Part shown: positions 1-64,000 of the stretch, piece after piece
Numbering within the stretch: position 1 is the first letter of the stretch
How the letters are laid out: each line of letters starts with the position of its first letter
Assembly (NCBI GenBank): GCA_022414725.1
Contig: CM039463.1
Coordinates: 83,802,987 to 83,866,986 of the forward strand
Direction: 5' to 3'
Length of the DNA: 64,000 nt
DNA from: Microglena sp. YARC
Taxonomy: Eukaryota > Chlorophyta > Chlorophyceae > Chlamydomonadales > Chlamydomonadaceae
Translations under genes and position numbers: made by a program
Notes under the pieces: generated by a model
What the model was told of the DNA's origin: nothing
The model's database searches: none
What the model saw: only the letters and a program-made list of their open reading frames with translations

Positions 1-28
1 AGAAAAAAGAAAAGCACATTTTTATGAA

Positions 29-107
29 TGATGCACAGTGGGTCTGGCGGACTGCTTTGGCAAGGAGCCAGTCTTCGACACTCCCTTGTGTGAGCAAGGC
101 ATCTGAG
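29..107 (+). pseudogene. Echo copy 1 of BCKDHB exon a
   Basis: Close copy of exon a that still reads [20 protein letters not shown]. It is disabled by in-frame TGA codons at 29-31 and 104-106. A usable-looking donor (GAG|GTACG) follows at 108. Confidence 0.8.
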
Positions 108-130
108 GTACGAAAAAAAAAATGTGTTAA

Positions 131-219
131 CGATGCACATTGGGTCTGGCAGACGGCTGCACAGCCACATGGCAAGGAGCGAGTTTCCAACACTCCCTTG
201 TGTGAGCAAGGCACCGCAG
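131..219 (+). pseudogene. Echo copy 2 of BCKDHB exon a
   Basis: Copy of exon a carrying about 10 extra bases after GGCTGC near 155-165, which shifts the frame. The second half still reads [16 protein letters not shown] in another frame. It keeps a canonical donor, CAG|GTAAGT at 220, unlike the intact copy with its GC donor. Confidence 0.8.
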
Positions 220-237
220 GTAAGTTTTTTTTGTTTA

Positions 238-316
238 CGATGCACAGTGGGTCTGGCAGACCGCTGTGGCAAGGAGCCAGTCTTCGACACTCCCTTGTGT
301 GAGCAAGGCATTGCAG
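238..316 (+). CDS. BCKDHB: BCKDHB exon a (intact third copy of a tandem triplet)
   Basis: Encodes [19 protein letters not shown] followed by LCEQGIA and ends in phase 1. The donor reads CAG|GCAGGG at 317, so this would be a GC-AG intron; joining to 2175 restores GIAGFGIG exactly. The 5' border is unresolved: no convincing pyrimidine-rich acceptor precedes it, and the only nearby AG (223-224) belongs to the donor of the echo copy upstream. Confidence 0.85.
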
Positions 317-2413
317 GCAGGGACAAAAAAAGAAAAATTGCCATTTATTGGGCTGCTTGGATCTACAAGAGCGGGGCGTGGGGGGTGGTGGTGGGAGGGT
401 GAGTGTGAGTGTGAGGGGGCACTCATGCAACACATCATGATCGCTGAGCAAGTAATGGGAGAATTCAAAAAAACAAAGAAAAGCAAAATATAATTTCTTG
501 GGCTGCTTGGACCTGCAAGCGCGTGGCGTGGGGTTGAAGTTGTTGTTGTTGGTGGTGGTGGTAGGGTGAATGTGGGTGTGAGGGGGCACCACCACCACCA
601 CAAACAACTAAACCACCTAAAACTAAGCCACCTAAACCCAAGTGCTGACCAGCTTCCCCCAGCCTGCTCAGCAATCATGTTGCGGTGCAGGTGTGCCCCC
701 TCACACCCACACTCACCCTACCGCCACACCACCACCATCATCAAACCCATGCCGCCCTTGTAGGTCCAAGCAGCCCAAGCCCCCGCCCCCTCCCCCCCCC
801 CCCCCGCCCCCCCCCCCCCCCCCCCCCCCCCATTACCTGCTCAGCAATCATGAATGTGGCGCATGAGTGCCCCAAAATTCCTAATAGCTGGGCAGTTAGT
901 GGGATCCTGTGTGTATGCACATACTGTGTGTGTGTGTGCATATACTGCATGTGTATCTTCACCCTACCTGCTCAGCAATCATGACATGGTGCATGAGTGC
1001 CCCCTAACACCCACACTCACCTACCGCCACCACCACCATCATCAACCCAGAGCCACAGCCCCACCCTTGCAGGTACAAGCAGCCCAAGAAATTGCCTTTT
1101 TTTCCTTTGATTTGTTTAGTACTCTCATTACCTGCTCAGGTGCTTAGCAATCATGTTCACTGCATGAGAGCCCCTCACACCACACTCACCTCCTCCATCG
1201 CCTTCCTTGGTTGGGTTGGGTTCCCAACCCACGCAAAAGTCCTCCACACCTACCCCATACACACACCTACCCCATACACACACCTACCATCTAAACCCAA
1301 AATGCACTGTACTATATCACATCCTGCTAACCAATTGCACACCTGCTCAGCAATTATGATGTGGTGCATGAGTGCGCTGAATTACTCCACTCACCCTATC
1401 GCCACCACCCCCATCATCAACCCCCCCGCCCCGCCCTTGCAGGTCCAAGCAGCCCAAGAAATTGCCTTTTTTCCTTTTTTCTTTTTTCCTTTTTCCTTTT
1501 CTTTTTTCCCTTTTTTGCCATTTTGCGAGGTCGAGCAGCCAAGAAATTGCCTTCTTTAGCTTTCTTTGATTGATTGAGTTTTCCCATTACCTGATCAGCA
1601 ATCATGATGCGGGGTATGAGTGCCCCCTCACACCCACACTCACCCTACCGCCCCCACCCCCCCCACCCCCAGCATCAACCCCCACGCCCCACCCTTGCAT
1701 GTTCAAGCAGCCCAAGAAATTGCCTTTTTTGTTTTCTTTGATCGATTGAGTTTTCCCATTACCTGCTCAGCAATCATGATGTGGGGTATGAGTGCCCCCT
1801 CACACCCACACTCACCCTACCGCCACCACCCCCATCATCAACCCCACGCCCTAGCCCTTGCAGGTCCAAGCAGCCAAGAAATGGCCTATTTTCCTTTGTT
1901 TTTTTTAGTTTCCCAGTACCTGCTCAGCAATCATGATGTGGGTCATGAGTGCCCCCTCACACCCACACTCACCCTCCCACCACCACCATCATCATCAACC
2001 CCTTGCAAATCCAAGCAGCCCAAGAAATAGCATTTTTGTTTAACAAAATATCACATGTACCACCACGAACTGGACTGCACAAGGGAAACTGTAACCAAAA
2101 GATGTTTTATCTGGCATTAATTTAGAACCACGACCCTGACCAGCTACTACTACTGAACCCTACTGGAATTGCAGGCTTTGGGATAGGGCTGGCCAGCATG
2201 GGCTACACACCGATTGCAGAGATTCAATTCGCTGTAAGTGATGATGCTGATGGTGGTGGTGATGATGGTGGCAGTGGTGGTGATAATGATGGTGGTGGTG
2301 GTGGTGATGATGGTGGTGGTGATGATGATGATGATAATGATGAAGATTTCATTTTTCTGGTGTCCTACTGGACTCCAACTGTGCCCCGGATTGACAGAGA
2401 GACATTGTACAAA

Positions 2414-2490
<77 letters not shown>

Positions 2491-5400
2491 TCATATATAT
2501 AAAAGCCTGTACTGAAATATATATTGTTTCACCATTTGCCGACTCGCACTCCAGTTCGCCCCTCTTGTCCACATGAATATATATCAAAGGGTGTACATAC
2601 AAAAACCTGAACTAAAATATATATATTGTTTTCACCATTTGCCGACTTGCACTACAGTTCGCCCCTCTTGTCCACATGAATTTATATCAAAGGATGTACA
2701 TACAAAAACCTGAACTAAAAAATATATATATTGTGGTTCGAGATTAACGTGGAACACCAATACTAGGGGTATTAAAGATCTAAAGGATTACAGGGCTTTA
2801 TAGCTAAAGCTATAAAGTCCTATAATCTAAGGGTCTTTGCGGGGATATATTAAAAGAAGTGCAAGTATCTTATTGGTGGCCCCTTTAAAAGGGCCCCACT
2901 TAAAAAAGGGGGCCATAATAATTAAGTGAGGTTTTAATAATGTATAAAAGGCTAATTCCATGTGTTTAATACACGACCTTGAGAATCTGCAACAGATTGG
3001 TTGAAGTTGACATTTATTTGATAGATCTAAGTCCATTTACTTAGTGCGCCTTTAAAGGCAAATTGCCATAAAAGGGTTCACCAAGCCCTCTTGTCCACAT
3101 GAAGACTAGCTCGTGCTCATTAATTTTAAAGAAAGAAACTAAGCTACAGCATGCATGTGTGGCAAATGCCAAACAATTTTTTTTCATTCATTTTTTTTAA
3201 TTTCTTCTTAATTTACAATTTAATCAATTTCATTTCTTAAATTCTGCACAATTTCTTTAAATTCAATCTTTTTAAAAGATAGCAACAGCCTATTGATCTA
3301 CTTACACTCCCTTGGCCCAGTCTTGTCCACATGAACGCTAGCTCGTGCTAATTAATTTTAAATAAAGAAACCAAGCTAGAGCACGCATGTGTGGATAGGG
3401 CCACCGTACTAGTTTCTTCAAATTAAATTGATTTCAAAGAAAGTAACTACCTCCTGAGCTACTTACACTCCCTGGGTCCCCTCTTATCCACATGACCACT
3501 AACTGGTGCTAATTAATTTAAAATAAAGTAACCAAGCTTTAGCCATACAATTTATTTAGAGAGAGCAGCTGCCTCCTAAGCTGCTTACACTCCCTTGTTC
3601 CCCTCTTGTCCACATGAACACTAGCTCGTGGCCATTCATTGTAAATAAAGCAGCGAAGCTAGATCACACATGAACCCTAGCCACACAGTTTCTTTAAATT
3701 AAATTAATTAATTGTTTCACAATTTCTTTAAATTAAATTAATTGTAAAGAAAACTAAAGCCTACTGAGCTACTTACGCTCCCTGGGGCCCCTCTTGTCCA
3801 CATGAACGCTAGCTTGGGCTAATTAATTTTAAATGTATAAAACAAGCTAGAGCAAGCATGTGTGGATAACGCCACACAATTTCTGTAAATCCAATTAATT
3901 TAATTTCTTAGTATCTTCACAATTTCACAATTAAAATAATTCAATTTCTTAAATTCTGCACCATTTCTTCAAATTGAATTAATTTTTGAGAAAGCAACTA
4001 CCTACTAAGCTACTTACACTCTCTTGGTACGCTCGTGTCCACATGAGCGCTAGCTCGTGGTAATTAATAAAAATAAAAAAAGCTAGAGCACACATGTGTG
4101 GCTAAAGTCACACAGTTTCTTTAAATAAAATTAATTAATTTATTCGCGATTTCACAATTAAATCAATTAACTTTCTTAAATTCTGCACAATTTATTTAAA
4201 TTAATTGAATTTAAAAGAAAGCAATAACCTACTAAGCTACTTACATTCTCTTGGTACCACCTTGTCCACATGAACACTAGGTGGTGCTAATTAATGTTTA
4301 ATAAAGCAGCTAAGCTAAAGCCACAGAATTTATTAAATTAAATTGATTTTAAAGAAAGCAACTGCCTACTAAGCTACTTACACTCCCCTTGTGCCCTCGT
4401 GTCCACATGAACACTAGCTGGTGATAATTAGTTTTAAATAGCAAATAAGCTTTAGCCATACAATTTATGTAAAGAAATCAACTACCACCTAAGCTACTTA
4501 CACTTCCTTGTTCCCCTCTTGTCCACATGAATGCTAGCTCGTGCTAATAAATTTTAAAGAAAGAAACCAAGCTAGAGCACGCATGTGAGGATAAAGCCAC
4601 ACCATTTCTTTAAATTAAATTGTTTTTTGAGAAAGCAACTACCTACCTAGCTACTTCCACTCTCTTGTACACATGAACACTACCTGATGCTACAATTAAT
4701 TTAAATAAGCAACTATCTTATAAGCTAAAGCCACGCCATTTATTTAAATTCAATTAATTTCTCAATTTGTTCTTAATTCATTCTCAATTTCTTTACTTAT
4801 CCACTTACACTCCCTTTCCCCCCTCTTGTCCACATGAACTCATTGATCGGCGTAGGACTACATCTTCCCTGCGGTGAGTTTTTTTCTTCTTCTCCATTCT
4901 TTTATTTCTTATTTATTAGTTCTTTTATTTCTTATTAGTTCTTTTATTTCTTATTTATTAGTTCTTTTATTTCTCATTAGTTCTTTATTACTTCTTTTAT
5001 TTCTTATTAGTTCTTTATTAGTTCTTTTATTTCTTATTAGTTCTTTATTAGTTCTTTTATTTCTTATTAGTTCTTTATTAGTTCTTTTATTTCTTATTAG
5101 TTCTTTATTAGTTCTTTTATTTCTTATTAGTTCTTTATTAGTTCTTTTATTTCTTATTAGTTCTTTATTAGTTCTTTTATTTCTTATTAGTTCTTTATAA
5201 GTTCTTTTATTTCTTATTAGTTCTTTATTAGTTCTTTTATTTCTTATTAGTTCTTTATTAGTTCTTTTATTTCTTATTAGTTCTTTATAAGTTCTTTTAT
5301 TTCTTATTAGATCTTTATTAGTTCTTTTATTTCTTATTAGTTCTTTATTAGTTCTTTTATTTCTTATTAGTTCTTTATTAGTTCTTTTATTTCTTATTAG

Positions 5401-6259
5401 TTCTTTATTAGTTCTTTTATTTCTTATTAGTTCTTTATTAGTTCTTTTATTTCTTATTCATTTATTTCTAATACTTCATCTTCCCTGCAGTGAATTTTCT
5501 TCTTCTTCTCCAGTCTTCTCATTTCTTATTTATTGATTTGTTATACTACATCTTGCCGGCGGAGACATTTCTTCTTCTTCTTCTAATGTCTTATTTATTT
5601 ATTTACTTGTACAGGACTTGTACTACATTTTCCCAGCGATGAGTTTTTTTATTGGAAGGATTTATTTATTTGTTTATTTATTTATTTATTTAATTATTTA
5701 TTTATTTATTTAATGAGATTTGTTTTTTTATTGGAAACATTTATTTATTTATTTAAAAGAGACACCCAAACAACTACTCCTGCACAGTTTGATCAGCTTG
5801 TGAATGAAGCTGTGGAATATTTACCAACCTGACTTGCAGCTTGGCACACCCTCAACACCCTCAACACCCTCAACACCCACCCCACCCTCAACACTCACCC
5901 CACCCACCCCACCCTCACCTCTCACAACACCCCACCACTCACAACACCCATACCACTACACCTGCACAGTTTGATCAGCTTGTGAATGAAGCTGTGAAGT
6001 ATTTGCCAACCTGACTTGCTGCTTGGCTCACCCTCACCACCCTCAACACTCACACCACCCACCCCACCCTCACCTCTCACAACACCCCCACCACTCACAA
6101 GACCCATACCACTACACCTGCACAGTTTGATCAGCTTGTGAATGAAGCTGCAAAGTACAGGTACCGCTCTGGTTCTGAATTCAACTGTGGAGGTCTGACC
6201 GTGCGAACTCCTTATGGTACGTTGGTTGCACTTTACTTGTTGGTGGTGGTGGTAATTCG

Positions 6260-6349
<90 letters not shown>

Positions 6350-8944
6350 CGGCGGTCATGATGGTGGTGGTGACTCCTTATGGTATGTTGATGTTAGGTT
6401 GTGGTCGCTTTTAAACGTTGTCGCCAGTTGGTTTACTTTTTTTATAGCTTGTTTTTGGTATTAGGCCAAACAATTGTAAATGACTAAAGAAGATTGACAT
6501 GGCCCGAAACGATCACTGGTAAAATAACAACGAAAATATACCGGTTGTAGTTGCTTTAAAGGTAGTCGCCAATTGATTTACCGCTTGTTATTGTTGTTGT
6601 TATTAGGCCCAAACAATTGACTTAAGATTGATGTGGTGCCAAACAGTTGACTTAAGATTGATGTGGTGCCAAACAGTTGACTTAAGATTGATGTGGTGCC
6701 AAACAGTTGACTTAAGATTGATGTGGTGCCAAACAGTTGACTTAAGATTGATGTGGTGCCAAACAGTTGACTTAAGATTGATGTGGTGCCAAAAAATATT
6801 TGAATAATTAGGCATATGAGTAGAGGTCAGCTATGTTATATAAAATTAGTGAATCAATAATACTATATATTATGTAATACTAGTCGGACGAGCCGTCTCA
6901 CCAGGATTTTGAATTTATTTGAAAAACTAATATTATTGTGACACTATAATAATATTAGATAATATTAGCTTTTCAAACACTTATATTAGCTGCCGCTCAC
7001 TACATATGAGGCAAGTGAGGCAAGTTGATTTACCGCTTGTTATCCCCGTTCACCGAATGGCTCAATGGCTGAGCTCCTTGAGCGACCAAGGTGCCGGGTT
7101 CGAATCCCCACACGTGCGCCTTAGTGTTCGCGGTAGTTGTCAACCACCATGGTAGCTTTGCACATATAAAGTAGCAGCCTTGGGAGCTGATGACTTGGGT
7201 GTTCGTGTGGTGGGGAGGTGGGTATGGGTGTGGGGTGCTGGGGTGTGGTTGGAAGGTGATGACTCAACACTACTGCACTTTATGCTGCTACCACATATCA
7301 CAATACTTGGTCGCTGTCAACCGCCATGGTAGCACTGTCCAGGTAAAGTTGCAGCTCGTTCCCTAACGCCGTAAGACGGGGCTCCCTTAATATCACGCCC
7401 CACCAGACGATATCATCACTTTAATCACACTATTGTACCACCCCCAGCTGAAAAGAAAACTATGGGGAAATCTACTTGAATTTGGTTCCATGGCTCCAGC
7501 CAGCAATTTTGCTACTCGCTGTCAACCGCCATGGTAGCACTGTCCGGGTAAAGTAGCAGCCAGTTCCCTACCGCCGTTAGACAAGGCTCCCTTAATACCA
7601 CGCCCCACCTGGCGTTCTCATTACCGCTTGTTGTTGTTATTAGTTATTAGGCCAAAACAATTGGACGTAACTAAAGGGGACCCACATGGCCCCAAACAAT
7701 CACTGGTAAAATAACAACGAAAGTATACCGGTTGTGGTCGCTTTTAAAGGTTGTCGCCAGCTGGTTTACTTTTTGTTTTTAGTTTGTTGTTGGTATTAGG
7801 CCAAAACAATTGTACGTGACTGAAGAAGATTGACATGGCCCCAAACAATCACTGGTAAAATAACAACGAAAGTATACCGGTTGTGGTCGCTTTTAAAGGT
7901 TGCCGCCAGATGCTTTACTTATTATTATTTTACAGTTATTTTATTATTTTATCTTTTATCATTACTGCTTGTTGTTATTAGGCCAAAACAGTTGGATGTG
8001 ACTAAAGAGGATTGATTTGGCTCCAAACAAAAGATGAACAATTAGGTATATAGGGCACGGTAGGTGACTATCTCGACAAGGGCCTGGCATGGGGTCACGG
8101 TAAAATTAAATTTAATTCAATTCAATTCAATTCAATTTGGTAGCATTTACTGGTAAAATAACATTGACTGGCGTGGCCCCAAACAATCGTTTTACCTTCT
8201 GGTAAGCTGGCTGGACGTGACGAAAGAGGATTGATTTGGCGCCAACCAATAGTTGAATAATTAGGCATATGTGGCAAAGCAGGTGACTATCTCGACAAGT
8301 GCCTGGCATGGTGTCGGTAAAATTACATTAAAATTAAAATAATATTAAAATAAATTAAACTATATTAAATTTGGTAGCATTTACGGTAAAATAACATTGA
8401 ATGGGCATGCCCCCAAACAATAGTTTAATAATTTGGCAAATGAGGCAAAGTAGGTTAATATCTCGACCAGGGCCTGGCATGGGGTCGGTAAACCCCATCG
8501 GTAAAACACGTCCGTAAAACGATTGTTTGGGGTTCAGTTCATCAGTGCTTTTTATTCTGAAGCCCTTCCTAACTCGGTTGGGCAAGTCCCTTTTGCCTAT
8601 TTGGCCTACCCCTGGACTGTACCATACATACATACATACATACATACATACATACATACATACATACATACATACATACATACATACATACATGGGGGCA
8701 TGGAAGGATTCACTGGTAAAATAACATTCAATTGACTGGCATGGCCTCAAATAGTCGTTTGAGCTTCTGGTAAGCTGGTTGGACGTGATTAAAGAGGACT
8801 GATTTGCAACACACACATTTGCACCCCTTTACCCCTTACAGCATCCCCCCCCCCCACACACACACATTTGTACCCCTTTACCCCTTACAGCATCCCCCCC
8901 CCCCCACACACACACACATTTGTACCCCTTTACCCCTTACAGCA

Positions 8945-8979
<35 letters not shown>

Positions 8980-9243
8980 CCCCCCCCCCCCACCCACACA
9001 TTTGTACCCCTTTACCCCTTACACCACCACCCCCACCCTCACCAACCACTAACCAGTCTCCCCCCCCACCCCCACCCCTAAACGGGGGCATGGCAGCATT
9101 CACTGGTGAAATAACATTGACTGGCATCGCCCCAAACAATCGTTTTAGCTTCTGATAAGCTGGTTGGACGTGACGAAAGAGGACTGATTTGCAACACAAA
9201 CATGTGTACCCCTTTACCCCCCCCCCCCCCCCCCCCCTCTCCC

Positions 9244-9302
<59 letters not shown>

Positions 9303-12300
9303 ATGTTTACCCCTCACAGCACCACCCCCACCCTCACCAACCACCAACCAGCCCCCCGCCACACACAGACAAATCAATGCAGGTGCTGTGGGCCATGATG
9401 GTCTTTACCTCTCACAGCACCAACCCCACCCTCACCAACCACCAACCACCACCAATCACCACCAACCACCCAGCCCCCCCCCCAATCAATGCAGGTGCTG
9501 TGGGCCATGGTGGTCTTTACCACTCACAGCCCCCCACCCCCTCACCAACCACCAACCAGCACCAACCAACCAACCAGCACCCCCCACCCCCACCCCACAC
9601 ACACATCAATGCAGGTGCTGTGGGGCATGGTGGTCTTTACCACTCACAGAGCCCCGAAGCATTCTTCACCCATGTGCCTGGACTCAAGGTACGCCTTGGA
9701 TCATATGATGATATCATAGGTGATGAGATATATGATCCTCATATCATGATGAGATATATAATCTTCCTATCATGATGAGATATATGATCCTCATATCATG
9801 ATGAGATATATGATCCTCCTATCATGATGAGATATATGATCCTCATATCATGATGAGATATATGATCCTCATACCATGATGATATATATGATCCTCATAC
9901 CATGATGATATATATGATCCTCATATCATGATGAGATTTATGACCTTCACCCATGTGCCTGGACTCAATGTAGGCCTTGGATCATATGATGATATCATAG
10001 GTGATGAGATATATGACCTTCACTCATGTGCCTGGACTCAAGGTATGCATGATCCTCCTATCATCTCATATCACCTCATTATTTTCATGAGTCATGTGCC
10101 AGGACTCAAGGTGAGCCTTGGATCAAGTATAAATACATAAATAAATAGTTCAACTGGTTGAGGGCCCAGATTGTTTTCTTGCACTGGGGCCAACCACCAA
10201 ATCGGATCAAGTATGTTTTTATCAGAATGGTTTGATTTGAATTGATCATGTAACTTCCAAAGACGGCAAGAAGCCTTAAAGGGCTTGGCGACCGAGGGCC
10301 CATTCCGCCCTATTTTTGCACACCTAAGGGTCGCAAGGGGGTGCGACCGCGGGACACAAAGAGCGACCGGTCGCAAACAAAAAAAGTGCTTAAAGGCTGG
10401 AGCCATATTATGAGTTCTAAGTGTAGGTAACCCATCCATCCAACTAGCACCCTAAACCCTTAAACCCTTAAACCCTAAACGCTAAAACCCAACACCCTGC
10501 AGGTGGTGATCCCCAGCAGCCCTGCGGAGGCCAAAGTCTGCTGCTATCATGGGGTTAGGTTTTAAGATTTTAAGGTTAAAAACTAGCACCCCAACCCATC
10601 CATCCTGCAGAGTTGTAGGTTACAAGATAACCCATCCACCCAACTACAATCCTAAACCCTTAAACCCTAAACCCTAAACGCTGAAACCCTAAATCTTGCA
10701 GGTGGTGATCCCCAGCAGCCCTGCGGAGGCCAAAGTCTGCTGCTATCATGGGGTTAGGTTTTAAGGTTTTAAGGTTTAAAACTAGCACCCCAACCCATCC
10801 ATCCTGCAGAGTTGTAGGTTACAAGATAACCCATCCACCCAACTACAATCCTAAACCCTTAAACCCTAAACCCTAAATGCTGAAACCCTAAATCTTGCAG
10901 GTGGTGATCCCCAGCAGCCCTGCGGAGGCCAAAGTCTGCTGCTATCATGGGGTTAGGTTTTAAGGTTTTAAGGTTTAAAACTAGCACCCCAACCCATCCA
11001 TCCTGCAGAGTTGTAGGTTGCAAGATAACCCATCCACCCAACTACAATCCTAAACCCTTAAACCCTAAATGCTAAAATCCTAAACCCTGCAGGTGGTGAT
11101 CCCCAGCAGCCCTGCGGAGGCCAAAGGTCTGCTGCTCTCTAGCATCATGGGGTTAGGTTTTAAGGTTTTAAGGTTTAAAACTAGCACCCCAACCCATCCA
11201 TCCTGCAGAGTTGTAGGTTACAAGATAACCCATCCACCCAACTACAGTCCTAAACCCTTAAACCCTAAACTCTAAAATCCTAAACCCTGCAGGTGGTGAT
11301 CCCCAGCAGCCCTGCGGAGGCCAAAGGTCTGCTGCTCTCAAGCATCATGGATCCTGACCCAGTGGTGTTCTTCGAGCCCAAGATGATGTGAGATTAATGT
11401 TACAATTCAAATTCAAATTCAAATAGATGTACTTCGAGCCCAAGATGATGTGAGATTAATTTTACAATTCAAATTCAAATTCAAATAGATGTACTTTGAG
11501 CCCAAGATGCTGCGAGCATGTCATCTGGGTCCGGAAGGAATGGGGTGGATGGTGGTGGGTGGATGGGTGGATGGCGGTGGGTGGGTGGGGGGGGGGGAGA
11601 GGGGAAGGAGGTTGTAGATATGGTAATACGTCAATAAATAGTATGCCTTTTTACGAGGCGTGAGGTTGAGGAGGCCAGCCTGTTTGCTTGAACTGGGGCC
11701 AACCACCAACGTAGGCCATCTACCCAGTAGAAAGAATAGCTTGGCCAAGTAAATAAATACAAAAATGGTGCGCCTTATTACAAGGGGTGAGGTTTATGGT
11801 GCCAGCCTGTTTGCTTGAACTGGGGCCAACCACCAATGTAGATAGGGTGTTATATACTTGAACTCAATAAGGTTAGTTGTGAACACAGTGCCCAGTGTGG
11901 GTGTGTGGGTGGGGTAGGGGGGCGGCAGAGAGGGCAGGAGGTTGTATAAATTGTACCATACTGACACGGCAATTTAATATTTTGAAATATTTGACGGGGG
12001 GTTGAAGGGGGTAACATATAATTCAACATTTCAGTGCGGTATTCTATATTCAGACTCAATTAGTTGTAAACGCAGTGCCCGGTGTGGGTGCGTGTGTGTG
12101 GGTGGGTGGGTGGGGTAGGGGGGCGGCATAGAAGGCAGGAGGGTGTATATATTGTACCATACTGACACGGCAATTTAATGCTTATACATTTTTGACGGGG
12201 GTTTGAAGGGGGTAACATATAATTCAACGTTTCAGTACGGTCTCATATGATGATACTCAATTAGTTGTGAATGTGGTGATCAGAAGCCTGCATCACGGAA

Positions 12301-15300
12301 TTCCAATTTCTGGTATGCAGTGTTTCTTGTTATATGTATGTATGTATGTATGTTTTTTGCACGTGCATTGGCATTTGCATGGTGCTTCGGCATCAACCCA
12401 AGGACGCGTGGCCTGTGGGGCATTATCTTTGAGGCCATTGTCTGTTGGTGAACTGGTTCCCGACACCTGCAAACAACACAACCAGGCCTCATTGGTACGA
12501 GCACCATGGGCGCATACCTGCTTTGTGCACTCTGCTGCACTGCCTGATCGTGTTTGCAACTTAAATGTATGTGTGTACTAGTAGGGTAGCCCGTGTGGCT
12601 GTTGGCCACCCCCTCCCACCCAGGGCTTTTTATTTCCGCTATATATAGCGATCGCTAGTTTTGAAAAAAGGAAGGACAGGGAAAGGGGGCTGCCTGGAAG
12701 CTGCTACCCGTAGCACCAAAAAAGGAAGGACAGGGAAAGGGGGCTGCCTGGAAGCTGCTACCCGTAGCACCAAAAAAGGAAGGACAGGGAAAGGGGGCTG
12801 CCTAGAAGCTGCTACCCGTAGCACCAAAAAAGGAAGGACAGGGAAAGGGGGCTGCCTAGAAGCTGCTACCCGTAGCACCAAAAAAGGAAGGACAGGGAAA
12901 GGGGGCTGCCTAGAAGCTGCTACCCGTAGCACCAAAAACGAAGGACAGGGAAAGGGGGCTGCCTAGAGGCTGCTACCCGTAGCACCAAAAGGAAGCAGGG
13001 ATCTGCGCTCATGTATGATGATGATGGTGATGATGATGATGACAATGACAATGATGATGATTGTTGTGTTACACATTTAAAATGTGGTCCATCCACGTAC
13101 AAAGCTAGGGGACAAGGAATACAAACAAAAGAAAAGCCAAGAAATAGAAAAGAAACAGTTTCGGTAGTATCCCTTCATAGTTCACCGCAGCTTTTATTAT
13201 TTTTTAGTTGTGGAAGGATTTACACCCCAGGAGTTTGGTCTCCCTACACAAACCAGCAACATGTATGGCAGCTTCCTCAAGCTAGTTATTAGCTATCTGC
13301 ACATTGACAAGTTTACTATTTTGTAAGCTCCGTATAGACCTCAGTCTCGGAGATGGGGATATTTTACACACTTGCAGCTGCAATGTCTATTTCTGGGACA
13401 TTGATTACTTCTATCTGAACATGCTCACTAGATTAGGAGGTGCTTGCGAGGTATTTAGTCCATTCCTCCACATTCATCCCTCCCTGCACAAACCAGCGAC
13501 ATGTATGGCTGCTTCCTCAAGTAATGATAACACCTGGTGGGGCATGGTATTAAGGGAGCCCTGTCTTACGGCGGTAGAGAACAGGCTGCTACTTTACCTG
13601 GAAAGTGGAACCATGGCGGTTGACAGCGACCATGAACACTAAAGCGCACCCGTAAGGATTCAAACCCAGTACAATATTCAGTCCAGCAAAATAATAAACC
13701 ATTGAACCATTCGCCAAACTGGGATGGCCCTGCTTAAGTATCCCCCTGGACAGGCAGACGTAATAAATAAATAAATAAATAAATAACGTAGTACGCCTTG
13801 TTACGAGGCGTGAGGTTGAGGGGGCCAGCCCGTTTGCTTTCACTGGGGCCGACCAGTTTCTTCTTTACACTATGTCACTGCGGGTTCTCAGGGGATCACT
13901 CAACCCAGTTTTGTTTTTTGGAAGAGGCAGACGTAACAAATCTATAACAGGCATTTGACACCCTGAGATCGCGATGCTGCTGACATTTCAAACTGGTCAG
14001 CGCTTTTTAGTCCAAAAAGCGCAAAAACTGCGCGCTGCGCCCACAGGGGGTTGAAAAATCTGCGTGGGGCTCAAAAACCCCACACCTGGACTAGATTAAC
14101 CAAACCTGGATGTGCCTGGACACTTTACCCCACACCTGGACTAGATTAACCAAACCTGGATGTGCCTGGACACTTTACCCCACACCTGGAGTAGATTAAC
14201 CAAACCTGGATGTGCCTGGACACTTTAACCCACACCTGGACTAGATTAACCAAACCTGGATGTGCCTGGACACTTTACCCCACACCTGGACTAGATTAAC
14301 CAAACCTGGATGTGCCTGGACACTTTACCCCACACCTGGACTAGATTAACCAAACCTGGATGTGCCTGGACACTTTACCCCACACCTGGACTAGATTAAC
14401 CAAACCTGGATGTGCCTGGACACTTTACCCCACACCTGGACTAGATTAACCAAACCTGGATGTGCCTGGACACTTTACCCCACACCTGGACTAGATTAAC
14501 CAAACCTGGATGTGCCTGGACACTTTACCCCACACCTGGACTAGATTAACCAAACCTGGATGTGCCTGGACACTTTACCCCACACCTGGACTAGATTAAC
14601 CAAACCTGGATGTGCCTGGACACTTTACCCCACACCTGGACTAGATTAACCAAACCTGGATGTGCCTGGACACTTTACCCACACCTGGACTAGATTAACC
14701 AAACCTGGATGTGCCTGGAACACTTTACCCCACACCTGGACTAGATTAACCAAACCTGGATGTGCCTGGACACTTTACCCCACACCTGGACTAGATTAAC
14801 CAAACCTGGATGTGCCTGGACACTTTACCCCACACCTGGACTAGATTAACCAAACCTGGATGTGCCTGGACACTTTACCCACACCTGGACTAGATTAACC
14901 AAACCTGGATGTGCCTGGACACTTTACCCCACACCTGGACTAGATTAACCAAACCTGGATGTGCCTGGACACTTTACCCCACACCTGGACTAGATTAACC
15001 AAACCTGGATGTGCCTGGACACTTTAACCCCACACCTGGACTAGATTAACCAAACCTGGATGTGCCTGGACACTTTACCCCACACCTGGACTAGATTAAC
15101 CAAACCTGGATGTGCCTGGACACTTTACCCCACACCTGGACTAGATTAACCAAACCTGGATGTGCCTGGACACTTTACCCCACACCTGGACTAGATTAAC
15201 CAAACCTGGATGTGCCTGGACACTTTACCCACACCTGGACTAGATTAACCAAACCTGGATGTGCCTGGACACTTTACCCCACACCTGGACTAGATTAACC

Positions 15301-18300
15301 AAACCTGGATGTGCCTGGACACTTTACCCACACCTGGACTAGATTAACCAAACCTGGATGTGCCTGGACACTTTACCCCACACCTGGACTAGATTAACCA
15401 AACCTGGATGTGCCTGGACACTTTACCCCACACCTGGACTAGATTAACCAAACCTGGATGTGCTGGACACTTTACCCCACACCTGGACTAGATTAACCAA
15501 ACCTGGATGTGCCTGGACACTTTACCCCACACCTGGACTAGATTAACCAAACCTGGATGTGGCCTGGACACTTTACCCCACACCTGGACTAGATTAACCA
15601 AACCTGGATGTGCCTGGACACTTTACCCCACACCTGGACTAGATTAACCAAACCTGGATGTGCCTGGACACTTTACCCACACCTGGACTAGATTAACCAA
15701 ACCTGGATGTGCCTGGACACTTTACCCCACACCTGGACTAGATTAACCAAACCTGGATGTGCCTGGACACTTTACCCACACCTGGACCTAGATTAACCAA
15801 ACCTGGATGTGCCTGGACACTTTAACCCCACACCTGGACTAGATTAACCAAACCTGGATGTGCCTGGACACTTTACCCCACACCTGGACTAGATTAACCA
15901 AACCTGGATGTGCCTGGACACTTTAACCCCACACCTGGACTAGATTAACCAAACCTGGATGTGCCTGGACACTTTACCCCACACCTGGACTAGATTAACC
16001 AAACCTGGATGTGCCTGGACACTTTACCCCACACCTGGACTAGATTAACCAAACCTGGATGTGCCTGGACACTTTAACCCCACACCTGGACTAGATTAAC
16101 CAAACCTGGATGTGCCTGGACACTTTACCCCACACCTGGACTAGATTAACCAAACCTGGATGTGCCTGGACACTTTACCCCACACCTGGACTAGATTAAC
16201 CAAACCTGGATGTGCCTGGACACTTTACCCCACACCTGGACTAGATTAACCAAACCTGGATGTGCCTGGACACTTTACCCCACACCTGGACTAGATTAAC
16301 CAAACCTGGATGTGCCTGGACACTTTACCCCACACCTGGACTAGATTAACCAAACCTGGATGTGCCTGGACACTTTACCCCACACCTGGACTAGATTAAC
16401 CAAACCTGGATGTGCCTGGACACTTTAACCCCACACCTGGACTAGATTAACCAAACCTGGATGTGCCTGGACACTTTACCCCACACCTGGACTAGATTAA
16501 CCAAACCTGGATGTGCCTGGACACTTTAACCCACACCTGGACTAGATTAACCAAACCTGGATGTGCCTGGACACTTTACCCCACACCTGGACTAGATTAA
16601 CCAAAACCTGGATGTGCCTGGACACTTTACCCCACACCTGGACTAGATTAACCAAACCTGGATGTGCCTGGACACTTTACCCCACACCTGGACTAGATTA
16701 ACCAAACCTGGATGTGCCTGGACACTTTACCCCACACCTGGACTAGATTAACCAAACCTGGATGTGCCTGGACACTTTACCCCACACCTGGACTAGATTA
16801 ACCAAACCTGGATGTGCCTGGACACTTTACCCCACACCTGGACTAGATTAACCAAACCTGGATGTGCCTGGACACTTTACCCCACACCTGGACTAGATTA
16901 ACCAAACCTGGATGTGCCTGGACACTTTACCCCACACCTGGACTAGATTAACCAAACCTGGATGTGCCTGGACACTTTACCCACACCTGGACTAGATTAA
17001 CCAAACCTGGATGTGCCTGGACACTTTACCCCACACCTGGACTAGATTAACCAAACCTGGATGTGCCTGGACACTTTACCCCACACCTGGACTAGATTAA
17101 CCAAACCTGGATGTGCCTGGACACTTTAACCCCCACACCTGGACTAGATTAACCAAACCTGGATGTGCCTGGACACTTTACCCCACACCTGGACTAGATT
17201 AACCAAACCTGGATGTGCCTGGACACTTTACCCCACACCTGGACTAGATTAACCAAACCTGGATGTGCCTGGACACTTTACCCCACACCTGGACTAGATT
17301 TAACCAAACCTGGATGTGCCTGGACACTTTACCCACACCTGGACTAGATTAACCAAACCTGGATGTGCCTGGACACTTTACCCCACACCTGGACTAGATT
17401 AACCAAACCTGGATGTGCCTGGACACTTTACCCCACACCTGGACTAGATTAACCAAACCTGGATGTGCCTGGACACTTTACCCCACACCTGGACTAGATT
17501 AACCAAACCTGGATGTGCCTGGACACTTTACCCCACACCTGGACTAGATTAACCAAACCTGGATGTGCCTGGACACTTTACCCACACCTGGACTAGATTA
17601 ACCAAACCTGGATGTGCCTGGACACTTTACCCCACACCTGGACTAGATTAACCAAACCTGGATGTGCCTGGACACTTTACCCCACACCTGGACTAGATTA
17701 ACCAAACCTGGATGTGCCTGGACACTTTACCCCACACCTGGACTAGATTAACCAAACCTGGATGTGCCTGGACACTTTACCCCACACCTGGACTAGATTA
17801 ACCAAACCTGGATGTGCCTGGACACTTTACCCCACACCTGGACTAGATTAACCAAACCTGGATGTGCCTGGACACTTTACCCCACACCTGGACTAGATTA
17901 ACCAAACCTGGATGTGCCTGGACACTTTACCCCACACCTGGACTAGATTAACCAAACCTGGATGTGCCTGGACACTTTACCCCACACCTGGACTAGATTA
18001 ACCAAACCTGGATGTGCCTGGACACTTTACCCCACACCTGGACTAGATTAACCAAACCTGGATGTGCCTGGACACTTTACCCCACACCTGGACTAGATTA
18101 ACCAAACCTGGATGTGCCTGGACACTTTACCCCACACCTGGACTAGATTAACCAAACCTGGATGTGCCTGGACACTTTAACCCACACCTGGACTAGATTA
18201 ACCAAACCTGGATGTGCCTGGACACTTTACCCCACACCTGGACTAGATTTACCAAACCTGGATGTGCCTGGACACTTTACCCACACCTGGACTAGATTAA

Positions 18301-21300
18301 CCAAACCTGGATGTGCCTGGACACTTTACCCCACACCTGGACTAGATTAACCAAACCTGGATGTGCCTGGACACTTTACCCCACACCTGGACTAGATTAA
18401 CCAAACCCTGGAACACCTGATTACCCTGGATGTGCCTGGACACTTTCCCCACACCTGGGGATTAACCAAACCTGGATGGCCTCACCCCCACACCTGGACT
18501 GAATACCTGGATGTGCTCTTTACCCACACCTGGACTAGATTAACCAAACCTGGATGTGCCTGGACACTTTTACCCCACACCTGGACTAGATTAACCAAAC
18601 CTGGATGTGCCTGGACACTTTACCCCACACCTGGACTAGATTACCAAACCTGGATGTGCCTGGACACTTTACCCCCACCTGGACTAGATTAAACCAAACC
18701 TGGATGTGCCTGGACACTTTAGCACCTGGACTAGATTAACCAAACCTGGATGTGCTGGACACTTACCCCACACCTGGACTAGATTAACCAAACCTGGACT
18801 GACACTACCCCCACCTGGACTAGATTAACCAAACCTGGATGTGCCTGGACACTTTACCCAACACCTGGACTAGATTACCACTGGATGTGCCTGGACCAAC
18901 TTTAAACCCACCTGGACTAGATTAACCAACCTGGATGTGCCTGGACACTTTACCCACACAAATTAAGCACGAGATTAACCAAACCTGGAGTGTGACACAC
19001 TTCTTGACTAGATTAACACTTTTACCCACTACCAAACCTATGTACCAACCTGGACTAGATTAACCAAACCTGGATGTGCCTTGACACCTTACCCCACACC
19101 TGGACTTAGATTCAACCAAACCTGGATGTGCCACACTTTAACACCCACAAACCCATTACCCACCAACCTGGATGTGCCTGGACACTTTACCACACCTGGA
19201 CTAGATTAGATTAACCAAAACCTGGATGTGCCTGGACACTTTACCAAAATGGATGTGATGGACCCCACACCTGACCTAGATTAACCCAAACCTGGATGTC
19301 CTGGACACTTTTACCAACACCTGACTAGATTTAACCAAACTGGATGTGCCTGGACACTTTACCTCGTGTTCCCACACCGTTGACTAGATTAAAACCAAAC
19401 CTGGATGTGACACTTTTACCCCACACCTGGACACTTTTACTTCCTGGATGTGCCTGGACACTCTACCCCACACCGGGGATTAAACCAAACTATTGCCTGA
19501 TTAACCAAACCTGGATAACCAACCTGGTTGTAGCCCTGGACACTTTACCACACTGGAATTAGATAGATTAACCCAACCTGGATGTCCTGGAGTGACACTT
19601 TACCCACACCTGGGATAGATTAACCAAACTGGATTGGCCTGAACTTTACACCCCACACCTGGATAGGATTACTAGATTAACCCTTGATGTTGCCTGGACA
19701 CTTATACCACACTGGATTAGATTACCCCACACCTGGTGTGCTGACTTTTTGAACCAAACCTGGAGTGACTATGTGCCTTTAACCCACACCGAATAGATTA
19801 ACAAACATGTGCCTTTGACACTTTACCCCACACCCCAACCTGATGACTAATTAAAACCACCCCACCTGGATGTAACCAAACCGGATTTGCCTGGACACTT
19901 TCACCCACACCTGGACTAGATTAATCCAACCTGGATGTGCCTTTGACACTTTACCATGGACACTTTACCCACACAGCCTGGATTAACCAACCTATGTGCC
20001 TGGATTAAGCAACACCTGGGATGTGCCTGGATTACCCACCTTGGAACACACCTGGACTGTGGATTAACCAAACCTATGTGCTGGACCTTTAACCCAACCT
20101 GGGTGATTAACCAAACCTTGACACTTTACCCCACACACTTTAACCAAACCTGAGTGTGCCCCACCCCACCTGGACTAGATTTAACCAAACCTGGATTGTG
20201 CTTGCCCACCAACACTTTATGTGCCCACACCCCAACCTGGATTAAACCAAACTAAAGATTAACCAAACCTGACTGATTAACCAAACCTTGCCTGGACACT
20301 TTACCCCACACCTACTAGATTAACCAAACATGTTGCCTGGACTAGATTTAACCAAAACCAAACCTGGATTGTGATTAACCAAACCTGGACCTTTACCCCA
20401 CACCTGGATTAACCAAAACTAGATTTTAACCCAGCACCTAATTAAACCAAACCTGGATGGACACTTTACCCCACACCTGGACCATGTGCCTGCGGGACAC
20501 TTTACCCCACACCTGACTAGATTAACCAAAGATTAACCAAACCTGGGATGTGCCTGGACACTTTAACCCCACACCTGGACTAGATTTAACCAAAACCTAT
20601 GTGCCTGGACCAAAAACCTGGATTAACCCCAAATGTGCCTTGGACGACTTTACCCCCACACCCTAGGATTAACACTGATGTGCTGCACTTTACCCCAACA
20701 CCAACCCAACCATGACTAGATTAACCAAACGCTGAGTGTGCTGGACATTTACCCCACCGACTAGATTAACAAACCTGGATGCCTGGACACTTTACCCACA
20801 CCCTGGCCTAAGATTAACCAAAACCGAGTGCCTGACACTCTACCCCCAACACCTGACAGATTAACCAAACCGAGCCTGACACTTACCCCACACGAAGTGG
20901 ACTTAAGATTAACCACAACTCTGATGCCTGACACTTTACCCCACCACCTGACTAGATTACCAAACCGGATGTGCCTGACACTTTTAACCCCACACCCTGA
21001 CTAGATTAACCAAACCTGAGCCTTTCGACACTTTTATACCCCACACCTGACTAATTAACCAACCTGATTGCCTTGACTAACTTTACCCCACACCTGGACT
21101 AGAGATTAACCAAACCTGGATTTGCTGGACACTCTACCCCACAACCTGGACTAGATTAACCAAACTGTATGTGCCTGGGACACTACCACCACACCTGGAC
21201 TAGAATAAACCAAACCTCGAATGTGCCTGGACACTACCCCACACCTGACTAATCTAAAACCAAACCTGGATCTCTGTCCTGGACACTAACCCCACACCAC

Positions 21301-24300
21301 CTGGACTAGATAAACCCAAACCTGGAGTGCCTGACACTTACCCCACACCTTACTAGATTAACCCAAACCTGATTGCCTGACACTCTACCCCCAACACCTG
21401 ACTAATTAACCAAACCTGCATGTGCCTGACACTTACCCCACACCTGGACTAGAATTAAACCAAAACCTGGATGGCCTTGGACACTATTACCCCACACCGG
21501 ACTAGTAGATAACCCAAACCTGAGTGCCTTACACTTTACCCCACACCTGACTAGATTAAACCAAACCTGATGTTGCCCTCGACACTTTACCCCACACCTG
21601 ACTAGATTAACCAAACCTGATGTCGCTGGACACTTTACCCCACACTGACTAGATTAACCAAACCTGGATGTTGCCTGGACCACTTTAACCCACCTGACTA
21701 GATTTACCAAACCTGGATGTGGCCTGGACACTTTACCCCAACACCTGACTAGATTAAACCCAAACCTGATGTGCCTGGACACTTTACCCCACACCTGACT
21801 CAGATTAACCAAACCATGATGTGCCTGGACACTAACCCCACACCTGAGACATTAGATTAACAAAACTGGATGCCTTACACTTTAAACCCACACCTGGACT
21901 AGATTAACCAAACCTGGAATGTCCTGGACACTTTACCCCACACCTGACATAGTAACCAAAACCATGAATGTGCCTGGACACTTACCCCACACCTGACGAA
22001 TTAACCAAACCTGATGTGCCTGGACCCACTTTACCCCACACCCTGACAGATTTACCAAACCTGGATGGCCTGGGACACTTACCCCACACCTGGACTAGAA
22101 AGCCAAAACCTGGATTGCCTGACACTTTACCCCACACCTGGACTAGATTAACCAAACCTGATGTTGCCTGACACCTTACCCCACACCTGGACTTAGATTA
22201 ACCAACAAAACCTGATGGCCACACTTACCCCAACCACCTGGACTAGATTAACCAAACCTGGAGTGCCGGACACCTTAACCCACACCTGACTAGATAACCA
22301 AACCTGATGTGCCTGGACACTTTACCCACACCTGACTAATTAACCAAACCTGATGTGCCTGGACACTTTACCACCTCACCGGACTAGGTTAACCAAAACC
22401 TGATCAGTGCTCCTATGACACTTTACCCCACACCTGGACTAGGATTAACCAAACCCTGAAGTGCCTTACACTTACCCCACACCTGGACTAGATTAAAACC
22501 AAACCTGATGTCCTTGGCACACTTTACCCCACACCTGACTAGATTTAAACCCAAACCTGATGTGCCTGGACACTACCACACAACACCTGACTAGATAAAC
22601 CAAAACCTGGATGTGCCTGACACTTTAACCCACAACCTGACTAGATAACCAAACCTGGATAGTGGCCTGACACTTTAACCCACACCTGACTAGATAAGCC
22701 AAACCTGGATTGCCTGCACACTTATACCCACACATGGACCTAGATTTAAACAAACCCTGGATGCTGCCTGGGACACTTACCCCACACCTAAAACTACCAT
22801 TAACCCAAACCTGGATGTGCCTGGACACTTAACCCCACACCTGACAGATTAACCAAACCTGATGTGCCTGGACACTTTACCCCAACCGGACTAGATTTAC
22901 CAAAACCTGGATGGTCCGGACCACTCCTTAACCCCACACCGACTAGATAACCAAACCGGATGTCCTGGACCACTTTACCCCACAACCTGGACTAGATTAA
23001 CCTAAACCTGGATGTGCCTGGACACTTTACCCCACACTGGACCTAGATTAAACCAAACCTGGATGTCCTGTACACTTACCCCACACCCTGGACCAGCATT
23101 AACCAAACCTGGATGTGCCTGACACTCCTACCCCACACCTGGAACTAGATTAAGCAAAACCTGGATGTGCGACACTTTCCCCACAAGCCTGACCTAGATT
23201 AACCAAACCTGGATGTGCCTGCGACACTACCCCACACATGACTAGATTAACCAAACCTGATTGTGCCTGACACTTTAACCCACACCTGGACTAGAAACCC
23301 AAACCTGGATGTGCCTGTACACTTACCCCCACACCTGACATATAACCAAAAACCTGATGTCCTAGACCACTCTACCCCACACCTGACTAGATTAACCAAA
23401 CCTGATGTGCACTGACCAACTTTAACCCCAACACTGACTAGATTAACCAAACCTGATTTCTCGCACACTTTACCCCAACCTGGACTAGATTACCAACCTG
23501 GATTGTCCTGGACACTTTACCCCACCCACCTGGACTATGCATTAACCAAACCTGCATGTGCCTGCGACACTTACCCCACACCTGGACTAGATTAACCAAC
23601 CTGATTGCCTGACCACTTTTACCCCACACCTGACCTAGATTAAACCAAACCTGAGTGCCTGGACACTTTTACCCCACACCTGACTAGATTAACCCAAACC
23701 TGATGTGCCTGACACTTTACCCCACACACTCCGACTAGATAACCAAACCTTGAGTGCCTGAGACACTTTACCCCACACCTGACTAGATTAACCAAAACGC
23801 TGGATCTTTGTGCCTGGACACTTAACCCCACACCCGGACTAGATTAACCAAAAAACCTGAGTGCCTGGACACGACCCCACACCGACTAGATTAACCAAAC
23901 CTGGATGTGCCTGGACACTTTACCCCACCACCTGGACTAGATTAACCAAACCTGGCAATGCTGCTGGACCCACTTTTACCCACACCTACTAGATTAAACC
24001 AAAACCTGGATGTGCCTGGACACTTTACCCCACACGCTGGACTAGATAAACCAAACCTGGGAGGTGCCTGACACATTTACCCACAACTGACTAGATTAAC
24101 CAAACCCGGGATGTGCCTGGACACTTTACCCCACAACCTGACTAGCATTAACCCAAACCGGGATTGTGCCGACACTTTAACCCCACACCTGGACTAGATA
24201 ACCAAACCTGGAGTGCCTGGACACTTTAACCCCACCACCTAACTAGATTAAACCAAACCTGGATGTGCCTTGACACTTTAACCCACACCTGACTAATAAC

Positions 24301-27300
24301 CAAAAACTGATGCCTGACACTTTTAACCCCACACCTGACTAAATTAACACAAACCTGATGTAGCCTGACATCTCTATCTTCTGAGCAGCGCTAGGACATC
24401 TTCGATTAACAAAACCTGATGTGCCTGACACTTTTACCCCACACTGGACTAGATTAAACCAAACCTGATGCCTGGAACACTTACCCCACACCCTGGACTA
24501 GATTAACCAAACTCTGAGTCCTGGACACTTTACCCCACCACCTGCACTAGATTAAACCAAACCTGGATGTGCCTGGACACTTTACCCACACCTGGACAGA
24601 TTAACCCAAACCTGATGTCCTACACTTTACCCCACACCTGGACTTAGATTAACCAAACCTGGATGTGCCTGACACTTTACCCCACACCTTGGACTAGATT
24701 AACCAAACCTGATGTTCCTACACCTTTACCCCACACTGGACTTGGATTAACCAAACCTGCATTGGCCTGGACACTTTTCCCCACACCTCGACTAGATTAA
24801 CCAAAACCTGTATGTGCCGCGGAACACCTTTAAACCCAACACCTGACAGTTAACCAAACCTGGATGCTCCGCCTGGACACTTTTACCCACACGTGGACTA
24901 ATTTACCAAAAACCTGATGCCTGGACACTTTACCCCACACCTGACTAGATAACCAAACCTGGATGTGCCTGACATTTTACCCCACACCTGGACTAGCATT
25001 AACCAAACGCTGGATCTGCCTGGACACTTAAGCCCATCACCTGACTAGATAACAAACCGGATGTGCCTTGACAACTTTAAACCCACCACCTGCGACTAGA
25101 TTAAACCAAACCTGATGTGCCTGACCCACTTACCCCACACCTGTACCTAGATTAAACCAAACCTGGATGGCCTGGACACTTTTACCCCACACCCGACTAG
25201 ATAACCCAAACCTGGAGGTGCCTGACACTTTTACCCCACACCTGGACTAGAATTTAACCCAAAACCTGTCATTCCTGACACTTTACCCCCCACACCTGGA
25301 CTAGATTAACCAAACCTGGATTGCCTGGACACTTGACCCCACACCTGACTAGATTAACCAACCTGGATGTGCCTGACACTTAACCACACCTGGACTAGAT
25401 TAACCAACCTGGATGTCCTTAACACTTACCCCCAACACCTGACTAGATTAACCAAACCCTGATCTGTGCCGGGACACTTTAAACCCACACCTGGACTAAT
25501 AAACCAAAACCTGATGTGCCCTGCGACACTTTAACCCCACACCTGACTAGATTAACCAAACCTGAGGCCTGACACTTTTAACCCACACCGTGGACTAGTT
25601 AACCAACCTGATGTGCCTGACACTTTAACCCACACCCTGACTAGATTAACCAAACCTGATTGGCCTTGAACACTTTACCCCACACCTGACTAGATAAACA
25701 AAACCTGGATGTGCCTGGACACTTACCCCACACCTGGACTAAGATTAACCAAACCTGGAATTTCCTCGACACTTTAACCCACACCTGACTATATTAACCA
25801 AACCTGGATTCGCCTCGGACCACTTTACCCCACACCTGAACGAATTAACCAAACTGAGTCCTGGACACTTACCCCACACCTGACTAGATTAACCAAACCT
25901 GATGGCCTGGGGACACTTACCCCACACCTGACCTAATTAACCCCAAAACCTGGATGCTGACACTTACACCCACACCTGGACTAGATTAACCAAACCTGGA
26001 TGTCCTGGACACTTTAACCCACACCTGACTAGATTAACCAAACCGGATGTGCCTGACACTTTAACCCCACACCTAAACTAGATTAAACAAACCTGCGATG
26101 TCCTGGACACTTTAACCCACACCGACTATAACCAAACCGATGTGCCTGGACACTTTACCCCACACCTGGACCTAGACTTAACCAAAACCTGATGTCCTGA
26201 CCCACTTTACCCCACACTGACTAGATTTAACCAAACCTGGATGTGCCTGACACTTACCCCACACCTGACTAGATTAACCAAACCTGATGTGCCTGGACAC
26301 TTTTTACCCCACACCTACTAGCATTAACCAAACCGGATGTGCCATGGACACTCTACCCCACACCGCGACTAATTAACCAAAACCTGGATGTCCTGTACAA
26401 CTTTAACCCACACCTGACTAGATTAACCAAAACCTGGATGTGCCTGACACTTTACCCACACCTGCACTAGACGGGGTAACCAAAACCCTGAGTGCCTGGA
26501 CACTACCCACACCTGACTAGATTAACCCCAACCTGGATTGTGCCTGGACCACTTTACCCCACACCTGGACTAGATTAAAACCAACCTGGATGTGCCTGCG
26601 ACACTTTACCCCACACCTGGACTTAGATTAACCAACCTGATTGCCTGGACACTTTACCCCACACCTGCGACTAGATTAACCAAACCTGATGTCCCTGACA
26701 CTTATAACCCACCACCTGACTAGATTAACCCAACCTGAGTGCCTGGACCACTTTTACCCCACACCTTGGACTAGATAAACCAAAACCTGATGTGCCTGGA
26801 CAGCTCTACCCCACACCTGGACTAGATTAACCAAACCTGGATGTGCCGGGACACTTTACCCCACACCTGAACGAAATTAACCCAAACCTGGATGCTGCCT
26901 GACACTTTACCCCACACCTGACTAGATTAACAAACCTGATGTGCCTGGCACTTACCCCACACCTGGACTAGATTTACCAAACCTGATGCCTCACACTTAC
27001 CCCACACCTGACTAGATTAACCAAACCTGATGCCTGAACAACTATTACCCCACACCCTGACTTAAGATTAACCAAACCTGATGGCCTGGAACACTTTACC
27101 CACACCTGGACAGATTAACCAAACCTGATGTGCCTGGACACTTTTACCCCACACCTTGACTTAGATAACCAAACCTGCATGTCCGACACTTTACCCCACC
27201 ACCTGGACTAGATAACCAAAACACCTGGATGCCTGGACACTAAACCACCACCTGGACTAGGTTAAACCAAACCTGATGGGCCTAGACACTTACCCCACAC

Positions 27301-30300
27301 CTCTGACTAGATTTACCAAACCTGATGTGCCTGACACTTTCCCAAACCGGACCTAGATTAACCACAACCGATGTGCCTTGACACTATTTAAACCCACACC
27401 TGGACTAAGATTAACAAACTGGATGTGCCTGACACTTTACCCCACACCTTGACTAGATAACCAAACCTGGATGTGCCTGCGATCACTTTACCCCACACCT
27501 GGACCATAGAATTAACCCAAAACCTGATTGCCTGACACTTACCCCACACCTGGACTAGATTTACCAAACTGATTGCTGCCGACACTTTACCCCACACCTG
27601 GACATAGATTAACCAACCGGATTGCCTGACACTTACCCAACACCTGACTAGATAACCAAACCGGATGTGCCTGGACACTTTAACCCACACCTGGACTAAT
27701 TAACCAAACCTGGATCGTGCCTGGACACTTACCCGCAACACCGGACTAGATTAACCAACCTGAGTGCCGGCGACACTTAACCCACACCCGGGACTAGGAT
27801 TAACCCAAAACCTGGAGTGCCTGGACACTTTACCCCACACCTGGACTTAGATTAAACCAAACCTGATGTGCCTGGACACTTAAACCCACACCTGACTAGG
27901 TAACCAAACCTGATGTCCTGACACCTTTACCCCACACCTGACTAGATTAACCAAAACCTATGTGCCTTGACACTTTACCCCACACCTGGACTAGATTAAA
28001 CCAAAACTGGATGGCCTGACACTTTTACCCCACACCTGACTAGATTAACCAAACCTGGATTGCCTGGACACTTAACCCACACCTGACTAGATTAACAACC
28101 TGATGTGCCTGGACACTTACCCCACACCTGAACGAGATAACCAAACCTGGATTGCCTGGACACTTTACCCCACACTGGACTAGATTAACCAAAACCTGGA
28201 TGTGCCTGACACTTTACCCCCACACCGACTAAGATTAACCCAAACCTGAATTGCCTGACACTTTCCCCACACCTGACTAGATAACCAAACCGGATGTGCC
28301 TGGACACTTTAAACCCACACCTGACAGATTAACCAAAACCTGGATGTGCCTGACACTACCCCACACCTAAACTAGATTAACCCAAACCTGAGTGCCTGCA
28401 CATGTAACCCACACCGGACCTAGATTAACCAAAAACTGGATGTTGCCTGACACTTTACCCCACACCTTGACTTAGATTTAAACCAAAACTGGATGTGCCT
28501 GGACACTCTACCCCACACCGGACTAGATTAACCAAACCTGATGTCCTGACACATTAACCCACAACCTGGACTAGATTAACCAAAAACCTGATGTGCCTGC
28601 GACACTTACCCCACACCTGGACTAGATTAAACCAAACCTGATGCCTGGAACACTTTAACCCACAACCTGGATAGATTAACCAAAACCTGGATGTGCCTGA
28701 CACTTTACCCACACCTGACTAGATTTAACCAAACTGATGTCCTGGGACACTTTACCCCACACCTGACTAGATTAACAAACCTGGATGTTGCCTGCGACAC
28801 TTTAACCCACACCTGGAATAGATTAACCTAAACCTGGATGTCCTTGACACTTACCCCACACCTGGACTAGATTAACAAACCTGATGTGCCTGACACTTAA
28901 CCCACACCTGACTAGATAAACCAAACCCCACATGGAGTTGCCTGGACACTTTACCCACCACACCTGACTAGGATAACCAAAACCGATTCCTGGATCACTT
29001 AAACCCACACCTGGACTAGGTAACCAAACCTGATGTGCCTGACACTTTAACCCACACCCCTGACTAATTAACCAAACACTGGATTTTCCTTGACACTTTA
29101 CCCCACACCTGGACTAGATTAAACCAAAAACCTGATGTGCCTGCACACTTACCCCAACACCTGGGACTAATTTACCAAAAACTCTGGATGGCCTGGACAC
29201 TTTACCCCACCACCTCACTAGATTAACCAAACCTGATGTGCCTGACACTTTACCCCCACACCTGACTAGATTAACCAAACCTGATTTTTGCCTGGACACT
29301 TTAACCCACACCGGACCAGATAACCAAAGCCGGATGTGCCTTGACACTTTACCCCACAACCATGGACTAGATTAACCAAAACCGGATGTGCCGACACTTT
29401 AAACCCACACCTGGACTAGATTAACCAAACCTGATGTTGCCGCACTTTACACCCCCACACCTGACTAGATTAACCGAAAGACCTGGATGTGCCGTGACAC
29501 TTTAACCCACACCTGGACTAGTTAACCAAACCTGGCATGTGCCTGGACCACTTACCCCACACCTGACTAATTAACCAAACCTGGATGTGCCTTGACACTT
29601 TACCCCCACACCCTGGACTAGATTAAAACCAAAACCTGGATGTGCCTGACACTTTAACCCCACACCTGACTAATAACCAAAAACCTGATGTGCCTGCGAC
29701 ACTTTAACCCACACCTGACTAGATTAAACCATAACCTGGATGTGCCTGGACACTTTACCCCACACCTGAACGAGATTAACCCAAAACCTGGGATTGCCTG
29801 GACACTTTACCCCACACGACTAGATTAACCAAACCTGAATGTGCCTGACACTTTACCCCACACCGACCTAGATTAACCAAACCTGAATGTGCCTGGACAC
29901 TTACCCCACACCTGACTAATTTAACCAAACCTGGATGTGCCATGACACTTAACCACACCTGGACTAGATTAACCAAACCTGCATTGCCTGGACACTTTAC
30001 CCCACACCTAAACTAGATAACAACCTGGATGTGCCTGTACACTTTAACCCCACACCGACTAGCATTAACAAACCTGATGTGCCTGGACACTTTACCCCAC
30101 ACCTGACTAGATTAACCAAACCTGGATTGTGCCTGACACTTTTACCCACACCCTGGACTTTAGATAAACCAAACCTGGATGTGCCTGACACTTTACCCCC
30201 ACACCTGAACTAGATTAACCCAAAACCTGATGTGCCTCGACCCCACTTTACCCCACACCTGACTAAAGATTAACCAAAAAACCTGGATTGCCTGGAACCC

Positions 30301-33300
30301 CAACTCTAACCCCAACCACCGGGGAACTAAGGGATTAACCAAAACCTGATGTCCTGGGGACACTTTAACCCACACCTGCGAACTAGATTAACCAAACCCT
30401 TGGATGTGCCTGGGACACTTTTTACCCCACACCTGAACCTAGATTAAACCCAAACCTGGATTGTTGCCTGGACACTTTAAACCCACCCAACCTGGACTAG
30501 ATTAAACCCAAAAAAAACCTGGAATGTGCCGGACCACTTTTACCCCACACCTGGCACCTAGATTTAACCCCAAAAACTTGGATGGTGGGCCTTGGGACAC
30601 CCTTTACCCCCCCACCAACCCTGGAACTAGGATTTAACCAAAACCCTGGATGTGGCCTGGACACCTTTTATAACCCACCCCACCTGGGAAATAGATTTTA
30701 ACCAAAAAACCTGGATGTTGGGCCTTTAACCAAACTTTACCCCAACACCTGACTTAGATTTATTAACCCAAAAAACCTGGGATGTCTGGGACCACTTTTT
30801 TAACCCACCCACCTGGGACTGAGAACATATAAACCTAAACCTGGATGTGCCTGGGACACTTTTAACCCCACACCTGACTAGATTTAACCAAACCTGGATG
30901 TGCCTGCGACACTTAAACCCACACCTTTGGGACTAGGTAACCAAACCTGATGTCCTGACACTTTACCCCACACCTGACAGATTCACCAACACTGAATCCT
31001 CTCTCATCCTCTTCTATACCCCACACCTGGACAGATTAACCAAACTGATGTGCCTGGACACTTTACCCCACACCTGGACTAGATTAACCGAAACCTGGAT
31101 GTGCCTGGACACTTTACCCCACACCTGGACTAGATTTAACCAAACCTATTATGTGCCTGGACACTTTACCCCACACCTGGACTAGATTAACCAAACCTGG
31201 ATGTGCCTGGACCACTTTACCCCCACACCTGGACTAGATTTAACCAAACCTGGATGTGCCTTGAACTTTACCCCACACCTGACTAGATTAACCAAACCTG
31301 GATGTTGCCGGGACAGAATTAACCCACCTGACTAGATAACCAAACCTTGGATGTGCCCTGGACACTTTACCCCCACACCTGGACAGATTAACCAAACCTG
31401 TATGTGCCTGGACACTTTAACCCACAACCTGGACTAGATTAACCAACCCTGGATGTGCCCTGACACAAAATTTACCCCACACCTGGACTAGATTAACCAA
31501 ACTGGAATGTGCCTGGACACTTTCCCCACACCTGGACTAGATTAACCAAACCTGGGATGTGCCGACACTCTACCCCACACCGGGACTAGATTAAACCAAA
31601 CGATTGCCTGGACACTTTAACCCACACCTGGGACTAGATTAACCAAACCTTGGATGTGCCTGACACTTTAACCCACACCTGCACTAGATTACCAAACCTG
31701 GAATGTGCCTGGACACTTTAACCCACACCTGGACTAGATTAACCAAAACCTGATGTGCCTGGACACTTTACCCCCACACCTGCGACTAGATTAACCAAAC
31801 CTGGATGTGCTGGACACTTACCCACACCTGGACTAGATTAACCAAACCTGGATGTGCCCTGGACACTTTAACCCACACCTGACTAGAATTTAACCAAACC
31901 TGGATGTGCCTGGACACTTTACCCCACACCTGGACTAGATTAAACCAAACCTGGATGTGGCCTGGAACTTTCACCCCACACCTGGACTAGATTAACCAAA
32001 CCTGGATGTGCCTGGACACTTTACCCCACCACTCTGGACTTAGATTAACAAACCTGGATGTGCCTGGACACCTTACCCCACACCGACTAGATTAAACCAA
32101 ACCTGGATGTGCCTGGACACTTTACCCCACACCTGGACTAGATTAACCAAAACCTGATTGCCTGGACACTTTACCCCACACCTGGACTAGATTAACCAAA
32201 CCTGGAGGCCTGGACACTTTACCCCACACCTGACTAGATTAACCAAAACCTGGATGTGCCTGACACTTTAACCCACACCTGACTAGATTAACCAAACCTG
32301 GATGTGCCTGACCACTTTACCCCACACCTGACTAGATTAACAAACCTGGATGTGCCTGGACACTTTAACCCCACACCTGGACTAGATTAACAAACCTGGA
32401 TTGCCTGGACACTTTACCCCACACCTGGACTAGATTAACCAAACCTGGATGTGCCTGGACACTTTACCCCACAAACATGGACTAGATTAACCCAAACCTG
32501 GATGTCCTGGACACTTTACCCCAACACCTGGACTGATTAACCAAAACCCTGGATGTGGCAGGACACTTTAACCCACAACCTGACTAGATTAACCAACTGA
32601 TGTGCCTTTGGACACTTTAACCCACACCAGGACTAGATTTAGCCGCTGATTGGGGTGGCCCGCCTTGACCCACTTTTAAAAACCCCAACACCTGGAGAGA
32701 AATTATAACCCTTGGACTTGGTTGCCTGGGACACTTTAACCCCACACCTGGACTAGATTAACCAAACCTGGATGTGCCTGAAACAAACTTACCGCCCCCA
32801 CAACTGGACTAGAAAAATTAAACCAAAACCTGGGATTGCCCCTTTGCCCTTACCCCCACCACCTGGACTAGATTAACCCAAAACCTGGATGTGCCTGGAC
32901 ACTTTACCCCACACCTGGGACTTAGATTAACCAAACCTGGATGTGCCTGGACACTTTACCCCACACCTGGACTAGATTAACCAAAACCTGGATGTGCCTG
33001 TTTACACTTTACCCACCACCTGGACTAGATTAAACCAAACCTGGATGTGCCTGGACACTTTTTTACCCACACCTGGACTAGATTAACAAACCAGGATGTG
33101 CCTGACACTTTACCCCCACACCTGACTAGATTAACCAAAACCTGGATGCTGCCTGGACACTTACACCCACACCTGGACTAGATTAACCAACCTGGATGTG
33201 CCTGGACCACTTTAACCCACACCGTGGACTAGATTAACCAAACCTGGATTGTGCCTGACACTTTAACCCACACCTGACTAGATTAACCAAACCTGGATGT

Positions 33301-36300
33301 GCCTGGGACACTTTACCCCACACCTGGACTAGATTCAACCAAAACCTGGATGTGCCTGGACACTTTACCCCGACACCTGGACTAGATAACCAAAACCTTG
33401 GATGTGCCTGGACACTTTACCCACACCTGACTAGATTAACCAAACCTAATGGATGTGCCTGATACTCTACCCCCACACCATGACTAGATTAACAAAACCT
33501 GGATGTGCCTGGACACTGTAACCCACACCAATGGACTAGAATTAACCAACCCTGGATGTGCCTTGGACACTACCCACACTGGACTACCCACAACCAGATT
33601 AACCGAAACCTGGAGTGCCTGACACTTTACCACACCCCTAATTAAACCACCTGGATGTGGACTAGATTAACCAAACCTGGATGTGCCTGGCCTGGACTAG
33701 ATTACCCCAACTGGAGCTAGATTTAAACCTGAATGTGACACTTTAACCCCGATTAACCAACAGCACAACCTGGACTTTACCCCCCACACCTGGATGACTG
33801 ATTAACCACCTGGAATGTGCTGGATGTGCTGGACATTTACCCCACATGGACTAGATTACCAAACCTGGATGCTGCCTGGACACTTTACCCCACACCTGGA
33901 CTAGATTAACCAAACCTGGATGTGCCTGGACACTCTACCCCACACCCCTAGATTAACACTGATGTGCCTGACACTTTACCACACCTGATAGATTAACCAA
34001 ACCTGGATGTGCCTGGACACTTAACCCCACACCTGGATTAACCAAACTATTGTGCCCATTAACCAAACCTGGATGTTACCCCACACCTGGACAGACACTT
34101 TACCCAACTGGATAGATTAACAAACCTGGATGTGCCTGGACACTTTACCCACACCTGGACTAGATTAACCAAACTGGATGTGCCTGGACACTTTACCCAC
34201 ACCTGACTTAGATAACCAAACCTATGTGCCTGACCCTTAACCAACCTGGATTGCCCTGGACCACTTTCCCCCACACCTGGACTAGATTAAACCAAACCTG
34301 GATGTGCCTGGACACTCTACTAACCCACACCAGGACTAGATTAACCAAAACCTGGATGTGCCTGGACACTTTACCCACACCTGGACTAGTAACCAACCTG
34401 GACCTGGACACTTTACCCACACCTGTAGATTAACCAAACCTGGACACTTTACCCACCCCTAGATTTAACAAAGCGCTGGATGTGGCCTGACCCACTTTTA
34501 AAAACCCCACACTGGGACTAGATTAACCAAACCTGGATTTGTGCCTGGACACTTTACCCCCACACTAGACTAATTAACCAAAATTGGATGTTGACAACCC
34601 CACACCCTGGATGTGCCTTGGACACTTACCCCACACCACTGGACTAGAAACCAAACCTGGGATGTGCCTGACACTTTACCCCACACCTGGACTAGATTAA
34701 CAAACCTGGATGTGCCTGGACACTTTACCCACACCTGACTAGATTAACCAACCTGGATGTGCCTGGACACTTTACCCACACCTGGACTAGATTAACCAAC
34801 CTGGATTGTGCCTGGACACTTTAAACCCCACCTTGACTAGTAACCAAACCTGGATGTGCCTGACACCTTTACCCACACCTGGACTAGATTAACCAAAACC
34901 TGGATGTTGCCTGGACACTTACCCCCACACCTGGACTAGATTTAACCAACCTGGATGTGCTGGACACTTTAACCCACACCTGACTAAGATTAACCAAAAC
35001 CTGATGTTTGCCTGGACCATTACCCGACACCTTGCGACTAGATAAACAACCTGGATGTCCTGGACACTTTAACCCACACCTGACTAGATTACCAAACCCC
35101 TGGATGGCCTTGACACTTTTACCCCACACCTGGGACTAGATTAACCAAACCTGATGTGCCGGGACACTTGAACCCCAACCTGACTAGATTACCAAACCTG
35201 GATGTCCTGGACACTTTACCCCACACCTGGACTAGATAACCAAACCTTGGATGTCCTGGACACTTTTACCCCACACCTGGACTAGATTAACAAACCCTTG
35301 GATGTGCCGGACACTTTACCCCACACCTGGACTAGGATTAACCAACCTGGATGTGACCTGGACACCTTAAAACCCACACCTGAGACTAGCGTAACCAAAC
35401 CTGGAGTGCCTGACACCGTTACCCCAAACACCATGAACTAGATTTACCAAACCTGGAGTGCCTTGGACCACTTTACCCCAAACCTGGACCTAATTAACAA
35501 ACCTGATGTGCCTGGACACTTTACCCCACACCTGAACAGATAACCAAACCTGATGTGCCTGACACTAACCCCACACCTGGACAAGATTAACCAAACATGA
35601 TAGATTAACAAAGCTGGATGTGCCTTGAACAACACTTTAACCACACTGGACTGACTAGATTAATTTAACCAACCTGATGTGCTGATGACAACTGGACACT
35701 TTACCTCCACACCTGGACTAGATTTACAAAGCACACTGGACTAGCATTTACCCTAATTGGAAACTGGATAGATTACCAACTGGATGTGTGGCCTGGGATT
35801 ACCAACATGTGCCTGGAACTTTTACCCCACACTGGACTAGATTTAACCAAACCTGGATGTGCCTGGACAGCTTACCACACCTGGACTAGATTAACCAAAC
35901 TTGAGCCTGGATGTGCCCCACTTTACCACACCTGGACGTAGATTTTAAAACCAAAACCCTGGATGTGCCTGGACACTTTACCCCCACACCTAGATTAACG
36001 ACTGGTGTGCTAGGAACATTAACCACTGGGATAACCGTGGATGTGGCTAAGATTAACCAAACCTAGGATGTGCCTGGACACTCTACCCACACCTGGACTA
36101 CCAAACTGGAACAATCCTGGAACAAAACCTGATGTGCCTGGACCACTTTTACCCCCACCACTGGACTAGATTTAACCAACTGGATGTGCCTGGACACTTT
36201 ACGCCACACCTGACTAGATTAACCAAAACTGGATGTGCCTGCCAATTTTAACACTTTACTGGATGTGCTTTGGACCACACCTGGACTAGATTAACCAAAC

Positions 36301-39300
36301 TGGATGTGCCTGGACCCAGCCTGGCTTTACCCCACACCTGGACTAGATTACCAAACTGGATGGTGCCTGGACACTTTACCCCACACCTGGACTAGATTAA
36401 CCAAAACCTGGATGTGCCTGGACACTTTAGCTCACTAGATTAAACCTGATGGTGCTGGAGACTTTAAGCCCACACCTGGATAGATTAAACCTGGATGCTG
36501 CTGGAACTGTTTTGGAACTAGATTAACCAAACTATGTGCTGGACCTTTAAGCACACCTGGACTAGATTAACCAAACCTGGATGTGCTGGTGCTGACTAGA
36601 TTAACACTTTACCCCACACCTGGACATAGATTAAAACAAACTGGTGTTTGGCTGGATTAACCCAACCTTGGAATAGATTAAACCTGGGACACTTTCCCCA
36701 CACCTGGGACTTTAGATTTAACCAACCCTTGGATGTGGTGGAAACTTTTACCGGCATGACTAGATTAACCAAACCTGGACTGACAGCTTTACCCCACAAC
36801 ACTAGATTAACTGGATTGTGCCTGGACATCTTTACCGCACCTGGATTAACACGTTGGACCTTTACCCACTCCTGGACTAAAAGATTAACCAAACCTGGAT
36901 GTGCCCTGGACACTTTACCCCACACCTGAACGAGAATTAAAACCAGCCTGACACTTCACCCCACACTAGATTAACAAAACCTGGATGTGCCTGGACACTT
37001 TACCCACCCCCTAGATTAACACTGGATGTGCCTGGACATTTACCCCACATAGATTAACCAAAAATTGAGATGTGCCTGACCTTTAACCAAAGATGTGCCT
37101 GCGACACTTTAACACCTGGACTAGATTAACCAAACCTTGATGTGCCTGACACTTTAACCTAGATTAACACCCCTGGACTTAGATTAACCAAACCTGGATG
37201 TGGCCTGACAACTAACCCAACACCTGACTAGATTAACCAACCTGGAATGTTAACCACACCTGGACTAGAATTACCAAACCTGGATGTTTGCCTGGACAAC
37301 TTTACCCCACACCTGACTAGATTACCCAAAACCTGGATGTGCCTGGACACTCTACCCCACACCCTGACTAATTAACAAACTGGATTCTGTGCCTGACACT
37401 TTAACCGACACCTGGACTAGATTAACAAACTGGATTGTGCCTGGACACTTTACCGCCACACCTGACTAGATTAACCAAACCTGGATGTGCCTGGACACTT
37501 TAAACCACCACCAACAGGGATTAACCAAACCTGATGTGCCTGGACACTTTAACCCACACCTGGACTAGATAACCAGGGACACTAGATTTAACCAAACCTG
37601 GATGTGCCTGGACTTTACCCCATCACCTGGACTAGATTAACCAAACTGGATGTGCCTGGACACTTTACCCACAGCTGGACTAGAATTAACCAAACTGGAT
37701 GTGCCTGGAACACTTTCCCCACACCTGGACTAGATTAACCAAACCTGGATGTGCTTGACACTTTACCACACCTGGACTAGATTAACCAAACCTGGATGTG
37801 CTGACACTTACCCCACACCTGGACTAGATTATAAAAACCTGGATGTGCTGGACACTTTACCCCACACCTGGACTAGATTAACCAAACCTGGATGTGCTGG
37901 AACACTTAACCGCACAACCATGGACTAGATTAACCAAACCTGGATGTGCCTGGACACATTTACCCACACCTGGACTAGATTAACCAAACCTGGATGTGCC
38001 TGGACACTTTACCCCACACCTGGACTAGATTTAACCAAACCTGGATGTGCCTGGACACTTTACCCCACACCTGGACTAGATTAACCAAACCTGGATGTGC
38101 CTGGACACTTACCCACACCTGGACTAGATTAACAAACCTGGATGTGCCTGGACACTTTAACCCCACACCTGGACTAGATTAACCAAACCTGGATGTGCCT
38201 GGACACTTTAACCCACACCTGGACTAGATTAACCAAACCTGGATGTGCCCTGGACCACTTTACCCCACACCTGGACTAGATTAACCAAACCTGGATGTGC
38301 CTGGACACTCTACGCCCACACTGGACTAGATTAACCAAACCTGGATGTGCCTGGACACTTTACCCACACCTGGACTAGATTAACCAAAACCTGGATGTGC
38401 CTGGACACTTTAACCCCACACCTGGACTAGATTAACCAAACCTGATGTGCTGGACACTTTAACCCCACACCTGGACTAGAATTAACCAAAACCTGGATGT
38501 GCCTGACACTTTACCCCACACCTGGACTAGATTAAACCAAACCTGGATGTGCCTGGACACTTTACCCACACCTGGACTAGATTAACCAAACCTGGATGTG
38601 CCTGGACACTTTAACCCACACCTGGACTAGATTTAACCAAACCTGGATGGTGCCTGGACACTTTACCCCACACCTGGACTAGATTAACCAAACCTGGATG
38701 TGCCTGGACACTTTACCCCACACCTGGACTAGATTAACCAAACCTGGATGTGCCTGGACACTTTACCCCACACCTGGACTAGATTAACCAAACCTGGATG
38801 TGCCTGACACTTTAACCCCACACCTGGACTAGATTAACCAAACTGGATGTGCCTGGACACTTTACCCCACACCTGGACTAGATTAACCAAACCTGGATGT
38901 GCCTGGACACTTTAAACCCCCAAACACCTGGACTAGATTAACCAAAACCTGGATGTGCCCTGGACACTTTACCCCACACCTGGACTAGATTAACCAAACC
39001 TGGATGTGCCTGGACACTTTACCCCACACCTGGACTAGATTAACCAAACCTGGATGTGCCTTGGACACTTTACCCACACCTGGACTAGATTAACCAAACC
39101 TGGATGTGCCTGGACACTTTACCCCACACCCTGACTAGATTAACCAAACCTGGATGTGTGCACCTGGAATTAACCAAACACCTTTACACCCACACCTGGA
39201 CTAGATTTAACCAAACCTGGATGTGCCTGGACACTTTACCCCACACCTGGACTAGATTAACCAAACCTGGATGTGCCTGGACACTTTCCACACCTGGACT

Positions 39301-42300
39301 AGATTAACCAAACCTGGATGTGCCTGGACACTTTACCCCACACCTGGACTAGATTAACCAAACCTGGATGTGCCTGGACACTTTACCCCACACCTGGACT
39401 AGATTAACCAAACCTGGATGTGCCTGGACACTTTACCCACACCTGGACTAGATTAACCAAACCTGGATGTGCCTGGACACTTTAACCCCACACCTGGACT
39501 AGATTAACCAAACCTGGATGTGCCTGGACACTTTACGCCACACCTGGACTAGATTAACCAAACCTGGATGTGCCTGGACACTTTAACCCCCACACCTGGA
39601 CTAGATTAACCAAACCTGGATGTGCCTGGACACTTTACCCCACACCTGGACTAGATTAACCAAACCTGGATGTGCCTGGACACTTTACCCCACACCTGGA
39701 CTAGATTAACCAAACCTGGATGTGCCTGGACACTTTACCCCACACCTGGACTAGATTAACCAAACCTGGATGTGCCTGGACACTTTACCCCACACCTGGA
39801 CTAGATTAACCAAACCTGGATGTGCCTGGACACTTTACCCCACACCTGGACTAGATTAACCAAACCTGGATGTGCCTGGACACTTTACCCCACACCTGGA
39901 CTAGATTAACCAAACTGGATGTGCCTGGACACTTTACCCCACACCTGGACTAGATTAACCAAACCTGGATGTGCCTGGACACTTTACACCCACACCTGGA
40001 CTAGATTAACCAAACCTGGATGTGCCTGAGACACTTTACCCCACACCTGGACTAGATTAAACCAAACCTGGATGTGCCTGGACACTTTAACCCACACCTG
40101 GACTAGATTAACCAAACCTGGATGTGCCTGGACACTTTAACCCCACACCTGGACTAGATTAACCAAACCTGGATGTGCCTGGACACTTTACCCCACACCT
40201 GGACTAGAATTAACCAAACCTGGATGTGCCTGGACACTTTACCCCACACCTGGACTAGATTAAACCAAACCTGGATGTGCCTGGACACTTTACCCCACAC
40301 CTGGACTAGATTAACCAAACCTGGATGTGCCTGGATTAAACACTTTACCCCACACCTGGACTAGATTAACCAAACCTGGATGTGCCTGGACACTTTTACC
40401 CCACACCTGGACTAGATTAAACCAAACCTGGATGTGCCTGGACACTTTACCCCACACCTGGACTAGATTAACCAAACCTGGATGTGCCCTGGACACTTTA
40501 CCCCACACCTGGACTAGATTAACCAAACCTGGATGTGCCTGGACACTTTAACCCCACACCTGGACTAGATTAACCAAACCTGGATGTGCCTGGACACTTT
40601 TAACCAAACATGTGCCTGGACTAGATTAACCAAACCTGGATGTGCCTGGACACTTTAACCCCACACCTGGACTAGATTAACCAAACCTGGATGTGCCTGG
40701 ACACTTTACCCCACACCTGGACTAGATTAACCAAACCTGGATGTGCCTGGACACTTTAACCTGGACTTTACCCCACACCTGGACTAGATTAACTGGACTA
40801 GATTAACCAACCTGGATGTGCCTGGACACTTTACCCCACACCTGGACCTTACCCCACACTAGATTAACCAAACCTGGATGTGCCTGGACACTTTAACCCC
40901 ACACCTGGACTAGATTAACCAAACCTGGATGTGCCTGGACACTTTACCCCACACCTGGACTAGATTTAACCAAACCTGGATGTGCCTGGACACTTTACCC
41001 CACACCTGGACTAGATTAACCAAACCTGGATGTGCCTGGACACTTTACCCCCACACCTGGACTAGATTAACCAAACCTGGATGTGCCTGGACACTTTACC
41101 CCACACCTGGACTAGATTAACCAAACCTGGATGTGCCTGGACACTTTCCCACACCTGGACTAGATTAACCAAACCTGGATGTGCCTGGACACTTTACCCA
41201 CACCTGGACTAGATTAACCAAACCTGGATGTGCCTGGACACTTTACCCCACACCTGGACTAGGATTAACCAAACCTGGATGTGCCTGGACACTTTAACAC
41301 TGGACTAGATTAACCAAACCTGGATGTGCCTGGACCTGGACTGGACTAGATTAACCAAACCTGGATGTGCCTGGACACTTTAACCCCACACCTGGACTAG
41401 ATTTAACCAAACCTGGATGTGCCTGGACACTTTACCCCACACCTGGACTAGATTACCAAACCTGGATGTGCCTGGACACTTTAACCCACACCTGGACTAG
41501 ATTAACCAAACCTGGATGTGCCTGGACACTTTAACCCACCAACTAGATTAACAAACCTGGATGTGCCTGGACACTTTAAACCCCACACCTGGACTTTAAC
41601 CAAACCTGGATGTGCCTGGACCACTTTACCCCACACCTGGACCCTGGACACACCCCACACCTGGACTAGATTAACCAAACCTGGACTGGACACTTTACAC
41701 CTGGACTAAGATTAACCAAACCTGGATGTGCCTGGACACTTTCCCACACCTGGACTAGATTAACCAAACCTGGATGTGCCTGGACACTTTACCCCACACC
41801 TGGACTAGATTAACCAAACCTGGATGTGCCTGGACACTTTACCCCACACCTGGACTAGATTAACCAAACCTGGATGTGCCTGGACACGCCTGGATGTGCC
41901 TGGACACTTTACCCCACACCTGGACTAGATTAACCAAACCTGGATGTGCCTGGACACTTTACCCCACACCTGGACTAGATTAACAACCTGGATGACTGCC
42001 TGGACACTTTACCACACCTGGACTAGATTAACCAAACCTGGATGTGCTGGACACTTTACCCCACACCTGACTGACTAGATTAACCAAACCTGGATGTGCC
42101 TGGACACTTTACCCCACACCTGGACTAGATTAACCAAACCTGGATGTGCCTGGACACTGACTTTACCCCACACCTGGACTAGATTAACCAAACCTGGATG
42201 TGCCTGGACACTTTAACCCCACACACCTGGACTAGATTAACCAAACCTGGATGTTGCCTGGACACTTTACCCCACACCTGGACTAGATTAACCAAACCTG

Positions 42301-45300
42301 GATGTGCCTGGACACTTTACCCCACACCTGGACTAGATTAACCAAACCTGGATGTGCCTGGACACTTTACCCCACACCTGGACTAGATTAACCAAACCTG
42401 GATGTGCCTGGACACTTTACCCCACACCTGGACTAGATTAACCAAACCTGGATGTGCCTGGACACTTTACCCCACACCTGGACTAGATTAACCAAACCTG
42501 GATGTGCCTGGACACTTTACCCCACACCTGGACTAGATTAACCAAACCTGGATGTGCCTGGACACTTTACCCCACACCTGGACTAGATTAACCAAAACCT
42601 GGATGTGCCTGGACACTTTACCCCACACCTGGACTAGATTAACCAAACCTGGATGTGCCTGGACACTTTACCCCACACCTGGACTAGATTAACCAAAACC
42701 TGGATGTGCCTGGACACTTTACCCCACACCTGGACTAGATTAACCAAACCTGGATGTGCCTGGACACTTTACCCCCACACCTGGACTAGATTAACCAAAC
42801 CTGGATGTGCCTGGACACTTTAACCCACACCTGGACTAGATTAACCAAACCTGGATGTGCCTGGACACTTTACCCCACACCTGGACTAGATTAACCAAAC
42901 CTGGATGTGCCTGGACACTTTACCCCACACCTGGACTAGATTAACCAAACCTGGATGTGCCTGGACACTTTACCCCACACCTGGACTAGATTAACCAAAC
43001 CTGGATGTGCCTGGACACTTTACCCCACACCTGGACTAGATTAACCAAACCTGGATGTGCCTGGACACTTTACCCCACACCTGGACTAGATTAACCAAAC
43101 CTGGATGTGCCTGGACACTTTTACCCACACCTGGACTAGATTAACCAAACCTGGATGTTGCCTGGACACTTTTACCCCACACCTGGACTAGATTAACCAA
43201 ACCTGGATGTGCCTGGACACTTTACCCCACACCTGGACTAGATTAACCAAACCTGGATGTGCCTGGACACTTTACCCCACACCTGGACTAGATTAACCAA
43301 ACCTGGATGTGCCTGGACACTTTACCCCACACCTGGACTAGATTAACCAAACCTGGATGTGCCTGGACACTTTACCCCACACCTGGACTAGATTAACCAA
43401 ACCTGGATGTGCCTGGACACTTTAACCCCACACCTGGACTAGATTAACCAAACCTGGATGTGCCTGGACACTTTACCCCACACCTGGACTAGATTAACCA
43501 AACCTGGATGTGCCTGGACACTTTACCCCACACCTGACTAGATTAACCAAACCTGGATGTGCCTGGACACTTTACCCCACACCTGGACTAGATTAACCAA
43601 ACCTGGATGTGCCTGGACACTTTACCCCACACCTGGACTAGATTAACCAAACCTGGATGTGCCTGGACACTTTACCCCACACCTGGACTAGATTAACCAA
43701 ACCTGGATGTGCCTGGACACTTTACCCCACACCTGGACTAGATTAACCAAACCTGGATGTGCCTGGACACTTTACCCCACACCTGGACTAGATTAACCAA
43801 ACCTGGATGTGCCTGGACACTTTAACCCACACCTGGACTAGATTAACCAAACCTGGATGTGCCTGGACACTTTACCCCACACCTGGACTAGATTAACCAA
43901 ACCTGGATGTGCCTGACACTTTACCCCACACCTGGACTAGATTAACCAAACCTGGATGTGCCTGGACACTTTACCCCACACCTGGACTAGATTAACCAAA
44001 CCTGGATGTGCCTGGACACTTTACCCCACACCTGGACTAGATTAACCAAACCTGGATGTGCCTGGACACTTTACCCCACACCTGGACTAGATTAACCAAA
44101 CCTGGATGTGCCTGGACACTTTACCCCACACCTGGACTAGATTAACCAAACCTGGATGTGCCTGGACACTTTACCCCACACCTGGACTAGATTAACCAAA
44201 CCTGGATGTGCCTGGACACTTTACCCCACACCTGGACTAGATTAACCAAACCTGGATGTGCCTGGACACTTTACCCCACACCTGGACTAGATTAACCAAA
44301 CCTGGATGTGCCTGGACACTTTACCCCACACCTGGACTAGATTAACCAAAACCTGGATGTGCCTGGACACTTTACCCCACACCTGGACTAGATTAACCAA
44401 ACCTGGATGTGCCTGGACACTTTACCCCACACCTGGACTAGATTAACCAAACCTGGATGTGCCTGGACACTTTACCCACACCTGGACTAGATTAACCAAA
44501 CCTGGATGTGCCTGGACACTTTACCCCACACCTGGACTAGATTAACCAAACCTGGATGTGCCTGGACACTTTACCCCACACCTGGACTAGATTAACCAAA
44601 CCTGGATGTGCCTGGACACTTTACCCCACACCTGGACTAGATTAACCAAACCTGGATGTGCCTGGACACTTTACCCCACACCTGGACTAGATTAACCAAA
44701 CCTGGATGTGCCTGGACACTTACCCCACACCTGGACTAGATTAACCAAACCTGGATGTGCCTGGACACTTTACCCCACACCTGGACTAGATTAACCAAAC
44801 CTGGATGTGCCTGGACACTTTACCCCACACCTGGACTAGATTAACCAAACCTGGATGTGCCTGGACACTTTACCCCACACCTGGACTAGATTAACCAAAC
44901 CTGGATGTGCCTGGACACTTTACCCACACCTGGACTAGATTAACCAAACCTGGATGTGCCTGGACACTTTACCCCACACCTGGACTAGATTAACCAAACC
45001 TGGATGTGCCTGGACACTTTACCCCACACCTGGACTAGATTAACCAAACCTGGATGTGCCTGGACACTTTACCCCACACCTGGACTAGATTAACCAAACC
45101 TGGATGTGCCTGGACACTTTACCCCACACCTGGACTAGATTAACCAAACCTGGATGTGCCTGGACACTTTACCCCACACCTGGACTAGATTAACCAAACC
45201 TGGATGTGCCTGGACACTTTAACCCCACACCTGGACTAGATTAACCAAACCTGGATGTGCCTGGACACTTTACCCCACACCTGGACTAGATTAACCAAAC

Positions 45301-48300
45301 CTGGATGTGCCTGGACACTTTACCCCACACCTGGACTAGATTAACCAAACCTGGATGTGCCTGGACACTTTAACCCCACACCTGGACTAGATTAACCAAA
45401 CCTGGATGTGGACACTTTACCCACCTGATAGATAACCAAACTGGATGGGACCACTTTACCCCACACCTGGACTAGATTAACCAAACCTGGATGTGCCTGG
45501 ACACTTTACCCCACACCTGGACTAGATTAACCAAACCTGGATGTGCCTGGACACTTTACCCCACACCTGGACTAGATTAACCAAACCTGGATGTGCCTGG
45601 ACACTTTACCCCACACCTGGACTAGATTAACCAAACCTGGATGTGCCTGGACACTTTACCCCACACCTGGACTAGATTAACCAAACCTGGATGTGCCTGG
45701 ACACTTTACCCCACACCTGGACTAGATTAACCAAACCTGGATGTGCCTGGACACTTTACCCCACACCTGGACTAGATTAACCAAACCTGGATGTGCCTGA
45801 CACTTTAACCCACACCTGGACACTTTACCCCACACCTGGACTAGATTAACCAAACCTGGATGTGCCTGGACACTTTACCCCACACCTGGACTAGATTAAC
45901 CAAACCTGGATGTGCCTGGACACTTTACCCCACACCTGGACTAGATTAACCAAACCTGGATGTGCCTGGACACTTTACCCCACACCTGGACTAGATTAAC
46001 CAAACCTGGATGTGCCTGGACACTTTACCCCACACCTGGACTAGATTAACCAAACCTGGATGTGCCTGGACACTTTACCCCACACCTGGACTAGATTAAC
46101 CAAACCTGGATGTGCCTGGACACTTTACCCCACACCTGGACTAGATTAACCAAACCTGGATGTGCCTGGACACTTTAACCCACACCTGGACTAGATTAAC
46201 CAAACCTGGATGTGCCTGGACACTTTACCCCACACCTGGACTAGATTAACCAAACCTGGATGTGCCTGGACACTTTAACCCCACACCTGGACTAGATTTA
46301 ACCAAACCCTGGATGTGCCTGGACACTTTACCCACACCTGGACTAGAGCTTTTAACCAAACCTGGATGTGCCTGGACACTTTACCCCACACCTGGACTAG
46401 ATTACCACCTGGATGTGCCTGGACACTTTACCCCACACCTGGACTAGATTAACCAAACCTGGATGTGCCTGGACACTTTACCCCACACCTGGACTAGACT
46501 TTAACTGGACAAACCTGGATGTGCCTGGACACTTTACCCCACACCTGGACTAGATTAACCAAACCTGATGTGCCTGGACACTTTAACCCACACCTGGACT
46601 AGATTAACCAAACCTGGATGTGCCTGGACACTTTACCCCCACACCTGGACTAGATTAACCAAACCTGGATGTGCCTGGACACTTTACCCCACACCTGGAC
46701 TAGATTAACCAAACCTGGATGTGCCTGGACACTTTAACCCACACCTGGACTAGATTAACCAAACCTGGATGTGCCTGGACACTTTACCCCACACCTGGAC
46801 TAGATTAACCAAACCTGGATGTGCCTGGACACTTTACCCCACACCTGGACTAGATTAACCAAACCTGGATGTGCCTGGACACTTTACCCCACACCTGGAC
46901 TAGATTAACCAAACCTGGATGTGCCTGGACACTTTACCCCACACCTGGACTAGATTAACCAAACCTGGATGTGCCTGGACACTTTACCCCACACCTGGAC
47001 TAGATTAACCAAACCTGGATGTGCCTGGACACTTTACCCACACCTGGACTAGATTAACCAAACCTGGATGTGCCTGGACACTTTACCCCACACCTGGACT
47101 AGATTAACCAAACCTGGATGTGCCTGGACACTTTACCCCACACCTGGACTAGATTAACCAAACCTGGATGTGCCTGGACACTTTACCCACACCTGGACTA
47201 GATTAACCAAACCTGGATGTGCCTGGACACTTTACCCCACACCTGGACTAGATTAACCAAACCTGGATGTGCCTGGACACTTTACCCCACACCTGGACTA
47301 GATTAACCAAACCTGGATGTGCCTGGGACACTTTACCCCACACCTGGACTAGATTAACCAAACCTGGATGTGCCTGGACACTTTACCCCACACCTGGACT
47401 AGATTAACCAAACCTGGATGTGCCTGGACACTTTTACCCCACACCTGGACTAGATTAACCAAACCTGGATGTGCCTGGACACTTTACCCCACACCTGGAC
47501 TAGATTAACCAAACCTGGATGTGCCTGGACACTTTACCCACACCTGGACTAGATTAACCAAACCTGGATGTGCCTGGACACTTTACCCCACACCTGGACT
47601 AGATTAACCAAACCTGGATGTGCCTGGACACTTTAACCCACACCTGGACTAGATTAACCAAACCTGGATGTGCCTGGACACTTTACCCCACACCTGGACT
47701 AGATTAACCAAACCTGGATGTGCCTGGACACTTTACCCCACACCTGGACTAGATTAACCAAACCTGGATGTGCCTGGACACTTTACCCCACACCTGGACT
47801 AGATTAACCAAACCTGGATGTGCCTGGACACTTTACCCCACACCTGGACTAGATTAACCAAACCTGGATGTGCCTGGACACTTTACCCCACACCTGGACT
47901 AGATTAACCAAACCTGGATGTGCCTGGACACTTTACCCCACACCTGGACTAGATTAACCAAACCTGGATGTGCCTGGACACTTTACCCACACCTGGACTA
48001 GATTAACCAAACCTGGATGTGCCTGGACACTTTACCCCACACCTGGACTAGATTAACCAAACCTGGATGTGCCTGGACACTTTCCTGATTTAACCAAACT
48101 GGACACTTTACCCCACACCTGGACTAGATTAACCAAACCTGGATGTGCCTGGACACTTTACCCACACCTGGACTAGATTAACCAAACCTGGATGTGCCTG
48201 GACACTTTACCCCACACCTGGACTAGATTAACCAAACCTGGATGTGCCTGGACACTTTACCCCACACCTGGACTAGATTAACCAAACCTGGATGTGCCTG

Positions 48301-51300
48301 GACACTTTACCCCACACCTGGACTAGATTAACCAAACCTGGATGTGCCTGGACACTTTACCCCACACCTGGACTAGATTAACCAAACTGGATGTGCCTGG
48401 ACACTTTACCCACACCTGGACTAGATTAACCAAACCTGGATGTGCCTGGACACTTTACCCCACACCTGGACTAGATTAACCAAACCTGGATGTGCCTGGA
48501 CACTTTACCCCACACCTGGACTAGATTAACCAAACCTGGATGTGCCTGGACACTTTACCCCACACCTGGACTAGATTAACCAAACCTGGATGTGCCTGGA
48601 CACTTTAACCCACACCTGGACTAGATTAACCAAACCTGGATGTGCCTGGACACTTTACCCACACCTGGACTAGATTAACCAAACCTGGATGTGCCTGGAC
48701 ACTTTACCCCACACCTGGACTAGATTAACCAAACCTGGATGTGCCTGGACACTTTACCCCACACCTGGACTAGATTAACCAAACCTGGATGTGCCTGGAC
48801 ACTTTACCCCCACACCTGGACTAGATTAACCAAACCTGGATGTGCCTGGACACTTTACCCCACACCTGGACTAGATTACCACCTGGATGTGCCTGGACAC
48901 TTTACCCCACACCTGGACTAGATTAACCAAACCTGGATGTGCCTGGACACTTTAACCCACACCTGGACTAGATTAACCAAACCTGGATGTGCCTGGACAC
49001 TTTACCCACTGGACCTGGACTAGATTAACCAAACCTGGATGTGCCTGGACACTTTACCCCACACCTGGACTAGATTAACCAAACCTGGATGTGCCTGGAC
49101 ACTTTACCCACACCTGGACTAGATTAACCAAACCTGGATGTGCCTGGACACTTTACCCACACCTGGACTAGATTAACCAAACCTGGATGTGCCTGGACAC
49201 TTTACCCCACACCTGGACTAGATTAACCAAACCTGGATGTGCCTGGACACTTTACCCCACACCTGGACTAGATTAACCAAACCTGGATGTGCCTGGACAC
49301 TTTACCCCACACCTGGACTAGATTAACCAAACCTGGATGTGCCTGGACACTTTACCCCACACCTGGACTAGATTAACCAAACCTGGATGTGCCTGGACAC
49401 TTTACCCCACACCTGGACTAGATTAACCAAACCTGGATGTGCCTGGACACTTTACCCACACCTGGACTAGATTAACCAAACCTGGATGTGCCTGGACACT
49501 TTACCCCACACCTGGACTAGATTAACCAAACCTGGATGTGCCTGGACACTTTTACCCCACACCTGGACTAGATTAACCAAACCTGGATGTGCCTGGACAC
49601 TTTACCCCACACCTGGACTAGATTAACCAAACTGGATGTGCCTGGACACTTTACCCCACACCTGGACTAGATTAACCAAACCTGGATGTGCCTGGACACT
49701 TTACCCACACCTGGACTAGATTAACCAAACCTGGATGTGCCTGGACACTTTACCCACACCTGGACTAGATTAACCAAACCTGGATGTGCCTGGACACTTT
49801 ACCCCACACCTGGACTAGATTAACCAAACCTGGATGTGCCTGGACACTTTAACCCCACACCTGGACTAGATTAACCAAACCTGGATGTGCCTGGACACTT
49901 TACCCCACACCTGGACTAGATTAACCAAACCTGGATGTGCCTGGACACTTTACCCCACACCTGGACTAGATTAACCAAACCTGGATGTGCCTGGACACTT
50001 TACCCCACACCTGGACTAGATTAACCAAACCTGGATGTGCCTGGACACTTTACCCACACCTGGACTAGATTAACCAAACCTGGATGTGCCTGGACACTTT
50101 ACCCCACACCTGGACTAGATTAACCAAACCTGGATGTGCCTGGACACTTTACCCACACCTGGACTAGATTAACCAAACCTGGATGTGCCTGGACACTTTA
50201 CCCCACACCTGGACTAGATTAACCAAACCTGGATGTGCCTGGACACTTTACCCCACACCTGGACTAGATTAACCAAACCTGGATGTGCCTGGACACTTTA
50301 ACCCACACCTGGACTAGATTAACCAAACCTGGATGTGCCTGGACACTTTAACCCACACCTGGACTAGATTAACCAAACCTGGATGTGCCTGGACACTTTA
50401 CCCACACCTGGACTAGATTAACCAAACCTGGATGTGCCTGGACACTTTACCCCACACCTGGACTAGATTAACCAAACCTGGATGTGCCTGGACACTTTAA
50501 CCCACACCTGGACTAGATTAACCAAACCTGGATGTGCCTGGACACTTTACCCCACACCTGGACTAGATTTACCAAACCTGGATGTGCCTGGACACTTTAC
50601 CCCACACCTGGACTAGATTAACCAAACCTGGATGTGCCTGGACACTTCACCCCACACCTGGACCAGATTAATTTCCTGAATAACTAGCTCCTCCCGGCAA
50701 TATCCTGTGTTAACACGTTTACCTTGTACCATTCGCTGAAACAGGATGGCTGCTTCCTCAGTGCATGCACACAAAGTGTACTGCTTTGTAGTGCTTCCTC
50801 AATGTATGAACACACTGTGTAGTGCTTCCTCAATGTATGAGCACAAAGTGTTGCGCTGTCCCTGTTTCAATTGGTTTGTTTCTTTTCTTTTTTCCTTTTT
50901 TCTGCCTCTTCTTTGCTGTTTCCATTATATTTTTACGGGGATGATGGACGATAGCGCGAAGGAGTTCAACAGCAGGGCTTGTTTTCAAATCTGAAAGTGG
51001 TTTTTTTCTAGCTGTATGGTTTTAGGCCTCCTCCAGGGACAGCGTTACAGTGTTTTTTATAGCTTGTATAGCCTTTCATAGCTTTTTAAGGCCATTTAGG
51101 GCACACACAAAAATGTACTTTTTAATAGCGACAGTATCGCTAAAACGGGGTCAAAATTAGCGATCGCTATACATGGCTGAAAAAAAGCCCTGTTCAACGA
51201 AGTGGAGGAGCCAACTTGTTACTTTCCCTATTTTAATGTGTGTGTTTGTGGGGTGGTGGGGTGTGTGTGAGGGGGGGGGGGGGGGGGGGGGATGGATGAT

Positions 51301-53141
51301 GGCGCAAAGGAGTTCAACGAAGTGTAAGAGCCAACATGTTAGCATGAGGTGCATGTGACAACTATGCGGGTAGGCTCTGTGTGGATACAAAGTGTTGACA
51401 AAGGAGCTGACTTGGAGAGTTATTAAGATAAGTTAGTAAATACATATCATATAGAATTAGTCCTGATAATAATACTTGCTTGCTGCAATCTTGCTTGCTT
51501 GCTGCAATGATGTCTTTATTCTTCTGATGATTTGTTGGAAGAACCCTCCCGGATGTTGTGAAGCGGGCTTGATGGTTGGTTGGTTGGTTGGTTGGTTGGT
51601 TGGAAGAACCCTCCCGGATGTTGTGAAGCGGGCTTGTCTTGGGCCAATAATGGCCTGTTGATGACAATGTAATGTAATGTAATGTAATGTAATGTAATGT
51701 AATGTAAGTTATACCAATTCCAGTTATGGTGCCACCAAGGAGGATGTTCCAAATGGAGAGCACTACGTGCCTCTTGCCACTCCCCTCCCATTCCAACACA
51801 ACGCAACCTAACCCACCCCTCCCACCTCACCCACCACCCATGCCCCCTTACCATTACCAATGCCAGGTGTCGCACCGCAATGGAGGATGTCTCAAGTGGA
51901 GAGTACTATGTGTCTATTGCCACTCCCAACCGAACTAAAATCCAACTAAAACCCAACTAAAATCCAACTAAAATCCAACTAAAATCCAACTAAAATCCAA
52001 CCCGACCCAGCCCACCTCGCCCACCGACCATGCCCCCTACGGTTACCGATTCTAGGTATCGCACCGCAATGGAGGATGTTCCAGTGGGAGAGTACTATGT
52101 GCCTCTTGGAAAAGCTAGAACTGTCTTGGAAGGATCTGACGTGACACTTGTTGGTTGGGGGCAGCAGGTGAGTTGGTTGGGATGACACTTGTTGGTTAGG
52201 GGTAGCAGGTGAGTTGGTTGGGATGACACTTGTTGGTTGGGGGCTCCACGTGAGTTGGTTAGGGTGACACTTGTTGGTTGGGGGCAGCAGGTGAGTTGGT
52301 TGGGATGACACTTGTTGGTTGGGGGCGGCAGGTGAGTTGGTTGGAGTGACACTTGTTGGTTGGGGGCAGCAGGTGAGTTGGTTGGGATGGCAATCGTTGG
52401 TTGGGGGCAGCAGGTGAGTTGGGTGGATGGGTTAGGGTGCTCGATGCTGAGGTTGTTGGATGGATGGGTTAGGGTGCTAGCTGGGTCGATGGACTAGGAT
52501 GCTCGATGAAGAGGTAGCTGGATGGATGGGTTAGGGTGCTAGAAGTGTCGATGGGCTAGGGTGCTAGATGAAAAGGTTGTCGGATGGATGGGTAAGGGGG
52601 GGTGGGGGGGGGCTCATATGCTGTACCTTCAGTCCTTCCTTACAGTCCAGGGGGTGGCTAAGTAGGTTAAAGAGACATGCCCAACCATGATATCAGGAGG
52701 GGATAAAAAGAAAAAAACTGATGAAATGAACCTCAAGCAACTGTCTTACCGAGCGAGGCCCTGAGTTTTGCTACAGTTACAATTTAATTGTGCGATTATC
52801 AACTTGCTTTTGATACCACTGTGTGCTTTAACTGCAAGCATCAGTGCAAGCGAGCGGACTGGCCCCCTCAACCTCACGCCTCGTCATAAGGTGTTACATT
52901 CATTCATTCATTCATTCACTCATTCATTCATTCATTCACTCATTCATTCATTCATTCATTATCGATTTATTTATCTATCTATTTATTTATTTGTTTGTTT
53001 ATTTGTTTATTTATTTATTTATTTACTTTTTGATTTATTGATTTATTGATTTATCGATTTATTACCACCGTGTGCTGTTACTTCAGGTTCTGGTTTCAGA
53101 GCAAGTGCGTGAACAGGATAGCATCAGTTGTGAAGTCCCAT

Positions 53142-53204
<63 letters not shown>

Positions 53205-55441
53205 CTTTTTGATTTATTGATTTATTGATTTATTACCACCGTGTGCTGTTACTTCAGGTTCTGGTTTCAGAGCAAGTGCGTGAACAGGATAGCATCAGTT
53301 GTAAAGTCCCATTTACTTATTCCTTTCTTTATTTCTTTATTTATTTCTTTATTTATGTATTTATGTTTACATCCATTCATTCATTTATTTCATTTATGTA
53401 TTTATTACCACTGCGTGCTTTTGTCTTGTCTTTTACATGTTCAAGTCTACTTGACACCACGAGGGTGTATGAGCCTCTGTGCTTAAACAAAAATAAAAAG
53501 CACCCACAAAGCAAAAACTGTGTGCTGAAACCAGGCTGAAACTTAAGGTTCTGGTTGGTCGGCCCCCCTATGGGGGACAGACCTATGGGATACTTCCGCG
53601 AAATTGTGTAGTTGGTGCTGTTTCTTCAAATTCTCCAAAAATTCCTAAGAAAACCGGTCACATAAGCCGGTTAACTGAGTTCTCTGAAATCTAAGCAATT
53701 CGTGCTCGATTCCATCGTCGCAGGGGATGGTTCTTCTTTTTCACCTTGCTTGCGACTTAGTAACTTCCCTGACCTCGATGAACAGTTGTTATGCCGGTAG
53801 ACGCAAGGTTTGCAGCGTTAAACTTGCAAAGCAGTTCGCATGGTTGCAAGTCCAATACGCAACCTCACGTCACAACTTCTCTGCGAATTGTTTGCCCACC
53901 CGTGTAGCTTGTACCCGCTGTCAAAAGCATGCGTTGAATTCGCAAAGCAAGTTGAATAGTCTCAACACCAGTACATGCAAAGCCTCGCACGTCCAATAGT
54001 CGCAAAGCAGATTGAATAGTCTGAAAGCAAGTTCACTGTCCGCAAAGCAACTCCAATGGTCGAAGAGCAACTTCGCTTCTCAACTTCCTTGGGAGTTGCT
54101 GTACCTGCGGAATGGTGCACTTCGGTAACCAACCTGCTGTCGAAAGCTTGCCCCGGAGAGCACTTATTCGCGTTCGAATCTCAGGGTTGCGGACTGTAGA
54201 CGGGTTTTCATTTTTCGTGTCCCTCCTGTCATGTGGACTCAATCTAGGGACCTGGAGCATATCCAACACAACAGCTGACTAACAAGCTCTCATCGTAGAC
54301 ACACGGAAACCATGTTCAACATCCATCAGAAACAGCCCAAGAAAGAAGGCATCCGCTTGAACTGCATTCACACACCTGCTACAATAAATGACATATACAT
54401 GACGGCTCTCTCACAGTTCTTTAAATTCTACAAGTACAAGCATACCACTGGATGCCAAGCCCAGACATGAAACATAACATGACAATCTACGTTAAATATT
54501 CAAAACGATCAAGTTGTTGGCAATCGCAATTAGCAAATGTATCACACTGCACGTCGTTTCACCTTGGCATACCCACATGAACAACTTTGTTATATTTATC
54601 AACTTTCAACAATGATACAAATGACAAATGATAACAATGATACAAATGACAAATGAACTACAATCCCAGAAGCCATCGTGTACTATACCCCACCCCCGGG
54701 GCCGACCTCCAGGGGACCCGCCAGGGCACCCTACTATTTTAGAGCAAGCTGCCCAACAAGTGCATGAGCAGGATGGAATCAATTGTGAAGTCCCATCCAT
54801 TTATTTAGTTGGTTAGTTGGTTAGTTAGTTAGTTAGTTATCTCATATTTATTTATCTATTTATTTATGTATTCATTCATTCATTTTTAATTCATTTGTGT
54901 ATGTATTTATTTATTACCACTGTGTGCTGTAAGTTCAGGTTCTGGTTTTAGAGCAAGCTACCCAACAAGTGCGTGGTCAAGATGGCATCACCGCATCAGT
55001 TGTGAAATCACATCCATTTATTTATATATGTATTCATTCATTATTCCATTCATTTATTTATTTTATTTATGTATTTATTTCCACTGCGTGCTGTAACTTC
55101 AGGTTCTAGTTTTAGAGCAAGCTGCACAGCAAGTGCGCGAACAAGATGGCATCAGCTGTGAAGTCATCGACCTCCGCACGCTCATCCCATGGGACGTCAG
55201 TGCAGTGGTGGATTCTGTCAACAAAACAGGCCGCCTGATTGTTAGCCATGAGGCCCCTGTAACCTCTGGTTTCGGGGCTGAGGTGGTCGCAACCATCTCC
55301 AGGAACTGCTTTCTTAGGCTCGAGGCACCACCCACACGAGTGTGTGGGCTCGACACTCCGTTTCCCCTAGTGTTTGAGCCAATATACCTCCCCTCCGTGC
55401 CGAAACTGATCCATGCCATTCGTGAGGTAGTCAACTTCTAA
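238..55441 (+). CDS. BCKDHB: Branched-chain 2-oxoacid dehydrogenase E1 beta subunit, 3' part, spliced (8 exons)
   Basis: Join of 238-316, 2175-2233, 4856-4873, 6126-6216, 9615-9688, 11293-11387, 52056-52167 and 55103-55441. All junction phases agree, giving 867 nt (288 residues plus TAA). The family product pairs with E1-alpha as a thiamine-diphosphate-dependent alpha2beta2 decarboxylase in the mitochondrial matrix, acting on the 2-oxoacids of Leu, Ile and Val. Visible landmarks in order are [118 protein letters not shown] and [14 protein letters not shown]. The first six exons belong to the pyrimidine-binding transketolase-like domain and the last two to the C-terminal domain. The family is usually about 330-390 residues with a transit peptide, so the N-terminal part is missing at the window edge. 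The [13 protein letters not shown] block favours BCKDH over pyruvate dehydrogenase E1-beta. Introns range from 1.25 to 40.7 kb. Confidence 0.95.
345..590 (-). repeat. Intronic ~160-bp repeat, inverted units
   Basis: Between 345 and 590 lie about one and a half units that are the reverse complement of the repeat filling 690-2045: GGGCTGCTTGG, then a GGTGGTGGT tract, GTGAGGGGGCACTCATG and GATCGCTGAGCAAGTAATGG. The region 590-690 is the turning point between the two orientations. Confidence 0.8.
690..2045 (+). repeat. Intronic ~130-250-bp tandem repeat, about 8 units
   Basis: Each unit contains ACCTGCTCAGCAATCATG (near 660, 836, 966, 1132, 1341, 1590, 1761 and 1919), then GAGTGCCCCCTCACACCC, a CCACCACC/CATCATCAACCC tract, CCCTTGCAGGTCCAAGCAGC and CCAAGAAATTGCC followed by T-rich DNA. 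A C-run of about 40 bases lies near 790-830 and TG/CA-rich DNA near 905-950. Open frames through these units are low-complexity Pro/His strings with no family resemblance. It lies in the intron between exons a and b. Confidence 0.85.
2046..2174 (+). other. Intron 3' end before exon b
   Basis: Largely unique intron DNA ending in TACTGGAATTGCAG, the acceptor for exon b. I see no gene in it. Confidence 0.6.
2175..2233 (+). CDS. BCKDHB: BCKDHB exon b
   Basis: Acceptor TTGCAG|GC and donor GCT|GTAAGT. It contributes [19 protein letters not shown] after completing the split glycine from exon a. It is the only exon here for which I find no echo copies. Confidence 0.95.
2234..2760 (+). repeat. Simple repeats and a ~103-bp duplicated unit in the b-c intron
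   Basis: GAT/GGT trinucleotide repeats at 2238-2342 are followed by an AT dinucleotide tract at about 2416-2500. Then come two to three copies of a unit with ATTGTTTCACCATTTGCCGA, GTTCGCCCCTCTTGTCC and ACATACAAAAACCTGAACT (2518-2730). Non-coding. Confidence 0.8.
2761..3080. other. Intron DNA with hairpins
   Basis: A symmetric palindrome surrounds TTTATAGCTAAAGCTATAAA at about 2796-2816, and GGCCCCTTTAAAAGGGCCCC near 2877-2896 is a second. No gene seen. Confidence 0.6.
3080..4845 (+). repeat. AT-rich intronic repeat, ~120-240-bp units, about 11 copies
   Basis: Recurrent core CTTGTCCACATGAA (near 2565, 2668, 3089, 3323, 3605, 3795, 4262, 4518 and 4827, with variants between), followed by GCTAGCTCGTGCTAATTAAT, AGCTAGAGCACGCATGTGTG and an A/T-rich spacer ending GCTACTTACACTCCC. 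Spacing is irregular, so units differ by internal deletions. The final unit runs directly into the acceptor of the 18-nt exon. Confidence 0.85.
4856..4873 (+). CDS. BCKDHB: BCKDHB exon c, 18-nt microexon
   Basis: Acceptor GGCGTAG|GAC and donor GCG|GTGAGT. The 18 bases encode DYIFPA in phase 0 on both sides, exactly the residues needed between EIQFA (exon b) and FDQLVNEA (exon d). Three decayed copies follow downstream. Confidence 0.92.
4880..5460 (+). repeat. 30-bp minisatellite, about 18 copies
   Basis: Near-perfect tandem repeat of TTCTTTATTAGTTCTTTTAT plus TTCTTATTAG, nearly pure T-rich on the sense strand. It sits between the microexon and its decayed copies. Confidence 0.95.
5473..5638 (+). 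pseudogene. Three decayed copies of the 18-nt microexon
   Basis: At 5473-5489 ACTTCATCTTCCCTGCA lacks an acceptor AG. At 5544-5561 TACTACATCTTGCCGGCG lacks both splice sites. At 5615-5638 ACAG|GACTTG..TTCCCAGCG keeps an acceptor, but its donor reads ATGAGT instead of GTGAGT. Each is followed by the same T-rich context as the intact exon. Confidence 0.8.
5639..5787 (+). repeat. TTTA-rich simple repeat and acceptor region
   Basis: Mostly (TTTA)n, ending in ACTCCTGCACAG, the acceptor of the first echo of exon d. Confidence 0.7.
5788..6015 (+). pseudogene. Two echo copies of BCKDHB exon d 5' part
   Basis: TTTGATCAGCTTGTGAATGA occurs at 5788 and 5970 behind the same CCTGCACAG acceptor as the intact exon at 6126. 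Both diverge after GAAGCTGTG(G/A)A and run into a CAACCTGACTTG.. spacer with ACCCTCAACACCC repeats. Confidence 0.9.
6126..6216 (+). CDS. BCKDHB: BCKDHB exon d
   Basis: Acceptor CTGCACAG|TTT and donor TATG|GTACGT. Encodes [20 protein letters not shown] then [10 protein letters not shown], ending in phase 1. This is the third and only complete copy in a tandem triplet. Confidence 0.95.
6238..6356 (+). repeat. (GTT)n microsatellite
   Basis: More than 30 GTT triplets directly after the exon d donor region. Its translation is a poly-Val or poly-Asn artefact. Confidence 0.95.
6365..6602 (+). repeat. Dispersed intronic repeat, first copies
   Basis: Shares TTTTGGTATTAGGCCAAACA, GACTAAAGAAGATTGACATG, AACGATCACTGGTAAAATAA and TATACCGGTTGTAGT with copies at 7640-8060. 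No gene. Confidence 0.75.
6603..6800 (+). repeat. 30-bp tandem repeat, 6 copies
   Basis: Unit ATGTGGTGCCAAACAGTTGA plus CTTAAGATTG, almost identical between copies. It appears to be a local amplification of the neighbouring GGCCAAACAATTG..GATTGACATGG repeat. Confidence 0.95.
6801..7045. other. Intron DNA without recognised feature
   Basis: AT-rich; includes an imperfect inverted pair around AATATTATTGTGAC and AATAATATTAG (about 6926-6967). Nothing coding seen. Confidence 0.5.
7046..7430 (+). mobile_element. tRNA-headed SINE-like element
   Basis: The head resembles a tRNA gene: an A-box-like TGGCTCAATGG at 7058-7068 and a B-box GGTTCGAATCC at 7097-7107. It is followed by a body with GTCAACCACCATGGTAGC. 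A second body copy (7311-7430) has CGCTGTCAACCGCCATGG and ends GGCTCCCTTAATATCACGCC. The complete arrangement appears inverted at 13523-13725. I do not call it a functional tRNA because the acceptor stem does not pair convincingly. Such elements are copied by LINE machinery from polymerase III transcripts. Confidence 0.75.
7514..7625 (+). mobile_element. SINE-like body fragment
   Basis: Repeats the body CGCTGTCAACCGCCATGGTA, GTAAAGTAGCAGCCAGTTCC and GGCTCCCTTAATACCACGCC, without the tRNA-like head. Confidence 0.7.
7635..8060 (+). repeat. Dispersed intronic repeat, three copies
   Basis: Tandem copies of the GGCCAAAACAATTG / GACTAAAG..GATTGACATGG / AATCACTGGTAAAATAACAA / TATACCGGTTGTGGTCGC unit (about 110-160 bp), also present at 6365-6602. 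Confidence 0.8.
8100..8510 (+). repeat. Duplicated ~240-bp intronic unit
   Basis: Two copies of a block with TTTGGTAGCATTTACTGGTA, AAATAACATTGACTGGC, CCCCAAACAATCG, TTGAATAATTAGGCATATG and CTATCTCGACAAGTGCCTGG. Parts recur at 8700-8810 and 9090-9190. Confidence 0.75.
8513..8625 (-). repeat. Dispersed 115-bp element, inverted copy
   Basis: The reverse complement of 8513-8625 matches 55480-55595 almost base for base, for example CCAGGGGTAGGCCAAATAGG and CACTGATGAACTGAACCCC. A more diverged copy is at 52640-52752. Confidence 0.85.
8626..8691. repeat. (ACAT)n microsatellite
   Basis: About 16 copies of CATA/ACAT. The apparent peptides YIHTYIHT are artefacts. Confidence 0.95.
8806..9370. repeat. 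C-run and CA-repeat block
   Basis: Tandem copies of CACATTTGTACCCCTTTACC plus CCTTACAGCATCC alternate with long poly-C runs (8945-8990, 9220-9237) and a (CA)n tract at 9245-9300. Part of the 8100-8510 repeat recurs at 9090-9190. Non-coding. Confidence 0.9.
9383..9529 (+). pseudogene. Two echo copies of BCKDHB exon e 5' part
   Basis: Copies at 9383-9417 and 9495-9529 reproduce AATGCAG|GTGCTGTGGG plus the following 25 bases ([10 protein letters not shown] and [10 protein letters not shown]), then run into CACCAACCACCAACC spacers. The intact exon follows at 9615 behind the same CAATGCAG acceptor. Confidence 0.92.
9615..9688 (+). CDS. BCKDHB: BCKDHB exon e
   Basis: Acceptor AATGCAG|GT and donor CTCAAG|GTACGC. 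Encodes [20 protein letters not shown] then PGLK, containing the conserved HSQSPEAFF segment of E1-beta. Phase 1 in, phase 0 out. Confidence 0.95.
9705..9940. repeat. 26-bp tandem repeat
   Basis: About eight copies of CATGATGAGATATATGATCC plus TCATAT, rich in self-complementary ATATCATGAT. It lies between exon e and the downstream copies of that exon's 3' end. Confidence 0.9.
9946..10110 (+). pseudogene. Three echo copies of BCKDHB exon e 3' end plus donor
   Basis: CATGTGCCTGGACTCAA recurs at 9951-9967 (donor lost, ATGTAGG), 10025-10041 (donor AAG|GTATGC) and, with one change, at about 10093-10109 (donor AAG|GTGAGC). Two of the three keep strong donor sequences. Confidence 0.88.
10111..10440. 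other. Intron DNA, partial dispersed repeats
   Basis: A partial copy of the 75-bp dispersed element lies near 10160-10195 (TTGCACTGGGGCCAACCACC), then GC-rich hairpin-prone DNA around GGTCGCAAGGGGGTGCGACC (about 10329-10348). No exon recognised. Confidence 0.55.
10441..11290 (+). repeat. ~199-bp tandem array carrying BCKDHB exon f echoes
   Basis: Four units spaced 199, 199 and 192 bp, plus 200 bp to the intact exon. Each contains a partial exon f, GGGGTTAGGTTTTAAGG, CCATCCTGCAGAGTTGTAGG, TTACAAGATAACCCATCC and a run of CCCTAAA-type telomere-like heptamers. The run directly precedes the CTTGCAG or CCTGCAG acceptor. Confidence 0.92.
10503..11150 (+). pseudogene. Four echo copies of BCKDHB exon f 5' part
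   Basis: Copies begin at 10503, 10702, 10901 and 11093, each as GCAG|GTGGTGATCCCCAGC. Copies 1-3 share a deletion (CCAAAGTCTGCTGCTATC) that breaks the frame. Copy 4 keeps CCAAAGGTCTGCTGCTCTC but also diverges after ATCATGG. None contains the VVFFEPK half. Confidence 0.92.
11293..11387 (+). CDS. BCKDHB: BCKDHB exon f
   Basis: Acceptor CCTGCAG|GTG and donor ATGAT|GTGAGA. Encodes [20 protein letters not shown] then [11 protein letters not shown]; the split Met codon AT|G is completed by exon g. Fifth and only complete copy of its series. Its donor opens the 40.7-kb intron. Confidence 0.95.
11430..11511 (+). pseudogene. Two echo copies of BCKDHB exon f 3' end
   Basis: At 11430-11449 ACTTCGAGCCCAAGATGAT is followed by an intact GTGAGA donor. 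At about 11493-11511 ACTTTGAGCCCAAGATGCT is followed by GCGAGC. The spacer is ACAATTCAAATTCAAATTC. Confidence 0.88.
11520..11850 (+). repeat. Two copies of the 75-bp dispersed element plus GGTGG tract
   Basis: GACGAGGCGTGAGGTTGAGG-like elements at about 11641-11712 and 11768-11838 both end TTGAACTGGGGCCAACCACC. A G-rich tract (11585-11605) precedes them. Confidence 0.8.
11860..12250 (+). repeat. ~186-bp tandem duplication
   Basis: Two copies of a block: CAGTGCCCAGTGTGGGTG, GGGGCGGCAGAGAGGGCAGG, TTGTACCATACTGACACGGC and GGGTAACATATAATTCAAC. Non-coding. Confidence 0.85.
12251..12620. other. Intron DNA without recognised feature
   Basis: Includes an open frame of about 100 codons on each strand (12267-12609) resembling no family I know, and a short (ATGT)n tract at 12335-12353. 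Nothing supports a gene. Confidence 0.5.
12621..12662 (+). repeat. Left copy of inverted ~41-bp motif flanking the array region
   Basis: CAGGGCTTTTTATTTCCGCT followed by ATATATAGCGATCGCTAG. The reverse complement of 51153-51192 matches it with a few changes. The TAGCGATCGCTA core is itself palindromic. Confidence 0.65.
12663..13000. repeat. 57-bp tandem repeat, 6 copies
   Basis: Unit ACCAAAAAAGGAAGGACAGG, GAAAGGGGGCTGCCTGGAAG, CTGCTACCCGTAGC; the last copies vary slightly. Since 57 is divisible by three, frames stay open on both strands. The CTGCCTAGAAGCTGCT segment recurs near 60945. Confidence 0.93.
13001..13522. other. Intron DNA with a ~60-bp direct repeat
   Basis: A GAT-rich tract (13011-13060) is followed by two copies of CACAAACCAGC(A/G)ACATGTATGG and GCTTCCTCAAG (near 13246 and 13486). 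No exon recognised. Confidence 0.55.
13523..13725 (-). mobile_element. SINE-like element, complete inverted copy
   Basis: On the minus strand it starts with CCCAGTTTGGCGAATGG, with A-box-like TGGTTCAATGG (13699-13709) and B-box GGTTTGAATCC (13656-13666). The body is CGCTGTCAACCGCCATGG and GGTAAAGTAGCAGCCTGTTC, ending GCTCCCTTAATACCATGCCC and a short tail. About 200 bp; the best-preserved copy in the window. Confidence 0.78.
13760..13855 (+). repeat. 75-bp dispersed element with AATA tract
   Basis: (AATA)n followed by GTACGCCTTGTTACGAGGCG, TGAGGTTGAGGGGGCCAGCC and CACTGGGGCCGACCA. Same family as 11641, 11768, 52846 (inverted) and 58236. Confidence 0.8.
13985..14078 (+). repeat. GC-rich dispersed element truncated by the satellite
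   Basis: GGTCAGCGCTTTTTAGTCC, AAAAAGCGCAAAAACTGCG and CCCACAGGGGGTTGAAAAA, breaking off at GGCTCAAAAA exactly where the satellite starts. Other copies lie at about 61995-62180 (inverted) and 62950-63130. Confidence 0.8.
14081..50670 (+). repeat. 36.6-kb satellite array of a 50-bp unit (~730 copies)
   Basis: The unit, read in pieces, is CACACCTGGACTAGATTAAC, CAAACCTGGATGTGCCTGGA, CACTTTACCC. It contains CCTGGA three times, suggesting origin from three 16-17-bp subunits. Lengths of 49, 50 and 51 bp arise almost wholly from the C-run (TTTACCCAC, TTTACCCCAC, TTTAACCCCAC). The array is head-to-tail in one orientation. Short open frames (about 60 codons) on both strands are artefacts of a period not divisible by three; each passes a stop within three units. 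It lies wholly inside one BCKDHB intron. Confidence 0.97.
18405..37900 (+). repeat. Degraded middle section of the satellite
   Basis: The same 50-bp unit, but with indels in nearly every copy: GG reduced to G (CCTGACTAG, CCTGATGTG), lost bases in CCCC/AAA runs, inserted single bases and occasional larger losses. Around 30280-30840 extra bases dominate instead of losses. The flanking parts (14081-18405 and 37900-50670) are near-perfect, with some irregular patches near 39150, 40750-40860, 41560-41700 and 45410-45450. Confidence 0.9.
50671..51152. other. Intron DNA right of the array
   Basis: Short tandem copies of GTGCTTCCTCAATGTATGA (50760-50850), then T/C-rich DNA and AGCGACAGTATCGCT (near 51126), a small palindrome. 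No exon recognised. Confidence 0.55.
51153..51192 (-). repeat. Right copy of inverted ~41-bp motif flanking the array region
   Basis: AAAATTAGCGATCGCTATAC then ATGGCTGAAAAAAAGCCCTG. Its reverse complement aligns with 12621-12662. Confidence 0.65.
51193..51720. repeat. Mixed short repeats
   Basis: Two copies of a GGAGTTCAACGAAGTG block (51195, 51308), an 18-G run near 51274, two copies of GAACCCTCCCGGATGTTGTG separated by (TTGG)n (51540-51635), and an (ATGTA)n tract at 51666-51708. The last may be the tail of a second, unidentified LINE 3' end. Confidence 0.75.
51725..51919 (+). pseudogene. Two echo copies of BCKDHB exon g 5' part
   Basis: Copy 1 (51725-51776) is diverged: CAAGGAGGATGTTCCAAATG, GAGAGCACTACGTGCCTCTT. 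Copy 2 (51867-51919) keeps its acceptor (TGCCAG|GTGTCGC) and an open frame ([18 protein letters not shown]). Both then run into CCACTCCCA.. and CCAACTAAAAT spacers. The intact exon is at 52056. Confidence 0.9.
52056..52167 (+). CDS. BCKDHB: BCKDHB exon g
   Basis: Acceptor GATTCTAG|GTATCGC and donor CAGCAG|GTGAGT. Completes the split Met and encodes [20 protein letters not shown] then [17 protein letters not shown], the start of the C-terminal transketolase-like domain. Third copy of its series. Confidence 0.95.
52131..52425 (+). repeat. 41-bp tandem repeat of exon g 3' end and donor, 7 donors
   Basis: The last bases of exon g (GACACTTGTTGGTTGGGGGC, AGCAG|GTGAGTTGG) are repeated so that GTGAGT starts at 52168, 52209, 52250, 52291, 52332, 52373 and 52414, a period of exactly 41 bp. 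Only the third copy alters the CAG before the donor (CCAC|GTGAG). Use of any later donor would read through TGA soon after 52168. Confidence 0.95.
52426..52635. repeat. ~50-bp repeat with GGATGGATGGGTTAGGG
   Basis: Four or five irregular copies of TGGATGGATGGGTTAGGGTG plus CTAG.TG.(C)GATG, ending in a G-rich tract near 52600. Non-coding. Confidence 0.8.
52640..52752 (+). repeat. Dispersed 115-bp element, diverged copy
   Basis: CCAGGGGGTGGCTAAGTAGG, AGAGACATGCCCAACCATG and ACTGATGAAATGAACC align with 55480-55595. Confidence 0.75.
52846..53086. repeat. Inverted 75-bp element followed by ATTC/ATTT tracts
   Basis: GACTGGCCCCCTCAACCTCA (inverted 75-bp element, 52858-52890), then (ATTC)n and (TTTA)n up to the ACTTCAG acceptor of the first exon h echo. 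Confidence 0.8.
53087..53310 (+). pseudogene. Echo copies 1 and 2 of BCKDHB exon h 5' part
   Basis: Copies at 53087-53139 and 53258-53310, 171 bp apart and nearly identical. Each starts ACTTCAG|GTTCTGGTTTC and reads [17 protein letters not shown] (K for E in copy 2). Relative to the intact exon 12 bases are deleted (LEQAAQQ reduced to SEQ). Each ends at AAGTCCC, followed by (ATTT)n or a T-rich tract. Confidence 0.92.
53311..53445. repeat. ATTT/ATTC simple repeats
   Basis: T-rich (TTTA)n with ATTCATTC, following the second exon h echo. Non-coding. Confidence 0.8.
53440..53528 (-). mobile_element. Isolated LINE 3' end, inverted
   Basis: The reverse complement reads TTTGCTTTGTGGGTGC, CTCATACACCCTCGTGGTGT and CAAGTAGACTTGAACATGT, matching the LINE terminus at 60229-60303. 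Only about 90 bp remains. Confidence 0.8.
53529..54736. other. Intron DNA, no exon recognised
   Basis: Contains a cluster of short direct repeats (CGCAAAGCA.. at 53935-54060) and a duplicated ATGATACAAATGACAAATGA (54612, 54636). Open frames of up to about 90 codons show no known domain. Confidence 0.5.
54737..55010 (+). pseudogene. Echo copies 3 and 4 of BCKDHB exon h 5' part
   Basis: Copy 3 (54737-54794) reads [18 protein letters not shown] but lacks a convincing acceptor (ACTATTTTAGAGC). Copy 4 (54939-55010) starts GTTCAG|GTTCTGGTTTTAG and carries extra bases (ATCACCGCATCAG) that shift the frame. Both run into CCATCCATTTATTTA tracts. Confidence 0.9.
55103..55441 (+). CDS. BCKDHB: BCKDHB exon h (terminal exon)
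   Basis: Acceptor ACTTCAG|GTT; TAA at 55439-55441. Encodes 112 residues: [20 protein letters not shown], then [51 protein letters not shown] and a C-terminus ending REVVNF. This is the core of the E1-beta C-terminal domain. Fifth copy of its series and by far the longest unbroken coding stretch of the gene here. Confidence 0.96.
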
Positions 55442-55640
55442 TGCAGTCGTGTGTGTAGATTTTATGTTATGTGTTCGGTCCAGGGGTAGGCCAAATAGGC
55501 TAAAGGGACTTGCCCAACCGTAGTAGGAAGGGCTTAAATAGAAAAGGCACTGATGAACTGAACCCCAAACAATCGTTTTACTGACGGGGGGGCTGAGTTC
55601 GTGCTACAGTGATCATTTATGTATACCGTACAATATAATT
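55442..55640 (+). repeat. BCKDHB 3' region with dispersed 115-bp element
   Basis: The element CCAGGGGTAGGCCAAATAGG..CACTGATGAACTGAACCCC lies at 55480-55595, only about 40 bp after the stop, probably within the 3' UTR. No TGTAA signal is visible in the first 200 bases after the stop. Confidence 0.7.
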
Positions 55641-56280
55641 AAATCATCATCTCATCTGGGATGATAATTTAATTGTGCGATTATTATCGCATTTTTTATA
55701 AATTATATTAGGTAGGTAGGTAGAGTTTAGAGACTATTTGACAGATTTTGGTTCCATATCATGCAGCTGAGCACTTCTGTCATGCAAACTGCTTGACATT
55801 TAAGTGTTGGAGAGATCTGAGGATGAAAATCTTTAATAACCAGCTTCTTGATCTGAAATATAGTTTATTTGCATAGACTTTTGGATATATGTTAGATGAT
55901 AATGATGATTTACATTTTGCTGGTGCCCTGCTGGACTACAAACGTGCCCTCAGCTTGACGGAGTCAAGGGGGTCTTATGAACATCATCAGCACAAAGAAG
56001 AAAAGAAAGAGAAACATAATTTGATGTGCCATTCTGTTTGCTTAAAAAAGTCGTCGGTCTTCCGAGTACATAATTACAATTATCCAACCAGAATATGTTA
56101 GATGAGATGTTGAAACTGCCTCAAGCAGCAGAGCTGGGGGTCCTCATAAAGTACCCTGGTCTGCATGGCACGCACGGTCACACGTAGACTACATGCCAAA
56201 CCAAGGCCATAAAGGTCCTAGTCCTCAACAAGGCAAACAGACTCCACTAGGTGACAAGGGCCTGGAGGACCACATGAACA
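55641..56280. other. Intergenic DNA
   Basis: AT-rich. The segment GATGATAATGATGATTTACA..CTGCTGGACTACAAACGTGC (about 55895-55945) is a diverged copy of the tract at 2325-2400 inside the gene. No gene recognised. Confidence 0.5.
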
Positions 56281-56283
56281 AGC

Positions 56284-56309
56284 ATGAGAGAGAGAGAGAG
56301 GGAGAGAGA

Positions 56310-56394
<85 letters not shown>
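56284..56394. repeat. (AG)n microsatellite
   Basis: About 50 AG dinucleotides with a few GGG interruptions. Confidence 0.95.
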
Positions 56395-56395
<1 letters not shown>

Positions 56396-57230
56396 TCGTT
56401 ACATAAACTCAGCAAATCATTGCCGAGACAGGACAGCAGCACAGCCTGCCTAGCATCAAAGTGCATGAGAGTTTTTGAGGCACACCCACAAACCTGGAAA
56501 ATAAACCTAGGAACAGTAAAAAAAGGAAGCAAACTAGAGGCGGAAAGGGGAGGGATGCCGAGGCAGGCAATCCAGAGCACCAAGCCCAACAACCACAAGA
56601 GATAGAGGAGCGCCGAATAAAAAAGCCAAAGACAACCAAGGACAAGCGCTATGAGCACCTTAATATGCAGCGATAATGTCCTTGAACGGAAAATGGCGCA
56701 AGTCAACCCAGCACAGCCATCTTGCAGAAAAGGACCAGAGTGCCTTGGATTAAAACCATAGGCACCCCCTCTACTAAAGGAAGAATCCAGATTGCATGAG
56801 GGTTTTTCTCAGAGAGAGAAGATTCGTTACATAAACTCAGCAAATCATTGCCACGACAGGACAGCAGCACAGCCTGCCTACCATCAAATTTTATAACAGG
56901 GAGCATGAGGGTTTTTGAGGCACCCCCCAAAACCTAAAAAACAAACTAGGTACCTGTAGGAACAGTCAAAAAAAGGAAACAAACTAGAGGCGGAAAGGAG
57001 AGCGGAAAGGGGAGAGATGCCAAGGTAGGCAATCCAGAGCACCAAGCCCAACAAACACAAGAGAGGAGGGCCTGACCAAAAAGAACTAAAGATCGCCCAT
57101 GTGCATGCGCTATGAGCATCTTAATATGCAGCGATGATGCCCTTACAGGGAAAAAGTACAAGTCAAACCAACATAACCATCTTGCAGAAAAGGACCTGAG
57201 TGCCTAGGATGACAACCATAGAAACCCCAT
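56394..57230. repeat. ~425-bp tandem duplication
   Basis: Copy A (from 56394) and copy B (from 56820) share TTCGTTACATAAACTCAGCA, GACAGGACAGCAGCACAGCC, AAACTAGAGGCGGAAAGG, GGCAATCCAGAGCACCAAGC, TTAATATGCAGCGATGATG and CATCTTGCAGAAAAGGACC. Open frames on either strand lack domain resemblance. The AG tract sits at the left edge of copy A, and a short AGAGAGAGAAG remnant marks the same point in copy B. Confidence 0.85.
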
Positions 57231-57814
57231 GAAGTAAAGGGGGAGTCCAGGCAAAAAACAAAGAGTCCAGAAACCAACCTAGCATGACTCATCAAGCAGG
57301 CACACATGACAGGGGCGAGAGAATCCACCACATGGGGCAGACCTGTTGGCTATAAGCATCTTATAGTTTCTGCAGCCAACACACAGCCCTGACCGTACAC
57401 CAGAAGCCACAAGCAAGAGCTCAAACTAGAGAATCAAAACCAACAAACTAAGCCCAGCCACCGAGAAAGGGCAACTGGGCTGTAGCCATGAAGACTGAGC
57501 TCAAGGCCTTGCAGGACATGGAAATAGCAGGGTGCCCAGGACCCCCTCTTGGTCGGCCCTGGTGCGTGCATGTGGGGGACTTAAGGGGTGATGGCTGACA
57601 TACGAATCTACCGATGACGAGATACGCCCTGTAGTCGCGTCTACACCGCGCCTGCACAAACTGCTATATTACCGGGTCCAGTAGGTAGGTGGGACCAGTG
57701 TAATGGTCACATTTCAGGGGCGCATGGTGGGACTGCCGTCACAGCCTCTAGAAAACGATAGGTTGGTGAGCGACAGGCCCTCTAGTACGTTCCCATTGTG
57801 TATCATATGCGTTT
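57231..57814. other. Intergenic DNA, nothing recognised
   Basis: Mixed-composition DNA with small hairpins (for example around TATAAGCATCTTATAG at 57351-57366). No gene seen. Confidence 0.45.
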
Positions 57815-57925
57815 CCTAGCACCATAGTAGCTTTGTCTAGGTAATGTAGCAGCCCGTTCCCTACAGCCGTTTCCTACCCCCGAAAGACGAGGCTCCTTTA
57901 ATACCATGCCCTACCATTATCATTA
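57815..57925 (+). mobile_element. SINE-like body fragment
   Basis: CTAGCACCATAGTAGCTTTG, GTAATGTAGCAGCCCGTTCC and GAGGCTCCTTTAATACCATG match the SINE-like bodies at 7311 and 7514 and the inverted copy at 13523; the tRNA-like head is missing. Confidence 0.7.
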
Positions 57926-58235
57926 TTACTTTATGCGTGTCCTGTTGGATGGGGCACACTGTAGTACATGATGGGGCACACTGTAGTAAACTGCTCACTA
58001 TCTTCGTAATGAGGACAGCTTTGTGGTGGTGTTTACACTGGCTGCATTTCAGGTGGAGTCAGGTGGTGTTTACACTGGCTGCATTTCCAATCTGCTATCT
58101 ACAAACACACAAGCTGGAAAGTCCGTAACACACAAGCGGGATAGCCCGATGCATATGATTGTAGAGATGTCAGTTCTGTGTTACTTTTGCTGGATACCTG
58201 ACCGCTGACCAGGTATATCACAATCCATATATAAA

Positions 58236-58311
58236 TAGGACGCCTTATTACGCGGCTTGAGGTTGAGGGGGGCAGCACATTTGCTTGCATTGGGGCCAAC
58301 TGCCAGGAATG
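58236..58311 (+). repeat. 75-bp dispersed element in the 3' flank of the MYND gene
   Basis: GGACGCCTTATTACGCGGCT, TGAGGTTGAGGGGGGCAGC and TGCATTGGGGCCAACTGCCA, ending next to the stop codon of the minus-strand MYND gene. Confidence 0.78.
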
Positions 58312-58911
58312 TCACACATCTTTTTCCTGTATTTGTTGCAGAGTCATCTTGCAGCCTGGCTTGTGCTCTTTCCAGTTGTTCGTCTGACAAACAGTGCTGC
58401 AGTAGGTGACTCGTTTGCACCCTGCGCAAATCTTCTTCTTCTTTCGCCCAAATTTAGTTTCGCAGGTAAAGCAGATGTCGAGGCGGGCGACCTTGTCTTC
58501 GTGAACAGCCCTCAAATATCTTCCAGATAGACTAGGTGGGACGATGGGGCGGTTGATGCATTCTGACTTGACTGTGACGGAGACCCGAACGTGTTCATTA
58601 CCGCAATCTCCCGATAGCTTGTTCATCCATCTCATGCACTCGAGCCTTCCGTCCGAGCCTGGGGACTCAAAGAAGTCGTCCTGGGCCTTGGGAAGGACAA
58701 AAAACATGGAGGGGTTGTTGACCGGGTCGTCTGGGTCGACCACCTCCAGCCGGAGTAGGAAATGATCATCGCTATCTCTGTCCACGGGAGTGGGCACGTT
58801 ATAGCTCCCAGCACCAGTGGAAGGCATGATCACACACTGGATAGGCAAGTCCCCCTTGGCCACTTTCAGGGCCTCCCGCTTGTGCAGATAGCAGAGTGCG
58901 AGGGTGCTCAC
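58312..58911 (-). CDS. MYND zinc-finger protein, terminal exon
   Basis: Minus strand, acceptor CACCTGCAG|GTGAGC at 58912, stop TGA at 58314-58312; 199 residues in phase 0. The C-terminus holds a MYND-type zinc finger, CFTCETKFGRKKKKICAGCK followed by RVTYCSTVCQTNNWKEHKPG and C, with the expected Cys/His spacing. MYND fingers mediate protein-protein contact, often in transcription regulators or SMYD-type methyltransferases, but no SET domain is visible here. The upstream part (SDDHFLLRLEVVDPDDPVNN) is not recognised. A reading frame continues upstream into a His-rich string encoded by the (CAC)n-like tract, which I take as intron. Earlier exons would lie above 59500. A TGTAA motif on the minus strand near 58033, about 280 nt past the stop, could serve polyadenylation. 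Confidence 0.82.
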   Translation of the reverse strand: MSTLALCYLHKREALKVAKGDLPIQCVIMPSTGAGSYNVPTPVDRDSDDHFLLRLEVVDPDDPVNNPSMFFVLPKAQDDFFESPGSDGRLECMRWMNKLSGDCGNEHVRVSVTVKSECINRPIVPPSLSGRYLRAVHEDKVARLDICFTCETKFGRKKKKICAGCKRVTYCSTVCQTNNWKEHKPGCKMTLQQIQEKDV

Positions 58912-58959
58912 CTGCAGGTGTGTTTTAATATTCAGGATGTGGGAAATAATTATTAGATG

Positions 58960-59492
58960 ATGACAGTGATGGTGGTTCTGGTGGTGGTGATGATGATGGT
59001 GTTGGTAGTGGTGCTGCTGCTGCTGGTGGTGGTGGTGTTTATGGTGATGGCGATGGTGGTGGTGGTGGTGGTCGTGGTGGTGGTGCTGATGGTGACGGTG
59101 GTGGTGGTGGGGCTGCTGTTGATGGTGGTGATGGTGGCGGTGGTGATGATGATGATGGTGCTGCTGCTGCTGCTGCTGATGGTGGTGGTGATGGTGGTGG
59201 TGATGGTGGTGGTGATGGTGGTGCTGATAATGGTGATGGTGATGATGGTGATGATGGTGGTGGTGGTGCTGCTTCTGCTGCTGGTGCTGCTGTTGATGGT
59301 GGTGGTGGTGGTGCTGCTGCTGCTGCTGATGATGGTGGTGGTGGTGGTCCTGATGATGGTGATGGTGGTGCTGCTGATAAAGGTGGTGGTGGTGATGGTG
59401 ATGGTGTTGTTGTTGGTGCTGATGATGGTGATGGTGATGGTGGTGGTGGTGCTGATGGTGATGGTGGTGGTGGTGGTGATGATGAACGCTTG
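58960..59492 (-). repeat. (CAC/CAT/CAG)n-like tract, probable intron
   Basis: About 530 bp of GGT/GAT/GCT triplets on the plus strand (CAC/ATC/AGC on the minus). It stays open in several frames, giving poly-His, poly-Thr or poly-Val strings. The minus-strand His/Gln-rich frame joins the MYND exon without a stop, so a coding role is not excluded but seems unlikely. Confidence 0.85.
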
Positions 59493-59569
59493 ACACATTG
59501 TAGTGCATGCAGCCTTTAGGAGCTCTGTTTAAAGCCTATAAATATCCATGAAATAATATTTCTTTAGCT

Positions 59570-60516
59570 TACTACTGTTACTGTTATACTACAACTTCAG
59601 TCTATGTCTGATTGTATTATGATTCCCTTTACATCTGCCTTACATAAGCAGGATCAGATTCGTTCTATAGCACAGTTTAGAATGGGTTCCCATTGGCTGA
59701 ACACAGAAAGAATGAGGGTGGTGGATAGAGCACACATCCCTCGCTCAATGAGACACTGTCAAATGTGTGGGTTCCAAAAACCCGAGGATGAAATGCATAT
59801 GCTTGAGTGCCCTTTTTATAATGATATTCGCCTCCGCTACCAGAAGCTGTTTACAGATATTTATAGGCATGTCCATGAGGATACCGACTTAACCGTATGG
59901 AATGTGGAATTCTGCGATTCCACATTCAGAACCTTTATGAATGGAAATTGATGGCACTAAGACTTTTTGGAGCAACCTAGCAGACTATCTTTCTACTTGT
60001 AGAAGAGCAAGACAGGAAGCCCTGGACTGCTTAGTGGCACCGTAATTTATTATCCCTTTTTTTTCTTCTTGTGACTTTTCATTTGTTAGCTTCTTACCTC
60101 CGCCACTGTAAGTGGTTGAGATCTGGGTCCTGCTCTAGGGGGTTTAATACCTACGCCACCAAAACGGTGGTTGGGAGTTTGGTTTGTTTGTCCTCGACGC
60201 ACCCCTGATGTAATGGGTTTTTTTGCTTTGTGGGTGCTTTTTCTTTTTGTTTAAAGCACAGAGTCTCATACACCCTCGCGGTGTCAAGTAGACTTTAACA
60301 TGTAATGTAATGTAATGTAATGTAATGTAATGTAATGTAATGCAATGTAATGTAATGTAATGTAATGTAATGTAATGTAATGTAATGTAATGTAATGTAA
60401 TGTAAAGTAACGTAACGTAACGTAACGTAACGTAACGTAATGTAATGTAATGTAATGTAATGTAATGTAATGTAATGTAATGTAATGTAATGTAATGTAA
60501 TGTAATGTAATGTAAT
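59570..60516 (+). mobile_element. 5'-truncated non-LTR retrotransposon (LINE) with (TGTAA)n tail
   Basis: Contains the C-terminal end of a LINE ORF2: HIPRSMRHCQMCGFQKPEDE followed by MHMLECPFYNDIRLRY, the cysteine-histidine motif (C-x2-C..H-x3-C) found downstream of many LINE reverse transcriptases. The frame ends at TGA 59949. A +1 shift at about 59940 opens EIDGTKTFWSNLADYLSTCR and RARQEALDCLVAP, ending at 60045, so the copy carries a frameshift. A 3' UTR follows, ending CACCCTCGCGGTGTCAAGTA. From 60301 comes a (TGTAA)n tail of over 40 units with an internal CGTAA block near 60405-60440. The reverse transcriptase and endonuclease regions are absent. Confidence 0.85.
59604..60045 (+). pseudogene. 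LINE ORF2 C-terminal fragment (frameshifted)
   Basis: Fragment of the retrotransposon protein described for this element: a 115-codon frame (59604-59951), then a second frame (59941-60045) finishing the ancestral C-terminus. The upstream frame is closed by a stop near 59566. Not a host gene. Confidence 0.8.
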
Positions 60517-60570
60517 GGGCCTCCATTCTATCCTATCCTCGGCTGCTGTTTACCAGTCTTGGGCACTAGT

Positions 60571-60852
60571 TTTATTTTCAGCTATGAGCAGCAGCTTCCA
60601 GTCAGCTCCCTGAGCTAGCCACTGCGCTAAGCCCCAAGATGTTGGCAGTTGTAGAAAGTGCTGTTTTTCTTTTCAGGTACGAGCAGCAGTTTCTAGGCAG
60701 CTCCTCTGACTGGCTATTCAGCCAAAGCTAATGCAACCTTGTATCTCTGGACGCTGTCAGAATCTGCTCGCCAGAACTGTCGAAATCTTGGGGCTTAGCC
60801 CAGTGACTGGCTCAAGGAGCTGCCCAGAAGCTGCTGCTCGTAGATGAAAATA
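60571..60852. repeat. Inverted repeat with ~70-bp arms
   Basis: Left arm 60571-60640 (TTTTCAGCTATGAGCAGCAG .. GCTAAGCCCCAAGAT) and right arm 60785-60852 (ATCTTGGGGCTTAGCCCAGT .. GCAGATGAAAATA-like end) are reverse complements with few mismatches. The loop contains a further partial direct copy (60675-60735). It could be a MITE-like element or foldback repeat. Confidence 0.82.
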
Positions 60853-61020
60853 ACGCATATGGTAAAAAGCTGATTACGTTATAATAGCATACAGGTGCAC
60901 TATGCTGTTATAGATTAGGCGGATTAGACAGCCAGGGGATCTGCCTAGAAGCTGCTGCACGTAGATGAAAATAAAACCTATGTTATAACAGCATACAGAT
61001 GCACTATGCTGTTATAGATT
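60853..61020. repeat. Tandem hairpin units
   Basis: Two copies of a hairpin with arms TATAACAGCATA / TATGCTGTTATA (about 60879-60912 and 60983-61016), separated by CTGCCTAGAAGCTGCTGCAC, a segment related to the 57-bp repeat at 12663-13000. Confidence 0.8.
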
Positions 61021-61263
61021 TGGCTTGGCTTGGTTTCGGAGTAAACAGCTACGCATCGCCCAAAATAACAAGTTCTATGCAGCGTGGCAAGCGACGTTAA
61101 AAAATAACGGAGAGGTGTTCGCGACGGAGCGACAAGTGGCAACGTAAGCGAGTTAGTTTCGAGGCCGTTGGCTGACGTGTCAGGCTTCGTCTCGGTCAGA
61201 CGGTCATACAGAGGGACAAATGGGTAACCCTGGGGGCTCCTGCCCCCTTGAAGAGGGGGCTCC
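61021..61263. other. Intergenic DNA, nothing recognised
   Basis: Moderately GC-rich. Ends with a hairpin of GGGGGCTCCTGCCCCC and AGAGGGGGCTCCG. No gene seen. Confidence 0.45.
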
Positions 61264-61596
61264 GCCAAAAACAGTGCTCTTGGATTATACCTTCCAGTGT
61301 CAGCCAAGCCAAGCCATCAGTCGCTCGGGAACATTAAGTACCGTATCGCCAAAAACAGTGCTCTTGGGTTATACCTTCCAGTGTCAGCCAAGCCAAGCCA
61401 TCAGTCGCTCGGGAACATTAAGTACCGTATCGCCAAAAACAGTGCTCTTGGGTTATACCTTCCAGTGTCAGCCAAGCCAAGCCATCAGTCGCTCGGGAAC
61501 ATTAAGTACCGTATCGCCAAAAACAGTGCTCTTGGGTTATACCTTCCAGTGTCAGCCAAGTCATCAGTCGCTCGGGAACATTAAGTACCGTATCGC
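61264..61596 (+). repeat. 84-bp tandem repeat, 4 copies
   Basis: Unit GCCAAAAACAGTGCTCTTGG, GTTATACCTTCCAGTGTCAG, CCAAGCCAAGCCATCAGTCG, CTCGGGAACATTAAGTACCG, TATC; the last copy lacks 5 bp. Because 84 is divisible by three, a frame of up to 140 codons stays open with a 28-residue repeat, but there is no start context, family or conserved partner to support a gene. Confidence 0.92.
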
Positions 61597-61994
61597 GCAT
61601 GCGCGATGCTTCACCCAACGTTTCAGAATTCGAAAACATTAACCAGACCTGAGAAAACGATGGCCCATTTCTCAAAGAACTTTTAATTCACGCAAATAAC
61701 GATTAATACTGTCTAAAAACAACACTGATACCTTCGTGCTGTGAGTCTTATATTAATTATTAGGGATACTTGTAGGTTGTGGTCAGCTCTAGGTCTAGCT
61801 GTGTTGTTGGGGATGAGGGTGAAAATCGACAAAATAATAATAAATAAATAAAATGGGGGAAATCCAGTATATTTATATATTGGAGACCGTATGCGCATTA
61901 AGTAATGGCAAACGGTTTGGCAAACAACCCTTTAAATGGGGGAAATCTGAGATATAAATCGGATGTATCCATTGAATAAATCCGATATATCGGG
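61597..61994. other. Intergenic DNA, nothing recognised
   Basis: AT-rich. An imperfect inverted pair GATATAAATCGGA / AATCCGATATATC spans about 61951-61991. No gene seen. Confidence 0.45.
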
Positions 61995-62180
61995 CCTTAA
62001 CAAAACCAGTGTACCACAAAGCGCGCGCGGCAGCGCGATTTTGTGCACGCTTTTTGAGCCACACTGCGCGTTTCGCCCAGTTTTTTCAACCCCCTGTGTG
62101 CGCAGCGTGCAGTTTTTGCGTTTTTTGCACTACACAGCGCTGACCAATTCGACGTTTGTGCGCTATAAGAGCTGGCCAAT
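61995..62180 (-). repeat. GC-rich 'AAAGCGCAAAA' dispersed element, inverted copy
   Basis: GCAGTTTTTGCGTTTTTTGC, TTTTTTCAACCCCCTGTG and CTTTTTGAGCCACACTGCG are reverse complements of 13985-14078, and the copy continues beyond that truncated element into GCGCGCGGCAGCGCG. Confidence 0.8.
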
Positions 62181-62220
62181 TTGACAAAATGTAGTACCCT
62201 GAACAAAACCCATGCTCACC

Positions 62221-62631
62221 TGAGATGATACATAGCCCCCTGTATATTGCTCCCACACTCCCCTAAATGCAAGCAGCACCTTGCCACACAAGCGATCCAA
62301 GTCTGCGTCAGAAATCGGTATCCCATGCCGCGTCAGCAGGTCAGGGTATGTCTTCTTGAAGAATCGCTGAAGCGAGGGGTAAACCCGTCGCAATGGTGTA
62401 GGCTGTATGAAACCGTCCGCTGAACAACCATATGCCAATGCCACGTGTCTAGGAACACCATTGTACACATAGCATTTCCTCAGTCTCTTGAAGGCTTCTT
62501 GATCCATTGATGGATTCTTGATGGCTTGCTCAGCTTGACCTGGACAAGTCTTTAAACTGTCAAATACTCTTAGTAGGCTGAAACCGACCATTGCCTGCTC
62601 ATTGATATCCCCCATCTCAGGAATCTGCTGT
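62221..62631 (-). CDS. Unidentified protein, internal exon
   Basis: Minus-strand open frame with probable acceptor GCCACAGCAG|ATTCC near 62630 and donor TATCATCTCAG|GTGAGC at 62220. It reads IPEMGDINEQAMVGFSLLRV .. MDQEAFKRLRKCYVYNGVPR .. LLTRHGIPISDADLDRLCGK .. YTGGYVSSQ, about 136 residues. The mixed amphipathic composition and consistent splice sites mark it as real coding DNA, unlike the repeat-derived frames around it. An ATG lies eleven bases inside the acceptor, so it could instead be a first exon. I do not recognise the family. It abuts the GC-rich dispersed element at 61995-62180, which would fall in the following intron. Confidence 0.6.
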
Positions 62632-62649
62632 GGCAGGCGGGAATATCAA

Positions 62650-62945
62650 TGGAAGAAAGCAGGACGCCTAATCGGCGTGATCTAAGGAAGTTGTCTGTAA
62701 TTAGTGCAGTTATGGTGGGTTCAGAAAGGGCGTCCGACGTGTCTTCGACGGTGCAATAGGGATGGGTTGCTAAGGATTTGAGAGGTGTTTTTAACGTAGT
62801 TGGGGTGATATGTGGTATTCAGGAAGGTGATGTACCGTATGTTGTGGTGTGGAAGAAGGCTTGTGCTAAGGATTTTTGAGGATTTTCTTTTGGGAAGGTG
62901 GTGGGGTGAGATGTGGTAGTTTAGGAGGAGATGTGGTACAGGGTA
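62650..62945. repeat. G/T-rich degenerate repeats
   Basis: Irregular copies of GGTGGGGTGAGATGTGGTAG and AAGGATTTGAGAGG-type segments, continuing at 63125-63240 and 63430-63770. Non-coding. Confidence 0.6.
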
Positions 62946-62949
62946 CTTC

Positions 62950-63130
62950 AAATGGCCAAATCGGCCAGCGCTTTAGCGCACTTAAAAACAAAAAAACTGC
63001 GCTTTGTAGTGCAAAAAGCGCAAAATTTGCTTGCTGCGCCCACAGGGGGGGGCAAAAGAATGCGCTTAAAGCGCAGAGGGGGTCAAAAAGTCAGCGCTAA
63101 AAGCGCAAAAGCGCGCGCTTTGAATTACCC
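62950..63130 (+). repeat. GC-rich 'AAAGCGCAAAA' dispersed element
   Basis: GGCCAGCGCTTTAGCGCAC, TAGTGCAAAAAGCGCAAAAT and GCTGCGCCCACAGGGGGG, then AAAGCGCAAAAGCGCGCGC. Same family as 13985 and 61995. Confidence 0.82.
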
Positions 63131-63255
63131 TGGAGGTGGGGTGAGATGTGGTAGTTTAGGAGGTGGTATGGAAGAACCGAAGAAGGCTCATGCTAATGAT
63201 TCGGAAGGTTGGATTTTGGAAGGCGGTGGGATGGGGTGAGATCTGATGTATTATT
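63131..63255. repeat. G/T-rich degenerate repeats
   Basis: More copies of GGTGGGGTGAGATGTGGTAG and TTTAGGAGGTGG. Non-coding. Confidence 0.6.
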
Positions 63256-63264
63256 TTTAAGGAA

Positions 63265-63430
63265 CGCCAATATGATATTATATGATATCATGTCATCATA
63301 TGATATCATATGATGCCGGCGGCCTGGCTAGGCCAAAGTTAAAATACAATATCATATGATGCAATTTGTATGATATCATATGATATCATACTCACCTTTG
63401 GCCAACATCATATGATATGCCGATCCCTAG
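63265..63430. repeat. ATATGATATC palindromic module
   Basis: At least six copies of CATATGATATCAT-type palindromes flank GCCGGCGGCCTGGCTAGGCC and an inverted GGCCAAAG / CTTTGGCC pair (63332-63339 and 63396-63403). It is bounded by CGCCAATATGATATTATATG and CATATGATATGCCGATCC. Looks like a foldback element. Confidence 0.75.
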
Positions 63431-63775
63431 TTATTTAAGAATCAAGGAGATGTGGCATGAAAGAAGGTTGTGCTAAGGATTTGGGAGAGGTATTATGGAA
63501 GATACAATCTTTAGGGTTTAGGTGGGATGAGAAAATGACAAGAAGTATTTTGGAAGGAGAGGTGGTATGAAAGATAAAATGTTTTGGGTTTAGGTTGGTT
63601 AAGGTGGGTTTAGGAGGGGTGAGAAACTGACATGAGATATTTTGGAAGGAGAGGTGGTATGAAAGATACAATGTTTAGGGTTAAGGTTGGTTAAGGTTGG
63701 TTTAGGAGGGGTGAGAAACTGACATGAGGTATTTTGGAAGGAGAGGTGATTTGGAAGATTAAATGCTCATGCTAT
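63431..63775. repeat. ~105-bp tandem repeat
   Basis: Three to four copies of TTTTGGAAGGAGAGGTGGTA, TGAAAGATACAATGTTTAGG, GTTTAGGAGGGGTGAGAAAC, TGACATGAG. Non-coding. Confidence 0.85.
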
Positions 63776-64000
63776 GGATTTGGAAGGTGGTGGGGGGATT
63801 TTCACCGGTATTACATTATATGTCATAGGCAGGCCATAGTTGACCCAATACAAGGCCGCTCCACAATTCCACATCCGGGGGGGTCTAGGGGGGGGGGGGG
63901 GGGGTCTTCCAGCCATCCTCAAAATGCCAGGGTGCGAACAAGCAATGCGGCAAAGAAGCAAGAAAGCAAGATTGTGGAGCACAGTGCGGGCATCTTATCC
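63776..64000. other. Window end, no gene recognised
   Basis: Contains a poly-G run of about 17 bases at 63887-63903. Short open frames on the minus strand are not convincing. Confidence 0.5.

Follow-up and report, generated by a model that had tools for sequence, protein, structure and literature searches.

Partial exon copies along the introns of a green-algal E1-beta gene, probably left by short tandem duplications that are indifferent to splice sites

Tandem repeats lying across exon-intron boundaries have been described as 'mirage' minisatellites in the amphioxus Adh3 gene and in the globin genes BflGb6 and BflGb9 (PMC3087553). In the sections of that paper drawn on here, repeat units are 150-160 bp long for the globins, as against 10-72 bp for Adh3, the boundary concerned may be the 5' or the 3' one, many but not all copies carry the AG or GT, and the authentic exon adjoins the array. 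Haplotypes vary in these arrays, and RT-PCR suggests normal splicing; few genes are reported, the authors suggesting a possible generality among cephalochordates. In the potato RdRp gene, a tandem duplication crossing an intron-exon boundary gave rise to a new intron (PMC4974935), and intron gain is further treated in the work of Gao and Lynch (2009) and Hellsten (2011), cited here through that paper and a review (PMC3443670). Among green algae, the density of tandem repeats is highest in the introns of C. reinhardtii and V. carteri, repeats are commoner near intron ends in C. reinhardtii and Volvox (PMC3887541), and Haematococcus lacustris contains tandemly organised repeats (PMC7617258).

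The locus analysed here resembles the mirages, as far as the excerpted account of them goes (PMC3087553), in that the repeated unit spans the exon-intron boundary (at seven of eight exons), the 5' or the 3' boundary is duplicated (both at exons e, f and g), and many though not all signals are kept (14/15 acceptors, 11/14 donors). Unlike the mirages, the copies belong to a green alga, where they occur at 10 of the 15 borders of one gene and at 29 of 55 exon cores of the chaperonin (CCT) family, and they are embedded in introns that are duplicated throughout. The potato case likewise involves a within-gene tandem duplication crossing an intron-exon boundary (PMC4974935, in the part compared), but here existing introns lengthen and most junctions lack the AG|GT of the AGGT model. 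The high repeat density of introns in C. reinhardtii and V. carteri agrees with introns exceeding their flanks here (10/11 loci); whereas repeats are commoner near intron ends there (PMC3887541), duplication here, measured differently, does not increase towards exon borders. The portions of PMC3887541 and PMC7617258 used here make no mention of exon-border copies. Among the matches listed from the open-licence PMC literature, no titles or abstract beginnings name border-copy arrays in green algae, and no description was found of border copies at nearly every exon of one gene. The preliminary description, made from the letters alone, knew of no account of such a pattern; this holds, within that literature, for copies at nearly every exon of a gene but not for the kind of structure, given the mirages (PMC3087553) and the potato gene (PMC4974935). 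What is new is the lineage, a green alga, and the density of border-spanning copies; since mirages and repeat-rich algal introns were already known, the finding is a new, dense occurrence of a known kind.

The window, that is, the whole 64,000-nucleotide stretch analysed, lies on contig 2 (bases 83,802,987-83,866,986) in a genome of 568 Mb. Judging from the predicted product, the sequence up to base 55,440 holds most of a gene for branched-chain 2-oxo-acid dehydrogenase E1 beta (BCKDHB) of a Chlamydomonadales-like green alga. The joined 284-aa product contains both the Transket_pyr and the Transketolase_C domain and is most similar to E1 beta, and its last exon aligns with E1-beta chains of known structure (e.g. 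1dtw_B, E = 6e-40). Among the best 120 of 7,999 protein matches, the nearest are an MMETSP transcript product (80%), a JGI protein (76%) and proteins of Volvox and Tetrabaena (77%), and the named best hits come from Volvox, Tetrabaena and Chlamydomonas. Eight exons, a to h, were placed through conserved peptides, reading frame and splice sites (Table 1); seven were also matched by tblastn with the homologue P0001, microexon c being too short. Exon h has one full match in the single assembly. An N-terminal exon lies ~4.2 kb upstream of the window, and a 2,500-N assembly gap, which ends at the base just before the window, adjoins the exon a array; about 12 residues of the protein preceding exon a were not found. 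Rfam (gathering thresholds) and ARAGORN gave no matches over the window.

Table 1. Exons, their partial copies (echoes) and duplication arrays in the window
Feature	Coordinates	Strand	Basis or remark
Exon a, 3 tandem copies, period about 102-105 bp	19..331	+	left edge = assembly gap
Exon a, open copy, GC donor	248-316	+	peptide, frame, splice sites and tblastn
Intron a-b duplication array, ~170-bp unit	323..2041	+	blastn: no exon piece
Exon b	2175..2233	+	tblastn, peptides; no echo found (blastn)
Duplication array between exons b and c	3085..4839	+	blastn: no exon piece
Microexon c	4856..4873	+	peptide DYIFPA, frame, splice sites
Exon c echoes downstream (3; donors GT, GA and AT)	5473..5653	+	blastn
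Exon d echoes upstream (2; ~182-bp unit; AG acceptor preserved in both)	5764..6001	+	blastn
Exon d	6126..6216	+	tblastn, peptides
2 upstream echoes of exon e, acceptors intact	9335..9535	+	blastn
Exon e	9615..9688	+	tblastn, peptides
Exon e echoes downstream (3; GT donor preserved)	9945..10125	+	blastn
4 upstream echoes of exon f, 199-bp unit	10461..11150	+	copies 1-3: identical deletions
Exon f	11293..11387	+	tblastn, peptides
Exon f echoes downstream (2; 62-bp unit; GT and GC donors)	11428..11516	+	blastn
Array of 50-bp unit, 36.6 kb, inside intron f-g	14077..50671	+	near-private to intron f-g
Exon g echoes upstream (2; AG acceptor preserved)	51712..51919	+	blastn
Exon g	52056..52167	+	tblastn, peptides
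Real g donor (52168), then 6 echoes, 41-bp unit, all GTGAGT	52168..52426	+	
4 upstream echoes of exon h, starts 53033, 53209, 54737, 54877	53033..54990	+	blastn
Last exon h with stop codon	55103..55440	+	tblastn, peptides

Tandem copies of an exon edge or of a whole exon, here called echoes, accompany exons a, c, d, e, f, g and h, on both sides at e, f and g, whereas blastn finds none for exon b. The claim that almost every exon has such broken copies is thereby borne out (7/8 in the window, blastn), as are the individual counts from blastn and GTGAGT sites: two for a, three for c, two for d, two upstream and three downstream of e, four and two around f, two and six around g, and four for h. 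At exon g, blastn gives four downstream rows, but seven GTGAGT sites, the real one included, follow each other at 41-bp steps; exon d has in addition one weak downstream copy of 18 bp at 6373 (blastn E 0.03). Copies of exon a are counted inside the window only, the adjoining gap obscuring both the size of the array and the copy in use; echo 1 contains an in-frame TGA and echo 2 about 10 extra bases. Upstream echoes had been said always to carry the acceptor. Mostly they do (14/15 AG), but the h echo at 54737 begins at exon base 8, without an acceptor, and echo 2 of exon a has AT instead of AG, both a echoes being copies of the whole exon. The other three h echoes have an intact acceptor.

The echoes lie far above chance, since dinucleotide-shuffled sequence yields a local duplication coverage of 0 compared with 0.647 for window positions 1-14000. 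That acceptors accompany upstream and donors downstream copies, previously offered as an informative sign, follows from the geometry of any tandem duplication across a border and says 'tandem duplication' only: if the duplicated segment begins in the intron and ends in the exon, the complete exon is necessarily preceded by a copy made of acceptor and 5' exon part, and if it begins in the exon and ends in the following intron, the complete exon is followed by a copy made of 3' exon part and donor. Echoes on a given side end at identical or neighbouring exon bases (f upstream, base 48 in 3/4; g upstream, base 53 in 2/2; h, base 63 in 3/4), with deletions common to the distal copies of f (1-3) and of h (1 and 2). 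Because of these common end bases and deletions the ~30 copies are not independent, and we infer that the series, tandem arrays of re-amplified and decayed copies, are minisatellites grown from roughly 10-11 founding duplications rather than products of 30 independent events. Local duplicate pairs lie a median of 294 bp apart and are 70-94% identical (5th-95th percentile, 383 pairs), a spread suggesting that duplication has been ongoing over a long time.

Local direct duplication, defined as copies of at least 30 bp within 3 kb at E up to 1e-3 and with the 36-kb satellite excluded, makes up 0.58 of intron sequence, 0.45 of exon sequence and 0.20 of what follows the gene. Under eight settings these shares stay at 0.54-0.61, 0.45 and 0.19-0.24, respectively, and Tandem Repeats Finder alone gives 0.43 for introns versus 0.18 after the gene. 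Splice borders are duplicated at about the background rate: 10 of 15, compared with 0.552 of random intron positions (p = 0.27), a count nominally above background, 15 borders having little power. The arrays at 323-2041 and 3085-4839 are duplicated intron sequence without any exon piece (blastn); part of the former (325-603) matches the remainder in inverted orientation.

The PF00118 chaperonin family, the only gene family compared besides BCKDHB, has 64 matches in the genome, and loci holding 55 of them were analysed, nine being left out; a second family, PF00133, has 29 matches. Echoes of at least 20 bp occur at 29 of the 55 CCT exon cores, compared with a fraction of 0.5645 among 2,000 size-matched random intervals drawn from these loci, Pfam cores being only approximate exon edges, and duplication covers 0.23 of CCT exon bases compared with 0.35 of random bases. 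Exon-core echoes are present at 10 of 13 CCT loci, so that they are not confined to a single locus; of the three without any, C2c, C4 and C2d, the first two have almost no duplication. The distance profile, computed from 54 cores at 13 loci with the AT-rich locus L047 left out, is 0.32 at the edge of the cores and falls to 0.13 in depth; outside, successive bins over 0-500 bp read 0.43, 0.47, 0.45, 0.48, 0.43 and 0.48, followed by 0.61 at 500-800 bp and 0.48 beyond. With bins flat (0.43-0.48) up to 500 bp, coverage does not rise towards exons. The view that duplications are aimed at splice borders finds no support in either the 10/15 against a 55% background (p = 0.27) or the flat profile at 13 other loci. 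Of the proposal that introns grow by tandem duplication of segments straddling borders, what survives is repeated local growth in which some duplications straddle a border, not growth directed at borders.

Direct copies far outnumber inverted ones, which make up 0-4.3% of each of the 13 CCT loci. Introns exceed flanks in local duplication at 10 of 11 CCT loci (Wilcoxon p = 0.001), the loci being those with enough flank (two single-core loci of the 13 left out; C2c near 0 for both); flanks may hold other exons, so the flank value is not yet one for intergenic DNA. Four random 5-kb stretches have local duplication values of 0.00, 0.24, 0.03 and 0.52, and the 10-kb stretches before the window 0.24 (L051, inverted 0.15) and 0.08 (L050, a quarter N). 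Two chaperonin loci stand apart: L047 has 33% GC, and L003 (G000:C6:13962293-13963762) encodes its chaperonin in a single 544-aa open frame; each is perhaps organelle-type, bacterial or foreign.

The echoes decay in the manner of neutral sequence. In the window, they differ from their exons at 19/350, 21/357 and 47/357 of codon positions 1, 2 and 3 (5.4%, 5.9% and 13.2%), and the intronic part of the same alignments differs at 139/1208 positions (11.5%). For CCT the corresponding counts are 156/1586, 134/1586 and 259/1588 (9.8%, 8.4% and 16.3%), with 1114/8168 (13.6%) in the far intronic part; they derive from 41 stop-free cores, 20 of them with pairs (65 pairs), leaving out 12 cores with stops, one duplicate core and the L047 core, and the pairs share history. 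A neutral echo beside a constrained exon would be predicted to differ at positions 1 and 2 about half as often as at position 3 and in the intron. The ratios are 0.43 (window) and 0.56 (CCT) to position 3, and 0.49 and 0.67 to the intron, the last being above the simple expectation of 0.5. The codon-position counts thus fit dead echoes beside constrained exons. Within the alignments, 14/15 AG and 11/14 GT sites of echoes are intact (25/29 together), which by our own estimate is about what drift at such divergence would leave.

Very probably, then, the echoes are non-functional leftovers of the short tandem duplications that crowd these introns and strike exon edges at much the same rate as the rest of the intron. 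Short direct duplications, for which replication slippage or unequal exchange could be the source, would strike along a housekeeping gene regardless of splice sites, and those deep inside an exon would mostly be purged by selection. A duplication crossing an acceptor would place a half exon (acceptor and 5' part) upstream, and one crossing a donor would place a half exon (3' part and donor) downstream; in both cases the real exon would stay whole and the duplication be tolerated. Such half exons are presumably harmless because each bears only an acceptor or a donor, and exon definition, which needs both nearby, would let them escape splicing. They would then drift neutrally and might be re-amplified within a minisatellite. 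The 15% inverted copies of the L051 flanking stretch and the three CCT loci lacking exon-core echoes count against this reading, and since repeats are commoner near intron ends in C. reinhardtii and Volvox, according to the portion of PMC3887541 drawn on, a weak border preference may exist.

The AGGT tandem-duplication model of intron gain requires that the spliced mRNA read AG|GT where two exons join. The seven junctions from a|b to g|h read AG|GC, CT|GA, CG|TT, TG|GT, AG|GT, AT|GT and AG|GT, that is, AG|GT at two of seven (e|f and g|h). Exons e to h had been held to begin AG|GT as this model predicts; they do start with GT after an intron AG, but all seven introns end in AG, so this means only that the exons start with GT, and the 2/7 junctions do not bear out the model. 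Compared with flanking exon ends over 15 nt, the introns from a-b to g-h have 9, 1, 3, 4, 4, 5 and 6 matches at their 3' ends (null mean 4.7, maximum 9) and 5, 3, 5, 6, 3, 2 and 5 at their 5' ends (null mean 4.0, maximum 6); none of the seven exceeds the null maximum, and the best candidate is a-b. This intron (316 and 2175) has a GC donor, and GC donors are uncommon; the sequence is GGCATTGCAG|GC at the end of exon a and GGAATTGCAG|GC at the intron's end. The end repeat is possibly a trace of intron birth by duplication. It is a lead and no proof, because GT follows the exon end in a echoes 1 and 2 and the array borders the gap.

That duplication is directed to splice borders, as a route of intron gain under the AGGT model, is accordingly improbable. 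Border copies do occur at most exons, and the ends of intron a-b with its GC donor are what an AG|GC duplication would give, its 9/15 matching bases equalling the highest of 42 mismatched comparisons; against this, enrichment at borders is absent from both the window and the CCT loci, and AG|GT junctions and intron-end similarity, a hint at a-b apart, are those just given. Moreover, echoes include intronic flanks, so introns must predate the echo duplications. Nor do the copies appear to be maintained for a use of their own. That 25/29 of their splice sites are intact speaks for selection on them as splicing regulators, decoy splice sites or alternative exons, but at such divergence this is expected without selection, on the estimate above; codon positions 1 and 2 change at about a one-sided neutral rate, some copies carry a stop, deletions or truncations, and the codon-position pattern is that of dead copies, so that function is very improbable. 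Least probable of all, to the point of being extremely unlikely, is an assembly artefact: the gap directly upstream and the poorly matching centre of the 50-bp array do betray trouble with repeats here, but identity in the echo alignments is 75-97%, whereas near-identical copies would be expected had the assembly duplicated the sequence, and exon-core echoes recur at 10/13 other loci.

If the echoes are by-products of this kind, tandem duplication is apparently a main source of intron growth in this genome, and the age of the copies can be estimated from their divergence. A wider reading, which we hold only tentatively and consider rather unlikely, is that tandem duplication acts preferentially inside transcribed introns, more than in intergenic DNA, perhaps coupled to transcription, and supplies about half of intron sequence in ordinary genes; mirage arrays would then be a normal state of genes, with the spliceosome routinely choosing among near-identical copies of splice sites. 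Such copies could serve as natural tests of spliceosome choice. For gene prediction they are a warning: partial exon copies with good splice sites act as decoys here.

The 50-bp array of intron f-g is almost private to that intron, since 301 of the 304 exact genome matches to its 30-base piece fall within the window. In its centre (about 18000-38000), 18-42% of 12-mers per 2 kb fit the consensus, compared with 75-95% on either side (the last bin, extending past the array, left aside), and the centre looks as if it had been assembled from uncorrected long reads. Inverted repeats are shared between distant parts of the window (8509-8630 with 55463-55586; 7308-7624 with 13519-13632) and are possibly remains of mobile elements. 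Beyond the gene, a long open frame on the minus strand (58312-59535) has His/Gln runs and a Cys/His-rich tail, which by eye we take to resemble a MYND-type zinc finger; it has no Pfam match at E 0.001. Farther on, an 84-bp unit recurs about four times over 61263-61596; the reading frame stays open and the copies are 92-97% identical.
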